Assembly: GCA_000961695.1 (NCBI GenBank)
Contig: LADW01000023.1
Location: 1 to 64,000 of the forward strand
Source of the DNA: Hyphomonadaceae bacterium BRH_c29
Lineage (GTDB): Bacteria; Pseudomonadota; Alphaproteobacteria; Caulobacterales; Hyphomonadaceae
Direction: 5' to 3'
Length of the DNA: 64,000 nucleotides
The translations under genes were made by a program, and so were the position numbers. A model generated the notes under the pieces. It did not search any database. It saw only the letters and a program-made list of their open reading frames with translations, and was not told the DNA's origin. This document shows, in pieces, positions 1 to 64,000 of this stretch. Numbering within the stretch: position 1 is the stretch's first letter; the number at the start of each line of letters is the position of its first letter.

Positions 1-998
1 GCGCGGGCCCGAAGGGCGCGGGTGACGGCGCGGTCGCCGTTTGGGGACGCAAGCCGGCTGACCCGGACGCTGCTCTCTTCCGGCAACTGGTCTGCAATCA
101 TGCGGTCGAGCCTTGTCGGCGCATGGCGCATCACTTCTCGGTCCAGCGCCTCTCGCGCCTGATCGCGCGTGCGCGCGCCCAGCCATTCGGTTGCGACATC
201 CCGGGCGATATTCCGGAACCCATGCCGGATGAAGTCTTTCGGAATGACGAGGTCCTGGCCGTTGGCGCGGCGCCCGCGCAGGATGATGTGGGTATGCGAA
301 TGGCCCGTATCGTGATGGTCCGCCGCGACCCAGGAGAGACGCGAGCCGAGCTGGACTTCGGCCCGCGCCATCACTTCCCGCGTGTAGGCCGGCAAGTCGC
401 TGATTTCGTCACCGCGCTCGGCTGACAGGATCAGCCGGAAATGGCGCTTGTCGGCCTTTGCCCATTCGGCGGCGCGGGCGCCGCCGTCAACACCTTCATG
501 CTCCCGATCATAAAACGCGCGGCGCTCCTGCACGCCTCTTGCGAGATAGTCTGCATGCGCGCGCGCTTCGCTCTGGGCCGCCTCGCGCTCCTCGGAAACC
601 GGCCCCTGCTCAATCACTACCTCTCGGTCCTCCGGCCTTGCCGCGTCACGCGCGACATAGCGGGCGTGAGCCGCAAGCGCGCCGCCGCCTCCGCCTGAGT
701 GATTGAAGTAGTGGATCTTGATCACCGCCTGCTGGCGCATGTCGGGTGCGTGCCCCGCTCCCAGCCCGCCTCCCTGATGGCCGGCTTCGTTGGCGCGGCC
801 CGGTCGCACCGACGGCGCCTTTGCCCCGCTGCCGCCCCCCTGCCCTGAGCGCCGCCCTCGGCCGATCTCTCCCTCGAGCAGCTCCCTGTCTGAACGCGAA
901 AGCTGTCGCTGTCCGCGCATACCGAAAGCCTCACGCTGGTTCGCCGATGGCGCGAGCCGTGAGGAGATAAGCAACTGGTCCAGACTGCGCGCCGACAT
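1..998 (-). CDS. RlxS/VirD2-type conjugative relaxase, N-terminal part (runs off window)
   Basis: Reading the minus strand from ATG at 998, the frame stays open for 332 codons to the window edge. After an 86-residue Gly/Arg-rich leader comes KIHYFNHSGGGG, then HYFN/YVARD-type relaxase sequence and, near residues 226-236, DHHDTGHSHTH, the three-histidine metal motif of MOB relaxases. Such proteins nick oriT, stay covalently bound to the 5' end and pilot the strand into the recipient. The C-terminal part, where a DUF3363-type region is expected, lies outside the window. An internal ATG at 740 could be the true start if the low-complexity leader is not translated. The family assignment rests on the motif and on neighbouring traF, DUF736, parB, ardA and traG. 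Confidence 0.85.
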   Translation of the reverse strand, partial: MSARSLDQLLISSRLAPSANQREAFGMRGQRQLSRSDRELLEGEIGRGRRSGQGGGSGAKAPSVRPGRANEAGHQGGGLGAGHAPDMRQQAVIKIHYFNHSGGGGGALAAHARYVARDAARPEDREVVIEQGPVSEEREAAQSEARAHADYLARGVQERRAFYDREHEGVDGGARAAEWAKADKRHFRLILSAERGDEISDLPAYTREVMARAEVQLGSRLSWVAADHHDTGHSHTHIILRGRRANGQDLVIPKDFIRHGFRNIARDVATEWLGARTRDQAREALDREVMRHAPTRLDRMIADQLPEESSVRVSRLASPNGDRAVTRALRAR

Positions 999-1051
999 GG
1001 CTCACGCATCTCCATTCAAGGAAAAAGCTCCGCTGGCGGATGGACTAAACT

Positions 1052-1149
1052 CACAGGTCGTCGCGCGACCTGTGGGCCATGCCATGACCTGCGAATACGC
1101 CCGCGCCGACCGGCGTCTTGCGTGACCGCAGGTCACGCCTTTATCTTGC
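1052..1149. other. Candidate origin of transfer (oriT)
   Basis: The gap upstream of the relaxase holds two perfect inverted repeats: CACAGGTCG/CGACCTGTG with a 5-base loop (1052-1074) and CGTGACC/GGTCACG with a 3-base loop (1121-1137). Five bases after the second lies TATCTTGC (1142-1149), one base from the TATCCTGC nick core of IncP/VirD2-type relaxases. Hairpin, nick-like core and adjacent relaxase gene are the usual oriT layout. The exact nick is inference; a second ATCCTGC lies at 1232-1238. Confidence 0.5.
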
Positions 1150-1251
1150 CATCCAACCTTCATACGGCCCTCCATCACCCAGAGCCTAGCACGTGTGCGG
1201 ATCGGAAGATTCTGCCTTCACCCTGCACGCGATCCTGCACGGCGCGCGAGA

Positions 1252-1755
1252 TCAGGGAAACTTGCGCCAGGTGCCCTCGATGTTCGCAGCTGATGTGACG
1301 CCCCAATAGCGTCCGTCGAAGCTCATCTCATCATCGCCGAGAAGGAAAACTTCGCCGTTACCGAGCGTCGCGCAGCCTGACCATTGAGGTAACGCGACAC
1401 CCGCTGAATCCAATCGAGAGGCAGTGGCCACGTGCACATCGTTGATCAGTATCTGGCCATTCTCGGAACAGACACGGTCTCCGCCCACCGCAGCGATGCG
1501 TTTGAGGAAGCGGTCTCCGGCCGCCTTCACACGACCGGCCTCGACATAGTCGAGGTCAACGGCGCGAACCGAGATCGTCACCACGGTCCCTCGCTCAGCG
1601 TTTGCATCTGCGCGGACGTAGAAGCCTGGTTCAAGAGACGAAGATGGGTTGTAGAGGACGAGGCCCTGCTGGTTCAAAACGGCAAAACTCAGCGCTGCGA
1701 CCGCAAGGCCTGCAACGCCAAGACTCGCCTGCGTGGAGAGTGACCCAGACTTCAT
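1252..1755 (-). CDS. traF: TraF-type conjugative S26 signal peptidase
   Basis: This 167-residue protein has one N-terminal membrane segment (about residues 12-27). It carries the S26 Ser motif in YNPSSSLEPGFY (Ser40 the likely nucleophile) and the Lys motif in FLKRIAAVGGD (Lys85). In RP4-like systems TraF processes the pilin subunit at the inner membrane. The ATG at 1755 is preferred over a TTG at 1773 because AGAAGG lies a few bases upstream of it. It reads in the same direction as the relaxase across the candidate oriT. Length and motifs fit the family well. Confidence 0.85.
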   Translation of the reverse strand: MKSGSLSTQASLGVAGLAVAALSFAVLNQQGLVLYNPSSSLEPGFYVRADANAERGTVVTISVRAVDLDYVEAGRVKAAGDRFLKRIAAVGGDRVCSENGQILINDVHVATASRLDSAGVALPQWSGCATLGNGEVFLLGDDEMSFDGRYWGVTSAANIEGTWRKFP

Positions 1756-1902
1756 GGCGCCTTCTCGTCGCAAGACTCAGGCCATCGGCTCTGGGGACAA
1801 ACACTGCTTTTGGACAGAACTGACGATACGTTCTGGTAATGAGAGTCAGGCGAACGTCTGCATTAGCTAGACTTAGCCAAGCCAATCTGATATCTATCGT
1901 CT

Positions 1903-2148
1903 ATGACCATTGTAAACATGCTGGATGCCAAATCGAACCTCTCCCGTCTCGTGGAAGCACTTGAGAGCGGGGCGGAGCGCGAGATCATTATTGCCCGCAA
2001 CGGCAAGCCTGCGGCGCGCCTTGTGCCGATCCATGCCTCGCCGGTCGGTGTGCGTATCGGCGTCGCCAAGGGAAAGTTCACGACACCCGAACCGGATCCG
2101 GATCTGGAAGCCGAAGCGGCTGCCCTTTTTGGTGGCCCTAGTTCGTGA
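1903..2148 (+). CDS. Phd/YefM-family antitoxin
   Basis: The 81-residue protein has the typical Phd/YefM opening, with a conserved LDAKSNLSRLVE helix and a strand around IIARNGKPAARLVPI. The acidic C-terminal tail (residues 58-75) would wrap around the toxin. The stop codon overlaps the GTG start of the PIN-domain gene by four bases, so the two are translationally coupled. Such antitoxins repress their own promoter and neutralise the toxin; the pair probably stabilises the element against loss. Confidence 0.88.
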   Translation: MTIVNMLDAKSNLSRLVEALESGAEREIIIARNGKPAARLVPIHASPVGVRIGVAKGKFTTPEPDPDLEAEAAALFGGPSS

Positions 2149-2537
2149 ATCTTCTGCTCGATACGCACATTGCGATCTGGGCAGTGGAGGATAACCCCCG
2201 CCTGTCTCAGGCGGCGCGCACTCTGATCCTTGATCCCTCGGCCACGCTTTACGTAGGCGTTGTCAGCCTCTGGGAGATAGCAATCAAGCATTCGCTAGGC
2301 CGAGGACCGGAGGCCATGCCGATGTCAGCCGGGGACGCGCAACGCTTCTTCGAGGCTTCCGGCTTTGTTATCCTTCCGGTGGCCAGCGCCCATGTCCTGG
2401 CACTCGAATCCCTACCCCGGCATCATGACGATCCGTTCGACCGGCTTCTGGTTGCGACTGCCCTGACAGAGCCGTACCGGCTCGTGACGCATGACGCGCG
2501 CCTCGCCGCTTACGGACCGCTTGTCACTGTGGTCTGA
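2145..2537 (+). CDS. VapC-like PIN-domain toxin ribonuclease
   Basis: The 130-residue protein starts LLLDTHIAIWAV, with the first PIN-domain aspartate, and has SLWEIAIKHSLG, which carries the conserved acidic residue of the second motif. DPFDRLLVATAL supplies the next acidic pair and LVTHD the last. PIN toxins cut RNA, often tRNA or rRNA, using Mg2+ held by these acids. It starts at GTG, overlapping the antitoxin stop. A short hairpin follows the stop. Confidence 0.88.
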   Translation: MNLLLDTHIAIWAVEDNPRLSQAARTLILDPSATLYVGVVSLWEIAIKHSLGRGPEAMPMSAGDAQRFFEASGFVILPVASAHVLALESLPRHHDDPFDRLLVATALTEPYRLVTHDARLAAYGPLVTVV

Positions 2538-2538
2538 A

Positions 2539-2557
2539 CTCGGCTTTCCAAGCCGAG
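2539..2557 (+). terminator. Hairpin after the toxin gene
   Basis: CTCGGCTT and AAGCCGAG form a perfect 8-bp stem with a TCC loop, starting two bases after the toxin stop. No T-run follows, so it may be a weak terminator or only an mRNA-stabilising hairpin. Confidence 0.4.
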
Positions 2558-2691
2558 CTGGCCGCGTTTGCAGTGCGTGCGGCGCATTGGCAAATTCAGG
2601 CGCTTGTGCGACCGGCAAGACCGGTGCCTGAACCAAGCTTGGCATTCAGAGGAGCAAGCTGTATCGCCACGTTTATCGGGAGATTGGTACC

Positions 2692-2916
2692 ATGCCTGTT
2701 GCACGTGGCAGAACCTTCAAAAGCGGAAATAGCGTCGCTATTCGGCTTCCCGACGATATTGCTTTCGGCGACGGGGTCGAACTGATGATCGTTCGCTCCG
2801 GCGACGCGATGACGATCTACCCGGCCCGGGTGACGATCTCCGAGATGGTGGCCCGGTTGCAAGCTCTGCCGGTGCCTCCCGAAATCGAAATTCGCGACAC
2901 GGACCTCCTACGATAA
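2692..2916 (+). CDS. AbrB/MazE/VapB-type antitoxin, apparently orphan
   Basis: The 74-residue protein opens with a swapped-hairpin AbrB fold pattern (RTFKSGNSVAIRLPDDI, then VELMIVRSGDAMTIYP), as in VapB antitoxins that bind DNA as dimers. The C-terminal part is short and ends DTDLLR. No toxin gene follows: the next 190 bases hold no ORF of suitable kind, and the next gene is on the other strand. It may be a leftover of a second toxin-antitoxin pair or an antidote acting in trans. Confidence 0.7.
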   Translation: MPVARGRTFKSGNSVAIRLPDDIAFGDGVELMIVRSGDAMTIYPARVTISEMVARLQALPVPPEIEIRDTDLLR

Positions 2917-3062
2917 CAGGAGACTCGTCGGCGCTCTTCACCCCCCCTTGCCTCGGCGCACCACGGGCTCAATTGGCCGGTTGTGATAGCCCGATGGGTT
3001 CCCGAACCGGACAGTTTCGCTCGAAGAGCAACGGCTTTTACATCCGCGCTTGAGCCGCCCAA

Positions 3063-3092
3063 AGCCGCCCCGGAGTTTCCTCCGGGGCGGCT
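3063..3092 (-). terminator. Strong hairpin downstream of DUF736 gene
   Basis: AGCCGCCCCGGAG and CTCCGGGGCGGCT pair perfectly over 13 bp with a TTTC loop, about 20 bases after the stop of the minus-strand DUF736 gene. On that strand only three T residues follow, so termination may be partial. Confidence 0.6.
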
Positions 3093-3112
3093 CAGCTGAG
3101 GGAGCTGAAAGG

Positions 3113-3436
3113 TTATTCCTTCGGGTTCCAGAGGATCACGTGGCGCCCTTTCTTGCCTTTGACCGGCGCGAGGTTCGCGAAGATCTTGCGGGGGCCGATC
3201 TGCGGGTCTGCCAGCGTGATCGAGAGGTATTCCCGGCCCGACGCTTTCGCCTTGCGCATCCAGCCGCCGCCGATTTCGGTGGAGGTCTCGCCGGCGAAGA
3301 TGCGGTAGTCCGGCTGGCCGTCCCCGGATTTTTCCGCGTTCTTCTCGATGCGGATGGGGCTTGTGAGGTTCATCATTGCGAGGCTGCCTTCGAAGCCGGT
3401 CTTGGTTTCGGTGACATATCCGAGTGCGTTTGCCAT
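3113..3436 (-). CDS. DUF736 family protein
   Basis: This 107-residue protein begins MANALGYVTETKTGFEGSL and contains IRIEKNAEKSGDGQPDYRIF and GREYLSITLADPQIG, the layout of DUF736. The family is small, soluble and widespread on alphaproteobacterial conjugative elements; its function is unknown to me. The ATG at 3436 is supported by AAGGAGA just upstream; longer readings of the frame run into the inverted-repeat region and are not coding. It is the last leading-region gene before the toxin-antitoxin pair and traF. Confidence 0.88.
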   Translation of the reverse strand: MANALGYVTETKTGFEGSLAMMNLTSPIRIEKNAEKSGDGQPDYRIFAGETSTEIGGGWMRKAKASGREYLSITLADPQIGPRKIFANLAPVKGKKGRHVILWNPKE

Positions 3437-3475
3437 GGGGGTCTCCTTTTCGTTTCCTTGGCTGTCTTCCGGGAA

Positions 3476-3680
3476 CCCCTTGTTCCCGTCGACGCCGGAC
3501 CGAAAGGACGGCCTGCGCCGGGCCTGAACCCGCAGGGGCGAAACGAAGTGCAGCACCGTCCCGGGCGGGAAATTTGTGTCGCGATGAATGCGCGTAGCGC
3601 AGAGGAAATTTCCTGCCCGGGACGGTTTCAGGCCCGGCGCAGGCCGTCCAGGTCCAACGGCAAGAGACGGAAACAAGGGG
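3476..3680. repeat. 205-bp nested imperfect palindrome upstream of DUF736 gene
   Basis: Three pairs of arms are nested: 3476-3490 with 3666-3680 (14 of 15 match), 3506-3528 with 3627-3649 (23 of 23), and 3555-3575 with 3606-3626 (20 of 21). As single strand the region would fold into one long hairpin. It starts 40 bases upstream of the DUF736 start codon. A structure of the same kind precedes ardA. A single-strand-active promoter (like Frpo of F) or a long 5' leader are possible roles. Confidence 0.75.
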
Positions 3681-3828
3681 TCCGCGAGAGGCAGTTGCCC
3701 GGAACGAATGAGGCCCCGGCCAGCAGCGTATTCCGATGTCGCGAGAGAAACAGAGGCCGTTTCGAACGGCTCGGAGCTGGTCCTGAACCGCTCGCCCTTT
3801 GATCCGCAATCAGGGACCTTCGCGCTAG

Positions 3829-3861
3829 AAAAAGCCGCCCGGCGGCAAGCACCGGGCGGCT
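3829..3861 (-). terminator. Rho-independent terminator of the ardA-parB operon
   Basis: Read on the minus strand, AGCCGCCCGG and CCGGGCGGCT form a 10-bp stem with a 9-base loop, followed at once by TTTTT. It lies about 30 bases past the parB stop codon. Confidence 0.8.
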
Positions 3862-3889
3862 CCATGCTGCCTGAGAGGAGACGAAAAAC

Positions 3890-5659
3890 TCAGGCGGCGT
3901 TGGCTTCAGAAGACGATGGTTCGGCGCCGGACTCCTGCTCGGTATCCGTCTCGAACAGTCCTGCAATCCGGTCCCACGCATCCGCAGGCGGCGAGGCTGC
4001 CCCCTCGACATAGCGGGTCGGTGGCACCTGCATCCAGCCGGGGCTCCAGCTGGTGCCTGCGCCGTCCTCGTCTGCGGCGAGCGCCGCTGTCAGCATGTCC
4101 TTCTGCGCCTTGCTGGTCAGGCTTTCGGCCTTGCGCGCTGCTTCCGGTGAGATGGCCGCTGCGATGAATGCGGTGATCACCCGCTTGTCGCGCAGGAGAT
4201 CGAAGAACGCGTCATCCGGTTTCCAGAACTCTGCGGCGTCAGTGCTGCAGGCATGCAGCACGGCCTCGACAGCGGGCCCGCCGGACTCCAGCGTGTCGGC
4301 CATTGCAAGCGCCGTTACCTGCATCACTTCAGCGTCGGACATCGCAAGCAGCGCGGCGAAGGTTTCGCAGAGGTGATAGGCATCTCCGCTGCGTCGCGGA
4401 ACGGGCGCGCCGAGCGCCTCGAACAGCGCCTCTGCGCTGTCCCGCGCTGCAGCCAGTTCAGCCGCAGCTGCTCCGGCCTCGACAGAGGCAAGCGTTTCCG
4501 CCTTCACCGCGCCCGGCATGTGCAGGCGCACGTTCCAGAGAGATGATCCGCATAGGGTGTGGGCCACCATCAGGCGCAGCGCGATGGCGGGGTTTCGGAT
4601 CAGGCTCGTCTGTGCGGCGCCGTGCCGGTGCAGGCCGATATAGTCTGCCATCGGGCCGGACATTTCTGCACGCGCATCGGCGGCAAGCGCGGCTTCGCCT
4701 TCACTCTTCGTCGTCCTGGCCTTTCGGGCTTCGGCGGCTTTCAGCCAGCCTTCATGGAACGTCACCGTCCCGTCGTGGCGCTGTTCGACGATGACCTTGC
4801 CGCCCTGTTTCTTCGTCGTCTGGACGAAGTCCCAGCGCTGGAAGTAAGCGCCGCGTTCCAGCAGGATCACATCAGCCCAGCCGCGCTGACGGTAACCGTC
4901 GATGCGCTCGGCAATCACCGCGCTTTGCGCGTCCCAGAAGGCGGCGGCGTCCGCAAACACTGCCGCCTCGCCGAACAGGTCGGCAGTCACCGCGCCGGTG
5001 TAACCGGCAAGGTCGAACAGGGCCTTGTCGGTCGTGATCGCGGCGCCGCCGGTCACCCATGCGCGGCAAGACCGACCCATCGGGGCGCGCTCTGTCTCGC
5101 TGTTCCAGAGCTTCAGCCAGTCTGCCTGCCGGGCAGGTGTCGCAAGCGTCAGCGCCCGGATGGTTTCGCGGTCGATCTCCTCGTCGGCGTAGAGTTTCCG
5201 GATCGGGGCGCTGAGCGCAGCGAGGGCCAGCACCCGCCGGACGTTGAGCTCCGTCACGCCGAAGAAGCCAGCGATCTCCTCGACGCTCCGGCCTTCGTCA
5301 TGGAGCTTCCGGAATGCCGTGTACTGTTCCATCTCGGTTGCAGGCAGGCGGGCGACATTCTCGATGATCGAGGCTTCGATGGCCGAGGCGGCGTCGCCCT
5401 CCGGCATGACCGCGCAGGGCACCAGCGGGTCGCTGCCGGTTTCCTTTGCAATCTCGAGCAGGGCAAAGAACCGGCGGCGTCCGGCGACGATGCCATAGGT
5501 CTCGCCTTCACGCCGGACGAGGAGCGTCTGGCGGACGCCCTTCTCCCGGATCGATGGCAGGATGTCGGAGACATCCGGCGCTTTGCGCCCGTGGCGCATG
5601 TTGAGTTTGGAAATGCCGAGCTGGCTCAGCGCGATATGGATCAGGTCAGGCTGTAACAT
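3890..5659 (-). CDS. ParB/RepB-family nuclease-like protein
   Basis: The 589-residue protein has an N-terminal ParB/sulfiredoxin domain (about residues 25-120) with GIVAGRRRFFAL, the GxRR CTP-binding box. A helix-turn-helix follows (RSVEEIAGFFGVTELNVRRV, about residues 130-150). The long C-terminal region is alanine-rich and unlike chromosomal ParB, as in the large ParB-like proteins of conjugative elements, which are thought to aid transfer or maintenance. The ATG at 5659 has GGAGT upstream. It is the last gene of the minus-strand ardA operon, and no parA is next to it. Whether it partitions DNA is open. Confidence 0.85.
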   Translation of the reverse strand: MLQPDLIHIALSQLGISKLNMRHGRKAPDVSDILPSIREKGVRQTLLVRREGETYGIVAGRRRFFALLEIAKETGSDPLVPCAVMPEGDAASAIEASIIENVARLPATEMEQYTAFRKLHDEGRSVEEIAGFFGVTELNVRRVLALAALSAPIRKLYADEEIDRETIRALTLATPARQADWLKLWNSETERAPMGRSCRAWVTGGAAITTDKALFDLAGYTGAVTADLFGEAAVFADAAAFWDAQSAVIAERIDGYRQRGWADVILLERGAYFQRWDFVQTTKKQGGKVIVEQRHDGTVTFHEGWLKAAEARKARTTKSEGEAALAADARAEMSGPMADYIGLHRHGAAQTSLIRNPAIALRLMVAHTLCGSSLWNVRLHMPGAVKAETLASVEAGAAAAELAAARDSAEALFEALGAPVPRRSGDAYHLCETFAALLAMSDAEVMQVTALAMADTLESGGPAVEAVLHACSTDAAEFWKPDDAFFDLLRDKRVITAFIAAAISPEAARKAESLTSKAQKDMLTAALAADEDGAGTSWSPGWMQVPPTRYVEGAASPPADAWDRIAGLFETDTEQESGAEPSSSEANAA

Positions 5660-5670
5660 GGAGTAACTCC

Positions 5671-5925
5671 TCAGAATGGAAACAGGTGTGGGGGCGCAAG
5701 GGCGAGGCCCAGCCGCCATGGCGGCAGGTGCCAGTTGATCGCCACGAACGGCGTGCCGAAATAGTCGTGCGAGGCGTCGGCTGCGCTGGCGCCGAGATCG
5801 AAGTCCCGGATGATCAGGTCCGGCCTTCGCCCGGCGACCCAGATTCCGGTGACAAAGCCCTGCTCGATGTCGAGTGTCAGAGAGGGACGCGGTCCGAGCA
5901 GCTGCTGAAAGATGTCCGCCATCAT
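5671..5925 (-). CDS. Small conserved-type protein of the leading-region operon
   Basis: An 84-residue protein with no family I recognise. It is rich in aromatic residues and prolines and ends in a hydrophobic stretch (INWHLPPWRLGLALAPPHLFPF region). Its start overlaps the stop of the gene upstream by four bases (ATGA), and the parB start follows 11 bases after its stop. This tight coupling between ardA and parB supports a real gene. A role in early establishment after transfer is inferred only from position. Confidence 0.65.
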   Translation of the reverse strand: MMADIFQQLLGPRPSLTLDIEQGFVTGIWVAGRRPDLIIRDFDLGASAADASHDYFGTPFVAINWHLPPWRLGLALAPPHLFPF

Positions 5926-6395
5926 GCGCCCTCCATCGCCTGCGCCTGCGCGGCGAGCCGCACGAGCGTCTCGCGGGCCACAGCCATGCTCTCCGGCAGG
6001 AGTTCGTTCGCGACGTCCGTCAGGTAGCTGTTATCCGTACCGGGATAATTGGCCTCTATGCCAAACAAGGCTGCGCCGGTCCGCGCGAGGTCTACGCCCT
6101 CCAGCGAAACGCTGAGCACGATCCCGCAATAGAACCAGTCCCCTTTGCGCCAGCCGTCCATCACGGCTTCGGCCTTGGCTTGCGCCTCGGCGAAGCGCTG
6201 GCGGAAATTGTTCCCCGGCCCGATAAAGCCGGGGGCATCAATATAAAGCGAGGGCCAGAAACCGTCCTGGCGCTGATCGGGAGCGTCCGGACAATCGTCG
6301 GCAACGACCTGCGCCAGGACGGTGAAGGGCCCGGCCTCGCAGCTGATGACATCGCCCGGGCAGACGAACGGGCGGAAGCGTTCAGTGAACCTCAT
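5922..6395 (-). CDS. Hypothetical protein of the leading-region operon
   Basis: The 157-residue protein starts MRFTERFRPFVCPGDVISCE. It has an N-terminal beta-rich part and a helical C-terminus (from about residue 105). No catalytic motif is recognised and there is no signal peptide. The start ATG overlaps the previous stop by four bases; a longer frame reading from 6545 runs through the neighbouring gene and is not likely. It lies in the coupled operon ardA, 70-residue protein, this gene, 84-residue protein, parB. Confidence 0.7.
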   Translation of the reverse strand: MRFTERFRPFVCPGDVISCEAGPFTVLAQVVADDCPDAPDQRQDGFWPSLYIDAPGFIGPGNNFRQRFAEAQAKAEAVMDGWRKGDWFYCGIVLSVSLEGVDLARTGAALFGIEANYPGTDNSYLTDVANELLPESMAVARETLVRLAAQAQAMEGA

Positions 6396-6604
6396 GCTTC
6401 GCCCTCCGCGAACAGGCCTGCAATGGCGATCCAGTGCGGGCCGTAGACGGCAGGCGCCCCGCATTCGTCGCATTCGTACGCCTGCGCGTCCGGCTCGCAG
6501 CAGTCCCGGGGCGCGCGGCAGGCGAGGCAGTAGCCTTCCGACCAATCGTCCGCCTGCTGCAGTTCTTCCACCGTGAAGCGGTGTTTGGTGGTTTCAGGAG
6601 TCAT
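6392..6604 (-). CDS. Small Cys-rich (zinc-ribbon-like) protein
   Basis: The 70-residue protein carries YCLACRAPRDCCEPD and YECDECGAP: two CxxC pairs, with an extra CC between them, as in small zinc ribbons. It starts at ATG 6604, 10 bases after the ardA stop, and overlaps the next gene by four bases. The family is unknown to me. The ribbon suggests nucleic-acid or protein binding; its place right after ardA suggests a leading-region role. Confidence 0.7.
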   Translation of the reverse strand: MTPETTKHRFTVEELQQADDWSEGYCLACRAPRDCCEPDAQAYECDECGAPAVYGPHWIAIAGLFAEGEA

Positions 6605-6614
6605 GGCGGCGCCC

Positions 6615-7181
6615 TCACCGCGACCAGAAGATGTGGACTTCGTCGAAGCCCGTCTGGAACACCATGATCTCGCCATTGATGGCCATGTCGCGGGCGAGCG
6701 CCTGCCAGTCGATATAGTAGCTGAGGCTCTCGGGGATGGCGGTGCCGAGTTCGGTGTGAAGCTCCTCGGCGAAGTCGGCGGCGCTGCGATATTCGCCCGC
6801 ATAATCCTCGAACGCGGCGCGTGCCTGCTCAAGGTCATTGCCGTAGTGCCCATAGATGCGGGAGCCAAGTTCGCCATGCTCGCCGATGAATTCGGCAAGC
6901 TCGCACACAGTCTCGAACGAGGCGTATTCAGAGAGGTGCGCACCTTCGAAGCCTTCATAGTCATGGATCGCGTGCTCTTCCGCGTCCGGCTCCGGGCTCG
7001 CCGCCAGCAGGGCGCGGACCTGTGCCCGGATTTCGTCCGGCGTCGTGGCACCGATCCAGCGCCCGTGCAGGCAGCCATTATTGTAGGCAGCAAGGCACGC
7101 GACGTAGATGCGGGGCCGGTCCTGAAGTGCTGGCGCGCCAGCAGTTCCAAGGGGTGCAACGGTCATGGGTTGGTCAGTCAT
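6615..7181 (-). CDS. ardA: ArdA antirestriction protein
   Basis: The 188-residue acidic protein has the ArdA signature PRIYVACLAAYNNGCLHGRW followed by IGATTPDEIRAQVRALL. Later acidic helices include DYEGFEGAHLSEYASFETV, typical of this family. ArdA dimers mimic bent B-form DNA and block type I restriction enzymes, so that incoming unmodified DNA survives. The ATG at 7181 has AGGAGA a few bases upstream. It is the first gene of the operon running toward the candidate oriT, the orientation expected of leading-region genes. The long palindrome at 7210-7374 directly precedes it. Confidence 0.9.
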   Translation of the reverse strand: MTDQPMTVAPLGTAGAPALQDRPRIYVACLAAYNNGCLHGRWIGATTPDEIRAQVRALLAASPEPDAEEHAIHDYEGFEGAHLSEYASFETVCELAEFIGEHGELGSRIYGHYGNDLEQARAAFEDYAGEYRSAADFAEELHTELGTAIPESLSYYIDWQALARDMAINGEIMVFQTGFDEVHIFWSR

Positions 7182-7209
7182 CTCTCATCTCCTTCAGCGC
7201 CGCGTGTCT

Positions 7210-7374
7210 TTCCCGGTCGGGTGGGCGGCGAGGAGGTGCGCCGCCAGGGCGCTGAAGGCGCGGCGCAACCGGGCCAAGTCCCAGACCTGTCAGCGCCTGC
7301 AGGCGCCGCGGGCCTGCCCGGTTGCGACGCGACTGCGCTCTGGCAGAAGCACCGTCCGCCCACCTGACTGGGAA
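7210..7374. repeat. 165-bp nested imperfect palindrome upstream of ardA
   Basis: Outer arms 7210-7228 and 7356-7374 match at 17 of 19 positions; inner arms 7264-7274 and 7316-7326 match perfectly over 11. Between them further GC-rich stretches pair, and the apex holds the 14-base palindrome GCGCCTGCAGGCGC. The structure begins 29 bases upstream of the ardA start codon. It matches in kind, though not in sequence, the palindrome upstream of the DUF736 gene. A single-strand promoter for early expression is a candidate role. Confidence 0.7.
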
Positions 7375-7495
7375 GGATTATGGAGGCGGGAGGAGACGTG
7401 CCTGACCGTCGGCACCAGAGCCGGGTTGCGGGGACAACGAAAGGAGTGGCCTGAAACTTGCCTCAGCGTCCTGAAGACCAGAATGGAGCCTCGGC

Positions 7496-7738
7496 ATGTG
7501 TTGCCCAGAAGCTGGATGCTACAGTCCCCGCATCAGAACGCTCAGCGCTGCAGAGTCGGCGCGCGTGCGCAGGATGCCGCCGAAAAACGATGACGTTGTG
7601 TTTGATCTTCCTTGCGTCTGTGAAGATTGCGGAGCCGCCTTCATCGAAGGGGGCGTCGAAGCGATGTTTCCGCTGGTTGTGAAACTCGGACGACTGAAGC
7701 CGACGGCGAGCATCATCCCTTTTGCAAGGACATCCTGA
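7496..7738 (+). CDS. Possible small protein with one CxxC pair (doubtful)
   Basis: An 80-residue frame in an otherwise empty stretch between the ardA leader and the coq7-like gene. It contains VCEDCGAAF and a hydrophobic segment MFPLVVKL. No ribosome site is clear, the codon use is mixed, and a minus-strand frame overlaps it. It may be noncoding. Confidence 0.25.
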   Translation: MCCPEAGCYSPRIRTLSAAESARVRRMPPKNDDVVFDLPCVCEDCGAAFIEGGVEAMFPLVVKLGRLKPTASIIPFARTS

Positions 7739-7902
7739 TCCTTCATCGTCCCCCTGCCCGGGGGCAGCCAGAAGAATCGTGCCTGCCCTCCGGATGCAGC
7801 AGAGAAAATTTTGCGAGTGTCAGGAATCTGTTGGAAAGAAGACGGAGTCCAGATTCTCGTAACAGGCAATTCATCGCCGGAAGTGGACGGTCGGCGTGGC
7901 TC

Positions 7903-8457
7903 CTAACGAGCGGCCATCGCGCCCTTCAGGCTCAGGCTGTCTCCCCGGGTTGAGAGAAAAATGAGCGCCTCGGTTGCCCCGGAAACGAGCGCGCCTAACG
8001 AGCGAGCAAACAGTCCGTTGGGGTTGTGACGTGCCTCAGCGTGGGCGAGGTGAGCGTCCTCCTCCACGAGAATATCACGCACGATTTTAGAGAGGGGCGG
8101 GTCAGCTTCGTCGAGGAAAGCAATTTGTTCGACTAGGTGGCGATGCACGGTACGTTCGACTGCCGCCGTACAGACATAAATGCCCGTCCTGCCAAACACG
8201 GCAGTAAGTGCACCAAGGACCGCGCCTCCGAACGACCACACGAACATCATTCGGCAAGGCTTTGCGGCACGGGTCGGCATGGCGTCTCGAAACAGATTTC
8301 GATGCCGTTGTTCGTGAGCAAGCGTCTCTTCCAACCATGGCACAAGATCAGCTTGAGCCCGGCGGGCATTTGTAAGCTGCGCCGAGTAAATCGCTACGGC
8401 CCCATGCTCACCCGCATGGTTCACCCGTAGAATGCGACGAATTATGCGCGACTGCAT
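7903..8457 (-). CDS. Coq7-family demethoxyubiquinone hydroxylase
   Basis: The 184-residue protein has RVNHAGEHGAVAIYSAQL near its start, the first di-iron motif of Coq7/CLK-1, then EQRHRN, and in the C-terminal half EEDAHLAHAEA, which gives the second ExxH-type cluster. Coq7 adds the C6 hydroxyl in ubiquinone synthesis at the inner membrane, using two ferritin-like iron sites. It is a core metabolic enzyme, so its place in element cargo is unusual. Its length fits the short bacterial form. No operon partner is present. Confidence 0.82.
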   Translation of the reverse strand: MQSRIIRRILRVNHAGEHGAVAIYSAQLTNARRAQADLVPWLEETLAHEQRHRNLFRDAMPTRAAKPCRMMFVWSFGGAVLGALTAVFGRTGIYVCTAAVERTVHRHLVEQIAFLDEADPPLSKIVRDILVEEDAHLAHAEARHNPNGLFARSLGALVSGATEALIFLSTRGDSLSLKGAMAAR

Positions 8458-8544
8458 CTACCTGAGATAACCATGACTTGCACCCAGTGGCGTGGCGCGA
8501 ATTGTCGCTGGCGATCGTTTCCAACAGTACCCTCATTTGGCGAG

Positions 8545-8644
8545 TTGGCCCCGATCGAACGGATTGGCACCAGGCAGGGTCACCTCAGTCCAGTCATTCG
8601 GGGGCCTCACCGGAACCAGGCCGGAGTTCGCCGAAAGCGGTCAC
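8545..8644 (+). repeat. Dispersed ~100-bp repeat, copy A
   Basis: First of five related segments between 8.5 and 11.6 kb. It shares the core GGGTCACCTCAGTCCAGTCA with copy C exactly, and ends GTTCGCCGAAAGCGGTCA. Copies A and C are the most alike; B and E are the most diverged. All copies point the same way and each interval holds one small gene. Confidence 0.7.
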
Positions 8645-8716
8645 ATGGCATCCAAACTCGGACTCGTGCTTACGTCTTCAACGGAGACTTAACATATGCT
8701 TGCCTGACAAGTACTT

Positions 8717-9037
8717 ATGGGTATGGCGAAATATGAGTTCCTCAGAGCGGTTGAGCCGCTCCTTCAGGTTCAGTTGTCACTGTATTCGACTGAACAAGGG
8801 GGCAAAACGAAACCGATTTCGGTCGGCTTTGCATGTCCTTGCTTTCCAGAGAAAGATCAGACCCTCTTGGCGCACACCGGTTACCCGCTGCTCGACGACC
8901 ACACGATGCATCCTGGTGAGTCAAGAAACGTAGGTTATTGGTTTATGCTCGGCGAGGAAGCCGCGACACGGTTTCGTTCTTCCGGTCGATTTTTCCTCTG
9001 GGAAGGGCGCTTCGTCGGAGAAGCCATTGTTCTTTAG
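8717..9037 (+). CDS. Small hypothetical protein, EF-Tu domain 3-like pattern
   Basis: The 106-residue protein is the single gene between repeat copies A and B. Its second half reads MHPGESRNVGYWFMLGEEAA and then FFLWEGRFVGEAIVL. This resembles the beta-barrel domain 3 of elongation factor Tu (PGD, then F.L.EGG..VG.G.V), but there is no GTPase domain. A second ATG at 8723 is an equally good start. There is no signal peptide. The resemblance is weak and function is unknown. Confidence 0.6.
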   Translation: MGMAKYEFLRAVEPLLQVQLSLYSTEQGGKTKPISVGFACPCFPEKDQTLLAHTGYPLLDDHTMHPGESRNVGYWFMLGEEAATRFRSSGRFFLWEGRFVGEAIVL

Positions 9038-9047
9038 CTGCTGACGT

Positions 9048-9156
9048 AGGGCCAGGTCGGCTACCTACGTTAGTGTTCGGTACCGGCAGGGTCAGTTCAA
9101 ACCAGTCGTTGGGCAGCCGAGTAGCCGCTAGGCAGGACTTCGCCGAAGGCGGTCAT
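9048..9156 (+). repeat. Dispersed ~100-bp repeat, copy B
   Basis: Begins AGGGCCAGGTCGGCT, as other copies do, and ends GGACTTCGCCGAAGGCGGTCA. The middle is more diverged than in A, C and D. It starts 11 bases after the stop of the preceding gene. The roughly 190 bases after it hold no gene I can see. Confidence 0.65.
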
Positions 9157-9347
9157 TCAGCATCCGGCCCTCGGCATAAAAAACACCCGGTAGGGCATTC
9201 GCGTTAGCGGTCTGAACTAAGCAGAATCCGCTGGAAAACTAACGCAAAGTCCGGACTACTTTCACCCGGTCACGTCATGACGGAGGTCGCGGACAGAAGG
9301 AAGGTTTTAATCGTTCCGACTGTGCTCAAAGCTAATCTGCCCGCGCA

Positions 9348-9824
9348 TTAACCTAGCGAAGTGATGAGCGATTTGGCGATCTTTGTGTATGCAGGTTGAC
9401 GGGAGAATGTCTCTAGCAGCAACCGCGCACCATCCTTGTCCAGTAGCTGTGGTGATAAATTTGCTTCGATGTTTTGAACCACGTTTTCAAACACCTCAAA
9501 CCAATTGTCGGCACTCGGTTCCCGACTGTCAAACTGACTTATCCAGTTGGAGCCCGACTCATTTAACAGCACACCAATTTCCGCGGTGCTCATCACCAAG
9601 TCATCCCCTAGTCTCACCTCTTTAAGACCAGCGGCCGAAGCAACCGAGAGCGCAAAAAAAGGGCTTGTCAAAAAGTAATTGGTTCGCTTCCTTGTGTAGA
9701 ACCAATGTACTTCGGTAAGAAGCGCGTGAGGCTGCCTACGGACAAAAGTGTCTTTCGAACGCTGAAAACCCAGCGAGAGCAACAGTCGTTCGACCCGAAG
9801 CATGAACGTCAAATGCTTTAACAA
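9348..9824 (-). CDS. Hypothetical protein in repeat-bounded array
   Basis: About 158 residues, the only gene between repeat copies B and C, read against the repeats. It is a soluble mixed alpha/beta protein with no motif I recognise; one part reads LTEVHWFYTRKRTNYFLTSP. The start is uncertain: TTG at 9824 follows GAGGAG at good spacing, ATG at 9803 has no clear site, and TTG at 9875 would lengthen it. Its base composition is lower in GC than the flanking transfer genes, as expected of acquired DNA. Confidence 0.55.
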   Translation of the reverse strand: MLKHLTFMLRVERLLLSLGFQRSKDTFVRRQPHALLTEVHWFYTRKRTNYFLTSPFFALSVASAAGLKEVRLGDDLVMSTAEIGVLLNESGSNWISQFDSREPSADNWFEVFENVVQNIEANLSPQLLDKDGARLLLETFSRQPAYTKIAKSLITSLG

Positions 9825-9982
9825 CAAGAACTCCTCATGGACATCCAATGCTATCAGATTGATAGCGCCTCGCAATGTTCACTGGATAGGGCGGCGGTGG
9901 ATTGGCGGGTTGATTCACGAGTGGTACTGACCTGCCCCATGAATTTCGAGCCAAAGTCTCGTTGCCTAGCGCCCGGCGGTTT

Positions 9983-10090
9983 AGGGCCAAGTCGACTCTC
10001 ATCATGCGGATTGGCATCCGGCGGGGTCACCTCAGTCCAGTCATTCGGCTTCCGCACCGCTGCCAGGCTGGAGTTCGCCGATTGCAGACA
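9983..10090 (+). repeat. Dispersed ~100-bp repeat, copy C
   Basis: Begins AGGGCCAAGTCGACTC, contains GGCATCCGGCGGGGTCACC and the same CTCAGTCCAGTCATTCGG as copy A, and ends GGAGTTCGCCGATTGCAGAC. It is the clearest copy together with A. Confidence 0.7.
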
Positions 10091-10118
10091 GTGAGCCCAA
10101 GGTTCAGTGACAGAGTAC

Positions 10119-10538
10119 TTACTCCAAAAGCACTTTAGAAATAGTCGAATACGCTTCCTCGGCAGCACATTCGATTTCGATCGCAGAAGCAATATCTTTA
10201 TGATCGGCCATCATGAGACTTTTACTTAGCAGGCCAATTAGCTTCGCCTTACCAACTTCACAGTCTGCGACCACGAGGAAGCGCCACTGACCCTCTCGAG
10301 GTGCGCCGAACTCCGCTCCTTGCCAAGTAGCTTGCAGGGTTTCTTGATTACGGACCATGTAGTCCAGAATTTTCCCAACTTCGTCTGGGCCTAATACGTC
10401 GGCGTCCACCGAGACCAACAATGTGGTTTTCTTTTGGATTGCCTGTTCCGCCGAGACCACTTGGGTGCCGTCATGCTCGTTGCCGCACGCTGCCACAAAC
10501 AAAGCTATTACAAGCAATACTATCGAGGCTGGGCGCAT
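10119..10538 (-). CDS. Small lipoprotein, hypothetical
   Basis: The 139-residue protein starts MRPASIVLLVIALFVAACGN, a signal peptide with lipobox VAAC, so it should be lipidated and held in the cell envelope. The mature part has two more cysteines (ADCEVGK, IECAAEE) and no known domain. It is the only gene between repeat copies C and D. The ATG at 10538 is chosen because a start further upstream would bury the signal peptide. Confidence 0.65.
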   Translation of the reverse strand: MRPASIVLLVIALFVAACGNEHDGTQVVSAEQAIQKKTTLLVSVDADVLGPDEVGKILDYMVRNQETLQATWQGAEFGAPREGQWRFLVVADCEVGKAKLIGLLSKSLMMADHKDIASAIEIECAAEEAYSTISKVLLE

Positions 10539-10661
10539 GTAGTCTTCACAAACATTCTGATGGAAGCATGTCCAGAGATTTGACCTGATTCCGGAATTTC
10601 GTAGTGAGATAATGCCGCCCCATCGACCGGCCAATTGGGTGCTGTGTGGCTACGGCAGGAA

Positions 10662-10770
10662 AGGGCCAGATTGGCTCACCTCAACAGTTCCGACGTCCGG
10701 CAGTGTCGCCTCAGTCCTGTCATTCGGTTGCTTCACCTGCGCCAGGCCGGAGATCGCCGAATGCAGTCAT
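10662..10770 (+). repeat. Dispersed ~100-bp repeat, copy D
   Basis: Begins AGGGCCAGATTGGCTCACC, contains GTCGCCTCAGTCCTGTCATT, and ends GGAGATCGCCGAATGCAGTC. Eight bases further on lies GTTAGGT (10778-10784), the form of an integron attC core site, but no other copy has it at that place. Confidence 0.65.
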
Positions 10771-10861
10771 GTGAGACGTTAGGTGGATCAAATTTGATCG
10801 GATAAGTTTATGCCCTTCAAGGAGGTTTTATACAGACTTCACTAGGAGGACTTCTTTTGAT

Positions 10862-11374
10862 GTGGGTTTCCGCAAGATGACTTCACGACCGATAGCCATT
10901 GCATCACTGCTTTGCCTGATTTCTTTGTTATCGTGTGAGCGCGCCCAGCCCGACGGTGACCTCGCTGAGGTCAATGATGTTACGTCGTCATACTTTTTGG
11001 GCGAGTACTCGACGCGCCCCGGAGAGTGTCAAACTCAGAGAGTGCACATCACGCTCAACGAAATCCGAATCCAAACCAAGGGCCAGCCAGAACAATCCGC
11101 CAAGTTTATTCGTTCTCAAGCCGCCGGAAACGGCGGAATGGGCGACCTGGTTGAAGCCGCGTCCACTGCGCACCTAGCGAGCTTCGGAGGTGAGCGTTCT
11201 TTGATCTGGCTGACTCAGCCTGTAGATCCAACTGAAAAGGGAACGATCCATTTTGCTGCGTACGGACTCGAGCATTGGCCAAAAGGTGATCTTCTTGAGT
11301 CAGTGAACTTGAGTGATCCGTCTATCGAATTTCACCTGTTTCCCTGCGCTTTAGAAACACGCAAACTCAACTAG
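10862..11374 (+). CDS. Small lipoprotein, hypothetical
   Basis: About 170 residues, starting at GTG 10862 (AGGAGG 12 bases upstream) or ATG 10877. A hydrophobic signal ends with the lipobox SLLSCERAQ. The mature protein includes YFLGEYSTRPGECQTQRVHI and a final PCALETRKLN; I recognise no family. It is the only gene between repeat copies D and E. An envelope location is inferred from the lipobox. Confidence 0.65.
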   Translation: MGFRKMTSRPIAIASLLCLISLLSCERAQPDGDLAEVNDVTSSYFLGEYSTRPGECQTQRVHITLNEIRIQTKGQPEQSAKFIRSQAAGNGGMGDLVEAASTAHLASFGGERSLIWLTQPVDPTEKGTIHFAAYGLEHWPKGDLLESVNLSDPSIEFHLFPCALETRKLN

Positions 11375-11512
11375 GCAGATCGAGTGGTAAGGTAATCACT
11401 CCTGCAACAGTCGAGTTGAGAGCAGAGCTATCGAGACTAGTTCGAGAGCCGCAAGCCGTGCAGTTTTTTTCTCTCTCCCGACATTCGCCGCGACAAGGAC
11501 GACCGGCCGTTT

Positions 11513-11621
11513 AGGGCCAGGTTAGCTCCGATGATCGATTTCGGCATCTGGCGGGGTCGCCTCAATACTGTCGTTCAATCACATCATCAGCACCAGGCGG
11601 GACTTCGCCGAAAGGCGACAT
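11513..11621 (+). repeat. Dispersed ~100-bp repeat, copy E
   Basis: Begins AGGGCCAGGTTAGCTCC, contains CATCTGGCGGGGTCGCCTCA, and ends GGACTTCGCCGAAAGGCGAC. It closes the array; after it the gene content changes to the MarR/protoglobin group. The bases from 11375 to 11699 hold nothing else I can identify. Confidence 0.65.
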
Positions 11622-11699
11622 TGTCGTTGCGGTTTAACTAGGCGGCCAGGATGGATCAGGCAGTTCACCGCTGCTGCTGCGAATGATACCTGACAGGCT

Positions 11700-12287
11700 T
11701 TAAGCGTCGCTCTGTTCCAAGCAGATCATCATCTTGTCACCCTCCCTGAGGGGCTCATCCAGTAAAGCACAGTGGTGCGGCTGATTACCAGATCGCTGAT
11801 TCAGCCGAAAATGGCGGCAGGTGTGGCAGGCGCCGAATGCCCGCCCGCCCCGCTCGACTAAGAATGCTCGCAATCCCGCCTCCAGATCATCAGCCAGACG
11901 CGAAGCAGCGCCGCCTGCATCAATCGTCCGTGAGAGCATCCGGACAGGATCATCGCCGATAAACTCCATCCCTGAAGGTGTGACTTCAAGCATGATCGAT
12001 CGGCCGTCCCGGGCGTTCGCCTTGCGCTCTATCATCCCCTTCGCCTCCAGCGCAAGCAGGGTTTGCGAAACCGTTCCACGTGTGGAGCCGAGATATTCGG
12101 CAAGTGCAGCCGGCGTGCGTGAAAACCGGTTGGCTCGGGCAAGGTAGCGCAGTGCTTCCGCCTGGGCGGGGTTGAGCCCGGCCGCATGATCACCAGCACG
12201 CAGCAATCGCCCGAGCCGCTCAATCAGGTGGGCTGCGCGCAAGCCGGAAGAATTTGGTAGCGAGTCGATCTTTTTCATTGACGCCAT
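11700..12287 (-). CDS. MarR-family regulator with C-terminal Cys/His cluster
   Basis: The 195-residue protein has a MarR winged helix (about residues 25-130), including AALAEYLGSTRGTVSQTLLA as recognition region and ARDGRSIMLEVTPSG as wing. The C-terminal extension carries CHTCRHF, then HHC and a last Cys in MICLEQ, which could bind a metal or an iron-sulfur cluster. It is divergent from the protoglobin gene, and a palindrome lies between the two starts. A role as a redox- or gas-responsive repressor of the protoglobin operon and itself is inferred. Confidence 0.8.
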   Translation of the reverse strand: MASMKKIDSLPNSSGLRAAHLIERLGRLLRAGDHAAGLNPAQAEALRYLARANRFSRTPAALAEYLGSTRGTVSQTLLALEAKGMIERKANARDGRSIMLEVTPSGMEFIGDDPVRMLSRTIDAGGAASRLADDLEAGLRAFLVERGGRAFGACHTCRHFRLNQRSGNQPHHCALLDEPLREGDKMMICLEQSDA

Positions 12288-12297
12288 CTGAGCCTAT

Positions 12298-12316
12298 TAG
12301 TATTGAGTCGATACTA
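12298..12316. promoter_or_regulatory. Likely MarR operator
   Basis: TAGTATTGA-G-TCGATACTA is an inverted repeat (9-bp arms, one mismatch) in the 62-bp gap between the divergent MarR and protoglobin genes. Position, size and symmetry suit a MarR dimer. Confidence 0.65.
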
Positions 12317-12349
12317 CCAAGTTTTCCGCATCCTCGCAAGGAGACCTAC

Positions 12350-12934
12350 ATGACAGCCATCCCCGGCTATCGCCTGAACGACCCGACTCTGCCGCCTTCG
12401 CCTGTTTCACCTCAGGACTTCGAGGAACTGAAAGCCTCATTGCTGTTCGGGCCGGCCGATGTCGCGGCGCTGAGACGCGCCCATGAGGTTCTGGCCCCGC
12501 AGGTCGAGGCGATCCTTGATGTCTGGTACGGCTTCGTCGGCAGCAATCCCCATTTGCTGCGCTACTTCTCCACTGAAACCGGCGAGCCCGTCGGCCCTTA
12601 CCTGGATGCCGTTCGCAAACGGTTCGGCCAGTGGATCCTTGATACCTGCAGAGCAGACTACGACGCGGCCTGGCTCGCCTGGCAGGATGAAATCGGCAAG
12701 CGTCATCACCGTATCGGCAAGAACAAGACAGACGGTGTCAGAGCCGCGCCGCATATTCCCATGAGTCAGCTGCTCGCGCTCGCTATCCCGATTTCGGTCA
12801 CGGTCAGGCCGTTCCTCGTAAAGTCTGGCAACTCACCAGACGATGTAGACGCCATGCATGCAGCCTGGACGAAGTCCGTCTGGCTGCACGCCATCCTCTG
12901 GGCGCGACCTTACGCAATTGCCGGCGACTTCTAA
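12350..12934 (+). CDS. Protoglobin-domain protein
   Basis: The 194-residue protein follows the single-domain protoglobin pattern. It opens IPGYRLNDPTLPPSPVS and has the helical stretch LAPQVEAILDVWYGFVGSNP. WLAWQDEIGKRHHRIGKNKT then supplies the histidine expected to bind haem iron. Protoglobins bind O2, NO or CO. No output domain is fused, so it may store, sense or detoxify gas. The ATG at 12350 follows AAGGAG. Genes for a lipoprotein, an 80-residue protein and a thioredoxin-like protein follow. Confidence 0.85.
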   Translation: MTAIPGYRLNDPTLPPSPVSPQDFEELKASLLFGPADVAALRRAHEVLAPQVEAILDVWYGFVGSNPHLLRYFSTETGEPVGPYLDAVRKRFGQWILDTCRADYDAAWLAWQDEIGKRHHRIGKNKTDGVRAAPHIPMSQLLALAIPISVTVRPFLVKSGNSPDDVDAMHAAWTKSVWLHAILWARPYAIAGDF

Positions 12935-12972
12935 GTTTTAAATCGAAGCACAACCATCAGGGAAAAGATCAT

Positions 12973-13731
12973 ATGCGTTTGTCGTCACTCCTACTTTTTA
13001 GCACGTTCGCGAGCTTTAGCACGGCTTGTTCAGTCGCTGGGCACGGCCACCATGTTCATGAAAACAAGGACGGCGAGATACACGACGAAGCCGATGCGAC
13101 GATGGCCGACTTCGATATCGTGCATGCCCGCGTCACCCGGGACTCGAATGCTCTCGTCTTTCACATGCATGTGTCGGGAAAAGCTGGCGAAACCCGCCCG
13201 ACGGCGCGTGGAACTCTCGCCTCCGCAGAGGTCTTCTCATATGTCTGGCCGACATCGCTGGACTCATCGGTAGTCGGGTTCGAGGCTGATCAGGGAATAC
13301 TGGCATTCGCCGTCACAGCCCATCCGGACTTCGACGACACGCCCCTCTATGATGAAGACGGAAACGGCAACAAAGATGATGATGGCTATCTTTGGCACAG
13401 CCACTGGGTCGTGCTGGTGCCGGATGATGCTTGCGGGCCAGGAGCGCTCAAAGTCAAAGACATCCCTCCAGGGCAGAGCCCCCGCGTCCCACCGACTTGG
13501 CCAGGCTTGCCTATCCTTATCGACAGTCCCGACATTCCAGTGACCATGGATGCAGCCGCCGTTGCTGTACGGGTGCCGTTTGCCGACGCATCCGAACTGA
13601 AAGATGTCCGGTTTGATGCGGTGACTGCTGGTTTGCAGGTCAATGCCAATGTGCATGCGCCCTTGCTTTGTGTGCGCGATGTCTTCGACATCGCCTCCAA
13701 TGACCTTAGCCTGCCCGGTCGCGTGCGATGA
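12973..13731 (+). CDS. His-rich lipoprotein with EF-hand-like loop
   Basis: The 252-residue protein has a signal peptide ending in lipobox FSTAC, then a histidine-rich stretch (GHGHHVHENKDGEIHDE). At about residues 126-137 lies DEDGNGNKDDDG, which fits a calcium-binding loop. Metal binding in the envelope is plausible. No overall family is recognised. It starts 38 bases after the protoglobin stop, and its own stop overlaps the next gene by four bases. Confidence 0.72.
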   Translation: MRLSSLLLFSTFASFSTACSVAGHGHHVHENKDGEIHDEADATMADFDIVHARVTRDSNALVFHMHVSGKAGETRPTARGTLASAEVFSYVWPTSLDSSVVGFEADQGILAFAVTAHPDFDDTPLYDEDGNGNKDDDGYLWHSHWVVLVPDDACGPGALKVKDIPPGQSPRVPPTWPGLPILIDSPDIPVTMDAAAVAVRVPFADASELKDVRFDAVTAGLQVNANVHAPLLCVRDVFDIASNDLSLPGRVR

Positions 13732-13970
13732 CGGGCGAGGCCTTTTCATTGCGCACGCCGAATCCGACTTCAGGCTTCGAACTCGCCATTCGGCTGGCCC
13801 GGCTGGCGGTGAAGACTACCCAGCCAGACGCGGACATTCGCAAATCCCTTCGAGCTGACTACGACCAGAATGCCGGGCTGCTAATCGAGATCAGCCACAT
13901 CGTTGCAGTGCATTTCAACACGATAGCTGCTGCCAACGCATACTGGCTCGATCCGGAGTTGGCGCAATGA
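13728..13970 (+). CDS. Unknown 80-residue protein in coupled operon
   Basis: A helical, soluble 80-residue protein (FELAIRLARLAVKTTQPDAD, then LIEISHIVAVHFNTIAAANA) with no known family. It overlaps both neighbours by four bases (ATGA at each end), which strongly supports translation. The partners are a metal-binding-like lipoprotein and a thioredoxin-like protein. Confidence 0.68.
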   Translation: MTGEAFSLRTPNPTSGFELAIRLARLAVKTTQPDADIRKSLRADYDQNAGLLIEISHIVAVHFNTIAAANAYWLDPELAQ

Positions 13971-14500
13971 TCGAACCGACACCCGCACCTGAGTGGATAA
14001 TCGCCCAGTGGCTGAACACGAGCGCACCTCTCTCCGTTGAAGTACTGAGAGGGAAGGTTATCCTCGCGGTCGCGTTTCAGATGCTCTGTCCGGGCTGCGT
14101 GAGCCAGGGTCTGCCGCAGGTCCAGCGGGCACGCGCAACCTTTGCCCCGGACGACCTCGCCGTGATCGGTCTGCACACGGTGTTCGAACACCATGCGGCG
14201 ATGACGCCGTTGTCGCTCAAGGCTTTTCTGCATGAGTACCGCATTGGTTTTCCGGTCGGTGTTGACCAGCCTGATGGCTCGGGCGGACCGCCGCTCACCA
14301 TGCGCGCTTATGAAATGCGCGGCACGCCGACAACGCTGTTGATTGATCGTCAGGGCCGTCTGAGGACACATGCCTTCGGTCACCTGCCCGACCTGCAGCT
14401 CGGTGCAGAACTGGCCACACTGATCGGCGAGCGCCCGCTCGGGAGCACGCGACCCAGCGGAGAGCCCGGCGGCGTGTGCACGCCTGAAGGTTGCTCATGA
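13967..14500 (+). CDS. Thioredoxin-like (TlpA/redoxin) protein
   Basis: The 177-residue protein has FQMLCPGCVSQGLPQ, a CPGC redox site at the start of a helix. Later MRGTPTTLLIDRQGRLR gives the cis-proline loop and the following strand typical of the thioredoxin fold. No signal peptide is seen, so it probably works in the cytoplasm. The C-terminus has an extra pair (VCTPEGC). It overlaps the dioxygenase fragment by four bases. A role in handling thiol or gas stress fits the protoglobin and MarR neighbours; this is inference. Confidence 0.8.
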   Translation: MIEPTPAPEWIIAQWLNTSAPLSVEVLRGKVILAVAFQMLCPGCVSQGLPQVQRARATFAPDDLAVIGLHTVFEHHAAMTPLSLKAFLHEYRIGFPVGVDQPDGSGGPPLTMRAYEMRGTPTTLLIDRQGRLRTHAFGHLPDLQLGAELATLIGERPLGSTRPSGEPGGVCTPEGCS

Positions 14501-14742
14501 CCGGCGCGCCCGCGCCTTGTCCCGCGGCGCTGCTCGATCGCATGAGGGATGAGGTTCGGCGCTCTGGCTTCACATTCGTGAACGGGGAGGCGACGAAGTT
14601 GCTGCTCACAAGTGAATCAATTGAAAGCTGGGACGCCTTCGCGGAAAGCTGGGATGGGCTGGGGGCGGACCAATATATGGCGGGCGGCGGAAGCTATCGC
14701 CGCCGCTGCCATGCGGTGTTTTCATTGCGCCCGGGCGTTCTG
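14497..14742 (+). pseudogene. 2OG-Fe dioxygenase family gene, truncated
   Basis: The first roughly 80 residues resemble the N-terminal half of the 2OG-Fe_Oxy_2 family (pfam10014 type): SGFTFVNGEATKLLL, ESWDGLGADQYMAGGGSYRR, then RCHAVFSLRPG. The family normally continues another 120 or more residues with the HxD...H iron site. Here the sequence switches to a transposase C-terminus in the same frame, so the enzyme is broken. The exact junction is estimated at 14740-14750. Confidence 0.7.
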
Positions 14743-14874
14743 CTACGGCGGGAACATCAACATGGGTGTTCCGTCGTTGAGTTGCACAATCGCCACCGGC
14801 CTCACTCGACCCTTGGCAAGGCTACGCCCAACGAGGCATACGAGGACGAAATCGAACAGAAGAAAGCGGCCTGA
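14743..14874 (+). mobile_element. IS3-like transposase C-terminal remnant
   Basis: The last 40 or so codons read VELHNRHRPHSTLGKATPNE, the C-terminal end of IS3-type integrase-core transposases (N.RRPHS.LG..TP.E). They stay in frame with the dioxygenase N-terminus, giving a 126-residue chimeric frame from 14497. The rest of the insertion sequence is missing. The following 90 bases may be its right end, but no terminal repeat could be fixed. Confidence 0.7.
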
Positions 14875-15167
14875 TCAACAACCCGGATATACCTTAGAAG
14901 GACCGGAAATCTGTGCAGGAAAGCAGGGCCAGCTCAGTCTACACCGGTCGCGGACAAAGCATCCTGCTCGAACGTGAGAAAATCAAAAGGAGGACGATGA
15001 AATTGCGGCGCTTGCGGCAAGCAGGGTCCGCTGCTTAGTTCAAACCCAGATGTGCCAGACCCTCCTTAAGTTAGGCGGCCTGATGTCTCAAAGTACCTGA
15101 CTGCGGACAGCGGTGAATATCGATTTAGCCTAGACGATTTATCAGGTCAGCCTTCTTCCGAAAGACC

Positions 15168-16244
15168 TTGTGCTTGGAAACGAAAAAGAACCCGGACAAA
15201 ACTGTCACCTCGACCGGCGCGCATTTTTGGCCCTTCCCGGTTTGGCTCGGCGCTTTCTACAGCGTCTGGCTATTGCTTATGGTCAATCTCGACGCCTGGT
15301 CGCAGGTCGCATCAAATTGGGGAATAGCCGTGGCGATGGCCTTCGGGTCTTACTTTGCTGGCTCCACGCCCATGGGGGGCGGCACAGTCGGATTTCCTGT
15401 GCTCACCTTACTGTTCGACCATCCGGCTTCTCTGGGCCGAGACTTCGGCCTTGCGGTACAGTCAATCGGCATGGTTTCGGCGAGCGTTTTCATATTTGTC
15501 CGGCGTCGTCCGGTAGACTGGTCCCTTTTGGGCCCTGCGCTTATCGGCTCAGCGGTGGGAACTCCTATTGGCTCGGCCTTCGTTGCCCCGCATATTCCGG
15601 ACCTTGCCGTGAAGCTCATCTTCGCCGTGACCTGGGCGGCGTTTGGCATCATTCACTGGCTAAAGATTGAAGCGATCGTTCGTCCGGAGGGGCCACGTGT
15701 CCCCCATGACCGTCTCGATCGCCCGCTTGGATTACTCGTTGGTGTCGCTGGTGGCATGCTCGCCGCCGTAACGGGTGTCGGTATAGATATGATGATCTAC
15801 GCGCTGCTCGTGCTGTTCTACAGATGTGATCTGAAGGTCGCTATACCGACTTCCGTGATCCTTATGGCCTTCACCTCTGTGATTGGTATTCTCAGCAACA
15901 TCGGCCTGTCTGTTTTCGCTCCCAAACAATACATGGTCGATATCAATGTCCTCTGGAACTGGCTTGCCGCCGCCCCAGTCGTGGCGCTCGGTGCACCGCT
16001 TGGCGCCATTGTTATCGAGCGGCTCCCACGCGCGCCGACGCTCCTGATCGTGTCAACGCTTTGCGTCGCTCAACTGGTCTGGATGCTTATCGATCAGAGC
16101 GTAATGGGCTGGCAACTCGCGCTGACCCTAGTTGCGCTCGGTGCGATCAGCGTTCTGTTTCTCCACCTCTTCCACCTCGGGCATCACAACCATTTTGCCA
16201 TTGCCGGTGACAAACCTGCGGCTTCGGACAAGGTTGCAAAGTGA
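15168..16244 (+). CDS. TauE/SafE-family membrane exporter
   Basis: The 358-residue integral membrane protein shows about 8-9 hydrophobic segments in two halves, as in TauE/SafE. The first half has GSTPMGGGTVGFPVLTLLFD, and the second the matching GVAGGMLAAVTGVGIDMM. The family exports sulfite, sulfoacetate or related anions. The frame opens with TTG at 15168; no start has a clear ribosome site, so the N-terminus may be shorter. Sulfite release would fit sulfated-glycan or taurine metabolism, but the gene lies outside the GntR-operator group. Confidence 0.78.
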   Translation: MCLETKKNPDKTVTSTGAHFWPFPVWLGAFYSVWLLLMVNLDAWSQVASNWGIAVAMAFGSYFAGSTPMGGGTVGFPVLTLLFDHPASLGRDFGLAVQSIGMVSASVFIFVRRRPVDWSLLGPALIGSAVGTPIGSAFVAPHIPDLAVKLIFAVTWAAFGIIHWLKIEAIVRPEGPRVPHDRLDRPLGLLVGVAGGMLAAVTGVGIDMMIYALLVLFYRCDLKVAIPTSVILMAFTSVIGILSNIGLSVFAPKQYMVDINVLWNWLAAAPVVALGAPLGAIVIERLPRAPTLLIVSTLCVAQLVWMLIDQSVMGWQLALTLVALGAISVLFLHLFHLGHHNHFAIAGDKPAASDKVAK

Positions 16245-16427
16245 GTTGGACACTCGAAGCCGATCTGAGAGCCGCAGGCAATTCTGCGCATTTGGCTTGC
16301 GGGCCCGCATCAAAGAACAATTCGGGACGTGCCTTGTTTCCGGCGTCACGAGCCGGTAGTCCGAAATCTGCGCTTGCTGGCGCAACCCTATCCGAGTGCA
16401 AATCCAGCCAAGTCGTATCCACTGATT

Positions 16428-17576
16428 TCACACCTCGTGCATTGCCCAGACGCGCAGGAAATTGCCTCCAAGGAAGGCGGCCAGTTCCACCTCGGTCATT
16501 CCCTTGCGCGAAAGAAGCGCCACGAGATCCGGCAGACGGCGATAGTCATCAAAGACGGGCTTGTAGTTTGCATCAATATCCGTTCCCAGACCCACATGCT
16601 TGCTGCCGAGAAGATCCACAAGTTCGATTATCCGATCGGCAAACCCGGCCATATCCTGAATTTCGATACCAGCCGGCCATGCGCCGAATACCCCGCCTGC
16701 CTCAGCACCAGCCTTTGCAAGTTCCAGAGAGATAAAACGGGGATGGTAAGAATGTGCTGTGCTTATGTGCGTGTGCGAAAAGAGAACCGGTCGTGTACTG
16801 ACTTCCAGCGCCCTGAAAGCCCCAGCCTCTGACATATGAGACAGGTCAATCATCATGCCCAGCCGGTTCATTTCTCTGACAATGGCGTCGCCCTGAAGTG
16901 TCAGTCCATTGTGTAACGGAACATTGGTCATGGCGTCCGCGATCTCGTTTGTCCTGTAGTGCACAAGAGTGATTGACCGCACGCCATCCTGATAGGCTTC
17001 GTTGAGACGCTCGATCGATCCTTCAAGGAAGTCACCTCCCTCGACAGTCCAGATCGCCCCGGGAGTTCGGGATTGCCGCGCGGCTTCGATCGATTCGGAA
17101 GAGAGCATTTCGGTAACGGAATTGCGTGCGGCAAGCTTTTTCAGGTTCCCTATCTGGATCTTGTAGCTCGCCCATGCTTCACCTTCACCGAATGCGCGGC
17201 GAGCCGTAATTCCAGTTTGGTTCGACAGGGCAAGGACATTGAAGTCGGATACGGCGGCGAAACAGGCCGCCGCCAGCCCCCCTTTCCTCATGTCCGCAAT
17301 AGCGCGACCTTCAAAGCCCGACTGAGCCTGATAGACCCGCAGAAGGGCGGGCAATCCGCTGGCGTCCCGAGCGAAGGTCCGACCCGGATGGGCATGAATA
17401 TCGATCGCAGGATACTTCTCGAGAAGGGCAACTCCATGTGCCCGCTCTTCCGCCGTCACTTCAAAGCCCATGGGCGGCGGGGCCGGGCGCGCCCGCAGCC
17501 AGTAAGCTCCATAGGCAGCCCCCGCTCCGGCGGCGAGCCCGCCTCCGACCAGTGCCCGTCGTGTCATGCGATTCAT
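16428..17576 (-). CDS. Membrane dipeptidase-like amidohydrolase (peptidase M19)
   Basis: The 382-residue protein begins with a twin-arginine signal (MTRRALVGGGLAAGAGAAYG). It has the M19 metal motif AIDIHAHPG, later MIDLSHMSEA with VLFSHTH, and ends HVGLGTDIDANY plus GGNFLRVW, all hallmarks of renal-dipeptidase-like enzymes. These remove amino acids from dipeptides or open lactam-like rings, with two zinc ions. Export to the periplasm is predicted. It shares its divergent control region, with two GntR operators, with the GH78 gene, so it belongs to the rhamnose regulon; why a peptidase is there is unclear. Confidence 0.85.
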   Translation of the reverse strand: MNRMTRRALVGGGLAAGAGAAYGAYWLRARPAPPPMGFEVTAEERAHGVALLEKYPAIDIHAHPGRTFARDASGLPALLRVYQAQSGFEGRAIADMRKGGLAAACFAAVSDFNVLALSNQTGITARRAFGEGEAWASYKIQIGNLKKLAARNSVTEMLSSESIEAARQSRTPGAIWTVEGGDFLEGSIERLNEAYQDGVRSITLVHYRTNEIADAMTNVPLHNGLTLQGDAIVREMNRLGMMIDLSHMSEAGAFRALEVSTRPVLFSHTHISTAHSYHPRFISLELAKAGAEAGGVFGAWPAGIEIQDMAGFADRIIELVDLLGSKHVGLGTDIDANYKPVFDDYRRLPDLVALLSRKGMTEVELAAFLGGNFLRVWAMHEV

Positions 17577-17654
17577 GTTTCGTACCCGTATCAACTGGAA
17601 AATGTCCAAACGAACATTACCGCAACCAATGTTTCAATTTGCACACACTCATAT

Positions 17655-17669
17655 ATTGGTCAAACCAAT
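17655..17669. promoter_or_regulatory. GntR operator 1
   Basis: ATTGGTCAAACCAAT, 6-bp arms, all matching. It lies 79 bases upstream of the M19 peptidase start. Identical in sequence to operator 9 at 60918. Confidence 0.8.
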
Positions 17670-17772
17670 TTACAGATCTGAGATGTCGACAAGTACCCTA
17701 TTGGTGGTCATCTTTTTCCAGATAATGCATCCTTACGCGACCCCGCGACAGGAACTATCGACAGCGCCCCTT

Positions 17773-17787
17773 TTTGGTCGTACCAAT
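17773..17787. promoter_or_regulatory. GntR operator 2
   Basis: TTTGGTCGTACCAAT, 34 bases upstream of the GH78 start. It is centred exactly 118 bp from operator 1, the same spacing as operators 9 and 10. Confidence 0.8.
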
Positions 17788-17820
17788 CTTTCAGGGCGGG
17801 AAGTCGGGAAGAACTGAAGC

Positions 17821-20373
17821 ATGTACAGGCGCGCACATTTTATCTGGACGCCGGATCAGCAGATCGACGAGACGGAAGTGTTCCGGACGCTGGTCCGGGA
17901 CGGACCGAAGGACAGGCGCGATGGCCTCAATCGCTGGGTCTTTTTTCGCCGGGAGTTTTGTCTTGGCAGCGACCCGGTATCGGCAAAGCTAAGTATTACC
18001 GCCGACAGCCGGTACCTACTTTATGTGAACGGAGCCCGAATCGGCCGCGGCCCGCCGAGGTCTGCCGCACACGTCCGGCTCTATGACACATATGATCTCG
18101 GTAGCGTTCTGAAAGAGGGCACGAATGTCATTGCCGCCCTTGTCCATGTCTATGGACGCGACACGGCATGGTATGAAATTGGCCAGCGCTATCCACGATC
18201 CATATTCGGCGACGGCGGTCTCTGGGTTGAGGCGGATGTCGTTCTTGCCGGCGAAACGTTCACTATACTGAGCGATGCGGACTGGAAGTGCCTGACATCG
18301 GATGCCTGGCGAGCAGACGCACCTGTGGCAGGCTGGGGACAGGGTTCTATTGAAGACGTCGATGGCAGACGCCTGCCCGAGGATTGGACACGCGCCGGTT
18401 TTGACGATTCTGAATGGACGGCGGCCCGGGAGATGGTGTGGGAAGGCATCGAGTATGAGCGCGCAATGGGCTGGGGACCTCATGAAGCCTTTCCGACCAT
18501 CAAAGCAAGCGATCTGCCTGAACTATTACAAGAGGTGAACTATCCGGTCCATTTGGAGGGCATCTACGCCGTGACACCGGATGACACGAAGGATGTCGAC
18601 CGGCGCATTTTTGAGGAAACCTTATCGCCAGCGCAAGCAGCAGCGTGTGAAAATGCCACGGCACTGCTCATCGAAGGGGATACCACGCTCATTCGGACGG
18701 TCGGGGACGAGGACACCAGCATACTCGTCGATTTTGGTCTGATTCATACAGGATATCCCTTTGTCGAATTTTTCGCCGAAGGTGGTGAGATCATCGAACT
18801 GGCCGCCTCGGAAAAGATTGCCGGCGACTATCAGGAACCACGCCCGGACCTGCCGCGCATCGAACGCAGGACCCATCTCGACTGCGCTCAGATCTTCCGG
18901 TACCGGGCACGCCCCGGGCTGCAACTTTACGAAAAGTTCGACTGGACGGCGGTACGGTATCTTCAGCTCACGGTCAGAAATGCACCTAAGGGTATCTCGG
19001 TCAGGCGATTGGGTTCGGTTCGGACAGCCTATCCTGCGGGCGAAGCGGGACGGTTTGCCTGCTCAGACCCATTTTTCAACGAGCTCTGGAGGATTGGACG
19101 ATACACGGCCCTGCAGTGCACACACGACGCCTGGTGCGACGGGCCTGGGCGAGAAAAGCGCCAATGGGTTGGCGATGGCCTCGTCCACTATCTCGTCAAC
19201 GTTGCCGCATTCGGATGCGGCACAAACGCCGTAGATCGCCAGTTCCTTCGCGCCGCTGCCGATGCCCAGCGCCCTGACGGACTGCTCCAGATGTTTGCGC
19301 CCGGTGACCATCATCGGGACGGTGTTGCCATCGCTGATTTTCCACTTCACTGGATCTGCGCGGCTGAACAATACCTTCAGTATACAGGTGACATCGATTT
19401 TGTCGCGACACTGTTTCCGGCGGTCCAGAAGGCGCTCCAATGGTATGAGCCGCACCGCGATGGCGACGGGCTTGTCGTAAATCCGCCTCTCTGGCGCTTC
19501 ATCGAATGGGCAGCCCTGGACCGCTCTGGTGCGTCGGCGGCAATGAATGGACTTTATCTTCTCGCCCTGCAAGCTGCGGGCCGGATCGCCGAATCGCTCG
19601 AATATGGCCATGCGCGCAGCACCTATGCCCGCGAAGCGAAACGCGTGACGTCAGCGCTGCAAAATCGGATGTGGGACCCATCAAGGCAGCTCTATGCGGA
19701 CGCCTCAGACCCTGCAACTGGACGTCTATCGAAGCGATATTCCCAGCAGACCAACGCACTGATGGTTCTTGCCGGCGTCGCTCCGGAGGCGCTGCAGAAC
19801 GGCATTCTTTCCCGGATCACTCAGCCCGAACATACGCGCGTCTCCCCCTTGCCTCCTGTCGTCACCGGCGATGCCGACTTCGACGAGGATCGTCATATTG
19901 TCCGTGCCAATACATACTTCGCGCATTTTCTGTACGACGCGCTGATGAAAGCAGGACGTTGCCAGCAAGCACTGCAGTTCATGCGTGACAATCTGGGGCC
20001 GATGCTTTCGGCCGGCGCGGAGACCCTTTGGGAAAGCTATGACCCGAGCGCGAGCCTCTGCCACGCATTTTCAGCTTCGCCAGTCTACCATCTCTCCTCC
20101 GGCGTGCTTGGCGTACGCCCGATATCGCCAGGCTTCAGGACCTTTTCTGTTTGCCCGCTGGTCGGAGATCTGGACTGGGCTGAGGGAACCTTTCCAACGC
20201 CGTCCGGGGGCATTGATGTCAGCTGGAAGCTTGACGGAGACCAGCTGGATATCAGCATAGCTTCACCAGAGGTGCTGACCGGAACTCTCGAAGCGCCCGA
20301 GGGCTGGATTTTGGAAACCGGAGGCGGCGCTTTCAGACAGGCATCGCAGGCCCGGCTAATCCGCCGCAGGTGA
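17821..20373 (+). CDS. GH78-family alpha-L-rhamnosidase
   Basis: The 850-residue protein has an N-terminal beta-sandwich (LLYVNGARIGRGPPRS, as in bacterial rhamnosidase N-domains). A GH78 (alpha/alpha)6-barrel follows from about residue 410, with DGPGREKRQWVGDG, the motif holding the general acid, and later ETLWESYDPSASLCHAFSAS. It would release terminal L-rhamnose from oligosaccharides. No signal peptide is present, so it should act in the cytoplasm after uptake. A GntR operator lies just upstream. The gene converges on the aldo/keto reductase with 6 bases between stops. Confidence 0.85.
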   Translation: MYRRAHFIWTPDQQIDETEVFRTLVRDGPKDRRDGLNRWVFFRREFCLGSDPVSAKLSITADSRYLLYVNGARIGRGPPRSAAHVRLYDTYDLGSVLKEGTNVIAALVHVYGRDTAWYEIGQRYPRSIFGDGGLWVEADVVLAGETFTILSDADWKCLTSDAWRADAPVAGWGQGSIEDVDGRRLPEDWTRAGFDDSEWTAAREMVWEGIEYERAMGWGPHEAFPTIKASDLPELLQEVNYPVHLEGIYAVTPDDTKDVDRRIFEETLSPAQAAACENATALLIEGDTTLIRTVGDEDTSILVDFGLIHTGYPFVEFFAEGGEIIELAASEKIAGDYQEPRPDLPRIERRTHLDCAQIFRYRARPGLQLYEKFDWTAVRYLQLTVRNAPKGISVRRLGSVRTAYPAGEAGRFACSDPFFNELWRIGRYTALQCTHDAWCDGPGREKRQWVGDGLVHYLVNVAAFGCGTNAVDRQFLRAAADAQRPDGLLQMFAPGDHHRDGVAIADFPLHWICAAEQYLQYTGDIDFVATLFPAVQKALQWYEPHRDGDGLVVNPPLWRFIEWAALDRSGASAAMNGLYLLALQAAGRIAESLEYGHARSTYAREAKRVTSALQNRMWDPSRQLYADASDPATGRLSKRYSQQTNALMVLAGVAPEALQNGILSRITQPEHTRVSPLPPVVTGDADFDEDRHIVRANTYFAHFLYDALMKAGRCQQALQFMRDNLGPMLSAGAETLWESYDPSASLCHAFSASPVYHLSSGVLGVRPISPGFRTFSVCPLVGDLDWAEGTFPTPSGGIDVSWKLDGDQLDISIASPEVLTGTLEAPEGWILETGGGAFRQASQARLIRRR

Positions 20374-20379
20374 GGCGGC

Positions 20380-21411
20380 TTATGGTGTCGGGGCTGACGC
20401 GACAATGAGCCCTTCAGCCCGGAGTTCCTCCCAGAATCCCGCAGGGATAGGGGCAACCAGATGCCGGACATTCTCCCGGACCTCTTCGGCACCGGCCGCG
20501 CCAGGGATGACACTGGCCACGATAGGATGGGCCAGGACAAACTGAAGGGCAGCAGCCGGCAGTGCAACATCATGTTTCCGGCAGATCCGAACGATATTGC
20601 GAACCTTACTGATCATGTCTGCAGTGGCATCTGCGTAGTTATATTTGGCTTGGTCGACGGCCCCGGTCGCCAACATGCCGGAAGCGAACGGCGCGCCTAT
20701 CACGACACCAACACCGCGTGCTTCGCATTCCGGAAAACCTGCAAGAAGCGCTGACTGATCCAGCAGTGTATAAGGCATCGCGATCAGCAGGAAATCCACA
20801 TCAAGGTCCATGGCCATCGGTGCGATCATGTCTCCTGTATTTACACCTGCCCCGATCGCGAGAATGTCACCGGCCCGCTTAAGCTCAGTCAGTGCTCTCA
20901 TTCCTCCGGAAGTCAGGTGACGCCAGTGCGCGTCAAAGCCGACCTCATCAGCATGATAGCTGCGGTCCAGGTCATGGATAACCAGCAAATCGATACGATT
21001 GAGGCCGAGCCGCATAAGGCTGTCCTCGAAGGACCGCATCACGCCCTCATAACCGTAATCGAAGCGCCACTCAAATGGCAGCCCGCCGGCCCAGGGCGCC
21101 GAGGAAAATGAAGACGTGTTGGCAGGCCGACGATAGACGCGCCCCACCTTCGTACTCAGCATGAAAGCATCCCGCGGCTTTGATCGTAGAACTTCACCAA
21201 GACGATGCTCGCTCAGCCCGTGCCCATACCAGGGCGCCGTGTCGTAGTATCGGATACCGCCCAGCCATGCCGCCTCAACCGTTCCACGCGCTCGATCGTC
21301 GTCCAGTTTCTGATACAACTCGCCCAGATGGGCGGCGCCGAAACCGAAAGCCGGCACAGAGCAACCGGAACTCCCCAGCCGACGGGCGCCGGCCAAGCCT
21401 GACTTAATCAT
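20380..21411 (-). CDS. Aldo/keto reductase, candidate L-rhamnose/L-fucose 1-dehydrogenase
   Basis: The 343-residue protein carries the AKR catalytic set: Asp and Tyr in YYDTAPWYGHGLSE, Lys in MLSTKVGRVY, His in LLVIHDLD. It resembles the D-threo-aldose/L-fucose dehydrogenase branch, which oxidises the sugar at C1 to the lactone with NAD(P)+. It is divergent from the lactonase gene, with a GntR operator between, so it is the best candidate for the first step of the pathway. Substrate choice between rhamnose and fucose cannot be read from sequence; the dehydratase points to rhamnose. Confidence 0.82.
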   Translation of the reverse strand: MIKSGLAGARRLGSSGCSVPAFGFGAAHLGELYQKLDDDRARGTVEAAWLGGIRYYDTAPWYGHGLSEHRLGEVLRSKPRDAFMLSTKVGRVYRRPANTSSFSSAPWAGGLPFEWRFDYGYEGVMRSFEDSLMRLGLNRIDLLVIHDLDRSYHADEVGFDAHWRHLTSGGMRALTELKRAGDILAIGAGVNTGDMIAPMAMDLDVDFLLIAMPYTLLDQSALLAGFPECEARGVGVVIGAPFASGMLATGAVDQAKYNYADATADMISKVRNIVRICRKHDVALPAAALQFVLAHPIVASVIPGAAGAEEVRENVRHLVAPIPAGFWEELRAEGLIVASAPTP

Positions 21412-21445
21412 GTACCCGCCCCCTTCTCATCGACATCTTGATTAT

Positions 21446-21460
21446 ATTGGTCCGACCATT
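21446..21460. promoter_or_regulatory. GntR operator 3
   Basis: ATTGGTCCGACCATT in the 73-bp gap between the divergent aldo/keto reductase and lactonase genes, so it could control both. Confidence 0.75.
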
Positions 21461-21484
21461 TAACCAGAATGAGGGAGGCAGGCA

Positions 21485-22432
21485 ATGCAGATCATCGATG
21501 CACACCACCACCTTTGGGATCTGTCGACCTGCGCCTATCCGTGGCTGCAGTCCGCCAGTCCAGATGTTGGCTTCCTGGGTGACATTTCGGCGATCCGGAA
21601 AAGCTACACAAGTGCTGACTACCGCTCCGACATTGGCTCGCTCCCGGTGACAGGATCCGTCCATGTCCAGGCCGAACACGATCCTGCCGATCCTGTCGCA
21701 GAAACCCGCTGGCTTCAGGCGCAGGCCGACAGACCTGATGGCGGCGGCTTTCCTCAAGCCATCGTCGCCTTCGCCGATTTCAGCAAAGGCAATGTAGAAG
21801 ATATCCTCGCGCGCCATGCTGAGTTTCGCAATGTGCGCGGCATCCGGCAGATTCTGTCCCATCACCCGGACCCAACCTTCTCGCATGCAGACAGAGAATT
21901 CCTGAAGGATCCGCACTGGTGCGCACGGCTCTCAGCGCTGCGGACGCACAATTTCAGTTTCGACCTGCAGATCTATCCGCATCAGGTGGAAGATGCTCTT
22001 TCGCTCATCGATTCTAACCCAAGCATCCTGTTTGTTATCAACCATGCCCTTGAACCCTGGAGTCAGTCGGACAACGTGATCGCGTGCTGGAGCGATGGCA
22101 TAAAAAAGCTGGCACGGCGGGAAAACACAGTCGTGAAAATATCCGGACTCGGAATGTTCATCCGTCCGTTCAGCGAGGACGCCATTCGCTTCTATGTATT
22201 GGCATTGTTAGACATTTTCGGCGTCAACCGGTGCATGGTTGGCTCCAACTTCCCGGTTGACAAGATGTTCTGTTCTTACGGCGAAATATTCAGCGCATTC
22301 GACCGCATCACGCGGTCGCTGTCGACAACCGAACGCGAAGCGCTGTTTTCAAGGACAGCCGAGCGAACTTACAGACTCAGAGACCGACAGCCGGGCGCCT
22401 CCGAAATAGCCCCCTGCCAGCCAATCGGATGA
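21485..22432 (+). CDS. Amidohydrolase-family sugar lactonase (L-rhamnono/L-fucono-lactonase)
   Basis: The 315-residue protein opens IIDAHHHLWDLSTCAYPWL, the metal motif of the amidohydrolase-2 lactonase group that includes L-fuconolactonase. It continues with VHVQAEHD, GIRQILSHHPDP and near the end CMVGSNFPVDKMFCSYGE, also typical. It would open the aldonolactone made by the sugar dehydrogenase to L-rhamnonate. The MFS transporter gene follows 31 bases later on the same strand, so the two form an operon under operator 3. Confidence 0.86.
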   Translation: MQIIDAHHHLWDLSTCAYPWLQSASPDVGFLGDISAIRKSYTSADYRSDIGSLPVTGSVHVQAEHDPADPVAETRWLQAQADRPDGGGFPQAIVAFADFSKGNVEDILARHAEFRNVRGIRQILSHHPDPTFSHADREFLKDPHWCARLSALRTHNFSFDLQIYPHQVEDALSLIDSNPSILFVINHALEPWSQSDNVIACWSDGIKKLARRENTVVKISGLGMFIRPFSEDAIRFYVLALLDIFGVNRCMVGSNFPVDKMFCSYGEIFSAFDRITRSLSTTEREALFSRTAERTYRLRDRQPGASEIAPCQPIG

Positions 22433-22463
22433 CCTCATTTCAAGAAGGAAGGCGAATACGAAC

Positions 22464-23849
22464 TTGACCAGAAAGATTCCATCCGGGCTGACGACGGGCG
22501 TGAAACTGGCGTGGGCTGTAGGTGAACTACCTGTCGCCGTTTACGTTGTTCTGACGGTCGGGTTTCTGACTTTTTATGCAACCCAGGCGCTGGGCATCGA
22601 GCCATGGCTGGCCGGCGTGGTGCTCCTGATTCCACGCTTGTGGGACGCCTTCACCGATCCCCTGATGGGGGCGATGTCGGACCGCACGCGCAGCCCGATG
22701 GGTCGTCGGCGGCCGTACCTTCTTGCGGGCACCTTTCTACTTTCGGCCAGCGTACTGGCCCTGTTCTTTGCGCCCGCTGAAGCCTCACAGATGCAAAAGG
22801 CTGTCTACCTGCTGGTGACATTCTTCATCGCAAGCACTGCAATCACAATCTATGACGTGCCGTACTCGTCCATGGCGGCGGAGATGAGCGACGATTACAA
22901 TGAGCGCACATCCCTGACCGGCTACAAGATGTTTGGCGCGCGGGTCGGCACTCTTATGATCCTGTTTGGCGTACCGGCGCTTTTTACCTCTCGGGCGGAC
23001 CTCGTAAGCGGCTTCCAACTGGTCGGTCTTGTTTTCGGCGGCATCATCATCCTTACCGGACTGATCGGCGTCCGCTTTACGCGGCACGCGCCTCGGATTG
23101 AACAGACGCCTGCCCCCTTTCGGTTTGTCAGCGAATTTCGGGCTATCACAAGTAACAAGCCGTTTCGGATACTCTGGCTTGCATTCCTTTTCCAGAACCT
23201 GGCGATCGGCATAGCAGCCACCATGGCGCTCTACCTCAACACCATGTCCCTGGGTGTCGGGCCGGCCCTCCTGCCGATAATGATGGGGGCTACCGCCGCG
23301 ATGGCGATGCTTGCCACACCGGTCTGGGTATGGATCGGCCGCAGGATCGGCAAGCGCCCATCCTATATGGTCGCGCTTGTACTTGCGCCAATTTCCTATC
23401 TTCCGATGCTGTTCGTGCCCAGCGGCGCGTTTGCGCTGATCCTGATCCTGTTTCTGATCATCGGCTTCTCGGACGCAGCCAACCAGTTGTTCCCGAATGC
23501 AATGGTCCCGGATACAGTGGAAGTCGATCAGCTCAAAACCGGGGAACGCCGTGAAGGCGCGCTGTTTGGCGCCTGGGCCTTCTGCCGCAAACTTGGCATG
23601 ACGACCGGCGCATTTCTGGCGAGTGTGCTTCTCTCTCTGACCGGCTTTGAACCCGGTTTGACCCAGCAGTCGGAAGCCGTGCTTCGCGGCATTCGAGAAA
23701 TCTATGTCCTCGCGCCGGCTGCCTTGTGGGTTTGCGCACTGCTGACCCTGCTCGCATACCGACTGACTCAGGACGCTTTTGATATCACCAAAGCCAAGAT
23801 CAGAGCCTCCAACTTACCTTCGGACGACCTCGCTGACGACAGAACTTAG
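22464..23849 (+). CDS. MFS/GPH-type sugar transporter
   Basis: The 461-residue membrane protein has about 12 transmembrane segments and the glycoside-pentoside-hexuronide pattern: PRLWDAFTDPLMGAMSDRTR and SPMGRRRPYL in the first loop. It is expected to bring a monosaccharide or small glycoside across the inner membrane with a cation. It starts at TTG 22464 behind AAGGAAGG. The operon with the lactonase and operator 3 suggest rhamnose, rhamnonate or a rhamnoside as cargo. Confidence 0.85.
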   Translation: MTRKIPSGLTTGVKLAWAVGELPVAVYVVLTVGFLTFYATQALGIEPWLAGVVLLIPRLWDAFTDPLMGAMSDRTRSPMGRRRPYLLAGTFLLSASVLALFFAPAEASQMQKAVYLLVTFFIASTAITIYDVPYSSMAAEMSDDYNERTSLTGYKMFGARVGTLMILFGVPALFTSRADLVSGFQLVGLVFGGIIILTGLIGVRFTRHAPRIEQTPAPFRFVSEFRAITSNKPFRILWLAFLFQNLAIGIAATMALYLNTMSLGVGPALLPIMMGATAAMAMLATPVWVWIGRRIGKRPSYMVALVLAPISYLPMLFVPSGAFALILILFLIIGFSDAANQLFPNAMVPDTVEVDQLKTGERREGALFGAWAFCRKLGMTTGAFLASVLLSLTGFEPGLTQQSEAVLRGIREIYVLAPAALWVCALLTLLAYRLTQDAFDITKAKIRASNLPSDDLADDRT

Positions 23850-23890
23850 ACGAGTTGACCATGTTCTGTCAGCCGCTAGCTGCCGGACAG

Positions 23891-24790
23891 TCAGCCGGGT
23901 TCAGACTTACTTCTGCATGGCAGCACATCAAGGTCGACGATGACGGGAAAGTGATCGGATGGCAGTCGTCCGGCGCTTTGTTGCGTAATCACACCGTGGC
24001 GCAGGACTTGAACATCGCGGCTAACCAGAACATGGTCAATTGGTCGAGGATCAGCCTTGGTGACGTCAAACCCGTTATACGTTCCCGGTGGGCCGAAAGG
24101 TGGCGACCGGCTAATGTCCATCGTATTAGCAAGGGAACCGGGATCGGCACCCAAGAGCGCCTCGTATGAGGCTTCTCCGGGGACTGAATTGAAGTCACCC
24201 AACACCACCACGGATTCGCAAGCCCGGCGATGTTCAGCGATCCACTCGTGCATCATCCGCCCACTGCGCAACCTGGCTTCGGCGCCCACATGGTCCCAGT
24301 GTGAATTCAGCACAAGTAGCTTTGTCCCTGATTGCAGGTGGGTCAGACGAGTCCAGGTAACGATACGAGGAAAAGCGGCGTCCCACCCGACGGATGGCAG
24401 GTTCGGCGTCTCCGACAACCAGAACGTTCCCTGATCAGAACTCTCAAATCGATCTAGCCTGTAGGCGATCGACGCATGCTCTCCTTGCTCCGCGCCATCG
24501 TCTCGTCCGACACCCACAAACACATAGTCTCCAAGATCTATCTTGAGATCCCCGAGCTGGCTCGGCAGGACTTCCTGCATCCCGAATACGTCAGGATCAT
24601 AAAACTGTATCAATGCAGCTAAGTCACTGCGCCGATAAGCCCACGCATTCTCGCCATCACTGTCTGTATCAAGACGAATGTTGTATGTTGCCACTCTGAG
24701 TGCCTGTGTGGACAACTGTTCCTGTCCCGTCTGGCAAGCGGCCAACCCCAAAACTGCAAACAGGACCTGGAACCGGGTCGCTAAATTCAT
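23891..24790 (-). CDS. Endonuclease/exonuclease/phosphatase-fold lipoprotein
   Basis: The 299-residue protein has a lipoprotein signal (LFAVLGLAACQT) and the EEP fold motifs: ATYNIRLDTDSDGEN, FGMQEVLPSQL, NSHWDHVG, LGDFNSVPG and a final PSDHFPVIVDL. Similar secreted EEP proteins occur often in glycan-use loci; their substrate is not established and may be a phosphoester. The ATG at 24790 is preceded by AAAGGAA. It is the last gene of the minus-strand set GH3, halogenase, GH30, cupin, EEP. Confidence 0.85.
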   Translation of the reverse strand: MNLATRFQVLFAVLGLAACQTGQEQLSTQALRVATYNIRLDTDSDGENAWAYRRSDLAALIQFYDPDVFGMQEVLPSQLGDLKIDLGDYVFVGVGRDDGAEQGEHASIAYRLDRFESSDQGTFWLSETPNLPSVGWDAAFPRIVTWTRLTHLQSGTKLLVLNSHWDHVGAEARLRSGRMMHEWIAEHRRACESVVVLGDFNSVPGEASYEALLGADPGSLANTMDISRSPPFGPPGTYNGFDVTKADPRPIDHVLVSRDVQVLRHGVITQQSAGRLPSDHFPVIVDLDVLPCRSKSEPG

Positions 24791-24894
24791 TCGGAATTCC
24801 TTTCTGCTTTCGACACTGCAGTCGATTTTCCAGAAACGGGAAAACGCATGCAAAGCGAACTCTGGCGTCTATGGCGCGGTCCGCTCCGCGTCAG

Positions 24895-25917
24895 TCAGCT
24901 CATCGAACGCGAGTTTCCCCGAGACAGACTGACCACCAACATCGCTCGCACTTTTTCCAGATCGCTTGCGCTCATTTCCCCCAGCAGCCCCCGGGTAAAC
25001 TCCGGAAGGTGAGCGCCCGGATCGCCGCTGGTCTTGAATACATAGTAGTCAAAAGCAGACTTCCATGCCGATCGTTGGGCGGACGACAACTGACCGATCG
25101 TGCCCAAGGCATGCACCAACGCCTCCCAAGGCTCGCTAAACGCAGTCAACGCGCGACTCCACCAATAGTTCACAAGCACATTGATGGAATCGAGCGATTC
25201 TACATGGTGATACCATTGATACGGAATGTAGAGCGCATCGCCGGGCTCAAGGTCTGCGACCTGAGCAACGCGAAGGGCGGTTCTGAAGCGAGGGTAGCGC
25301 TCCAGGTCCGGATCGATCAAGTCGACCATGCTTATCGGCGTACCGGCAGGCGTCACATGCAACGGTCCGAGATACAAATTGCCGATCTGGTCGGGCGGAA
25401 ACAGCGTGAAGCGCCGCCGGCCGGCAACCACACAGGCAATATTTTCGACCGGATCATTGTGAATGGCGACTTTTACGCGGTTGCCGATCCAAACACGGGG
25501 CGCGACATCAGCCGGCACGAGGCTCATCTGGTGAGCTACAACAAATCCCGGAAAGTATGTCTCGAGATCAAGGCTTTGAATCGCTATCGCGCGGGGGTGC
25601 GGCGTCGCCGCAGCGGCGCCCAGAATATCCAAAAAGTCGCGGTAGCGCGCGCGGTGCCGCTCAAATGTGAAAGCCAGCATGTCTGGAGTATAGTGGAACC
25701 TGCCCTGCCATCCCGGCGCCGCCGAAACAAATTCCAGATCAGATTGAATATCATGACGCGCCAGATATTCGACCGCGCCAAGTTCGCTGTCCAAATTCGC
25801 CCGAACGATGGGCCAATCGGCAACCAGCCCCCGCAATATAGCCGGCTGTCCGAGTGTGCGCACATCCTGCGCGAAGCGCTCAGGCGTAACATCCCAGTAT
25901 TCAGAAGCCGGAGTCAT
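24895..25917 (-). CDS. Cupin-like (JmjC-type, cupin_8) protein
   Basis: The 340-residue protein has PAILRGLVADWPIVRA near the start, then VAIHNDPVENIACVVAGRRR with the HxD-like iron pair and FTLFPPDQI. GDALYIPYQWYHHVESL gives the distal histidine. This is the bacterial cupin_8 layout, related to Fe(II)/2-oxoglutarate hydroxylases. Such genes recur beside flavin halogenases and TonB receptors in Xanthomonas and Caulobacter relatives; the substrate is unknown. GTG at 25965 is an alternative start. Confidence 0.82.
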   Translation of the reverse strand: MTPASEYWDVTPERFAQDVRTLGQPAILRGLVADWPIVRANLDSELGAVEYLARHDIQSDLEFVSAAPGWQGRFHYTPDMLAFTFERHRARYRDFLDILGAAAATPHPRAIAIQSLDLETYFPGFVVAHQMSLVPADVAPRVWIGNRVKVAIHNDPVENIACVVAGRRRFTLFPPDQIGNLYLGPLHVTPAGTPISMVDLIDPDLERYPRFRTALRVAQVADLEPGDALYIPYQWYHHVESLDSINVLVNYWWSRALTAFSEPWEALVHALGTIGQLSSAQRSAWKSAFDYYVFKTSGDPGAHLPEFTRGLLGEMSASDLEKVRAMLVVSLSRGNSRSMS

Positions 25918-26013
25918 GAGTTTCCGCCTTGCTCGGTGACCTGCCCCCGTTTTTGCGGCGTTCACCTTCAGTTGATTGACATGCCATACACACCGTCGCT
26001 GGCGGGCAGGCCG

Positions 26014-27483
26014 TTAGGGCAAGACCATCGTCATCCCCGCGCCGCCATCAAGCGCAATAGCGAACCAGCTTGCGTCTGCCCCGACACTGATCGTTTCAGG
26101 AAGCTCAGATGTGTTCAACGCGATCACGACGATCGATCCGTCGGAATTCTGAAACCCGACAGACCTGATGCTTCCCATCGAACTCACCGAACCGATACGA
26201 GTCGCGCCTGCGCGAACGAACCTGCTGAAGTGCCCGAGTGCATAATACTCCTGGTTACGTTCGATTTCGCCGGTCCGGGAATCTATCGTGACGATTCCCC
26301 GGCAATCGCTGCAACCTCCAAGGTGCGGTCCATGATTCTCATCCAGCGCAATATTCCACATCAGAACGCCGCGCGCCCAGTTCGAAGGCGCTCCAATCAC
26401 GAGCTTGTCCATGGTCCATGTCCAGGCGTCTGGCCACTCCGCCGACCATTCACCGCCGGAACACTCCGTAAAGAGCACTTCCTTTTCCGGGAATGCGTCC
26501 CGGACAGCGGACTGCGCCGCCACATCACCACCGTAGCAATGCCAGGCAACGCCAGCGACATATCTCTCCGCGTTCTCGTTTTCTAGGACTTCCAGTGGCT
26601 GACCGGGTTGATCCCAATTATGATCCCAGTCCAAGATCTTCGTCTGTAGTCTAGCCTCTTCGAGCGCAGGCCCGACAAAGTCTGATATCAACAAGGCGCG
26701 CTGTGCTGCAGACAGTCTCATACCAGGATAATCGACGGGCTCGAAGTCCGGCTCATTCTGCAGACTGACGTACTCTATGGGCACGCCCGCAGCCTCGAAT
26801 GACTGAATGGTCCGCACCAAATAGTCCGCAAATGGGCTGTAAGCGTCTTCGCGCAGAGTACCTTTGATCAGGGATTGGCTTGTTTTCATCCACGCCGGCG
26901 GACTCCAAGGTGTGGCCATGACCACAAGCGCAGGATTGTAACTGCGCGCCTGCAGAACAACGGGCACGACCGCCCGCATCATGGGTTCGAACGTATAGTG
27001 CGACAGGTCAGGATCGGGCCGGTTTCCGGGGGTATCATCGAGGCTGTAGTGCACGGAAGAAAAATCAGACGCGCCGATCACGACGCGGGTGAAGGAAAAT
27101 CCAAGCCCCGTTTCCGGCGAGAATAGTTCCTCCAGAAGTTCAGCCCGCGCAACGTCGCTGAGGCGGTTCTGAATGAGATCGGCAGATGCATCAGTGAAAG
27201 CGGCGCCCATGCCGATCATCGTCTGATAGCGATCGGCGGGATCGATTGTTATCCGCACACCGGCCGGATCTGGCGAAGCCATCCATGTTGCGGCCAGCGG
27301 CTCCATCCGTTTACCACCGTCGGCCGTCGTCACCCAAGCATGCGCAATAGTTTCGCCGCCGTCACCTGGAATGGTGCCCTGGCATGCCGTAAGCAGAAGC
27401 GCGAAGCTGGCCATGAGAAACATCCTGCGGCGGCTTCCTCCCCTCGCAGAGCGGTCACTTGCGGCGTGCAATGTCCCGCTCAT
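26014..27483 (-). CDS. GH30-family glycosidase lipoprotein
   Basis: The 489-residue protein has a signal ending in lipobox LLTACQG. The GH30 barrel shows MIGMGAAFTDASADLI, MATPWSPPAWMKT, EYVSLQNEPDF (acid/base Glu) and EVLFTECSGGEW (nucleophile Glu). A C-terminal beta domain ends the protein. GH30 members cut beta-1,6-glucan, glucosyl- or related beta-linkages; the subfamily cannot be fixed here. The start ATG overlaps the halogenase stop by four bases, so the two are coupled. Confidence 0.88.
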   Translation of the reverse strand: MSGTLHAASDRSARGGSRRRMFLMASFALLLTACQGTIPGDGGETIAHAWVTTADGGKRMEPLAATWMASPDPAGVRITIDPADRYQTMIGMGAAFTDASADLIQNRLSDVARAELLEELFSPETGLGFSFTRVVIGASDFSSVHYSLDDTPGNRPDPDLSHYTFEPMMRAVVPVVLQARSYNPALVVMATPWSPPAWMKTSQSLIKGTLREDAYSPFADYLVRTIQSFEAAGVPIEYVSLQNEPDFEPVDYPGMRLSAAQRALLISDFVGPALEEARLQTKILDWDHNWDQPGQPLEVLENENAERYVAGVAWHCYGGDVAAQSAVRDAFPEKEVLFTECSGGEWSAEWPDAWTWTMDKLVIGAPSNWARGVLMWNIALDENHGPHLGGCSDCRGIVTIDSRTGEIERNQEYYALGHFSRFVRAGATRIGSVSSMGSIRSVGFQNSDGSIVVIALNTSELPETISVGADASWFAIALDGGAGMTMVLP

Positions 27484-28982
27484 GCTGGCGCCAGACAATT
27501 GCGCTCAACGAATTCCGCATGAGTCGGCATGACGGCAACGCACTTTCTGACGACGGCCTCAATATTATTGAGATAGGCCTCGATCTCCGCTTCGCTGCGG
27601 ATGTCCACCATGGGATCGTAGGCCTTGGGCATGATCCCCTGCCCGATGCAGACCTGGATCCAACTCTCTTCCGAGAACAACTCCTCATCCTCGCGAAATA
27701 TACGGCCACTACCGGCGAAGAGGTCCATTTTCCGCTGGAGCGTGGCCGGCACGCTCATGCCCCTGCAGTAACGCCAGAATTCCGAATCGCCGCGTTCCGT
27801 TGCCTTGTAGTGCAGGATGATGAAGTCGCGGATCCGCTCGTACTCATAGTCGGTTTGCCGATTGAACTCAGCAATCGTCGCTGGGTCAAAACTTTGATCA
27901 GGCAGAAACCTCAGCAAGCGGATGATCGCGGACTGGATGAGATGCAAACTCGTCGACTCCAGAGGTTCAAGAAAGCCGCTGGACAGTCCGATTGCGACGC
28001 AATTCTTGTTCCAGATCTTCTTCCGCTTTCCAGTTTCAAACCGGATATGTAGCGGGTCATTCGTTGGTGAGCCGTCGAGATTGGCGAGCAGTATCCGTTC
28101 TGCTTCGTCGGCGTCCATGTACTGGCTGGAATATACGTGGCCGTTTCCGGTGCGATGCTGCAGCGGAATGCGCCATTGCCATCCCGCCGCAAGTGCGGTC
28201 GACTTGGTGTATGGTGTGAAATTTTCCGATCTCTGGCATCCGACAGCAACGGCGCGGTCGCACGGCAGCCAGTGCGACCAGTTTTCGTAGCCTGTCTGCA
28301 ACGCGCCCTCGATGACGATCGCACGCATGCCCGAGCAGTCGATAAACAGATCCGCTGCCAGCGTTTCGCCATTCTGGAGCACAACAGACTCGACGAACCC
28401 ATCCTCAGGCCGGAGCTTGACCTCACCTATCTTTCCCTCGACCCGTTTGATGCCGCGCGCTTCAGAAAAGCCGCGCAGGTACCTGGCATACAGACCCGCA
28501 TCGAAGTGAAACGCGTGCGCAATGTGTGCGAGCGGCGATTCTTTAAGTTCAGGCGCACTTCGCATGAACTTGTTGCTGAGCGCAGCGGCCGTGTTGATTG
28601 AGTAATTGGCAAAGTCGGATGCCTTGCCCAGACCTTGCATTTTCAACCAGTATTGATGGCATCGCAACCAGCCAAGGTCTTGTCCGATTACCCCAAAGCC
28701 ATGGATATAGCTCGAACCGAGGCGAAGCCAGTCGTTGAACTGAATGCCAAGCTTGAACGTGCCATTCGTCCGGCGCAGGAAATCGTCTTCGCTCAACTCC
28801 AGCAGAGCGTTGTACTTCTTGATAGCGGGGATCGTCGCCTCGCCGACCCCGATGGTTCCGATTTCCTCAGACTCGACCAGGGTGACGTCATAGATCCCAT
28901 TCAGGAGTTTGGCGAAGAGGGCAGCCGTCATCCAACCGGCCGAGCCGCCACCCACGATCAAAACTTTCCTGAGATGCTCCAT
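27480..28982 (-). CDS. Flavin-dependent tryptophan-halogenase-family protein
   Basis: The 500-residue protein has an FAD site VLIVGGGSAGWMTAALFAK, the GVGEATIP motif, a lysine in NGTFKLGIQFNDW at the place of the catalytic lysine of PrnA, and AAGWQWRIPLQHR with the WxWxIP motif. These mark a flavin-dependent halogenase. Yet it lies between GH3 and GH30 glycosidases and is coupled to GH30, not in a secondary-metabolite cluster, so its real substrate is unknown. The ATG at 28982 follows GGAGGAG. Confidence 0.88.
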   Translation of the reverse strand: MEHLRKVLIVGGGSAGWMTAALFAKLLNGIYDVTLVESEEIGTIGVGEATIPAIKKYNALLELSEDDFLRRTNGTFKLGIQFNDWLRLGSSYIHGFGVIGQDLGWLRCHQYWLKMQGLGKASDFANYSINTAAALSNKFMRSAPELKESPLAHIAHAFHFDAGLYARYLRGFSEARGIKRVEGKIGEVKLRPEDGFVESVVLQNGETLAADLFIDCSGMRAIVIEGALQTGYENWSHWLPCDRAVAVGCQRSENFTPYTKSTALAAGWQWRIPLQHRTGNGHVYSSQYMDADEAERILLANLDGSPTNDPLHIRFETGKRKKIWNKNCVAIGLSSGFLEPLESTSLHLIQSAIIRLLRFLPDQSFDPATIAEFNRQTDYEYERIRDFIILHYKATERGDSEFWRYCRGMSVPATLQRKMDLFAGSGRIFREDEELFSEESWIQVCIGQGIMPKAYDPMVDIRSEAEIEAYLNNIEAVVRKCVAVMPTHAEFVERNCLAPA

Positions 28983-29023
28983 CGTCTCCTCCCGGCCCGG
29001 ACTGCGTGGCCAGCTCAAATGCC

Positions 29024-30988
29024 TCAAGGACTATCGCACGACTCAACTGGCGTCGGCGCCTCTAACTTACCAAGCTCCCGCGCAGCCACATAGGTCAGCC
29101 CATAGCCTCTGGGAAAAAGGCTATTTTCGGCGCGGCTATCACATGGGTCTGAAGGCCATGCGAATGGGAGACGCCCCGAAAAGTCTAACTGGGAAGAGCC
29201 GGGCTTCGGCTCGACCAGGAGATCCACCAGTCCGCCGGCTTCACTTCCTGGCAAATAGGCCGCGACGAATGCATCGGACGCATTCAGCAAGTCCGTCGCG
29301 TAGAGGTTGCGACCGGAATACACGACCGTAACGACAGGAATGCCGAGACTTGCGGCCTCGGTCACCATGTCCATCTGGTCCGGATACAGAGCGCTGAACG
29401 CAAGCGACGCAGGGTGCTCAACGTCACCTTCAAATTCGGCATAGGCCGCTTCGCCGACGACTGCTACTATAACATCAAATTCCGAAGCATTCGGAACCGT
29501 TTCCGATTCCGCATAGGTTACACGAACGGTTCCGAGCTCTTCGCGAAGTGCATCAAGCAGCGTCTCGCCTGTGCGGAAGTCCGAATTGGAAATCTCGTCT
29601 CCCTGCCAGGTCACGGTCCAGCCACCCATCTGACGGCTCATTTCGTTTGCCGCCTCACCAACGACAAGAATCCTGCTCGACCGGTCGATTGGCAATGTCT
29701 GCTTGTCATTCTTGATCAAAACGGCTGACTTTCGAACGGCTTCCCGCGCCAGATCTGTCGCAAGAACGGCGTTCGGGTCGGCGAAATATACACTCTCAGA
29801 GGGCGGACGGTCAAAGAGTCCGAAGCGAATCTTGACCCGCAGTATGCGGGCAACCGCATCGTCAATCCGCGCTTCTGCGACGAGGCCCGATTGCACGTCA
29901 TTGATCGTATTGGATATGAAGGCTTTCCAGTCCTCTGGAACCATGAACAGGTCGATGCCGGCATTGATCGCTTGCGGACAGTGATCCCGCGTACACCCGG
30001 GAACCTGCTCGATCGCATTCCAGTCCGAGACAAGAATTCCATCAAATTGCAAATGCTCTTTCAGAACACCGGTCAGCAGTTTGTCATTGCCGTGCATCTT
30101 GCCATAGGCCGTGCCGGAAACAGTGTCAGTCCAGCTGCTATAGGACGCCATGACCGAACCGGCGCCAGCATCCAAGGCGGCATAGTACCCCTTGCCGTGA
30201 ATGTCCGCCAATACCTCGGGCGAAACCTCTGTCACGCCCTGATCCTTGCCATCGCGCGTACCGCCGTCACCCAGAAAATGCTTCGCGGTTGCCAGCACAT
30301 CGCCGTCACCGACAAGGTTGCCTTGCAGACCGCTGACCAGCGCCGCACCATTGATGGCCACGACATCAGGATCGCTCGAATAACTCTCGTAGGTGCGGCC
30401 CCATCTCTGATCTTCCACAACGGCAAGCGTCGGTGCGAAAACCCAAGTGATCCCTGTCGCCCGTACCGCTTTCGCGGTCGCCCGCCCGATCCGGTAGGTG
30501 AGATCTGGGTCGTTCGCTGCACCCAATCCGATATTGTGCGGAAATATCGTCGCGTAGCCCACATTGTTGTGCCCGTGCACCGCATCGGTCCCCCAGATAA
30601 CCGGGACCGGATACTGCGCATCGGTTTGCATCGATGCCTCATAGAACTGCATCGACAGGTTCGCCCAATCCTGGACGCTGGCTCGTTTATCCATGTTCGG
30701 CCAGCTGCCACCGCCGTTCAGGATCGAGCCGATGTAGTATTCGCGGGCTTCGTCCGGCGTGATGTATCGGATTTCGGCCTGGGTGATCTGACCGACTTTT
30801 TGCTCAAGCGTCATCGTGGAAAGAATTTGTGCAACCCGCGCCTCGATAACCGGGTCCTTCGGAGCAATTTGCGTCCGCTCCGGCCAAACCGAACTGACGT
30901 CAGCCGTCCGGTGATTCGAAGCAGGCATCGACGCGCAGCCGAAAAGCAGCACGCACGAAAGGCTCACAAGACTACGATGCATTTTCAT
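29024..30988 (-). CDS. GH3-family beta-glucosidase lipoprotein
   Basis: The 654-residue protein has a lipobox (LLFGCASM), the GH3 first domain with LEQKVGQITQAE, VPVIWGTDAVHG, ATAKHFLGDGGTRDGKDQG, and FDGILVSDWNAI holding the nucleophile Asp. A second domain follows (VLIKNDKQTLPI to FPRGYGLTY). There is no fibronectin-III tail. It would remove glucose from beta-glucan oligomers in the periplasm. It is first in its operon; the halogenase start follows 41 bases after its stop. Confidence 0.9.
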   Translation of the reverse strand: MKMHRSLVSLSCVLLFGCASMPASNHRTADVSSVWPERTQIAPKDPVIEARVAQILSTMTLEQKVGQITQAEIRYITPDEAREYYIGSILNGGGSWPNMDKRASVQDWANLSMQFYEASMQTDAQYPVPVIWGTDAVHGHNNVGYATIFPHNIGLGAANDPDLTYRIGRATAKAVRATGITWVFAPTLAVVEDQRWGRTYESYSSDPDVVAINGAALVSGLQGNLVGDGDVLATAKHFLGDGGTRDGKDQGVTEVSPEVLADIHGKGYYAALDAGAGSVMASYSSWTDTVSGTAYGKMHGNDKLLTGVLKEHLQFDGILVSDWNAIEQVPGCTRDHCPQAINAGIDLFMVPEDWKAFISNTINDVQSGLVAEARIDDAVARILRVKIRFGLFDRPPSESVYFADPNAVLATDLAREAVRKSAVLIKNDKQTLPIDRSSRILVVGEAANEMSRQMGGWTVTWQGDEISNSDFRTGETLLDALREELGTVRVTYAESETVPNASEFDVIVAVVGEAAYAEFEGDVEHPASLAFSALYPDQMDMVTEAASLGIPVVTVVYSGRNLYATDLLNASDAFVAAYLPGSEAGGLVDLLVEPKPGSSQLDFSGRLPFAWPSDPCDSRAENSLFPRGYGLTYVAARELGKLEAPTPVESCDSP

Positions 30989-31141
30989 TCAAGGTTGTTC
31001 CAACTTGTCGGTTTAGGTTTGTTGCGGCAGCGGCATGTTTAACATTCCGGATGGACCGGGGACCGCCTCCCCCTGCCCGGACGGCCTGCACCAGCTCGGT
31101 GCTGTGTCCATGCAGGGCGCTGCCAATACCGCAGTACCGAG

Positions 31142-31181
31142 AAAAAAGGGCGGACATGCAGGGGAACTCGCATGCCCGCCC
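31142..31181 (-). terminator. Rho-independent terminator of the TonB receptor gene
   Basis: On the minus strand GGGCGGGCATGC-type arms (31170-31181 with 31148-31159, one mismatch) form a GC-rich stem followed by TTTTTT. It separates the receptor from the GH3 operon, which therefore needs its own promoter in the 150 bases before 30988. Confidence 0.85.
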
Positions 31182-31231
31182 CGGAGACTGCCAATCCTCT
31201 GGGAGAATAGATGGGCAATCCTGTTTGTCTC

Positions 31232-34135
31232 TCAGAAGCGGTAATTGATGCCGAACAGGATCTCCCGTCCGTACTCCTCATAGGTCTCCTGAAGGGAACC
31301 GCCGCTGGCGGTCCGCGTTCCTCCCGAGTCCAGGCCAAGACGCGTCCGGTACGGCGAGTCCGTCAAGTTGTTGATCTGCAACTGCAGGCCAAAACCATCA
31401 AGCGGCCCGCCTTCGAAATTGTAGCCGATCTGGGCATCGACCTGCTTGTCTTCCAGGATCTCGGTGAAGCCGCGCGTTGCGAAAAGCTGAACCACTTCGC
31501 CCTTGAATGCAGACCGGTAACGTTGGCTGATCCGGGCTTGGAAGCCGCCCTTCTCGTAGTATGCCGAGAGATTGTAGACCGTTCCGGACAGGCCTGGAAT
31601 GCGGACTTCGTTCGTCCCCGCCGTCGGATTGAGATCCGACTCCGTGTACGAATAACTTCCGATCAGGCCGAAGCCGTCGAGTGCCTTGTGGATATACTTG
31701 AAGTCAAATGCACCACTCAGCTCGATCCCCTGGATGCTTCCACCGTCACCATTCGCTGGCAAGGTCATCTGGCCGATCGGGCTGATGATAACGCCAGGAG
31801 GAATCACCGCACCCGTCGGGGTCGGCACACCCGTGAAATCGAACGGCAGGGTCTGCTGGTAGATATAGCTGTCCAGATCTTTGTAGAAGCCGGCAATTGA
31901 CACGTAGCTTGTACTGTCGATGTACCATTCATAGGCAAGATCGAATGCCGTAGCACGCCACGGCTCCAGTTCGGGGTTTCCGCCACGTCCAGACCAGGGG
32001 TTCAATGTGCTGCCTGGAGCGACCGGAGTGCTCGGGAGCCCGAAACTCGGTGTGATGTTTGCCCGAAGTTCGTCCATTCGCGGACGCGCCAACGTCTTCG
32101 ATGCGGCAAAACGCAACCGGTGGCCGCCGCCGATATCATAGATCAAGTTGAGGTTCGGAAGGACGTCAGAATAGTCGGCCCCCTTGGTGACAGGCACCGG
32201 CACGATTGGGTTGCCCTGAATGATCGTACCCGAGGATTCCTGTTCCTGCTGGACGAACTGCACGCCAACATTCCCCGTGAACCGGCCAATCTCAAAGTCA
32301 GAGCGCGCGAACGCTGTCACCACCTGCTCACTGATGTCCCAATTCTTGTCGAAAAAATTGGCATCGAGAATGGGCGACGTCCGATAGTAGGTTGAAAGTG
32401 CGGCCGGGAGGTTCACACTGATCACATCGCCGAATCCGGCGAAGTCGAGGGATGTCGGATCAACCAGGAATCGCGGATCGACCAGGATCTGCTGGCGCCC
32501 ATTGAGCAGGAACAGGTCAAAGTCGTCCACTCGCTTGCTCTTGTCACGTTCGGTCAGGTTCAAACCCACCTTCACATTCTTGAACACGCCATCGAGATCG
32601 TAAGTGCCCCGCAGGTCGACCGACTTGACCGTCTCCTCGACCTCGGGGAACCGGATCGCGCCGTCATGGCCCCAGCCGCCCCAAGGCGCCCGGTCGCCGA
32701 GCGACACTTGTGCGGCGTCGGCATAGTTCAGGCCGTTCGTGTAGGTCGGGTAACCTTCCACCGGCAGCGAGAAGCCGAACGTATCAAATGTGCGCCCGAC
32801 GTTCTGGGTAGAACCGGTAACACCGCCGACACCCAATCCGTAGCCGGCATAGGTTTCAAGGACCTGCTCTTTGCGCGAATTGCGCGAATAGGACAGATCG
32901 GCGACGAAGCCCAACCGATCCGTAGCCTGATATTCCTGATTGATCCCGGCAGCGAACAGGTTGTCGTCCCGCGTATTGTAGTCGTTGCGCAACTGCGGCA
33001 CGATATTGGTGACCGTGCCCTCCGACGCGAACAGCGTGCCGCCAACATCACGTGTTTCGTCGATGGTGAACTGGGCGTTATCGGCCCATCCATTGGAGAA
33101 CCACTGCGCGCCGCGCATTGTTTCGTTCTGCTCGAACTTCGAATAGTAGAGATCGAGCGTTGTGTGCAACTGCGCGTTGGGCGCCCATTCGACAATCCCG
33201 ATGACCGCATCGCGAACGTTCTCCCGGGAATAGGCGAATACTTCCTGACCGTTCAGGATCAGCGCCGAGTCGGCGCTGTCGGGGGTTACCGCAAAGCCGA
33301 AGGCCTCGTAACCATAGGCCTTGAAGTGCCGGTTCTGCGACGGCGAATCCAGATGCGCAAAACCAACAGCGACACCGAGCGTATCGTTCGCAAACTGGTC
33401 GATATAGCTGGCACTGAACCGCAAGCCGGAATTCGATACATCGGCGTTCAACTGGTCGCCGCTGAGTTTTGACCCACGAAGGTTCATCACCACAGCCCGC
33501 TCATCAAAGTCGAGCGGACGAACCGTGCGAAGGTCGGCAGTGCCAGAAAGGCCCATGCCGGAGACCTGCGCGTCGGGCGTCTTGTAAATCACAACCGAGG
33601 ACAGCAGTTCGGACGGGTACTGATCAAACTCGACGGCACGGTTGTCGCCGGAACTCGCCTGCTGCCGCCCGTTGAGCAACGTGGTCGTGAAATCAGGCGC
33701 AAGCCCGCGGATCGAGATTACCTGGGCGCGACCGTTGACGCGTTGAGCTGCAACGCCCGGCAAGCGTGAGATCGATTCCGCAATCGAAATGTCGGGCAGC
33801 TTGCCAATGTCTTCAGCAGAAATAGCCTCAACGATAGATGTCTCGTTTTTCTTGAAATCCAGCGATCGCCCAAGGCCGCCGCGGATCCCCGTGACATAGA
33901 CTTTTTCCAGAACCTGGTCTGACTCGCCCGTTGCCCCCGGCGTCCGGGCGGCGGATTCGGCCTCCTGCGTCTGCACGACCTCATCTGGCTCCCCCACGGA
34001 AGGGGTAGAATCGTTGACTTGCGCCATGGCGGCCTGAGGCCACCACGCGACCAGCGCCAAGGCGGACGCTGTGAGAAAAAGGCGGGAGTTCCGGGTGAAG
34101 CGGCCCCCTTCATTGGTGATGCTGAAATCTGACAT
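31232..34135 (-). CDS. TonB-dependent receptor, TIGR01782 (Xanthomonas/Caulobacter) type
   Basis: The 967-residue protein has a signal peptide ending QAAMAQV and the plug motifs VYVTGIRGGLGRSLDFKK, GKLPDISIAESISRLPGV and ISIRGLAPDFTTTLLNGR. A long barrel follows, ending YGREILFGINYRF. This type of plug belongs to large receptors that import glycan oligomers through the outer membrane. The ATG at 34135 follows GGGAGGA. A perfect LacI-type palindrome lies 75 bases upstream, so it is probably controlled by the nearby LacI regulator. Confidence 0.9.
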   Translation of the reverse strand: MSDFSITNEGGRFTRNSRLFLTASALALVAWWPQAAMAQVNDSTPSVGEPDEVVQTQEAESAARTPGATGESDQVLEKVYVTGIRGGLGRSLDFKKNETSIVEAISAEDIGKLPDISIAESISRLPGVAAQRVNGRAQVISIRGLAPDFTTTLLNGRQQASSGDNRAVEFDQYPSELLSSVVIYKTPDAQVSGMGLSGTADLRTVRPLDFDERAVVMNLRGSKLSGDQLNADVSNSGLRFSASYIDQFANDTLGVAVGFAHLDSPSQNRHFKAYGYEAFGFAVTPDSADSALILNGQEVFAYSRENVRDAVIGIVEWAPNAQLHTTLDLYYSKFEQNETMRGAQWFSNGWADNAQFTIDETRDVGGTLFASEGTVTNIVPQLRNDYNTRDDNLFAAGINQEYQATDRLGFVADLSYSRNSRKEQVLETYAGYGLGVGGVTGSTQNVGRTFDTFGFSLPVEGYPTYTNGLNYADAAQVSLGDRAPWGGWGHDGAIRFPEVEETVKSVDLRGTYDLDGVFKNVKVGLNLTERDKSKRVDDFDLFLLNGRQQILVDPRFLVDPTSLDFAGFGDVISVNLPAALSTYYRTSPILDANFFDKNWDISEQVVTAFARSDFEIGRFTGNVGVQFVQQEQESSGTIIQGNPIVPVPVTKGADYSDVLPNLNLIYDIGGGHRLRFAASKTLARPRMDELRANITPSFGLPSTPVAPGSTLNPWSGRGGNPELEPWRATAFDLAYEWYIDSTSYVSIAGFYKDLDSYIYQQTLPFDFTGVPTPTGAVIPPGVIISPIGQMTLPANGDGGSIQGIELSGAFDFKYIHKALDGFGLIGSYSYTESDLNPTAGTNEVRIPGLSGTVYNLSAYYEKGGFQARISQRYRSAFKGEVVQLFATRGFTEILEDKQVDAQIGYNFEGGPLDGFGLQLQINNLTDSPYRTRLGLDSGGTRTASGGSLQETYEEYGREILFGINYRF

Positions 34136-34210
34136 TTGTATCCTCCCGATGCGACTTCTCGTGGGCATCAGCGACCCGGATTGCCTTGGTAAAGGCGACC
34201 GTCGATGACA

Positions 34211-34226
34211 TTGGAAGCGCTTCCAA
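34211..34226. promoter_or_regulatory. LacI-type operator
   Basis: TTGGAAGCGCTTCCAA is a perfect 16-bp palindrome with the central CG of LacI/GalR-family sites, 75 bases upstream of the TonB receptor and past the 3' end of the MFS gene. No second copy was found by eye in the window. Confidence 0.8.
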
Positions 34227-34355
34227 TTTTTATCCAGCACGGCATGCAACATGTCAATCGTGTTATTTTTCTAATACTTTCAACTGCCTGTTCGATACCG
34301 GCGCGCGAGGTGTTGCAATTTGAGCGCACGCGCCCCGACGCGGTAATGCCAACCG

Positions 34356-35606
34356 CTATTTCGCCGTGCGAATCCGAGCCGCAATCAGCCCGCCCACGAT
34401 CGCCGAGAGACAACCTGCCCCAAACAGAACGGAATAGCCCGCTCCGTAATTACCGATAATCGCAAGCGCCAGAGCGGGTGCTATCGCTTGCGGAACGGCA
34501 TTTCCGATGTTGAGCACAGCAAGATCGCGGGCGGCATGCAAACGGGTTGGCAGCAATTCTGCGGCCAGGGCGACCTCAGCGGATGAGTAGAGGCCGACGC
34601 CGACGCCGTAGAGCAGTTGCCCCAGAACGAACCCGGTCAACGTGGGCTGAGCAGCCATCAATCCCATGCCGGCGGCGACGAAGAAGCCCGCCGCCACGAC
34701 AAAAAGCTTGCGCCTGCCGAACCGGTCTGTCACCGCGCCGATCAATACCGCCACCAGCAGGGAGAGGCTTGTCGATACAAGCAGCAGTCGCCCCGCTACC
34801 GTTTCGGCCGGCAAGCCGCTTCCGACATCTGCCAATTGGCGTGCGCGGATCAGGAACAGCAACAAGTAACTCTGGCATACCGAAAAAGCGATCTGCACGA
34901 AGAAGCGCGACCACCAGATCCGCCAGAAATCGCGCCAGCGATCCTCGGCCACTACGGCTTCGCTGACCTTCGCTTCGATCACGACTTTGCTGACTTCCTG
35001 GCGGCGAATATCGGAGCCGGCCCGCTCCTTCCAGAACAGCAACAGAGGCAGAATGCAGACGACCATCAGGCCGCCCGGCAGTGCGAGCCGCTGGCTCAGT
35101 GACAAGGTTGAAATCCCCATCAGAAACGCGCCGACGCCGAGCCCCAAAGGCGCGCCTACCGCAAGCAGGGCCGCGACAAGTCCTTTGCGCGCATCCGGAA
35201 CCTCATCCGGCAGCAACGCGATCAGTGACGGAAGCATGATGTTGAAAGCAGCCTGCAAAACGATGACTGCGCCGACCAGCTGCACACGCGTCGAGGCCGA
35301 CAGGACTAACGCATACGACGTGATCGTGAGCACACTGCCGGCCACAATCCACGGCTTTCGCCGTCCGATACGCGAACTTGTGAGGTCGCTGAGCCAGCCT
35401 GCGGCCAAGTTTACACTGCTGGCAACGAGCGCACCCAGCATGATGGTCCAGCTGAGCAGGTCCGAGCTTCCGCCAGGATCAATCTCTTGTGCCTTCATCG
35501 GAACAAGAATCGCCAGGATTGGCAGGCACCCCAAGAAGGCGCCAAAGTTCGCGATAGCGAACTGGAACGCGAACACAGGCCTGAACGAGAGGTCTCGAGG
35601 GTCCAT
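34356..35606 (-). CDS. MFS transporter
   Basis: The 416-residue protein has about 12 membrane segments and the MFS loops GWLSDLTSSRIGRRKPWIV and GAVTDRFGRRKLFVV. It probably carries a mono- or disaccharide from the GH3/GH30 digestion into the cytoplasm. It is divergent from the LacI regulator and reads toward the TonB receptor, 220 bases away. The ATG at 35606 is chosen because the longer frame adds 63 residues with no membrane character. Confidence 0.83.
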   Translation of the reverse strand: MDPRDLSFRPVFAFQFAIANFGAFLGCLPILAILVPMKAQEIDPGGSSDLLSWTIMLGALVASSVNLAAGWLSDLTSSRIGRRKPWIVAGSVLTITSYALVLSASTRVQLVGAVIVLQAAFNIMLPSLIALLPDEVPDARKGLVAALLAVGAPLGLGVGAFLMGISTLSLSQRLALPGGLMVVCILPLLLFWKERAGSDIRRQEVSKVVIEAKVSEAVVAEDRWRDFWRIWWSRFFVQIAFSVCQSYLLLFLIRARQLADVGSGLPAETVAGRLLLVSTSLSLLVAVLIGAVTDRFGRRKLFVVAAGFFVAAGMGLMAAQPTLTGFVLGQLLYGVGVGLYSSAEVALAAELLPTRLHAARDLAVLNIGNAVPQAIAPALALAIIGNYGAGYSVLFGAGCLSAIVGGLIAARIRTAK

Positions 35607-35850
35607 CGGATCCAAAAATAGCAAGTGGCATGATTGGCAACGGACACCCCGCCACCTTCTGGTTACAGCGCAACAGTTCAGAGCAAAAGCCCAAGCACCG
35701 GCCGCATTCCGATTGTTGCGCCTGCGAAGCGCCGCCATGCGTTTGAAGCTCGGACTGTCATTGCACGCTTCGGGGTATATTCGTATGTGCAACAATCAAT
35801 ACTATACCCTGTGTGTTCATGAACGACGGGCATCTGGACGGCTAGAATCC

Positions 35851-36903
35851 ATGACGAAAAAGCGCCCGACGATCGATGATGTTGCGTCACTTTCCGGTGT
35901 CGCGCGCGTGACTGTCTCCCGTGTTTTGAATGGTGGCGAAAACGTCCGCGCAGAAGTGCGCGAACGCGTCCTTAAAGCCGTCGAACAGCTCGATTACAGA
36001 GTCAACGTTCAGGCGCGGACCCTGGCGGGTGGCTCCAGCCAGCTCGTTACAATCGTCCACCCGGTGGATCAGGAAACAGAACCGAACTCCTATTGGGAAT
36101 CTGCATTGGAGCTGGGCGCTCTGAGAGCTTGCACTTCGCAGGGCCTGCAGCTGGTGACCCGGCGGATCGCAAGGCCCGATTGGGGTGAGCGTCGCTGGGT
36201 CACTGAATTGATTGATCAGGCTTTTGTCGAAGGGATCATATTGACCCCTCCATTTTCGGATGACCGGAATCTGTGCCAATTCATCGCAGACCGAGGCTGC
36301 GCCCTCGTGTGTATTGCGCCCGGGTCACCTAACAACAACGTCCCCGCCACAGTCGGAATTGATGACGAACGAGCAGGGTTCGAAATAGCGGATCACTTGC
36401 TCCAGCTTGGCCACCGGCACTTTGCGTTCATCGGCGGATTGATCGGTCACTCTGCGGCCGAGCAACGGTGGGACGGTGTGCTCCGCGCCATGAGAGAGGC
36501 CGGAATCCCCCCCTCGCAAATAGAATCCCTTCAGGGCGATTTCACATTCAAGTCAGGCGTTGACCTTGCGCGGGAAGCGCTTGCGAAAGCTCCGGGACCG
36601 ACCGCAATCATCTGCGCCAATGATGACATGGCCGTGGGCGCCCTGTTCGCTGCACACAAACTTGGAATCGAGATCCCGGAACACTTGTCGATTACCGGAT
36701 TCGACAACACACCTGTTTCTGCCCGGATCTGGCCACCTCTGACGACAATCCACCAGCCGATTCAGGAGATGGGCAGTCGCGCTGTCGAACTCATCGTCGA
36801 GCAACTCAAGCGACCAAACGGTCAGTTCTCACCGCATCATGAACGCCTCGACCACCTGCTGATCGAACGAGAATCGAGCGCGGCACCTGCTGGAGTCGTT
36901 TAG
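35851..36903 (+). CDS. LacI-family transcription regulator
   Basis: The 350-residue protein starts MTKKRPTIDDVASLSGVARV, the LacI helix-turn-helix, followed by a hinge helix. A periplasmic-binding-like sensor domain follows (AIICANDDMAVGALFAAHKL, LSITGFDNTPVSARIWPPLT). It should bind a sugar and release DNA. It is divergent from the MFS gene and near the perfect palindrome at 34211, so its likely targets are the receptor, the MFS gene and itself. A longer frame exists upstream but lacks coding character. Confidence 0.9.
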   Translation: MTKKRPTIDDVASLSGVARVTVSRVLNGGENVRAEVRERVLKAVEQLDYRVNVQARTLAGGSSQLVTIVHPVDQETEPNSYWESALELGALRACTSQGLQLVTRRIARPDWGERRWVTELIDQAFVEGIILTPPFSDDRNLCQFIADRGCALVCIAPGSPNNNVPATVGIDDERAGFEIADHLLQLGHRHFAFIGGLIGHSAAEQRWDGVLRAMREAGIPPSQIESLQGDFTFKSGVDLAREALAKAPGPTAIICANDDMAVGALFAAHKLGIEIPEHLSITGFDNTPVSARIWPPLTTIHQPIQEMGSRAVELIVEQLKRPNGQFSPHHERLDHLLIERESSAAPAGVV

Positions 36904-36938
36904 CCGGGCGGCCCCATCCGTGCCCGCCAGCGCTGAAT

Positions 36939-37640
36939 CTAGGGACAAAAAGGTGACACCGTTGCAGATTCCGATTCCAGAGCGCGATGGATTACGTCTC
37001 GCCAGATGTCGTACCCTCGCGCGTTCATGTGCAGTTGGTCACTGACATACACTTCGCGATCAACCATTCCGTCCTTCATCATCGGCTCTGCAATATCGAC
37101 GAAGGTCAGGTCGGCGCGCGACTCGGCCAGCGTTGCCATCTCTTGGTTCAGCGCCGCCTGCAGAGGGAACTCGTCCGCACGCGCAACCGATGGCTTGACC
37201 GAAATGAAATAGACGGGTGTGGCGCCGAGTGCGGAGTCCTTCATGTCCATGAACTTGCGAAACGTGCTTGCAACGTCTTCGACTGCCATGCCCGCATTCA
37301 GATCGTTTTCCCCCGCATAGAAAACGATACGCGAGGGATGATACCGGCCCACGACCTTATCGAAATAATGATTGATATCTGAAATCGTTGCGCCTCCGAA
37401 ACCCCGGCGGATGACGTACGCTTCCGGGAAATCATTCCTAAGCCGGAACCAGAAGCGGATACTTGAACTACCGACAAATAATGTGGCGCACGGCGCTGGC
37501 GGGAAGATCTCGTCCTCCATCGCAAATGCATGGATCTCGTCGGCAAAGGGCGCGGGCGACACCCCTTCCCCATTGGCGGGTGGCGGTGAACAGACTCCCA
37601 GGCCGAAAAATACCGACAGAACCAACATCGACCCCCGCAT
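36939..37640 (-). CDS. Secreted SGNH/GDSL hydrolase
   Basis: The 233-residue protein has a signal peptide (MLVLSVFFGLGVC), the nucleophile motif TLFVGSSSIRFW, an FYAGENDLNAG block with the Asn, and SDQLHMNARGYDIW with the Asp/His pair. SGNH enzymes of this kind remove acetyl or other acyl groups, often from polysaccharides. The ATG at 37640 lies 9 bases after GGGAG. It converges on the LacI gene. Deacylation of the incoming glycan is the likely role. Confidence 0.85.
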   Translation of the reverse strand: MRGSMLVLSVFFGLGVCSPPPANGEGVSPAPFADEIHAFAMEDEIFPPAPCATLFVGSSSIRFWFRLRNDFPEAYVIRRGFGGATISDINHYFDKVVGRYHPSRIVFYAGENDLNAGMAVEDVASTFRKFMDMKDSALGATPVYFISVKPSVARADEFPLQAALNQEMATLAESRADLTFVDIAEPMMKDGMVDREVYVSDQLHMNARGYDIWRDVIHRALESESATVSPFCP

Positions 37641-38290
37641 TCCAATACGCTCCCTTTTCACCATGTTACAGAATGCCCTGCGCTGCTTCATCCTGCCAAT
37701 CAGGCATCAGCGTCGGTCGATCCAACTTGAAGCGCAATCTTCGTCGTAGGGCTACCTGCAAAGTGACTTGCCGTGAAATTGACCATCCCGCTCAACCCAT
37801 GTCCGCATTCTTCTGTGACGTATCCACCAGTCCTGACAATGAGACCCCACGCCTTCGATCATCGGAAACCGTGGGACGATCCGATTGCAGAGCGGCGCTT
37901 TGGCTGCGTTTGCAGCAGGCAACAATCTGACACGGAAATACAGCTTGCTCCAAAAAGCTGCCCCCTGTCCTGCGAATTGCGCAGGTATTGACAACGTTGT
38001 TATTTCGATCCACAGACCATCGCCATGAAAGATGCACAGCTTCTGCCGTTGGTTTCCCTTCTCTGATGACTGGGCATGTGCACATCGCCGGGACCGCTGA
38101 GCTGAATGAACATTCGGGCATCCTGACGCGGGCCGCTGCTGTTGGCGCTTATGGCATTCCGCGCTGGATCCAGGCAAAGCGATCAAAGAAAACCACGTGC
38201 CGGAATGCGCCTTTTGCTTGCAAAATGGAGACGACTGCAGCTTGCAAAAACTGATCTGTATAGGGATTTTTTGGCCTCTGGCAAAAACGA

Positions 38291-38345
38291 CCGCTTAAGC
38301 GGCGCCGGCCGATCTATTCCGACGACGGACAATACCGTCTCGGAA
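38291..38345. promoter_or_regulatory. Two palindromes upstream of the SSS transporter
   Basis: CCGCTTAAGCGG (38291-38302) is a perfect 12-bp palindrome. After it, TTCCGACGACGG and CCGTCTCGGAA (38317-38345) form an imperfect inverted repeat. Both lie within 85 bases of the transporter start. Neither matches the GntR or LacI sites, so another regulator may act here. The rest of 37641-38290 shows no gene. Confidence 0.45.
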
Positions 38346-38373
38346 CATTCAAACATGTCGGGGAGGAAACGAT

Positions 38374-39963
38374 ATGACACTAGAGCCTGTAGACCTTATC
38401 ATAGTTGCCGTTTATGCTGTTGCGTTGTTCGCAATTGCCGTACTCGTCTCGCGTGAGCCTGCGGGCCACCAAAAGGATACCGAGGACTACTTCCTCGCGG
38501 GCAAAGCTCTTCCCTGGTGGGCAATTGGCGCCTCACTGATTGCCGCAAACATCTCCGCCGAACAGATCATCGGGCAGTCTGGCCAGGGCCTGGTGGTTGG
38601 GCTCGCGATCGCAGCCTATGAATGGCAGGCCGCGATTGTCCTGCTCATTGTCGCTAAATTCTTTCTGCCGATTTTCCTGGAACGGCAGATCTTCACGATG
38701 CCACAGTTTCTCGAAACCCGCTTCGGTGGCGAGATCAAATCCATCATGGCCGTATTCTGGATCGTTCTCTATACGGCCGTAAACCTGACCTCAATTCTCT
38801 GGCTCGGTGGATTGGCCATCAGCACCGTGACAGGCTGGAGCGCGTTGCCAGCCATGGCCTCGCTTGCGGCATTCGCCGTTCTCTATTCGGTCTATGGCGG
38901 CCTGAAAGCCGTCGCCCTGACGGACGTCATTCAGGTTGTCATCCTGATCCTCGGCGGCTTCGCCATTCTCTGGATTTCTCTTGGTCTGGTTGGCGGACAG
39001 GCAGGACCGATCGCTGGATTTTCCATTTTGATGAACGAGCTTCCCGGCCACTTCAAGATGATCCTCAACGACCAACACCCATCCTATGGCGATCTTCCGG
39101 GGATCTGGACGCTCCTCGGCGGCCTGTGGGTGCTTCATTTCTCCTATTGGGGATTCAATCAGTACATCATTCAGCGCGCCCTCGGCGCTGAAAGTCTGGC
39201 AGAAGCCCAGAAAGGCCTGGCATTCGCCGCGTTTCTCAAGCTCCTGATACCTGTGATCGTGGTCATTCCCGGAATCGCGGCTCTGTGGCTTGCACAGCAT
39301 GGGTCCCTCGATCTTGAAGCCCTCACCGGAAAGCCTGACAGCACCTATGGTGCGCTGATGACACTCGTTCCGGGCGGCTTGCGTGGTCTCGTTTTCGCCG
39401 CGCTGGTCGCCGCGATCGTTTCCTCGCTGGCCTCGATGATGAACTCGATTTCGACCATCTTCACGATGGACATTTATCGCGACTACATTGCGAAGAACCA
39501 GACGGAAAACCATTACGTTCTCGTCGGCCGGCTTGCCGCGCTCGTGGCCATGCTGGTTGCGCTCGTGCTTGCCAAGCCATTCCTTGGCGGCATGGAAAGC
39601 GCATTCCAGACGATCCAGGAGTATACGGGCTTCATCGCGCCAGGCGTCGTCGCCGTTTTCCTTCTGGGCTTCTTCTGGAAACGCGCGAACATGCAGGGTG
39701 CAATCGCGCTTCTCATCAGCTCAATCCTGCTGAACCTTTTCGCGAAGATCGGATTGCCGGATGTACCTTTCGTTCTCAGGATCTGGGGCGTGTTTCTTGT
39801 GTGCCTGGCCGTTGGCGTCCTTGTATCACTCGTGACGCCGAAACCTGCCGAAAATCAACCGGTCGATCTCACGGGCATAGAATTCCGCACACACGCAGGT
39901 TTCAACATCGCTGCTGTTACCATTGGCATTGTGCTGGTGCTGATCTACGCCGCCTTTTGGTGA
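38374..39963 (+). CDS. Sodium:solute symporter (SSS/SGLT family)
   Basis: The 529-residue protein has about 14 membrane segments. Family features include YFLAGKALPWWAIGASLIAA, then NISAEQIIGQSGQG and VYGGLKAVALTDVIQVVIL, as in SGLT-type sugar symporters. It should bring a monosaccharide in with Na+. The ATG at 38374 follows GGGAGGA. The GH2 gene follows on the same strand after 242 bases, so co-expression is possible but not certain. Confidence 0.9.
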   Translation: MTLEPVDLIIVAVYAVALFAIAVLVSREPAGHQKDTEDYFLAGKALPWWAIGASLIAANISAEQIIGQSGQGLVVGLAIAAYEWQAAIVLLIVAKFFLPIFLERQIFTMPQFLETRFGGEIKSIMAVFWIVLYTAVNLTSILWLGGLAISTVTGWSALPAMASLAAFAVLYSVYGGLKAVALTDVIQVVILILGGFAILWISLGLVGGQAGPIAGFSILMNELPGHFKMILNDQHPSYGDLPGIWTLLGGLWVLHFSYWGFNQYIIQRALGAESLAEAQKGLAFAAFLKLLIPVIVVIPGIAALWLAQHGSLDLEALTGKPDSTYGALMTLVPGGLRGLVFAALVAAIVSSLASMMNSISTIFTMDIYRDYIAKNQTENHYVLVGRLAALVAMLVALVLAKPFLGGMESAFQTIQEYTGFIAPGVVAVFLLGFFWKRANMQGAIALLISSILLNLFAKIGLPDVPFVLRIWGVFLVCLAVGVLVSLVTPKPAENQPVDLTGIEFRTHAGFNIAAVTIGIVLVLIYAAFW

Positions 39964-40205
39964 TCGAGTCGAATCGTTTGCACCCCAGGAAGATCAGCAT
40001 CGCACTCCGTGATTCATGGCGCCCCAATTCATCACTACGACGATCCAATGCGACAACTTCTAATCGCTCTGCATACTGACGGGTTTTGCCTACCCAGGCT
40101 GATTCAGTACTCGTCATTGGTCATGTGGATTGCACCGAAGCATTCGCATCCTGTTTTCGTAAGCGTTTCTTAGCCTGGTCACCTTTCAATGTTTCGAGGG
40201 GTTAG

Positions 40206-42092
40206 ATGATGTGTTCGTCAATCAAGGCCGTGGCCGCTTTAGCGATGCTCTCCGTCTGGCCACTCGCAGCACAAGCTGAATCATCCAGAATCAACAATTC
40301 TCCTGACTATGTCATGATGAATCCATCGAGCCGTACAGGACTTGACCTGTCCGGATCCTGGGCCTGGTCGATCGACCCCTATCGTGACGGCCTATCTGGA
40401 TTCCACGGCGGCGAGGCGGGCATTGGTCACCGACGCTTTGATCCGGTCGATGTCGAAGCCGCAACGCGTGACGATCCGGCGGCACTGTTCGAATACGATA
40501 TGCGCAACGCGGAAAGAACCACCCTTCCCGGATCGTGGAACACCGAAGCCGATAGTCTCCGCCACTACAATGGTCTCATGTGGTATACGCGCAACTTTTC
40601 ACATCAAACACGCAACGAGAGCCGGTATTTTATCCGCATAGAGGCCGCAAACTACACGTCTCGCCTGTACTTGAATGGCGCGTTCATAGGATCGCACGAG
40701 GGTGGTTTCACGCCGGCGACTTATGAAGTCACACAGCAAATTCTGAATGGCAGCAACGACATCACGATTGGCGTCGATTCTGCGCGCACACCGCTCAGTG
40801 TACCGCCTCCGGTGACCGATTGGGAGACCTATGGCGGCATCACGCGCGAGGTTCGCCTTATCGAAGTGCCCCAAACTTTCATTGATGATGCCTGGGTGCG
40901 GCTGACAAGGGATGGCCGAGTCGCCGCTACGGTCCAATTGAATGGTATCGATGGCTCGGGACAATCCGTATACGTGAAGATTCCGGAACTGGAGCTTACA
41001 CTGACCGGAAAGACTGACGTGAACGGTGTGTTTGATACCACTGCTGTGGTGCCAAAAGATCTTGTCCGCTGGTCTCCAGAAAACCCCAAGCTCTATCCTG
41101 TCATCGTTACCGCCGGCCACGACACATTGAACGAACGTATCGGATTTCGCACAATTGAGGTGAATGGGCTTGATATCCTGCTGAACGGGGAACCAATCTT
41201 TCTGCGCGGCATCAGCATGCACGAAGAGGAACTCGGCATCGCCCCGGCCAGGGTCATGTCAGAAGCCTCCGCCCGCGCGCTTCTTACGGAAATCAAAGAA
41301 GGGCTCAACGGCAATTTTGTACGCCTCGCGCATTATCCTCATTCGGAATCGACATTACGTCTCGCCGACGAAATCGGCCTGCTGGTCTGGAGCGAGGTGC
41401 CCGTCTACTGGTTGATCGAATGGGAGAACGAAGCGACATTGCACACCGCAAGTTCCATGCTCGCCGAAAGCATCCACCGCGACCGAAACCGCGCCTCAAT
41501 CATTCTCTGGAGCGTTGCAAACGAGACACCTGTTTCCGCCGCGAGAAACCGCTTCCTGAAAACTCTGATCTCCGACGCTCGCAGGCTCGATGGAACACGC
41601 CTCGTGACGGCAGCCCTGTTGACCTCTCAGTCCGAAAGCGATGGTATCGTCGAGGTACACATCGATGACCCCCTTGCTGAGTGGCTCGATGTCATGTCGG
41701 TGAACACCTACAATGGTTGGTATGGTGACATGCCGCTCGCGAATGTGCATGCACTTCGGTGGACGAACGAACACGGCAAGCCCCTTCTATTTTCGGAATT
41801 TGGTGCCGGTGCGCTTGCCGGTTTCCACGATCCTAGCATGAAGCGGAAATTCTCAGAGGACTATCAAGCAGAATACTATCGGCAAACGCTGGCTATGGCA
41901 GAGCAGATTCCGTCCCTGCGCGGCATGTCTCCCTGGATCCTCAAAGATTTCCAGTCACCCCGGCGTCAGCACCCAGTCTATCAGAACGGTTGGAACCGCA
42001 AGGGGCTCATCAGCGAAACAGGCCGACGCAAGGAGGCCTTTTACATACTTGCACATCACTATGCGGAACTGGAATCACACGTTCCCCCGTGA
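40206..42092 (+). CDS. GH2-family beta-glycosidase, beta-glucuronidase/galactosidase-like
   Basis: The 628-residue protein has a signal peptide (ALAMLSVWPLAAQAES), the GH2 jelly-roll domain (LPGSWNTEAD, RLYLNGAFIGSHEGGFTPAT), an Ig-like domain and a TIM barrel. The barrel holds IILWSVANETPV (acid/base Glu) and PLLFSEFGAGAL (nucleophile Glu). It is predicted to work in the periplasm on beta-glucuronides or beta-galactosides; the length is typical of beta-glucuronidases. Glucuronidase activity would fit an ulvan-like glycan, but this is inference. Confidence 0.88.
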   Translation: MMCSSIKAVAALAMLSVWPLAAQAESSRINNSPDYVMMNPSSRTGLDLSGSWAWSIDPYRDGLSGFHGGEAGIGHRRFDPVDVEAATRDDPAALFEYDMRNAERTTLPGSWNTEADSLRHYNGLMWYTRNFSHQTRNESRYFIRIEAANYTSRLYLNGAFIGSHEGGFTPATYEVTQQILNGSNDITIGVDSARTPLSVPPPVTDWETYGGITREVRLIEVPQTFIDDAWVRLTRDGRVAATVQLNGIDGSGQSVYVKIPELELTLTGKTDVNGVFDTTAVVPKDLVRWSPENPKLYPVIVTAGHDTLNERIGFRTIEVNGLDILLNGEPIFLRGISMHEEELGIAPARVMSEASARALLTEIKEGLNGNFVRLAHYPHSESTLRLADEIGLLVWSEVPVYWLIEWENEATLHTASSMLAESIHRDRNRASIILWSVANETPVSAARNRFLKTLISDARRLDGTRLVTAALLTSQSESDGIVEVHIDDPLAEWLDVMSVNTYNGWYGDMPLANVHALRWTNEHGKPLLFSEFGAGALAGFHDPSMKRKFSEDYQAEYYRQTLAMAEQIPSLRGMSPWILKDFQSPRRQHPVYQNGWNRKGLISETGRRKEAFYILAHHYAELESHVPP

Positions 42093-42396
42093 GGTCCGAG
42101 CTGCTATTTGCCGTTCGAGCTCTCGGAACAGGATCTTGGCCGCTTCGTCGTTCGCCCCAAACCGAGGACTATGAATTGAAAATGACTGCCGAATGTATTT
42201 CCTATCGAATTCGACCCGCAACTCGATTCTGGAGCTGCCATATTTATCCTATATGGCTCATATCAAGGTGTCCGGTCGCTCGACCCATTGCCGATGCCAG
42301 TCACTCACTGGGGGAATGAGGTGCCGCAGGATGGCGGATCGCCGTGGGATGCGATGCTGCGCCACCCGGACACAAATCTCAACGTCGGGAATTGAA

Positions 42397-44305
42397 ATGC
42401 TTGGACTGCGAACATGGGTAGGCGCGCTTGTGTTGCAGTTCGGGCTTGCCTGTGCAGCCTATGCTGGGCCACTGAAAGTGGCAGCCCCATTTTCCGATGG
42501 TGCTGTCCTCCAACGCGAAACGACGGTGCCGATCTGGGGCAGTGCCGAACCCGGCGAAAAGGTGACTGTTAGTCTTGATGAGATCAAGCGGGAGACCGAT
42601 GCTGACAGCAAGGGAAACTGGCGTGTTGAACTGCCTAGCGGCCGCGCGCGGCTATCGACAAGTCTGACCGTCGCTGGCTTGCGCGGGGGAAAAATCTCTC
42701 TGAGCAACATTGCAATCGGCGACGTCTGGCTTTGTTCGGGTCAATCAAATATGGAGTTCGAGGCGTCCCGGCAGAGTAACGGTCCTGACATTGTTGCGCG
42801 GAGCGAAGATACTGGCTTGCGCCTGTTTCTGGTGCCGCGCCAACGCAGCCGGGAGCCGTCTCGGGACTTTGCTGGAGCGACCGAGTGGCAGATCGCCAAG
42901 CCGCAAAGCGTTGCCGGCTTTTCTGGAGTCTGCCATGCGATGGGACAATCGCTGCGGACCCGAAGTCCGCATGTGCCGGTTGGGTTGATCTCAGCTGCCT
43001 GGGGCGGATCTCGGATCGAAGACTGGCTGAGCGAAGCAGGTTTGCGGCGCCTCGGGGGCTATGAAACCGAACTTGCCGCACTGACTGCCTACGCGTTGGA
43101 CCCAGCCGCGGCGGAACGAGGCTTTGCGGAGCAGCAAGAGGCATGGCTGGCGTCGTTGGCAATTCGGGCTCCGGACAGTCCACCCGTTCCGGTCGGTTCA
43201 CTTCGCGGTGGCTGGGAGGAATGGGGCCTCCCTACGCTGACCAAGTTCGACGGGGCTGGCGCCTATCGGTTCGGGTTCAATGTCGATGCTGCCACCGCGC
43301 GGCGCGCACGGGCGCTGGTACTTGGCCGGATTGACGATATTGATCTGACCACGCTCAATGACCGAGTAGTTGGCAAAACTGCTGGCTGGGACACTCCTCG
43401 CCGCTATCCGGTGGCGCCAGATCTTTTGCGACAGGGCCGCAATGTGCTCGAAGTTCTGGTCGTCGATACCGGTGGTGGAGGCGGATTTTACGGTGCTAAG
43501 CCGCGTGGGCTTGAGCTTGATGACGGATCAATCATCCCCTTTGATGACACTGCAACATTCACTCAGCTGGCACCGTTGGCGGCGATCCAGCCTGTACCGG
43601 TCGCGCCGTGGAGAGGCGGCGGGGGACTGGCAACGCTCGATCGTGGCATGATCGTGCCGCTCGGCGAATATCGCGTCAAAGGCTTCGCCTGGTATCAAGG
43701 GGAAAGCAATGTCCCGCGCGCTTCTCGCTATGGCGGACAACTCGAAGCCCTCGTTGCCGATTGGCGCGCGAGGATGGGCGGGAATGAGTTCTTGATCGTC
43801 CAGTTGGCGGCATTCGGACCCTACGCGTCTGCACCTTACCCGTCGGACTGGGCGGCTTTGCGCGAAGCCCAGCGGCAAGTGGCGCTTCGCGATCCCGCCG
43901 TGCGGCTAATCCCGACCATGGATATCGGCGATCCATACGATATTCATCCGGCAAACAAGCGCGAAGTCGGCAGGCGCCTCGCACTTGCTAGTTTGGTGGC
44001 AGGAGCCAACCGGGAGATCGTCCTGGCTCGATCCGGTGACGTTTTGAAAGTTTTTATTGCCGACTTCTTATCGATTGGTTGGTGGGAGCCGAACGCCGAT
44101 CGGCTTTGAACTTTGCGATTTTTCGGATCATTGCCGGTTCGTTGACGCCCGGCCGACGGCTCCAAATCAGGTCGAGTTGGATGTTGCCGCGAATGACTTC
44201 AAACTGCGCTATTTGTGGGCGGACAGTGCGCTGACGACCTTGTTCGATCTCGATGGCGTACCATTGGCCCCTTTCGAACTGGCAATTCCAAAAAACCCAT
44301 ACTGA
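42397..44305 (+). pseudogene. Sialate O-acetylesterase-like gene with C-terminal frameshift
   Basis: From ATG 42397 a signal peptide and SGNH esterase domain are read: DVWLCSGQSNMEFEA (nucleophile Ser), GFAWYQGESNVPRA, and DIGDPYDIHPANKREVG (Asp/His). The frame stops at 44109. The expected C-terminal beta domain continues in another frame, around 44090-44305 (TPIGFELCDFSDHCRFVDAR, LRYLWADSALTTLFDLDGVP). Between them only about 18 codons remain where relatives have more, so a small deletion shifted the frame near 44040-44090. All catalytic residues precede it, so partial activity is possible. Confidence 0.8.
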
Positions 44306-44493
44306 ATGGTCGGCCAAAATTGGCCTCCCCCTATGCCGGCAATTGATGCGAAAGTCCCAAGGCGGCAGTCGGACACCCGCGTCAGGCCAAAAATCCACTT
44401 TTCCAGAGAGATACTTACACCGCGCGGCCTGAGCTGACACACTGCTTGGCTGCCCCAATTTCCATCACTCAGGTGGACATGACCCCTGCGGGC

Positions 44494-45348
44494 TTACTGA
44501 GCGACTGCGCGGACCGTTTTCTGGCGTTGCCTGCCGAGTCCCGAAATGGTGAGCTCCATGACGTCTCCTTCGCGGAGATAGAAAGGCGGCTTCTGGCCAA
44601 GACCGACGCCGGGCGGCGTGCCGGTTGAAATGATATCGCCGGGATCAAGGGTCATGAACCGGCTGATATAGCTGACAAGTTCCACCACAGGGAAAATCAT
44701 AGTCTCAGAACAGCCGTTCTGGAGGCGCACTCCGTTCAGATCCAGGCTCATGGCCAAGGTTTGCGGATCTTCGATCTCGTCTGAAGTCACCAGCCAAGGC
44801 CCGACGGGTGCGAATGTGTCAGATGACTTCCCTTTCATCCATTGCCCCCCGCGCTCAAGCTGCCATTCACGTTCTGAGAGATCGTTCAAGATTGCATAGC
44901 CAGCAATATGTTTCATCGACTGGGAAGCATCGATATTGCGCGCGCGATCTCCTATGATGATCGCGAGCTCGATTTCCCAGTCTACTGCCTCTGCGCCGTG
45001 CGGCAGAACAACGTCATCGTTTGGCCCGCACAGAGCACTTGTTGCCTTCATGAAGAGAATTGGCTCGTCAGGCTCTTCCATACCGGACTCGGCGGCGTGG
45101 TCTGAGTAATTGAGTCCTACACAGATGATCTTCCCGACCCGCCCGACAGGAACGCCAAGCCGGATGCCATCGGGCACCAATGGGAGCGATGCGGGATCAA
45201 TCGAACTAAGGCGCTCCAACCCTGCACGCGTCAGCACATCCCCTTCGAGGTCAGAAACGAATTCCGACAGGTCGCGGACTCTGCCGTCCTGGTCGAGAAT
45301 ACCGGGGCGTTCCCCACCTGCCAGCCCAAAGCGAACCAGTTTCATCAT
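44494..45348 (-). CDS. FAH-family hydrolase, 2,4-diketo-3-deoxy-L-rhamnonate/fuconate type
   Basis: The 284-residue protein has the FAH fold with PVGRVGKIICVGLNYSDHA, EPILFMKATSAL, and VDWEIELAIIIG with the metal-binding acids; it ends ISTGTPPGVGLGQKPP. Close relatives split 2,4-diketo-3-deoxy sugar acids into pyruvate and L-lactate. Its neighbours in the same direction are the SDR and L-rhamnonate dehydratase, and an L-lactate dehydrogenase lies nearby, which supports this exact step. Confidence 0.88.
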   Translation of the reverse strand: MMKLVRFGLAGGERPGILDQDGRVRDLSEFVSDLEGDVLTRAGLERLSSIDPASLPLVPDGIRLGVPVGRVGKIICVGLNYSDHAAESGMEEPDEPILFMKATSALCGPNDDVVLPHGAEAVDWEIELAIIIGDRARNIDASQSMKHIAGYAILNDLSEREWQLERGGQWMKGKSSDTFAPVGPWLVTSDEIEDPQTLAMSLDLNGVRLQNGCSETMIFPVVELVSYISRFMTLDPGDIISTGTPPGVGLGQKPPFYLREGDVMELTISGLGRQRQKTVRAVAQ

Positions 45349-45357
45349 TCTTCCTTT

Positions 45358-46113
45358 TCAATAGGTCGAGCGGCCGCCACTCGTGTCAAATACGCCAGCT
45401 GTTGTAAAACTTGCTTCCTCCGAACAGATCCACGCGATCATCGCCGCGTTTTCCTCGACAGTACCGAAGCGCCCCATCGGAATCTTGGAGAGCATGTAGG
45501 CAATATGCTCCTCACTCATCTGAGCAAAAATATCTGTCCGGACCGCTGTCGGTGTCAGACAGTTCACGGTCACGCCGGTTGTCGCCAACTCCTTGCCGAG
45601 TGACTTTGTCAAGGCGATTGCGCCTGCCTTCGATGCCGAGTACGCTGACGCTGTCGGATTGCCCTCTTTGCCTGCAACAGAAGCAACATTGACGATCCGT
45701 CCCCAGCCATTGCTGGTGAGAAGCGGCACCACAACCCGGCAGCAATAGTACAGGCCGACAAGATTGACCTGTACGATCCGGCTCCACTCACACGGATCAT
45801 AGTGTGTCAGCGGCGCATTTGATCCCGCTATCCCGGCATTGTTTACCAGAATATCAACCCCTCCAAGCATCGACAGGGTTTGCTCAGCGGCTGTCTCGAC
45901 AGAACCGAGATTCGCCTGATCCACGTGCACAAAGATCGCCCGGCCCAACCTGCTCAGCGCATCAGCTGCCGCCTCGCCAGCTTTTGTGTCTACGTCCCAG
46001 ATCGCCACCGCAGCGCCAGACTTCAGAAACAGTTCAGCCGTGGCCCGCCCGATCCCCCGGGCTCCTCCAGTCACGATTGCGTTTCTGCCGTTTAGGTCGA
46101 ACTGTGTTGCCAT
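45358..46113 (-). CDS. SDR oxidoreductase, candidate 2-keto-3-deoxy-L-rhamnonate 4-dehydrogenase
   Basis: The 251-residue protein has the NAD site AIVTGGARGIGRATAE, VNNAGIAGSN, and the catalytic Ser...YSASKAG motif. Length and motifs are classical SDR. In the pathway it would oxidise C4 of 2-keto-3-deoxy-L-rhamnonate with NAD+. Its start lies one base after the dehydratase stop, and the FAH gene follows nine bases after its own stop, so the three enzymes form one operon. Confidence 0.86.
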   Translation of the reverse strand: MATQFDLNGRNAIVTGGARGIGRATAELFLKSGAAVAIWDVDTKAGEAAADALSRLGRAIFVHVDQANLGSVETAAEQTLSMLGGVDILVNNAGIAGSNAPLTHYDPCEWSRIVQVNLVGLYYCCRVVVPLLTSNGWGRIVNVASVAGKEGNPTASAYSASKAGAIALTKSLGKELATTGVTVNCLTPTAVRTDIFAQMSEEHIAYMLSKIPMGRFGTVEENAAMIAWICSEEASFTTAGVFDTSGGRSTY

Positions 46114-46114
46114 A

Positions 46115-47320
46115 CTATGCCTCGTAAGGCCGAATAAGGTTGGCAGCGCGCCGGTCGAGTTCCAATCCAAATCCCGGCGCGTCGGAAACCCTCACTTTTC
46201 CATTCACCGGAATCGCCTCATCGACGAACAGGCCGCCAAATACCGGACTGACTTCATCAGACCCCGGACTGGAGTTCAGATACTCTACAAAAGGAGAGTG
46301 CGGCTGGGAAACCACGAAATGATAGCTGTAATTGCCAGACCCATGTGGAACCACCGGCACGTCATATGCCGCCGCCATCGCGGACACCCGCAGCAGTTCC
46401 GTCAACCCGCCAACCCACATGACATCCGGCTGAAGAATGTCCACGGCACGGTGTCGCAGCAACTCTCGAAAACCGTAGCGTGTGTATTCGTGCTCTCCTG
46501 TGGTCCAGCGCTCCAGGGGCGCCCTTTCCTTGAGAAGACGATGTCCATCGACATCGTCCGGATTGAGGCATTCTTCAAACCAATGGACGTCAACACCTTT
46601 CGACCGACATCTGGCCGCCAGCTCGACCGCATACGGAACATCCAGAGACATGTAACAGTCGACCATCAAGGGGAAGTCCTGCCCTGCCATTGACCTGTAC
46701 TCTGCAAGCGCCTCGACATTGCGGACCATACCTTCTGGCCCTGCTGCCGGACTGATCGGCAATGGCACCTTGGCGCCCCAGAAACCGAGTTCACGGGCCA
46801 CATCGGGTCGAATGCCCGTCATATAAGCCGGGATTTCGTCACGCACCCTTCCCCCGATAAGGTTGAACACTGGCTCGCCGCGCAATTTTCCGACTACATC
46901 CCAAAGGGCAAGATCCACGACACTGATCGCAGCAGGCGCCAGCCCCTTGCGACCGTAGGGCAGCGAAGCCCGGTACATTTGGTCCCAGAGCCTGTTGATA
47001 TCCCGGCAATCGGATCCAACAAGAAAGCGCTTGAAATGCTTCTCGATCAAAAAGCAGGCCGGCTCACCGCCGAGCCCCGTCGCTATACCAACTGTCCTGT
47101 CTTCCAATTCGATCTCGACAAGAATTGACCCGAGAACAGCGATACCCCAGCTTGTGCGGGATCTTCGATAGTCTGCATACAGAGACATCGGAGTGGATAT
47201 GGCGCCATCAACCAACCAGTGCCCATCTGCCCTGTCATGATAATCCCCGCCGACTCCCTTAGAGTCGATGACATAGGCGCGAACATCCGAAATACGTGGA
47301 TCGACTTTCCTGCTGCTCAT
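46115..47320 (-). CDS. rhmD: L-rhamnonate dehydratase, enolase superfamily
   Basis: The 401-residue length equals that of E. coli RhmD, and the N-terminus carries the same pattern: GGDYHDRADGHW, DGAISTPMSLYADYRRSR, SWGIAVLG. Metal ligands are seen in MVDCYMS, WFEECLNP and TTGEHEYT, and the catalytic His in VVPHGSGNYSYH. It removes water from L-rhamnonate to give 2-keto-3-deoxy-L-rhamnonate. It leads the operon dehydratase, SDR, FAH and lies 30 bases after the GntR gene stop, so probably all four share the operator at 48107. Confidence 0.9.
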   Translation of the reverse strand: MSSRKVDPRISDVRAYVIDSKGVGGDYHDRADGHWLVDGAISTPMSLYADYRRSRTSWGIAVLGSILVEIELEDRTVGIATGLGGEPACFLIEKHFKRFLVGSDCRDINRLWDQMYRASLPYGRKGLAPAAISVVDLALWDVVGKLRGEPVFNLIGGRVRDEIPAYMTGIRPDVARELGFWGAKVPLPISPAAGPEGMVRNVEALAEYRSMAGQDFPLMVDCYMSLDVPYAVELAARCRSKGVDVHWFEECLNPDDVDGHRLLKERAPLERWTTGEHEYTRYGFRELLRHRAVDILQPDVMWVGGLTELLRVSAMAAAYDVPVVPHGSGNYSYHFVVSQPHSPFVEYLNSSPGSDEVSPVFGGLFVDEAIPVNGKVRVSDAPGFGLELDRRAANLIRPYEA

Positions 47321-47350
47321 CAGATATTCAGCCCGGTTCCTGCCTATGGG

Positions 47351-48085
47351 TCACTTGTTACGTTTGCGGTAGGCTTCGCGAACATTGATAAGGTGCTTCA
47401 TCATCGCGCTGCGCGCCTGCTCCGGGCTGCGTGCTGCCATGGCGTCAAGAATAGCCTTATGGTCCCGGGCACTGCGTTTGAGTACCCCTGGTACATATCC
47501 GGTGAGTTGCCGGCTCGCCCGACCGAGATATTCGATGCTTGTCACCATTCTCGCCAGGATCGGATTGTCGGCGACTTCGGTTATGACATTGTGGAAGGCC
47601 ACATCGGCTTCGATGAATTTCTCGATATCCTCGCGGCGTTCTGGCGGTGACACGACCGTCTCGCGCAGGCGTGCCAATTGATTGTCGGTGATCCTTGAAG
47701 CGGCGAGCGCGGCCACTTCTGATTCGAGGATCATCCGTGCTTCAAACAGGCTTTCGACATTCGCCGGTTCGAGCGTGACAAAAAGGTGAAGCGGAATGAG
47801 CATTACATCCGCATCCAGACTTGACACGTAGACGCCGCTCCCCTGCCTCATGCGCAGGAGGCCGAGAATTTCCAGTGCCCGCAATGCCTCTCTCAGCGAG
47901 GAGCGGCTAACCCCCATGTCCAGCGCCATTTGCCGCTCCGTGGGAAGTTTGTCACCGGCGTTCCAGACTCCGGAGCGTATATTGTCCATAATCTGGTTGG
48001 CCAGCACGGCGGGACCGCCCGCCCTGTCAGCAAACATCATAGGAGGATCCGCAGGCGCTGCGGAAACTTTACTGGAAGTTGTCAT
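47351..48085 (-). CDS. GntR-family (FadR/FCD) transcription regulator
   Basis: The 244-residue protein has a winged helix (KLPTERQMALDMGVSRSSL, then LGLLRMRQGSGVYV) and a C-terminal FCD domain with the acid/His metal-ligand pattern (FIEADVAFHNVI). It most likely senses a pathway acid such as L-rhamnonate or 2-keto-3-deoxy-L-rhamnonate and binds the TTGGYCNNACCAA sites. One such site lies 21 bases upstream of its own ATG at 48085, which argues for autoregulation and against the longer frame that would place the operator inside the gene. Confidence 0.88.
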   Translation of the reverse strand: MTTSSKVSAAPADPPMMFADRAGGPAVLANQIMDNIRSGVWNAGDKLPTERQMALDMGVSRSSLREALRALEILGLLRMRQGSGVYVSSLDADVMLIPLHLFVTLEPANVESLFEARMILESEVAALAASRITDNQLARLRETVVSPPERREDIEKFIEADVAFHNVITEVADNPILARMVTSIEYLGRASRQLTGYVPGVLKRSARDHKAILDAMAARSPEQARSAMMKHLINVREAYRKRNK

Positions 48086-48106
48086 ACTGGAATTCCTGCT
48101 CTTCTT

Positions 48107-48121
48107 ATTGGTAGGACCAAT
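48107..48121. promoter_or_regulatory. GntR operator 4 (autoregulatory)
   Basis: ATTGGTAGGACCAAT, perfect arms, directly upstream of the ribosome site of the GntR gene. It would control the regulator and the dehydratase-SDR-FAH operon behind it. Confidence 0.82.
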
Positions 48122-48281
48122 AGGCGAGCGCGTCAATTGTTTTTCATCAGCAGCCTTCCTGGCCATTCGTCTCTCCACAGCTTAATCTCCACGAACGATA
48201 ATTATAGCGAGGAGCCGGCCCCCTGTCTCATACTCAGGTAAGCGGCGCGCCGACATTGAGACCGCATCCAGTCGGCGCTTG

Positions 48282-48296
48282 ACTGGTCCGACCAAT
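48282..48296. promoter_or_regulatory. GntR operator 5
   Basis: ACTGGTCCGACCAAT, 103 bases upstream of the L-lactate dehydrogenase start at 48400, on the divergent side of the GntR gene. Confidence 0.75.
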
Positions 48297-48399
48297 TAGC
48301 CTTATCCGGAATTTGCCCGGAACTCAATTGTGTTCGCGGACTGACTGGAACAGTCGCACACGCCGAATGTTGAAACACAAGATCGAACGCATCTGTAAC

Positions 48400-49569
48400 A
48401 TGCCCACACTGGACCTCGTACCCGCAACCTCCGACGACTTCCGGCGCCTCGCGGAACGAAGGCTGCCCCGGCCCCTATTCGACTATATCGATGGCGGCGC
48501 CATCGATGAAGAGACACTTCGCGCAAATTCAGGCGCATTTCGATCCGTCCTGCTCAATCAGCGGGTCATGCGTGATGTAAGCATGACCGACACCAGAACC
48601 GAACTGTTCGGGCAGGCAGTTGCGATGCCCCTCGCCCTGTCGCCTGTCGGTATGGCAGGAATGATGGCGCGGCGGGCGGAAGTCCAGGCGGCCAGGGCCG
48701 CAGAAGCCGCAAATGTGCCGTTCTGCCTCTCCACGGTTTCAATCTGTCCGCTGGAAGAAGTTGCTTCGCAGACCACACAGCCATTCTGGTTCCAGCTCTA
48801 CATGCTGAAGGACAGGGGCCACGTTTCGGAACTATTGCAGCGCGCAAGGAATGTTGGATGCCGGACTCTGGTCTTCACTGTTGATCTCCCCATAGTCGGC
48901 ACCCGGTACCGCGATGTTCGGAACGGGATGGCCGGCGGCCTCGGACTCGCCGGCCGATTGAGAGCCGGACTGGTTGAATATGCTTCACATCCGGCCTGGG
49001 CAGTGGATGTTGGGCTGCGCGGGCGTCCTCTTGTATTCGGCAATATTGCCGAATACGTGCCAAATGCGAGAACACCAGCCGCGTTCAAATCCTGGCTTGA
49101 TGCCCAACTCGATCCAAGCGTGACCTGGAAAGATATTGAATGGATTCGGTCGATCTGGCCGGGCGATCTCGTGATCAAAGGCATCCTGAATGTCGCAGAC
49201 GCGATCAGCGCAACAGATGTCGGCGCAGATGCCATTATCGTATCCAATCATGGGGGCCGGCAACTTGACAGCGTTTCGCCGACTTTACGAGTTTTACCGC
49301 GTATCGCTGAAGCTATCAGAGGACGGGCTACGGTACTCATCGACAGCGGCGTGCGCAACGGTCAGGATGTTCTGAAGGCCATTGCGCTTGGAGCCTCTGC
49401 CGCAATGATCGGCCGCCCATGGATATGGGCCGTGGCGGGCGGCGGCGAACGCGGCCTCCGCAACCTTCTATCAAACTTCAAGCAGGATTTGGTTACAACC
49501 ATGTCCCTTTCCGGCGTTCAGACAGTCCCGGAGATATCCGCTTCTGCACTCGCAGCGCCCCAGCCATGA
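48400..49569 (+). CDS. lldD: L-lactate dehydrogenase (FMN, LldD family)
   Basis: The 389-residue protein aligns along its length with E. coli LldD by pattern: FDYIDGGAIDEETLRANSG, PVGMAGMMARRAEVQAARA, VPFCLSTVSICPLEEVA, VIKGILNVADA, and VSNHGGRQLD with the catalytic His. It oxidises L-lactate to pyruvate with FMN and passes electrons to quinone at the membrane. It completes rhamnose use, because the FAH step makes L-lactate. The start at 48400 fits the family; ATG 48367 is possible. Operator 5 lies upstream. Confidence 0.92.
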   Translation: MPTLDLVPATSDDFRRLAERRLPRPLFDYIDGGAIDEETLRANSGAFRSVLLNQRVMRDVSMTDTRTELFGQAVAMPLALSPVGMAGMMARRAEVQAARAAEAANVPFCLSTVSICPLEEVASQTTQPFWFQLYMLKDRGHVSELLQRARNVGCRTLVFTVDLPIVGTRYRDVRNGMAGGLGLAGRLRAGLVEYASHPAWAVDVGLRGRPLVFGNIAEYVPNARTPAAFKSWLDAQLDPSVTWKDIEWIRSIWPGDLVIKGILNVADAISATDVGADAIIVSNHGGRQLDSVSPTLRVLPRIAEAIRGRATVLIDSGVRNGQDVLKAIALGASAAMIGRPWIWAVAGGGERGLRNLLSNFKQDLVTTMSLSGVQTVPEISASALAAPQP

Positions 49570-49725
49570 AGCTGCATCGTCTCCGATCCGGTCTTGCCGC
49601 CAATCAGGCTTCGTTCGCCGTCGCAATCAGGAAGCCCGGGACAATCTGACCGGGGCCTGCCGGTCCACACGACAGGCATGCGCGCACCCACCAGCCGAGA
49701 CGACAAGCGCTCTCGCCGGATGGGA

Positions 49726-50313
49726 TCAGTCACCTGACAGGACTTCCCAGACCGACTCGACTTCGACGGCAATTCCGAATGGAAGCGTATTGACACCGAT
49801 CGCTGCTCTCGCGGCCTTTCCGGCCTCGCCGAACACCTCGACAAAAAGATCGCTTGCTCCGTTGAGAACGGCTGGTTGATCAGTAAAATCGTCTGCGGAG
49901 TTCACATAGCCTGTAATACTCAGGCATTGGACGACCCGGTCCAGAGATCCTCCGCATGCTGACCTGAGTTGGGCGAGAACATTCAGCGCCGCACCTCGGG
50001 CCGCAGCGTAGCCGCCCTCGATGCCGAGCCCGTGGCCGAGTTTTCCAAACGCATCCTGACCGACTGTGTCGGCAGGTCCCTGTCCGGCAATGTAGACAAC
50101 CGCTCCGGCCCGCCTCCAACCGACATAAGTCGCAACCGGGGCCGGCGCAGCCGGCAGCTCAATGCCGAGCGCCACGAGCCTTGCTTCAAATGCCCCTCCT
50201 TCACGCCGCTCAGGCCCTGTCGCAAGAGCTGGCCGGCTGGCTTGTAACACGCTGGTCGCCGCAATGCCGATAACGGCGCCGGCACCCCCCACCAATACGT
50301 CTCTGCGCTTCAT
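49726..50313 (-). CDS. Exported RidA/YjgF-family protein (Tat signal)
   Basis: The 195-residue protein begins MKRRDVLVGGAGAVIGIAAT, a twin-arginine signal, and continues as a Rid domain (VVYIAGQGPAD, then ARAAIGVNTLPFGIAVEVES with the conserved Arg). Rid proteins are usually cytoplasmic enamine/imine deaminases, so export is unusual. It lies behind a second exported Rid gene and a TonB receptor in one minus-strand operon. Its substrate is unknown; a role on a reactive carbonyl or imine in the periplasm is speculation. Confidence 0.82.
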   Translation of the reverse strand: MKRRDVLVGGAGAVIGIAATSVLQASRPALATGPERREGGAFEARLVALGIELPAAPAPVATYVGWRRAGAVVYIAGQGPADTVGQDAFGKLGHGLGIEGGYAAARGAALNVLAQLRSACGGSLDRVVQCLSITGYVNSADDFTDQPAVLNGASDLFVEVFGEAGKAARAAIGVNTLPFGIAVEVESVWEVLSGD

Positions 50314-50346
50314 GGCTTCGGCCCCTTCCTGCTCGTGGATGCACGC

Positions 50347-50811
50347 TCACTGTCTGCGATACGCGATGGCATCAACCTCGATCAGAATATCGTCGCGGCC
50401 CCAATCGGCACCTGGCACTGTTGTTCGTGCTGGCGGTCTGTCAGGGAAATTCTCTGCAAAGATCCGATCTGTGATCGCCATATCGCCAGATGACTTGAGG
50501 TAGACGGTCACCTTGACCACATCGGACAAAGCAAGGCCTGATGCCTCAAGCGCCGAAGCCAGGTTGTCATAGGCTGTTCGCGCCTGGACATCGATTTCGC
50601 CAGCCGCCAGCCCCTCCCCTTTCCGGTGCGCTATCATTCCGGCAACAAATACAAAATCGCCCGCCTGCACCGCATGTGAATAGGTGCCGAGCCGCTCGAT
50701 CTCATCTGAGAGGATATGCTTCGGAGCCGCCCCATCTGTCGCGCAAGCTGCAGGCAGAAGGAGGGACAGGCTGATGAAGTACCGGAAAACCAGACTTTCT
50801 TCGGCTTTCAT
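50347..50811 (-). CDS. RidA/YjgF-family lipoprotein
   Basis: The 154-residue protein has a hydrophobic signal with lipobox PAACATD, then a Rid domain: VQAGDFVFVAGMIAHRKGEG, VVKVTVYLKSSGDMA, and PPARTTVPGADW with the conserved Arg. It starts 22 bases after the TonB receptor stop and ends 33 bases before the Tat-type Rid gene, so the three are one operon. Two different export routes for two Rid paralogs side by side is striking. Confidence 0.83.
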   Translation of the reverse strand: MKAEESLVFRYFISLSLLLPAACATDGAAPKHILSDEIERLGTYSHAVQAGDFVFVAGMIAHRKGEGLAAGEIDVQARTAYDNLASALEASGLALSDVVKVTVYLKSSGDMAITDRIFAENFPDRPPARTTVPGADWGRDDILIEVDAIAYRRQ

Positions 50812-50833
50812 CAGCCTGTAACTCCATGCCCGA

Positions 50834-53128
50834 TCAGAAGGACTTGCGCAGCGTAACACCCCAGGCTCGCGGATCCCTGGCGGTGACGAGGCCGTTGAAT
50901 GCCTCGAAGCCGACAACGGGCGCGGGTGTCGCCAGACCATTAGCGGTATCGAAGCGACTTGCCTGATTAGGAAGGAACACACCGGTCACAGCAGTATCCT
51001 CCTCAAACAGATTTCTCACCCAGAAAGAAACCGAGAGGTCATCATTCGACAAGCCTGTCCGCAGATTGACCAGAGTCGTATCGCCGACATAGGCATCGGC
51101 GGTCTGCACGGTGCTTTGATCTGAAAAATAGGCCAGATCGCCGCGCGCCATCCACTCCCAGTCGCCAAATGCCGGCTTCTGGTACTGAAGGGACAGATTG
51201 AACTGGTGTTCCGAAACCCATTGCAGAGGCTTGCCGTCCAGCACCGGATCGAGCCCCAGCCCCGCAAGCGCGCCAAATGTATACTTGTCATAGGCGCTGT
51301 CGGTATAGGCATAGCCAGCTGTCAGATCGAGTCCCCTCGCCAAACGCGCACGCGTTTCAAGTTCCACACCGGTGATCGACGTTTCGCCAGCATTGGCATT
51401 CAGGGTCGCAAAGGTCGCACCAAGCGCCCGGACGATCTGGTCGGTCCATTGGATATGGTACACGGCGCCATTGAGGGTCATCCGGCCATCGGCCAGGGTA
51501 GACTTGAAACCTCCTTCATAGGTCCAACTCTCCTCGGGGTCGTATACCCTCTCTGATGGCAGGATCCCGCTACCCGTCACATCGATATTGAAGCCGCCCG
51601 TCTTGGTGGCCTTGGCCGCACTTAGATAGACCATAAGGTCATCATTGTACTGATAGTCTAGTATGAACTTGGGTACGAAGTTCTCAAATTCAGCGCTATC
51701 GGCGAACACGCCGATTGCAGGTGAAAGGGGGCTCTGCTGTGTAGCGACGATGTCTTTGGTTTCATTGGTCCATCGCCCTTCGAAAGTGCCGGTGAGCCGG
51801 TCCGTCAAGTCGTAGCTAAGTGAGCCGAAGAGAGCGTAGCTGGTCGTGGTCTCATCATTTGTGGTGATCGCGCCCGCTGGAAGCAACCCCGCCAAGGGCG
51901 TCACAGACAGAGCCTGAGCAAGCGCAAATGCCCCATCAACAAACGTATCGGTTATGCGACCATCCGAGCTCAGATCATAGTAGTATGCACCGACCATCCA
52001 GCGTAGCGAACCATCCGGAGACGACGCCAGGCGAAGCTCCTGGCTGAATTCGGCGAGGTCTGCTGTTGCCCGGGAGTAGCGGATCGAGCGCGCTTCATAG
52101 TCATTGTCGACATTCTGCTCTGTTTCCAGCTCCACATAACCTGTGATCGATGTGAGCGTCAGGCCACTGTCGAACTCCTTGTCGACGGCCAGTGAGACAG
52201 ATGTGTTCTGCCGATCAAAGCCGCCCGGCGACACGCCATACCCGCTGCCAGGAGCAAGCATCTCTCCGGCATAAAGCTGGAACGCCGGCGGAAGCGGCGC
52301 AGGTGTCGGATTGCCCGGTGCGGCATTGTTCTCGAGAAAGCGCAGCGGACTGTCGCCATTCGCGGTATTTTCGTAGGCAATCCGGAGAACTGCACCAAGC
52401 GAAGCCGACGGGGTCGCCTCAAACGAGGCCGAGAGAACATTTGTTTCGCGTGAATCGAGGTCGCCGCCCGTGAGTTCATTGTCGAAGTACCCGTCACGTC
52501 TATAATGCGATGCACCTCCGCGGAAGTAGAGCTGGTCCTCAACCATCGGAACGCTGATGTTTCCGCGCACTTCCCGAAGACCGTAATCCCCCAGCGTTGT
52601 TTCAACGCCGCCTTCGAGATTCCTGGAAGGCTTGCGAGTGATATAGTTGATGGCGCCTGCGAATGTGTTTCTTCCGTACAGGGCACTTTGTGGCCCCTTC
52701 ACAACCTCGACACGCTCGATGTTGCCCGCAAGCAGGGCATCCATAGCGGCGCGCGATGACTGGTAGACCCCGTCTACGAAAAATCCCACATTGGACTCGC
52801 CGATGGATGTAGATTGACCCCGGACCACCGGAATACTACCCGCGCCCCCGAACAGAGGAGCGAAAGTCAGACCCGGGGTGAGTAGCGCGATATCTTCGAT
52901 GTTGGCGAGACCTGCGTCCTGAATCTCGGCCGCACCAAATGCTGTCACCGCCAGCGGAGCGGACTGGAGGTCCTCCTCGACCTTGCGAGAAGTCACAACG
53001 ATCTTCGCCACACGCAGTTCCTGCGTGTCGGAAGCGGCGTCAGGCTCCTGCGCAATCGCCGGCAGCGGCGCAAGCACAAGCGCCAAAGCGGCACTTGTCA
53101 GATAGCTCTTCCGATTGATGTATCTCAC
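50834..53128 (-). CDS. TonB-dependent receptor (764 residues)
   Basis: GTG start behind GGAGGAAGAA. The signal peptide (SAALALVLAPLPAIAQEP) is followed by a short linker and a plug (VVTSRKVEEDLQSAPLAVTA, GFFVDGVYQSSRA, VEVVKGPQSALYGRNTFAGA) and a barrel ending AWGVTLRKSF. It is probably the uptake port for a rhamnose-containing glycan, since operator 6 lies 66 bases upstream. Its leader and first 27 codons are near-duplicates of those of the receptor at 53379-56330. Confidence 0.9.
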   Translation of the reverse strand: MRYINRKSYLTSAALALVLAPLPAIAQEPDAASDTQELRVAKIVVTSRKVEEDLQSAPLAVTAFGAAEIQDAGLANIEDIALLTPGLTFAPLFGGAGSIPVVRGQSTSIGESNVGFFVDGVYQSSRAAMDALLAGNIERVEVVKGPQSALYGRNTFAGAINYITRKPSRNLEGGVETTLGDYGLREVRGNISVPMVEDQLYFRGGASHYRRDGYFDNELTGGDLDSRETNVLSASFEATPSASLGAVLRIAYENTANGDSPLRFLENNAAPGNPTPAPLPPAFQLYAGEMLAPGSGYGVSPGGFDRQNTSVSLAVDKEFDSGLTLTSITGYVELETEQNVDNDYEARSIRYSRATADLAEFSQELRLASSPDGSLRWMVGAYYYDLSSDGRITDTFVDGAFALAQALSVTPLAGLLPAGAITTNDETTTSYALFGSLSYDLTDRLTGTFEGRWTNETKDIVATQQSPLSPAIGVFADSAEFENFVPKFILDYQYNDDLMVYLSAAKATKTGGFNIDVTGSGILPSERVYDPEESWTYEGGFKSTLADGRMTLNGAVYHIQWTDQIVRALGATFATLNANAGETSITGVELETRARLARGLDLTAGYAYTDSAYDKYTFGALAGLGLDPVLDGKPLQWVSEHQFNLSLQYQKPAFGDWEWMARGDLAYFSDQSTVQTADAYVGDTTLVNLRTGLSNDDLSVSFWVRNLFEEDTAVTGVFLPNQASRFDTANGLATPAPVVGFEAFNGLVTARDPRAWGVTLRKSF

Positions 53129-53193
53129 TGCTTCTTCCTCCCGGTAACATGTTCGACATCACAAACCATCGTCAAAAAACCGCATCTGTCAAC

Positions 53194-53208
53194 TTTGGCC
53201 CGACCAAT
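53194..53208. promoter_or_regulatory. GntR operator 6
   Basis: TTTGGCCCGACCAAT upstream of the 764-residue TonB receptor. This variant (GGCC in the left arm) is shared by operators 7 and 8, all inside the duplicated leader. Confidence 0.72.
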
Positions 53209-53324
53209 TTATTAACATCTGAAACTAACTGTGGCATTTAGGCATTGCCAGGTCCGTCTTTACCCAGAACAGTCGGGCACGCCGCAACCGTGTGATATCG
53301 AGAGCAAGATGCTGTTGCGATTCC

Positions 53325-53353
53325 GGGCGCGCCAAGCCTTGCTTGACGCGCCC
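53325..53353 (-). terminator. Hairpin after the 983-residue TonB receptor
   Basis: GGGCGCG and CGCGCCC pair around an inner CAAG/CTTG pair, 25 bases past the receptor stop on the minus strand. No T-run follows, so strength is uncertain. Confidence 0.5.
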
Positions 53354-53378
53354 GCCGGATCAAACCCACGATTGCCGC

Positions 53379-56330
53379 CTACCACTCAGCACGGATGCCA
53401 ACGGTGAAGTAGCGACCGTTGAGATCGTAGAGGCCGGGGATTGTTGGATAGCCGACACCGGACAGCGTTGTCGGCATGAGCGGCGGCTCCTGGTCGAACA
53501 AATTGTTGACCGTTGCATAGAGCTGCATGTTTCCACCTTGCGCTTCGAAAGCGTACGCTGCAGAGAGATTCGTGTAAAAGATCTCAGGCACGGTCGGGTC
53601 TCGGAACACGCCGCCGCCTGCCGGGCTGACCTTCAGCATTGAGCCGATATACCGCTCCTGAACGGTGAGCGAAAATGGTCCCTGATCGTAGGTCGCCGAC
53701 AACAGGCCCCGCCATTCTGGCATCCCCGGTACTGAGAGCCCGACAAGTTCGGTGGTCACTCCGCCTGAAACCGAGTCCGCCTCGTCAATGTAACCCGCCA
53801 GCAGCCGGAACGTCACATCGGCATTTCCAACTGGGCGAGTGTAGCTCACGTCGAAATCCACTCCCGAACGATTCTGCACGCTGGCATTGGTCTGCAAGAG
53901 GCTGACTGAAGTTATGTTGTCGACTGACGGGTCTCCAACGATTTGAGCGCAAGCGGTGGCGTCTCCGTTGTTGCAGTCCGTCAGAACCCGCGGCACGGTT
54001 CGCGCAGTGACAATGCCGTCGGTCAGTTCAATGTTGTAATAGTCTATCGAGGCGCTCAGGCCCGGCAGGAAGGACGGCCGGAAAACGGCCCCGACAGTTG
54101 AGGTGTCGCCGATCTCGGGCTGAAGATCAGGGTTGCCCGCGGTAATTGTCGGAATCGTGGGAATCTGATTGCCCGTAAACGGATTGACGGTGAATGCTGC
54201 AAAGCCGGTGGAGGGGCTGGCAAACAACTCGAAGAGATTGGGCGCACGAATGTCGCGCGACCGCGAGGCTCTGAACCTTATGTCGGAGATCGGCTCATAG
54301 CTCACCCCGACCTTCCAGGTGCTGACCTCGCCGCTATTGCTGTAGTCCGTATAGCGAAGCGCCCCGTTGAGTTCGAGATTGGTTGTGATCGGTGCAATCG
54401 TCTCGAAGTAGAGTTCTTGCACCGTGTCGCTAACCTGTTCCTGTTCGCCGACATTGCCTTGTATCCAGCCGCCATAGCGGCACGCCGTTGGCGTCGGGCA
54501 CAACGTCACATTCATTGATCGTCCACGGATGGTAGCGGGATCAATCTGGGAAGTCGCGACGAGATTGGAGGTCCCAGACAATTCGCGGTTGCGCCACTCG
54601 ACGCCAGTCGCGACCGAAACGGGGCCGGCCGGAAGCTCAAACAAAGTACCCTGGAAATTGAGCGCCAGCACCTGCTGAGCGCTCGTCGTCGAGTTTTCAT
54701 TTGTGCCAGTAATATAGTCGAGGGCCGCCTGAGACGGCGCGCCAAAGCCAAACAGGTTTATCGGGACACAGCCGTCATAGATGCTGCCAGGACTGGTCAG
54801 CGTCACTCGGCAAACCGTGCTGCCACTTCCATTGTCGACCGCATCCGCAGCCGCCAGAAGGCGCGCGACATTGACCGCGTTGTGCTCAGCGCCCTCCTGC
54901 TTGGTCTCCCCGTATCCGAGGTAGGCGTCCCAAGTCCAGTCGCCGACGAGTTCGCCTGAGAGTCCACCGGAAATGTCATAGTAGGTGGTGTCGGTTGTAT
55001 TGTAGGAGGCGCCGCCTTCTCGATTTGAGCGCGTCATAAAAAAAGACGTGTACCCGTTCGTGGTCATCGTGCTCTGCAAACCCGCGGGCATGAACGGGTT
55101 GCCGCTGAACATTTCCAAAAGTGTGCCGCTGTTGCCGCTAAAGGCTGGCCATCCGTATTGGTTTTGCGCGCTGTTGAGTGCGCCCGTTAGCTGCACGTAG
55201 CCGTGCAGAGTGGGGGAGAAATCGTAGCCGAAGCGGCCGTAAAGCCGATTGGTTTCTGTTTCACCCAGCGGCTGCATGGCCCCGCTCGGCGAGTAGCCGT
55301 CGCCACCAACCGCGTTGGGTGCGCCGGGAGGCAGGATTGTTCCAAGATTCGTTGGCCCGTATGCACCGCCGGGCAAAAACTGCGTCCCCGCAAGAGGCGC
55401 GGAACCGAAATTGAACGGCAGGCCATTGGAGCTGACGATCAAGCCGCCGGTGGTTCCGGTGTAGAAACGCGTGTCGGCAACATCGTAGTACGGCGAGGCC
55501 AAAGTGCCCGCTCCCGCCAACACCCACATCTGAGCGCTTTGTGGGCGATCTAGCAGGCTCGGAATACCCGCCGCCTCATAGTGCTCGAGGCTGAATATGA
55601 TGTGCCCGCGCCCGTCGAGCACGGACGTCCCGCCAGCTATGCCAGCCTTGATTTGCTCATCGTCGCTGTACCCTGATATGCCATACTGCAAATTGGCGCG
55701 CAGGCCCTCAAACTCGGTGTCCGTGATGTAGTTGACCACTCCGGCGACGGCGTCCGAGCCATAGGCGGCCGAAGCGCCGCCGGTGACGACATCAACACGC
55801 TGCAGCAAAAGCTCAGGTAAAACGTTGGCGTCCACCACACCACTGGAAATGGACGGCGCTAGCCGATTGCTGTTCAGCAGCACGAGCGTTCTATTTGGAC
55901 CCAGTTGGCGAAGCTCGAGGTAGGCACCCGCCGATGCCGTCCCGGCCGCGCAGCAATATGAGCGGCCGCCCAAGGCAGACTGGCCGGTCAAGGACGGCAA
56001 CTGCCTCAGAGCATCGGCGACCGTGGACGGGGTCGTCGTGAGCAATTCCTGTGCACCGACCGCAGTGACCGGCGTTGGTGCCTGGTAGCCCGGATTTTGG
56101 ATGCGCGATCCGGTAACGACGATCTTCGCCACACGCAGGTCCTTCGTGTCGGACGCTGTTTCCGGCTCCTGCGTGTCGGACGCTGTTTCGGGCTCCTGCA
56201 TACCGGACGCTGTTTCCCGCTCCTGCGTACCGGACGTTGTTTCAGGCCCCTGCGCAATGGCGGGCAAGGGCGCGAGTACAAGTGCCAGCGCGGCACTTAG
56301 CAAACAGTTTTTCCGATTGATTTGTCTCAC
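53379..56330 (-). CDS. TonB-dependent receptor (983 residues)
   Basis: GTG start at 56330 behind GGAGGAAAAA, matching the start of the neighbouring receptor. After the signal peptide (SAALALVLAPLPAIAQGP) comes a linker of four 9-residue repeats (ETASDTQEP type), then the plug (VVTGSRIQNPGYQAPTPVTA, LRQLGPNRTLVLLNSNRLAP, VDVVTGGASAAYGSDAVAGV) and a large barrel ending YFTVGIRAEW. It is likely to import a glycan fragment. Operator 7 lies 66 bases upstream. A hairpin follows the gene. Confidence 0.9.
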   Translation of the reverse strand: MRQINRKNCLLSAALALVLAPLPAIAQGPETTSGTQERETASGMQEPETASDTQEPETASDTKDLRVAKIVVTGSRIQNPGYQAPTPVTAVGAQELLTTTPSTVADALRQLPSLTGQSALGGRSYCCAAGTASAGAYLELRQLGPNRTLVLLNSNRLAPSISSGVVDANVLPELLLQRVDVVTGGASAAYGSDAVAGVVNYITDTEFEGLRANLQYGISGYSDDEQIKAGIAGGTSVLDGRGHIIFSLEHYEAAGIPSLLDRPQSAQMWVLAGAGTLASPYYDVADTRFYTGTTGGLIVSSNGLPFNFGSAPLAGTQFLPGGAYGPTNLGTILPPGAPNAVGGDGYSPSGAMQPLGETETNRLYGRFGYDFSPTLHGYVQLTGALNSAQNQYGWPAFSGNSGTLLEMFSGNPFMPAGLQSTMTTNGYTSFFMTRSNREGGASYNTTDTTYYDISGGLSGELVGDWTWDAYLGYGETKQEGAEHNAVNVARLLAAADAVDNGSGSTVCRVTLTSPGSIYDGCVPINLFGFGAPSQAALDYITGTNENSTTSAQQVLALNFQGTLFELPAGPVSVATGVEWRNRELSGTSNLVATSQIDPATIRGRSMNVTLCPTPTACRYGGWIQGNVGEQEQVSDTVQELYFETIAPITTNLELNGALRYTDYSNSGEVSTWKVGVSYEPISDIRFRASRSRDIRAPNLFELFASPSTGFAAFTVNPFTGNQIPTIPTITAGNPDLQPEIGDTSTVGAVFRPSFLPGLSASIDYYNIELTDGIVTARTVPRVLTDCNNGDATACAQIVGDPSVDNITSVSLLQTNASVQNRSGVDFDVSYTRPVGNADVTFRLLAGYIDEADSVSGGVTTELVGLSVPGMPEWRGLLSATYDQGPFSLTVQERYIGSMLKVSPAGGGVFRDPTVPEIFYTNLSAAYAFEAQGGNMQLYATVNNLFDQEPPLMPTTLSGVGYPTIPGLYDLNGRYFTVGIRAEW
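56149..56256 (-). repeat. 27-bp tandem repeat (four copies) in receptor linker
   Basis: Four adjacent 27-base units, each coding a version of ETASDTQEP, sit between the signal peptide and the plug of the 983-residue receptor. The two outer-most units are the more diverged. The other receptor has only one such unit (DAASDTQEL), so the linker has grown by slippage or unequal exchange. Confidence 0.8.
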
Positions 56331-56395
56331 TGCTTTTTCCTCCCGGTAACATGTTCGACACGAAAACCTATCGTCAATAATCCGCATCTGTCAAC

Positions 56396-56410
56396 ATTGG
56401 CCGGACCAAT
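56396..56410. promoter_or_regulatory. GntR operator 7
   Basis: ATTGGCCGGACCAAT upstream of the 983-residue TonB receptor, at the same distance from the GTG start as operator 6 from its gene. Confidence 0.74.
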
Positions 56411-56488
56411 ATGGTTTCGAATGAAACTAACTGCGCCGTTTTAGCAACGTTTACTTTCGGCGGCGGCGCAGCATTTTCAGACATGAGC

Positions 56489-56790
56489 CGTTAGATGGTC
56501 CGAAGGAATTCGGCCGCATCCGCGACGCCCTGACGAGCACAGGCGAAGCGGTCCTGGAACACGGTGAAGCCATGAATGGCGCCCTCATAGATCCGTAGAT
56601 CCACCGCCACTCTGGCAGCCTTCATACGATCCGCCGGTCGTGTACTGTCGATTCAGAGGTGGTCCAATGGGTTCCAGATTCCCGATAACCCAGCCGCCGC
56701 CATGAAAGTGGATCAACCAGGTTGACGGCGCATCAGAGGCGACAGGATTGTAGAGGCGCGCCGACGGGGGCCAAAAGCGCCATCAATCTG
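56489..56790 (-). pseudogene. Remnant of an alpha/beta hydrolase gene
   Basis: This 300-base stretch is a broken copy of the alpha/beta hydrolase at 58897-59841. It matches the 3' end of that gene (TTCGGCCGCATCCGC, GTGAAGCCATGAATGGCGCC) and then jumps to the part coding HGGGWVIGNLE, with the middle 400 or more bases deleted. It sits directly upstream of the receptor leader, just as the intact gene sits upstream of the second leader copy. Confidence 0.75.
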
Positions 56791-56823
56791 GATATCCCTG
56801 ACTGGGCTCATTGACCGTTGGAC

Positions 56824-58557
56824 TCATTTGGTTTGTTGCTTAGAGGGCTGAGCGAGCCTGCGCTCAAGTTCCGCGAACTGCATGTCAGAGATTTGCGGAA
56901 ATCCTGGTCGAACAGGTCCGTATTGGTGCAGCATGCTCAGTGAAAAGCCGCGCCCTGCGAAGGCAACGACCAAGTGTTCTCGCAGTCCCGGTAGAACTGT
57001 CTCAACGACTGCCGCCGCTTCGGGGGCGGCGAACAACTCCTTTAATGAGGATCGGACATCGGGAGGACCATCCGGTGTCGGCAGAGTCGACTCCCAGTCC
57101 GCCCAAGGACTACGCTGATAGCTGATTGGCGTTTCCAGTTCCACATAATGACTTAGACCGTCCCGTCGAAGATATTCGTCGGCGGGGAGGAAGTCATCAT
57201 CCAGCAGATCGAGCCATCTTCTCAATTCCTCTTCCAACTGCTCCTGCAGCGACGCCAAGTCCGCCCGACCGCACAGATTTTGCTTCTGATACGGATCATT
57301 TGTATTGTCATAGAGCAGCCACGGACCTGTGATCGACCGCACATACGTATGCGAGCGGGTGCGCACGCCGCGATACTCTGCAAAGCCGTATTGGCGCACT
57401 TGCGCCGGGACAACGTTATTGAGGAAGGCTGACTCGGGGAGATTTCGTACGTTTCCCCGCCAGAGAGCCGTTCCGAAATCGCTACCTTGCACGGAGCCCG
57501 GAATGGGCAGGCCACAAATGCCAAGCAAAGTGGGCATGATATCGGGCGAATTGAGCGGCGCGCCGCACCGCGTTCCGGCTGTGCCGTGTATACGAGGATA
57601 GCGCAGCAGGAACGGGACACGAATGGATTCTTCCCAAGGGACCATCTTGTGGCTCAACCCTTGAGACTCCATCATGTCTCCGTGGTCGGACGTGAAGACA
57701 ACGACGGTGTCTTCAACTTGCCCCGAAGCTTCCACGACGTCTAGAACCCGGGCGAAGCAATCGTCCAATGCAGCCATGTGCGAGTAATAACCGCGCAGGT
57801 CTGCCGTCGCCGCACCCGCCAGTTCATCTGGCACATTCAACCGCAAGGAAATCGGTCGGTCACGAAACATCGCTCGATAGCGCTCTGGTGCAGTGTGGAG
57901 TGGGAAGTGCGGCGGACCCCAGGACAACATCATGAAATACGGTTCGGATTGACCGGCATTCTCTTGGATGAACCTGCACGCATCCTCAGTCTGCGCGAAC
58001 GCGTCATATCCCTCCCAGTATCGCTTCTCCGGATCGTTGTTGTCATAGTAGAATGAGCGATTGTAGTCGTGTGTGGCCTCGGCCGCCTTCCAATAATCGA
58101 AACCGAATCTAAATTCCGACGGAATAAAATCCTCTCGTCGCTCCCAGCGACCGTCCGGGCTGCCGTAAAGATGCCACTTGCCGACATACGCCGTTCGATA
58201 CCCGGCAGTGCGAAACACTTCGCCCAAAGTTGGCGCACTCGGCCGCAGTGGCACGTCATTGATATAGACGCCATTGGTCAGCGGATATTGCCCCGTCACC
58301 AAGCTGGCGCGCGCCGGACAACACACTGAGCATCCCGAAACAGCTTGATCGAAGTTCACGCTCTCGCGAGCGAAGCGATCAAACGATGGCGTTTCAGCGT
58401 TGAGGTCTCCTTCGTAGCCCATCGACTGACCTCTCCATTGATCGGCCATTACAAGCAACACATTCGGGCGGCGATCTTTGGGCGGCGACGCGCAACCCAA
58501 GGCGGCGATCGACAAAGACGTCAAAGCAAACTGATTGAGGGCCCTTCGAGTTATCAT
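56824..58557 (-). CDS. S1-type sulfatase lipoprotein
   Basis: The 577-residue protein has a signal with lipobox AALGCASP. RPNVLLVMADQWRGQS opens the sulfatase fold. SVCCPARASLVTGQYP carries the C-x-P-x-R formylglycine motif, with Cys79 the residue to be converted; VVFTSDHGDMMES holds metal ligands. It would remove sulfate esters from a glycan in the periplasm and needs a formylglycine-generating enzyme, not seen in this window. AGGAG precedes the ATG. Upstream is a TonB-receptor leader remnant with operator 8, which probably drives this gene. Confidence 0.9.
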   Translation of the reverse strand: MITRRALNQFALTSLSIAALGCASPPKDRRPNVLLVMADQWRGQSMGYEGDLNAETPSFDRFARESVNFDQAVSGCSVCCPARASLVTGQYPLTNGVYINDVPLRPSAPTLGEVFRTAGYRTAYVGKWHLYGSPDGRWERREDFIPSEFRFGFDYWKAAEATHDYNRSFYYDNNDPEKRYWEGYDAFAQTEDACRFIQENAGQSEPYFMMLSWGPPHFPLHTAPERYRAMFRDRPISLRLNVPDELAGAATADLRGYYSHMAALDDCFARVLDVVEASGQVEDTVVVFTSDHGDMMESQGLSHKMVPWEESIRVPFLLRYPRIHGTAGTRCGAPLNSPDIMPTLLGICGLPIPGSVQGSDFGTALWRGNVRNLPESAFLNNVVPAQVRQYGFAEYRGVRTRSHTYVRSITGPWLLYDNTNDPYQKQNLCGRADLASLQEQLEEELRRWLDLLDDDFLPADEYLRRDGLSHYVELETPISYQRSPWADWESTLPTPDGPPDVRSSLKELFAAPEAAAVVETVLPGLREHLVVAFAGRGFSLSMLHQYGPVRPGFPQISDMQFAELERRLAQPSKQQTK

Positions 58558-58573
58558 GGACGACTCCTGCGAC

Positions 58574-58753
58574 CTAATTCGAATGAGCCTGTGTGGTTTC
58601 CGCGTTCCGAGGCGTGAGCCTCACATCACCGTCAACGACACAGCTTAGCCCCTCGCCCTCCGTGCGGTTCGCCTGCGCGATCGCCGGTAACGGGGCAGGC
58701 ACAAGTACCAAAGCAGCACTTGTCAGATAGCTCTTCCGATTGATGTGTCTCAC
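58574..58753 (-). pseudogene. TonB-receptor leader remnant (signal peptide ORF)
   Basis: A 59-codon frame starts at GTG 58753 and reads RHINRKSYLTSAALVLVPAP and PAIAQ, the same signal peptide as both receptors. It then runs into unrelated sequence and stops 16 bases before the sulfatase ATG. Its upstream leader and operator 8 are also copied. The receptor body is gone. It may still act as a short translated leader for the sulfatase. Confidence 0.78.
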
Positions 58754-58818
58754 TGCTTATTCCTCTCGGCACCATGTTAGACATTACGAACCGTCGTCAG
58801 AAAACCGCACCAGTCTAT

Positions 58819-58833
58819 ATTGGCCCGACCAAT
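58819..58833. promoter_or_regulatory. GntR operator 8
   Basis: ATTGGCCCGACCAAT in the third copy of the duplicated receptor leader, now upstream of the signal-peptide remnant and sulfatase. Confidence 0.76.
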
Positions 58834-58896
58834 ATAGTAACATCTAAAACCAACTGTGCCTTTTGGGCAACGTCGCCGCCCGACTCCTGTGCAGAA

Positions 58897-59841
58897 TTAA
58901 TGAGCGCCCAAACGCAAAAAGGCGGCCGCATCTGCTACCCCTTGCCGAGCGCAACTGAAGCGTTCCTGAAACATCGTGAACCCGTGAATGGCGCCCTCAT
59001 AGACCTGCAGATCGACCTTCACGCCAGCCGCCTCCATCAGGTCCGCAAGCCGGGTACTGTCATTGAAAAGGGGATCGACCGTCGGCGCTGAAATAAATGT
59101 GCGCGGCAATCCCTGGAAGTTCCCGAACAGAGGGGAAGCCTCAGGCTTGCGCCAGTTCGATTCTTCAGGACAGTAGTGCCGACGGAACCGGTACATCGCT
59201 TCCGTTTCCAAGAAATATCCGCTTTTGAGCAGATCCATCGACCGACCCGAGTAGGTCAGATCGAACGCGCCATAGAACAACAACAATCCGGCCAATTGAA
59301 TTCCGGCATCGCGCAGAGCCAGCGCTGCGACAAGAGCGAGATTTGCACCGGCGGAAGCTCCGCCCAGAAAGATCCTGTCCGGATCAATGCCCAGCTCCCC
59401 TGCCCGGTTCAGTGCGTCCCGGACACAGGCGATACAGTCATCTCCCGGCCCCGGAAAAGGATGCTCCGGAGCAAGGACATAATCGACTGACAGCACACAT
59501 ATGCCGCTCTCGTCGACAATATGGCGCAGTTTCCGGTCCTCGGTTTCCAGATTCCCGATGACCCAGCCGCCGCCATGAAAGTAGATCATGCAGGCTGACG
59601 GCGCATTCGAGGCGACAGGCTTGTAGAGGCGCGCCGGCCGGGGGCCGAAAGCACCGGCGAGCAAAGTGTCCCTCACCTCCCCGACAGGAGGCCCCCCCTT
59701 GTTCAGGAGTGCGAACATTTCATCCATCATCGCCCTTACGCTCGATGGCGAGACTTCATCCATGTTCGGTGGCGGGGGCTGACCCTCCTTTTCCTTCAGG
59801 AACGTCAGCACATCTTGCTGAATGTATGGCTCCGTCTCCAT
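58897..59841 (-). CDS. Alpha/beta hydrolase (HSL-type esterase)
   Basis: The 314-residue protein has ACMIYFHGGGWVIGNLETED, the oxyanion HGGG motif of the hormone-sensitive-lipase group, FLGGASAGANLALVAALAL with the nucleophile Ser, FISAPTVDPLFND for Asp, and GAIHGFTMF for His. No signal peptide is seen. It may remove acyl groups from sugars after uptake. The ATG at 59841 follows AGGAGG. It lies 57 bases after the PhyH gene stop in the same direction, so both probably answer to operator 9. Confidence 0.87.
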   Translation of the reverse strand: METEPYIQQDVLTFLKEKEGQPPPPNMDEVSPSSVRAMMDEMFALLNKGGPPVGEVRDTLLAGAFGPRPARLYKPVASNAPSACMIYFHGGGWVIGNLETEDRKLRHIVDESGICVLSVDYVLAPEHPFPGPGDDCIACVRDALNRAGELGIDPDRIFLGGASAGANLALVAALALRDAGIQLAGLLLFYGAFDLTYSGRSMDLLKSGYFLETEAMYRFRRHYCPEESNWRKPEASPLFGNFQGLPRTFISAPTVDPLFNDSTRLADLMEAAGVKVDLQVYEGAIHGFTMFQERFSCARQGVADAAAFLRLGAH

Positions 59842-59898
59842 TGAATACCTCCTCTCAAAGCCCGCCCATCATGAACACCGTTTCACCGCCCGGACCGA

Positions 59899-60840
59899 CT
59901 ACGCGATAGCCCGGCGCCAAGCCGTCGCATCCCATCGCGGCCATCGCGTTTGCGTCCTCGCCAAAGTTACCTCGGTCCAGAACCGATCTCCCGGCAGCGG
60001 CACATTCAGGCAGGCGAGTTGCTCCGGACTGGCGTGCTCGAAGAAATGCCTCCAGGGATTGTCATCGGCCGAATACAATCTTGACCATTCGCGCGGAACG
60101 CTGCTCGGCCAAGCGACGAAATCCACGGCGTCATTTTCCGCCGCCTTATAGCTTGCGAACAAGACATAGCGCCTGCCCTCAGGCGCAGTGAGGTTGGTGG
60201 CGCGATGATAGATGTCGGACGAATAGGCCAACACCGTACCACTGGGGCCCGCCCCGGAACGCTCAATCCGCCGAAGCGCGTCCTGCTGTGAAACGTCAGG
60301 CATTCCAGGCCTCATCGGCCCGCAGATCTCATCGCCCTCTCCTCGGGTCACATAGCGGATGGAGCCGTGCTCATCCGTTACATCGGTGGCATATATCGAG
60401 AAGTTCACTGTGCGCTGGCATGGGTCATCCCCGATCGTCGTCAGCGTATGGTTGTAATAGTCCATATGAAAGGGCTGGTCGAAATCCGCTTGCCCAGTAA
60501 ACTTCGCCCAGCTGATGCTCTGATAAAGCCTGACATCCTCCGTTCCAAGCGCCTCACGCGCGAAGGCAATCAGTGCGGGGTGTAGTGCGAGCAGGTTGAG
60601 TGCAGGAGAACAATCGAACGGCATCATCCGCGTGTGCTCAAACTGCACGCGCGAAGGCATTCGGACGTCCTTGCCTTTGGTGTTTTCGACGGCCGCGTGG
60701 GGTTGGGGTTGGCCGCCGGAGAACAAAATTCCGAAGTCGTCCAGCACAGGAACTATTTCCGATTTAGTGAAGAAGCCGGGCATCAGCGCGGCGCCATCTG
60801 ACCTCCAGCGGCTGAGATCTGAAGCGTTGTATCGATTCAC
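59899..60840 (-). CDS. Phytanoyl-CoA dioxygenase (PhyH)-family protein
   Basis: The 313-residue protein has the Fe(II)/2-oxoglutarate layout of PhyH: FDQPFHMDYYNHTL with the HxD pair, SSDIYHRATNLTAPEGRRYV with the distal His and the Arg for 2-oxoglutarate. Such enzymes hydroxylate or demethylate small molecules. GTG at 60840 is chosen since GGGAG lies seven bases upstream; longer frames cross operator 9. Membership in the rhamnose regulon suggests a modified sugar as substrate, for instance removal of an O-methyl group; this is speculation. Confidence 0.82.
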   Translation of the reverse strand: MNRYNASDLSRWRSDGAALMPGFFTKSEIVPVLDDFGILFSGGQPQPHAAVENTKGKDVRMPSRVQFEHTRMMPFDCSPALNLLALHPALIAFAREALGTEDVRLYQSISWAKFTGQADFDQPFHMDYYNHTLTTIGDDPCQRTVNFSIYATDVTDEHGSIRYVTRGEGDEICGPMRPGMPDVSQQDALRRIERSGAGPSGTVLAYSSDIYHRATNLTAPEGRRYVLFASYKAAENDAVDFVAWPSSVPREWSRLYSADDNPWRHFFEHASPEQLACLNVPLPGDRFWTEVTLARTQTRWPRWDATAWRRAIA

Positions 60841-60917
60841 TCGCGGCTCCCGTCTCAACAGAAAAACATCCAACACGCTTTGCGGCAATGCATACCCCAA
60901 TCTACACAGCCCCGAGT

Positions 60918-60932
60918 ATTGGTCAAACCAAT
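60918..60932. promoter_or_regulatory. GntR operator 9
   Basis: ATTGGTCAAACCAAT, 78 bases upstream of the PhyH start. Sequence and placement match operator 1 upstream of the M19 peptidase. Confidence 0.8.
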
Positions 60933-61035
60933 TTTCGGTTTGTGTCGCCGGCAAGTGTCCTGGATGACAATCATCCTGTTCAGGACAATGCATGTCCTTG
61001 CGTCTGGTTTTCCGGCACTATCGACAGCTCGCTAT

Positions 61036-61050
61036 TTTGGTCCTACCAAT
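61036..61050. promoter_or_regulatory. GntR operator 10
   Basis: TTTGGTCCTACCAAT, 89 bases upstream of the aldo/keto reductase start and centred 118 bp from operator 9. Confidence 0.8.
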
Positions 61051-61138
61051 GCTCTTAGTCGCGAAGTCGATCGGACTACAGTCACATGCTGGCGATCGCA
61101 TCTTGCAGTCGGCGCCTGGCCCCGAAAGAGGAAGAGTG

Positions 61139-62200
61139 ATGAGATATAAATTGTTCGGCCGCTCTGGCCTTCGCGTCTCGGAGCTGTGCCTTGGAACGGC
61201 TGGCTTCGGACTCCACAAGCCGAAGGAAGCGAATGGGGCCGAAAGCTCCGGGACACCCGGCGGCGCCCGGCACATCATGCAAACGTTCGCCGAAGCAGGC
61301 GGCAACTTCATCGACACTGCCGATGTCTACTCGGACGGCGAGAGTGAACGCATCGTCGGCGACTTTCTGCGTTCAGATCGCGATCACTTTGTGATCTCGA
61401 CAAAATACACTCAATCGATGGGCACTGACCTGTCCAAGGCCGGCAACAGCCGAAAGAACATGCGCCGAAGCGTTGAGGCAAGCCTGCGGCGCTTGGGCAT
61501 AGAATGTATCGACATTTTCTGGCTGCACTCGTGGGATTTCACGACGCCCATGGACGAGATCATGCGCGGATTTGACGATCTCGTCTCGGCCGGCAAAGTA
61601 AACTATATTGGCGCTTCGAACGTCGAAGCGTGGCGCGTGAGCAGCGCGAACATGCTCGCCGATTTGCGCGGCTGGGCGCCTTTCATAGGTGTCCAGATTG
61701 CGTATTCCCTACTCGAGCGAACGCCTGAACGTGATCTACTGCCCATGGCACAAGAGCTGGATCTGGGCATTACAGCCTATTCGCCGTTAGGCGGTGGCCT
61801 TCTGACTGGAAAATACGCAGGCGCAGCATCCAAAACGGCAACCGGACGCTGGGCGGGCAAGGACATCTCTGAACACCAACGCTTTATAGTCGACCAAGTC
61901 GTCGCGGTGGCCACCGAAATGGAGTGTAGCCCTGGCCACGTCGGGTTGGCCTGGCTTTGCCAGCAAACCCAGTTCAAGAACGCAGTTATTCCGGTCATCG
62001 GCGCGCGCAACGCTGATCAGATCGATAACAATCTTCAATGTCTCAACCTCAGGCTCAGCGCCCCACACCTTGAGATGCTCAGCAAGGCATCTGCCGTCGA
62101 TCTGGGCTACTTGCATAACTTCCTGACTGCGCGCGGCTTTACCGCGCGCGATCTTTCATTCGCCGGCCAGTTTGACGCCGTGGACAATCATCGAGCATGA
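61139..62200 (+). CDS. Aldo/keto reductase (second paralog)
   Basis: The 353-residue protein has the AKR set: Asp and Tyr in NFIDTADVYSDGESE, Lys in FVISTKYTQ, His in DIFWLHSWD, and YSPLGGGLLTGKYAG later. It belongs to a different branch (YajO/voltage-channel-like) from the reductase at 20380. It may reduce or oxidise a sugar or a reactive aldehyde. The ATG at 61139 follows GAGGAAGAG; the longer frame crosses operator 10. It is divergent from the PhyH gene. Confidence 0.87.
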   Translation: MRYKLFGRSGLRVSELCLGTAGFGLHKPKEANGAESSGTPGGARHIMQTFAEAGGNFIDTADVYSDGESERIVGDFLRSDRDHFVISTKYTQSMGTDLSKAGNSRKNMRRSVEASLRRLGIECIDIFWLHSWDFTTPMDEIMRGFDDLVSAGKVNYIGASNVEAWRVSSANMLADLRGWAPFIGVQIAYSLLERTPERDLLPMAQELDLGITAYSPLGGGLLTGKYAGAASKTATGRWAGKDISEHQRFIVDQVVAVATEMECSPGHVGLAWLCQQTQFKNAVIPVIGARNADQIDNNLQCLNLRLSAPHLEMLSKASAVDLGYLHNFLTARGFTARDLSFAGQFDAVDNHRA

Positions 62201-62423
62201 GCGCATCCGCTGAAGTACGCAGCGTTCTTGCCTTCGGGGATCAAGCGTCCGCTATCGGTGGCAGGTTTCGGCAACAGAATCTCCTACTTCCTTTCTGTCT
62301 TTCACCGTGCCGCGAAGGTTCTGACCAACCTATCTCCACGACGAGATTGCAAGCGCACGCGAATCAACCTCTGGTAACAAGCAAAGTCGCATTGGCACTT
62401 TCGAAAAGGACGACTGTTTTCTG

Positions 62424-62966
62424 ATGTCTGCCGAAACGCCGCGCCGACCTGGCGCCCCTGCCCGGCCGTCTGTCTATGCGCCCTCCGGCATGCGCCTGGA
62501 CGAGACCGACCTCAAGCTGCTTCGCGTGCTACAAGAAGGCGCACGCGAGCCGATCAAGACACTGGCTGAGCGGATTGCCCTGTCGCACAACGGCACGCTT
62601 CATAGACTCAACCGTCTTGAGGATTCAGGGGCAATCCTTCGCTACATGGCCGATATCGACGAGGGCATATTCGGCACCTGGCCGTTCTACTGGGTACAGA
62701 TTGCGCTTACGCAATACGGCCGTGCCAATCGCAGCCGTCTCGAAGCCGCGATAAACGCTGCCCCTGAGATCACGCAGGCATCGGAACTTGTCGGCGTCTT
62801 TGACCTGAAGCTGAGGGTCGCGCTGCAGAAACCCGCAGACTGGACCCAGTTGCAGGGACAACTCGATCCGTCTGCGGACCTTATCCAGACCGCGCACCTG
62901 CATCCTATCGGCCGTGTGATCAAGCAGGCGCGTCCCCATCCTCTGTTCATTCAGGACGTGGTGTGA
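62424..62966 (+). CDS. Lrp/AsnC-family regulator
   Basis: The 180-residue protein has a proline-rich 25-residue lead, then LDETDLKLLRVLQEGAREPI and LAERIALSHNGTLHRLNRLE, the Lrp/AsnC helix-turn-helix, and a RAM-like beta domain. The stop overlaps the GTG start of the XRE gene by three bases. The pair sits between cargo and traG, so it may control transfer genes. What it senses cannot be read from the sequence. Confidence 0.8.
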   Translation: MSAETPRRPGAPARPSVYAPSGMRLDETDLKLLRVLQEGAREPIKTLAERIALSHNGTLHRLNRLEDSGAILRYMADIDEGIFGTWPFYWVQIALTQYGRANRSRLEAAINAAPEITQASELVGVFDLKLRVALQKPADWTQLQGQLDPSADLIQTAHLHPIGRVIKQARPHPLFIQDVV

Positions 62967-63340
62967 GTATGACCGGCAGCCGTAAGCCTCTTGAGGCTGA
63001 CCTTGTGGTCGGCGCAAACATCCGCAAGCTTCGGGGCGAGCATGGCCTGACGCTCCAGGACCTCGCATCCCAGCTCGGCATGAGCCACCAGCAGCTCCAG
63101 AAATACGAGACAGGCAGCAACCGGGTCTCTGCCGGCGTCCTCTACGTGATGGCCCGCGCGTTCGGCTTACCTGTCGACGCCCTGTTCGAAGGCATTGATG
63201 AGACGACCGGTTTAGACGCGCCAGCGAAGGCGCTCAAACTCGCGCGAAACAAATGTCACGCGATCGTGGAACGCGCCGCATCCGTGACCGTATTGACCTC
63301 AATGGCGAAGGTCCTGCGCGCCATGCAGGATACCGACTGA
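62963..63340 (+). CDS. XRE-family regulator
   Basis: The 125-residue protein has a Cro/C1 helix-turn-helix (VVGANIRKLRGEHGLTLQDL, ASQLGMSHQQLQKYETGSN) and a short helical tail. GTG 62963 overlaps the Lrp-type gene; ATG 62969 is the alternative. Next to traG it could repress conjugation, as XRE regulators do on many elements; this is inference. The 276 bases that follow hold no further gene. Confidence 0.85.
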   Translation: MSMTGSRKPLEADLVVGANIRKLRGEHGLTLQDLASQLGMSHQQLQKYETGSNRVSAGVLYVMARAFGLPVDALFEGIDETTGLDAPAKALKLARNKCHAIVERAASVTVLTSMAKVLRAMQDTD

Positions 63341-63616
63341 TCCCTACCGCGCGAATTTTACCAAGACCGACGGTACCCGAATCCGGCTGCGCGCCCGCGC
63401 CGCACCGCGCAAGAATTCTCCAACCCCAGACACCAGCCACTGCAAAGCCGCGCACTTCGCGCGCCTGATTTCGCAAAACCAGAGTTAACTCGCCTCTGAA
63501 CCGCGTGCGACGCGCAGTCGCCCGGCAGGCGTTCCGGCTCGTCACATCGGGCGTGGCAGACCGATGGTCCGTATACGACCCGCAAGACGGCTTGCGGCAA
63601 GTACTGACGGCTCAAT

Positions 63617-64000
63617 ATGCGTTTCGCACTCGCCTTTGCCATCCCGCTGCTGCTTTTCATTGCGGGCCTCATGCTCGCGACGGGGTTCATCGCTGGCGTG
63701 TTCGACCACCACCCTGCCCTCGGAGTGCCTCTGCTAAACATCGGCGGCGAACCGGTCTACTCGCCCTTTGCAGTCATCGCCTGGACTGAGGTCCATGCCG
63801 AGAATTTTCCCAAACCCTTTGCGATCGCCCGGCTGATCGTCCTCGCGGGCTTTGCGGCAGCGATTGCCGCCTTCGCGCTCCTGATCCGTACCCGCACCAA
63901 GCCGGCGCCCTTCGGCAAGGACGCCTGGGGCAAGTTCGAGGACGCAAAAGACGCCGGCCTCTTTGCCAAGCGCGGCACGCCGCTCGGCAAGCTGGACGGC
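63617..64000 (+). CDS. traG: TraG/VirD4 coupling protein, N-terminus (runs off window)
   Basis: Only the first 128 codons are present. They show two membrane segments (about residues 3-27 and 70-88), with a periplasmic loop between. Next comes GKDAWGKFEDAKDAGLFAKR, the conserved block at the start of the cytoplasmic part of TraG/VirD4. The ATPase domain lies outside. Coupling proteins link the relaxase-DNA complex to the type IV channel. This anchors the right end of the window as conjugation backbone. Confidence 0.85.
   Translation, partial: MRFALAFAIPLLLFIAGLMLATGFIAGVFDHHPALGVPLLNIGGEPVYSPFAVIAWTEVHAENFPKPFAIARLIVLAGFAAAIAAFALLIRTRTKPAPFGKDAWGKFEDAKDAGLFAKRGTPLGKLDG

Follow-up and report, generated by a model that had tools for sequence, protein, structure and literature searches.

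A predicted local GntR regulon for L-rhamnoside use in a Hyphomonadaceae bacterium

Background

The closest described systems are the regulons of the FadR subfamily of GntR regulators, for which the available text of PMC4494728 gives TKGT/ACMA as operator consensus, GT and AC lying 3 bases apart, and names PDB entry 2di3 as LldR of Corynebacterium. The LldR, PdhR, ExuR, DgoR and GlcC regulons, as far as that text goes, resemble the locus described here in their proteins (wHTH plus FCD domain), operator form and spacing, and in that the regulator's gene has a site immediately in front of it. The difference is that our GntR lies at an L-rhamnose locus, while the main text of PMC4494728 nowhere contains 'rhamn'.

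Bacterial L-rhamnose regulons, according to the available text of PMC3870299, are mostly local and join rhamnose catabolism to rhamnoside use. The present locus is like them in both respects. The regulators it names are of the AraC, DeoR or LacI families, and 'GntR' does not occur in its main text. The available part of PMC7057948, consulted for IclR and L-rhamnose, contains nothing on the regulator of this pathway.

Here we analyze the first 64,000 nucleotides of contig LADW01000023.1 of Hyphomonadaceae bacterium BRH_c29 (the window). An earlier note on this DNA had listed ten palindromes and assigned them to one regulon.

Results

All ten 15-mers are present where the earlier note placed them. 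Eight of them match TTGGYCNNACCAA exactly on one strand, and those at 21446 (TTGGTCCGACCAT) and 48282 (CTGGTCCGACCAA) are one base off. The halves are spaced as GT-NNN-AC at all ten (GC-NNN-AC in TTGGCC sites), and the motif fits the palindromic TKGT/ACMA form, which allows 2-3 bases between GT and AC. Chance yields far fewer exact matches: 100 dinucleotide shuffles gave a mean of 0.06 and a maximum of 2, versus 8 observed. With a scoring matrix derived from the ten sites, the sites themselves score 20.5-23.0, which is high by construction, and the next best 15-mer of the window scores 13.0.

In the whole genome (3,700,219 bases, 96 contigs, 94.59% complete) there are 12 exact 13-base sites, 8 inside the window and 4 elsewhere; adding W at both flanks leaves 9, of which 8 are in the window. 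Since each of the four outside matches falls within a long ORF, the regulon looks local. The regulon reading survives the whole-genome count, which might have refuted it by finding the motif equally frequent in coding DNA, the outcome named by the earlier note. The raw count across the family is another matter. When one mismatch to ATTGGTCNNACCAAT is allowed on the forward strand, up to 10 matches occur in two family genomes that lack this GntR (G033 and G080), versus 11 here. The motif is not unique to the window's GntR, and by raw family-wide counts this genome does not stand out.

The sites had been described as intergenic. This holds for all ten once likely start codons are chosen, but the longest mechanical ORFs of gntR (GTG 48178), PhyH (60993) and the second aldo/keto reductase (60992) cover the three sites at 48107, 60918 and 61036. 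The likely starts of these genes, at 48085, 60783 and 61139 respectively, are our choice, that of gntR being backed by its ortholog in G021, a genome of the same family and another genus. A scan of the window for tRNA found none.

The proposed binder is a GntR regulator of the FadR/FCD subfamily (244 aa, P0001; 47351..48085, minus strand). On the longer gntR ORF, Pfam finds both the GntR winged helix-turn-helix (PF00392, 4.1e-18) and the C-terminal FCD domain (PF07729, 8.1e-30) that define the subfamily. As the earlier note had it, a site lies directly upstream of this gene, with 22 bases between the 13-base core and the ATG. An Asp and three His (D161, H165, H209, H231), in line with 6az6 and 2di3, are presumably the metal site of the FCD domain.

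Could a different protein read the sites? The genome has three FCD-domain genes, and of the two besides gntR one is below the family cut-off. FadR-type motifs resemble one another (PMC4494728, available text), which lends some color to the idea that one of the two further FCD regulators is responsible. We consider it very improbable: only the window's GntR is on this contig, motif scores in the stretches around the other two genes peak at 7.3 and 7.2 (the sites score 20.5-23.0), and the sites accompany this GntR in G021 while rhmD loci that lack it have almost none. Reading of the ten palindromes by the window's GntR appears strongly supported.

The gene cluster looks built for rhamnose use. 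Downstream of gntR and on the same strand is the gene for L-rhamnonate dehydratase, RhmD (46115..47320), a member of the non-phosphorylating L-rhamnose pathway by its NF011968 score (495.7 bits, cut-off 393), with PDB matches 3fxg and 2p0i. Two more minus-strand genes follow: a short-chain dehydrogenase (SDR; 45358..46170), which from Pfam and operon position is a candidate 2-keto-3-deoxy-L-rhamnonate dehydrogenase, its specificity inferred, and a FAH-family protein (44494..45348), a candidate 2,4-diketo-3-deoxy-L-rhamnonate hydrolase with 8gsr as best PDB match and 415.8 bits against NF053535, below the cut-off of 500. Predicted operator S4 (48107..48121, minus strand) stands just before the gntR ATG.

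On the left side, S1 (17655..17669, plus strand, as are all predicted operators except S4) is upstream of a peptidase M19 gene (16428..17576, minus; likely start 17576 or 17567), and S2 (17773..17787) is upstream of a GH78-type alpha-L-rhamnosidase with Pfam rhamnosidase domains (17821..20373, plus). S3 (21446..21460), one of the two with a mismatch, lies between divergent genes: an aldo/keto reductase (AKR; 20380..21411, minus), candidate L-rhamnose dehydrogenase, and an Amidohydro_2 protein, candidate lactonase, with a GPH symporter (21485..23849, plus). The former is a family assignment with no PDB match at 1e-30; the latter has a weak PDB match (4dlf) and scores 93.5 bits against the L-fucono-1,5-lactonase model (cut-off 400). 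The exact pathway roles of SDR, FAH, AKR and lactonase are putative.

To the right of gntR, S5 (48282..48296), the other site with a mismatch, is upstream of an FMN-dependent L-lactate dehydrogenase (48400..49569, plus, likely ATG 48400), which scores 505.7 bits against NF008398 (cut-off 376) and 441.5 against the LldD model NF033901, below the cut-off of 550. S6 (53194..53208) precedes TonB receptor 1 with two Rid-family genes (49726..53128, minus), and S7 (56396..56410) precedes TonB receptor 2 (53379..56330, minus, likely GTG 56330). S8 (58819..58833), in a third copy of the receptor promoter, is upstream of a sulfatase (56824..58557, minus); between the two is a relic of a TonB receptor 5' end with its signal peptide, 59 codons long (58574..58753, minus, coordinates obtained by arithmetic). 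S9 (60918..60932) is upstream of a PhyH gene with an alpha/beta-hydrolase or esterase gene (58897..60783, minus, likely PhyH start 60783), and S10 (61036..61050) is upstream of the second aldo/keto reductase (61139..62200, plus, likely ATG 61139).

The glycan module at 24-44 kb has no sites, as the earlier note observed. Its separate control, which the note also proposed, rests on that and on the module's absence from an 18-kb block in G021. A search for another regulator of the module, or for a clear motif common to its promoters, gave none: it has nine shared 10-mers, some overlapping, and no inverted repeats with arms of 7-8 bases and a gap of up to 7.

G021 has a GntR that is 65% identical to the window's. 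Its 60 kb contain 8 sites scoring at least 14.5, a threshold fixed after the G021 scores were seen; mononucleotide shuffles give a mean of 0.18 and a maximum of 2 (500 shuffles), and a dinucleotide model 0.35 and 3 (60). Six of the eight are at counterpart promoters: gntR (71015, for S4), the first TonB receptor (67456, S6), GH78/M19, again with two (84115 and 84189, S2 and S1), AKR/lactonase (80450, S3) and MFS/esterase. The remaining two are before another receptor, and no counterpart of S5 was seen. Operons are rearranged, in that two of the site-bearing counterpart genes of G021 sit in different operons in the window. Details inside the sites are kept: TTTGACC towards M19, NTACCAA towards GH78 and the ATGGTC half-site at the AKR, the deviating half of S3 being identical at 80450.

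Beyond this pair, 44 rhmD loci without the regulator contain 1 site in 845,982 bp. A third ortholog, in G553, has 49% identity, with two sites above 14.5 in its locus, one before gntR (111200, score 15.0, a weaker counterpart of S4) and the other within a receptor ORF; among the promoters inspected there, that of gntR alone has the motif. The 60 kb of G553 gave no RhmD ortholog (best match 26%). Two sample scans scored the best 6-7 candidates per genome, a third the best 4. With the best 6-7 scored, the class sample gave no GntR ortholog but the window's own (1/385 genomes). In the family of G553 there was none beyond G553 (1/60). Another contig scan with the GntR protein gave four distant relatives (27-33% identity), which were left out of the footprinting. 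The position of gntR, conservation in G021 and near-absence from the 44 loci make one local regulon under the window's GntR, as the earlier note had predicted, the best-supported reading.

The ten sites are real, but they do not represent ten independent origins. Both receptor promoters and the sulfatase promoter (53194, 56396, 58819) are one triplicated cassette. The site pairs at 17.6 and 60.9 kb have equal 118-bp spacing, and 53 of their 105 inner bases are identical without gaps (best other window position 44; maximum of 2000 shuffles also 44). Local alignment of these promoters with operators masked was not significant (26 vs a shuffle maximum of 27). Comparing the GH78 promoter of the window with that of G021 likewise fell short of significance (21 vs 28). 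A common ancestor of the two pairs is probable from their sequences. Are the palindromes then a mere by-product of repeat copying, as the cassette and the partly matching pairs might suggest? There is hardly any chance of this: the operators are intact though identity over the inner 105 bp is down to 50%, the surroundings of S3, S4 and S5 show no relation by eye, and operators are conserved across genera.

What would binding do? S1, S2, S3, S4, S9 and S10 overlap -35- or -10-like elements, these being consensus matches of modest score. S1 supplies a -35-like TTGACC on the minus strand, S2 and S10 are preceded by TCGACA-N10 and S4 by TTGACG-N10; the two genomes share the pattern TYGACR-N10-operator at gntR and GH78, and it recurs at the second AKR in the window and at one G021 receptor. 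Because most operators overlap or abut such promoter-like elements, where binding should block polymerase, repression is favored. Activation from the same sites would suit S6-S8, where the predicted operator is just upstream of a TTGACA-like hexamer (at S6, TTGACA two bases downstream), but the six overlapping sites make it unlikely.

Very probably, then, a single local repressor, the GntR at 47351-48085, uses the ten palindromes as operators to control a rhamnoside-use regulon. Without substrate, a GntR dimer on each operator would block transcription, and S4 would make GntR self-limiting. Rhamnosidase and uptake would lead to oxidation of L-rhamnose to a 2-keto-3-deoxy acid, its cleavage to pyruvate and L-lactate, and oxidation of the lactate. 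A carboxylate intermediate may occupy the FCD domain at its metal centre and lift the repressor from the DNA, release by a carboxylic-acid effector being a trait of the FadR subfamily. We infer that the signal is a sugar acid from the non-phosphorylating L-rhamnose pathway, L-rhamnonate or 2-keto-3-deoxy-L-rhamnonate being the likeliest ligand.

Alternatively, the regulator might be an LldR-type sensor, with LldR-like operators and the end product L-lactate as signal. Both the curated families and the PDB relatives closest to the GntR include LldR (2di3 in the PDB), LldR sites share the 3-base spacing (PMC4494728, available text), and predicted operator S5 at the L-lactate dehydrogenase would fit. 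We doubt it. None of the NCBIfam models of NanR, LldR, PdhR, GlcC, ExuR, UxuR and FadR reaches its cut-off on the GntR, the best scores being 137.1 for NanR (cut-off 260) and 123.8 for LldR, far under 311. Moreover, gntR heads the rhmD operon rather than the lactate gene, and the lactate dehydrogenase query found no counterpart in the G021 60 kb among the matches listed.

Discussion

How do other bacteria control this pathway? In the order sample, 36 of 38 rhmD loci without this GntR have an IclR-like gene. IclR-associated rhmD loci occur in alphaproteobacteria (plasmids of Sphingomonas, Sphingobium, Caulobacter and Acidisoma). Among the plasmids, 6 of 17 matches were examined, 5 of them annotated; like the window, all five have rhmD, SDR and amidohydrolase, and four have FAH. 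Lactate dehydrogenase is often near in the loci of the order sample, as in the window. These loci differ in that IclR neighbors rhmD and a second SDR is usual, where the window has GntR and aldo/keto reductases, and the window motif is nearly absent from them.

Three of 11 plasmid matches to the GntR were also examined. One, in Croceicoccus, is a glucuronate-type locus. The others, in Shinella and Chelativorans, are rhamnose-mutarotase loci with a related GntR (40% and 39% identity), sugar-acid-type genes and a motif site in a divergent promoter (18.3 and 12.4). They differ from the window in ABC or TRAP transport, the annotation of the stretches includes neither a TonB receptor nor GH78, and their RhmD matches reach only 29% and 26%.

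One may speculate, with about even chances of being right, that the L-rhamnonate pathway of this order swapped IclR for GntR/FCD, and that the regulon grew by copying of operator-promoter cassettes, one from a decapitated TonB-receptor copy that now drives the sulfatase.

That we have here a new example of a FadR-subfamily GntR regulon is well supported, and the literature searched offers no GntR regulator for the L-rhamnose pathway. For what is probably a route from rhamnosides to lactate, the analysis puts forward a likely regulator with its operator and targets. Co-regulation opens a way to test what the odd members (M19 peptidase, Rid proteins, PhyH, sulfatase) do. If correct, one pathway is apparently under different regulator families within one bacterial order, and the locus would be a case of regulon growth via promoter copying.

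The operator and its distribution

The ten 15-base palindromes proposed in an earlier note as operators of a single GntR regulon start at 17655, 17773, 21446, 48107, 48282, 53194, 56396, 58819, 60918 and 61036, and all of these coordinates are correct. On one strand, eight of them match TTGGYCNNACCAA exactly, while those at 21446 and 48282 each have one mismatch. By chance the window should hold 0.06 exact matches on average (maximum 2 in 100 dinucleotide shuffles). On a weight matrix derived from the same ten sites, they score 20.5-23.0 and the best other 15-mer in the window 13.0. The whole-genome motif scan that had been suggested was run on the organism's assembly (3,700,219 bases, 96 contigs, 94.59% complete); it finds 12 exact sites, eight in the window and four elsewhere, all four within long open reading frames. 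When the motif is extended by W at each side, nine matches are left in the genome, eight of them in the window. Hence, as far as this 94.59% complete assembly goes, the scan supports a regulon restricted to the rhamnose locus.

Raw counts are to be read with care. With one mismatch allowed, ATTGGTCNNACCAAT has 11 forward matches in the organism's own genome and 0-5 in genomes of the same genus, and it has 10 in each of two family genomes (G033 and G080) without this GntR. Such matches are expected if the motif is common to the FadR subfamily. Since these counts are so similar, the motif count alone proves nothing.

Gene starts and predicted targets

The claim that all palindromes lie between genes stands for all ten if likely start codons are used, but not for the longest mechanical ORFs, which cover some of them. 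The likely starts are our choice, based on ribosome-site-like sequence, domain starts and, for gntR, the ortholog in G021 (a genome of another genus in the family). They are ATG 48085 for gntR, 48400 for lactate dehydrogenase, GTG 56330 for TonB receptor 2, near 60783 for PhyH and 61139 for the second aldo/keto reductase (AKR). With families taken from domain searches and operons grouped by spacing and strand, the targets predicted by position would be M19 peptidase, GH78, AKR, lactonase-MFS, gntR-rhmD-SDR-FAH, lactate dehydrogenase, TonB receptor 1 with two Rid genes, TonB receptor 2, sulfatase, PhyH-esterase and the second AKR.

The regulator (47351-48085) has GntR and FCD domains; its genome holds three FCD matches, one slightly under the family cut-off. 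Among the listed NCBIfam models it reaches no cut-off (NanR, 137 bits versus 260; LldR, 124 versus 311). A putative ligand is something that we infer from the metal-site residues of the FCD domain. RhmD scores above the cut-off for L-rhamnonate dehydratase (495.7 versus 393), and its best PDB matches are 3fxg and 2p0i. The FAH protein best matches 8gsr, an L-2,4-diketo-3-deoxyrhamnonate hydrolase, but falls below the curated cut-off. Lactate dehydrogenase passes its subfamily model (505.7 versus 376) and does not reach the stricter LldD model (441.5 versus 550). The locus is best read as a non-phosphorylating route to pyruvate and L-lactate, in which we infer roles for the candidate SDR, AKR and lactonase.

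A separate observation concerns RhmD (46115-47320). It scores 526 bits against 3fxg/2p0i, which we take to be fungal, from Gibberella, and at most 457 bits against its relatives in the order except G021. Given the higher score against the former, it may be a member of a separate subfamily.

The glycan module (23891-44109; GH30, GH3, GH2, halogenase, TonB receptor, cupin, SASA esterase) had been said to lack the site, and indeed it contains no operator scoring at least 14.5. No regulator was found among the module proteins scanned. A plasmid or integrative element at the window's left end is suggested by genes for an S26 signal peptidase, DUF736 and a ParB domain (1252-5719).

Conservation with the regulator

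At E <= 1e-30, a search of 105 family genomes finds the GntR in two, G021 and the organism's own, and therefore in no other genome of the same genus (0/41). At E <= 1e-45, three of 398 order-sample genomes have it, G553 carrying the third ortholog, and none of 385 class-sample genomes has one except the organism's own. In G021, 13 window proteins have counterparts at 55-81% identity (RhmD, 81%) within about 18 kb. That block, judged by its ORF list, could not accommodate the 20-kb glycan module, and the genes flanking the module are close together there.

Eight sites in 60 kb of G021 score at least 14.5, a threshold chosen after the G021 scores had been computed; chance gives a mean of 0.18 (maximum 2) in 500 mononucleotide shuffles and 0.35 (maximum 3) in 60 runs of a dinucleotide model. 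Six precede counterparts: one each at gntR, TonB receptor 1, the MFS/esterase gap and the lactonase/AKR gap, and two in the GH78/M19 gap. The other two adjoin each other upstream of another TonB receptor. In the window, MFS and esterase are parts of other operons, yet they stand behind a site in both genomes. Even details of single sites are shared: TTTGACC on the M19 side, the NTACCAA end on the GH78 side, the ATGGTC deviation of the AKR site, and TTGAC two bases downstream of the TonB receptor 1 operator. In G553 two matches exceed 14.5; the first precedes gntR and the other lies within a receptor ORF. Rid-family proteins (window 49726-50982) and the M19 peptidase (16428-17576) are present in all three GntR loci.

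What of rhmD loci without this regulator? RhmD occurs in 39 of the 398 order-sample genomes at E <= 1e-90; without G021 and the organism's own genome, there are 37 genomes with 38 control loci of 17-19 kb each. Searched with three IclR genes as queries, 36 of the 38 contain an IclR-like gene, the exceptions being L094 and L121. One locus (L088) has GntR relatives: two matches at 34-38%, of which the closer one lies some 4.8 kb away from rhmD. RhmD also has matches in 17 plasmid records, six of which served as further controls: all five annotated loci have an IclR gene near rhmD, and the unannotated sixth gave no IclR or GntR match. L121 (in genome G779) has an AKR (53%) and a lactonase (38%) at its rhmD locus, and neither IclR nor GntR was found there. 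The motif has a single match in the 845,982 bp of the 44 control loci. In these data, it accompanies this GntR and not the pathway.

Promoter architecture and origin of the sites

In the window, TYGACR stands exactly 10 bases upstream of the operator at GH78, gntR and the second AKR; in G021 it does so at gntR, GH78 and one receptor. With 17-base spacing, this places the right operator half (TACCAA) as the -10 region in five of the six. The M19 and PhyH operators contain a -35-like TTGACC of their own, and the AKR operator runs into TATAAT, for which no good -35 partner is listed. The simplest reading would be repression, in which GntR on its predicted operator sterically blocks these promoter elements. 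Activation from the same predicted sites is to be counted as a rival because the operators at 53194, 56396 and 58819 sit just upstream of a TTGACA-like element without covering it.

Both TonB receptors and the sulfatase have homologous promoters, the similarity extending over some 175-200 bases (pairwise scores 188, 113 and 207; shuffle maxima 26, 26 and 27). The sulfatase and its operator are separated by the remnant of a TonB receptor 5' end (58574-58753, minus strand), which is 59 codons long and includes the signal peptide of the receptors. In the two 118-bp site pairs, at 17.6 kb and at 60.9 kb, 53 of 105 inner bases agree (best other place in the window, 44), and gapped local alignment of the two is not significant (26 versus 27). 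Given these promoter homologies, the ten sites go back to some five or six control regions.

Significance

The regulators of L-rhamnose use described in PMC3870299 are of the AraC, DeoR and LacI families, and 'GntR' does not occur in its main text. Passages of PMC5507952 deal with GntR regulators of arabinose and sugar-acid use; in another context they present an uncharacterised Rhodobacteraceae rhamnose locus with a transporter and a mutarotase, for which they name no regulator. 'Rhamn' does not occur in the main text of PMC4494728. Among the titles and abstract openings listed, none names a GntR regulator of L-rhamnose catabolism.

The idea of one GntR regulon across the locus gains support from sequence comparison, as the motif is far above chance, local and associated with GntR in G021. 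A new local regulon of the FadR subfamily, ordinary in kind, is well supported. Two points would be fresh: the regulon probably grew through promoter copying, and this rhamnose locus appears to have a regulator of a family unlike that of the IclR-bearing rhmD loci.
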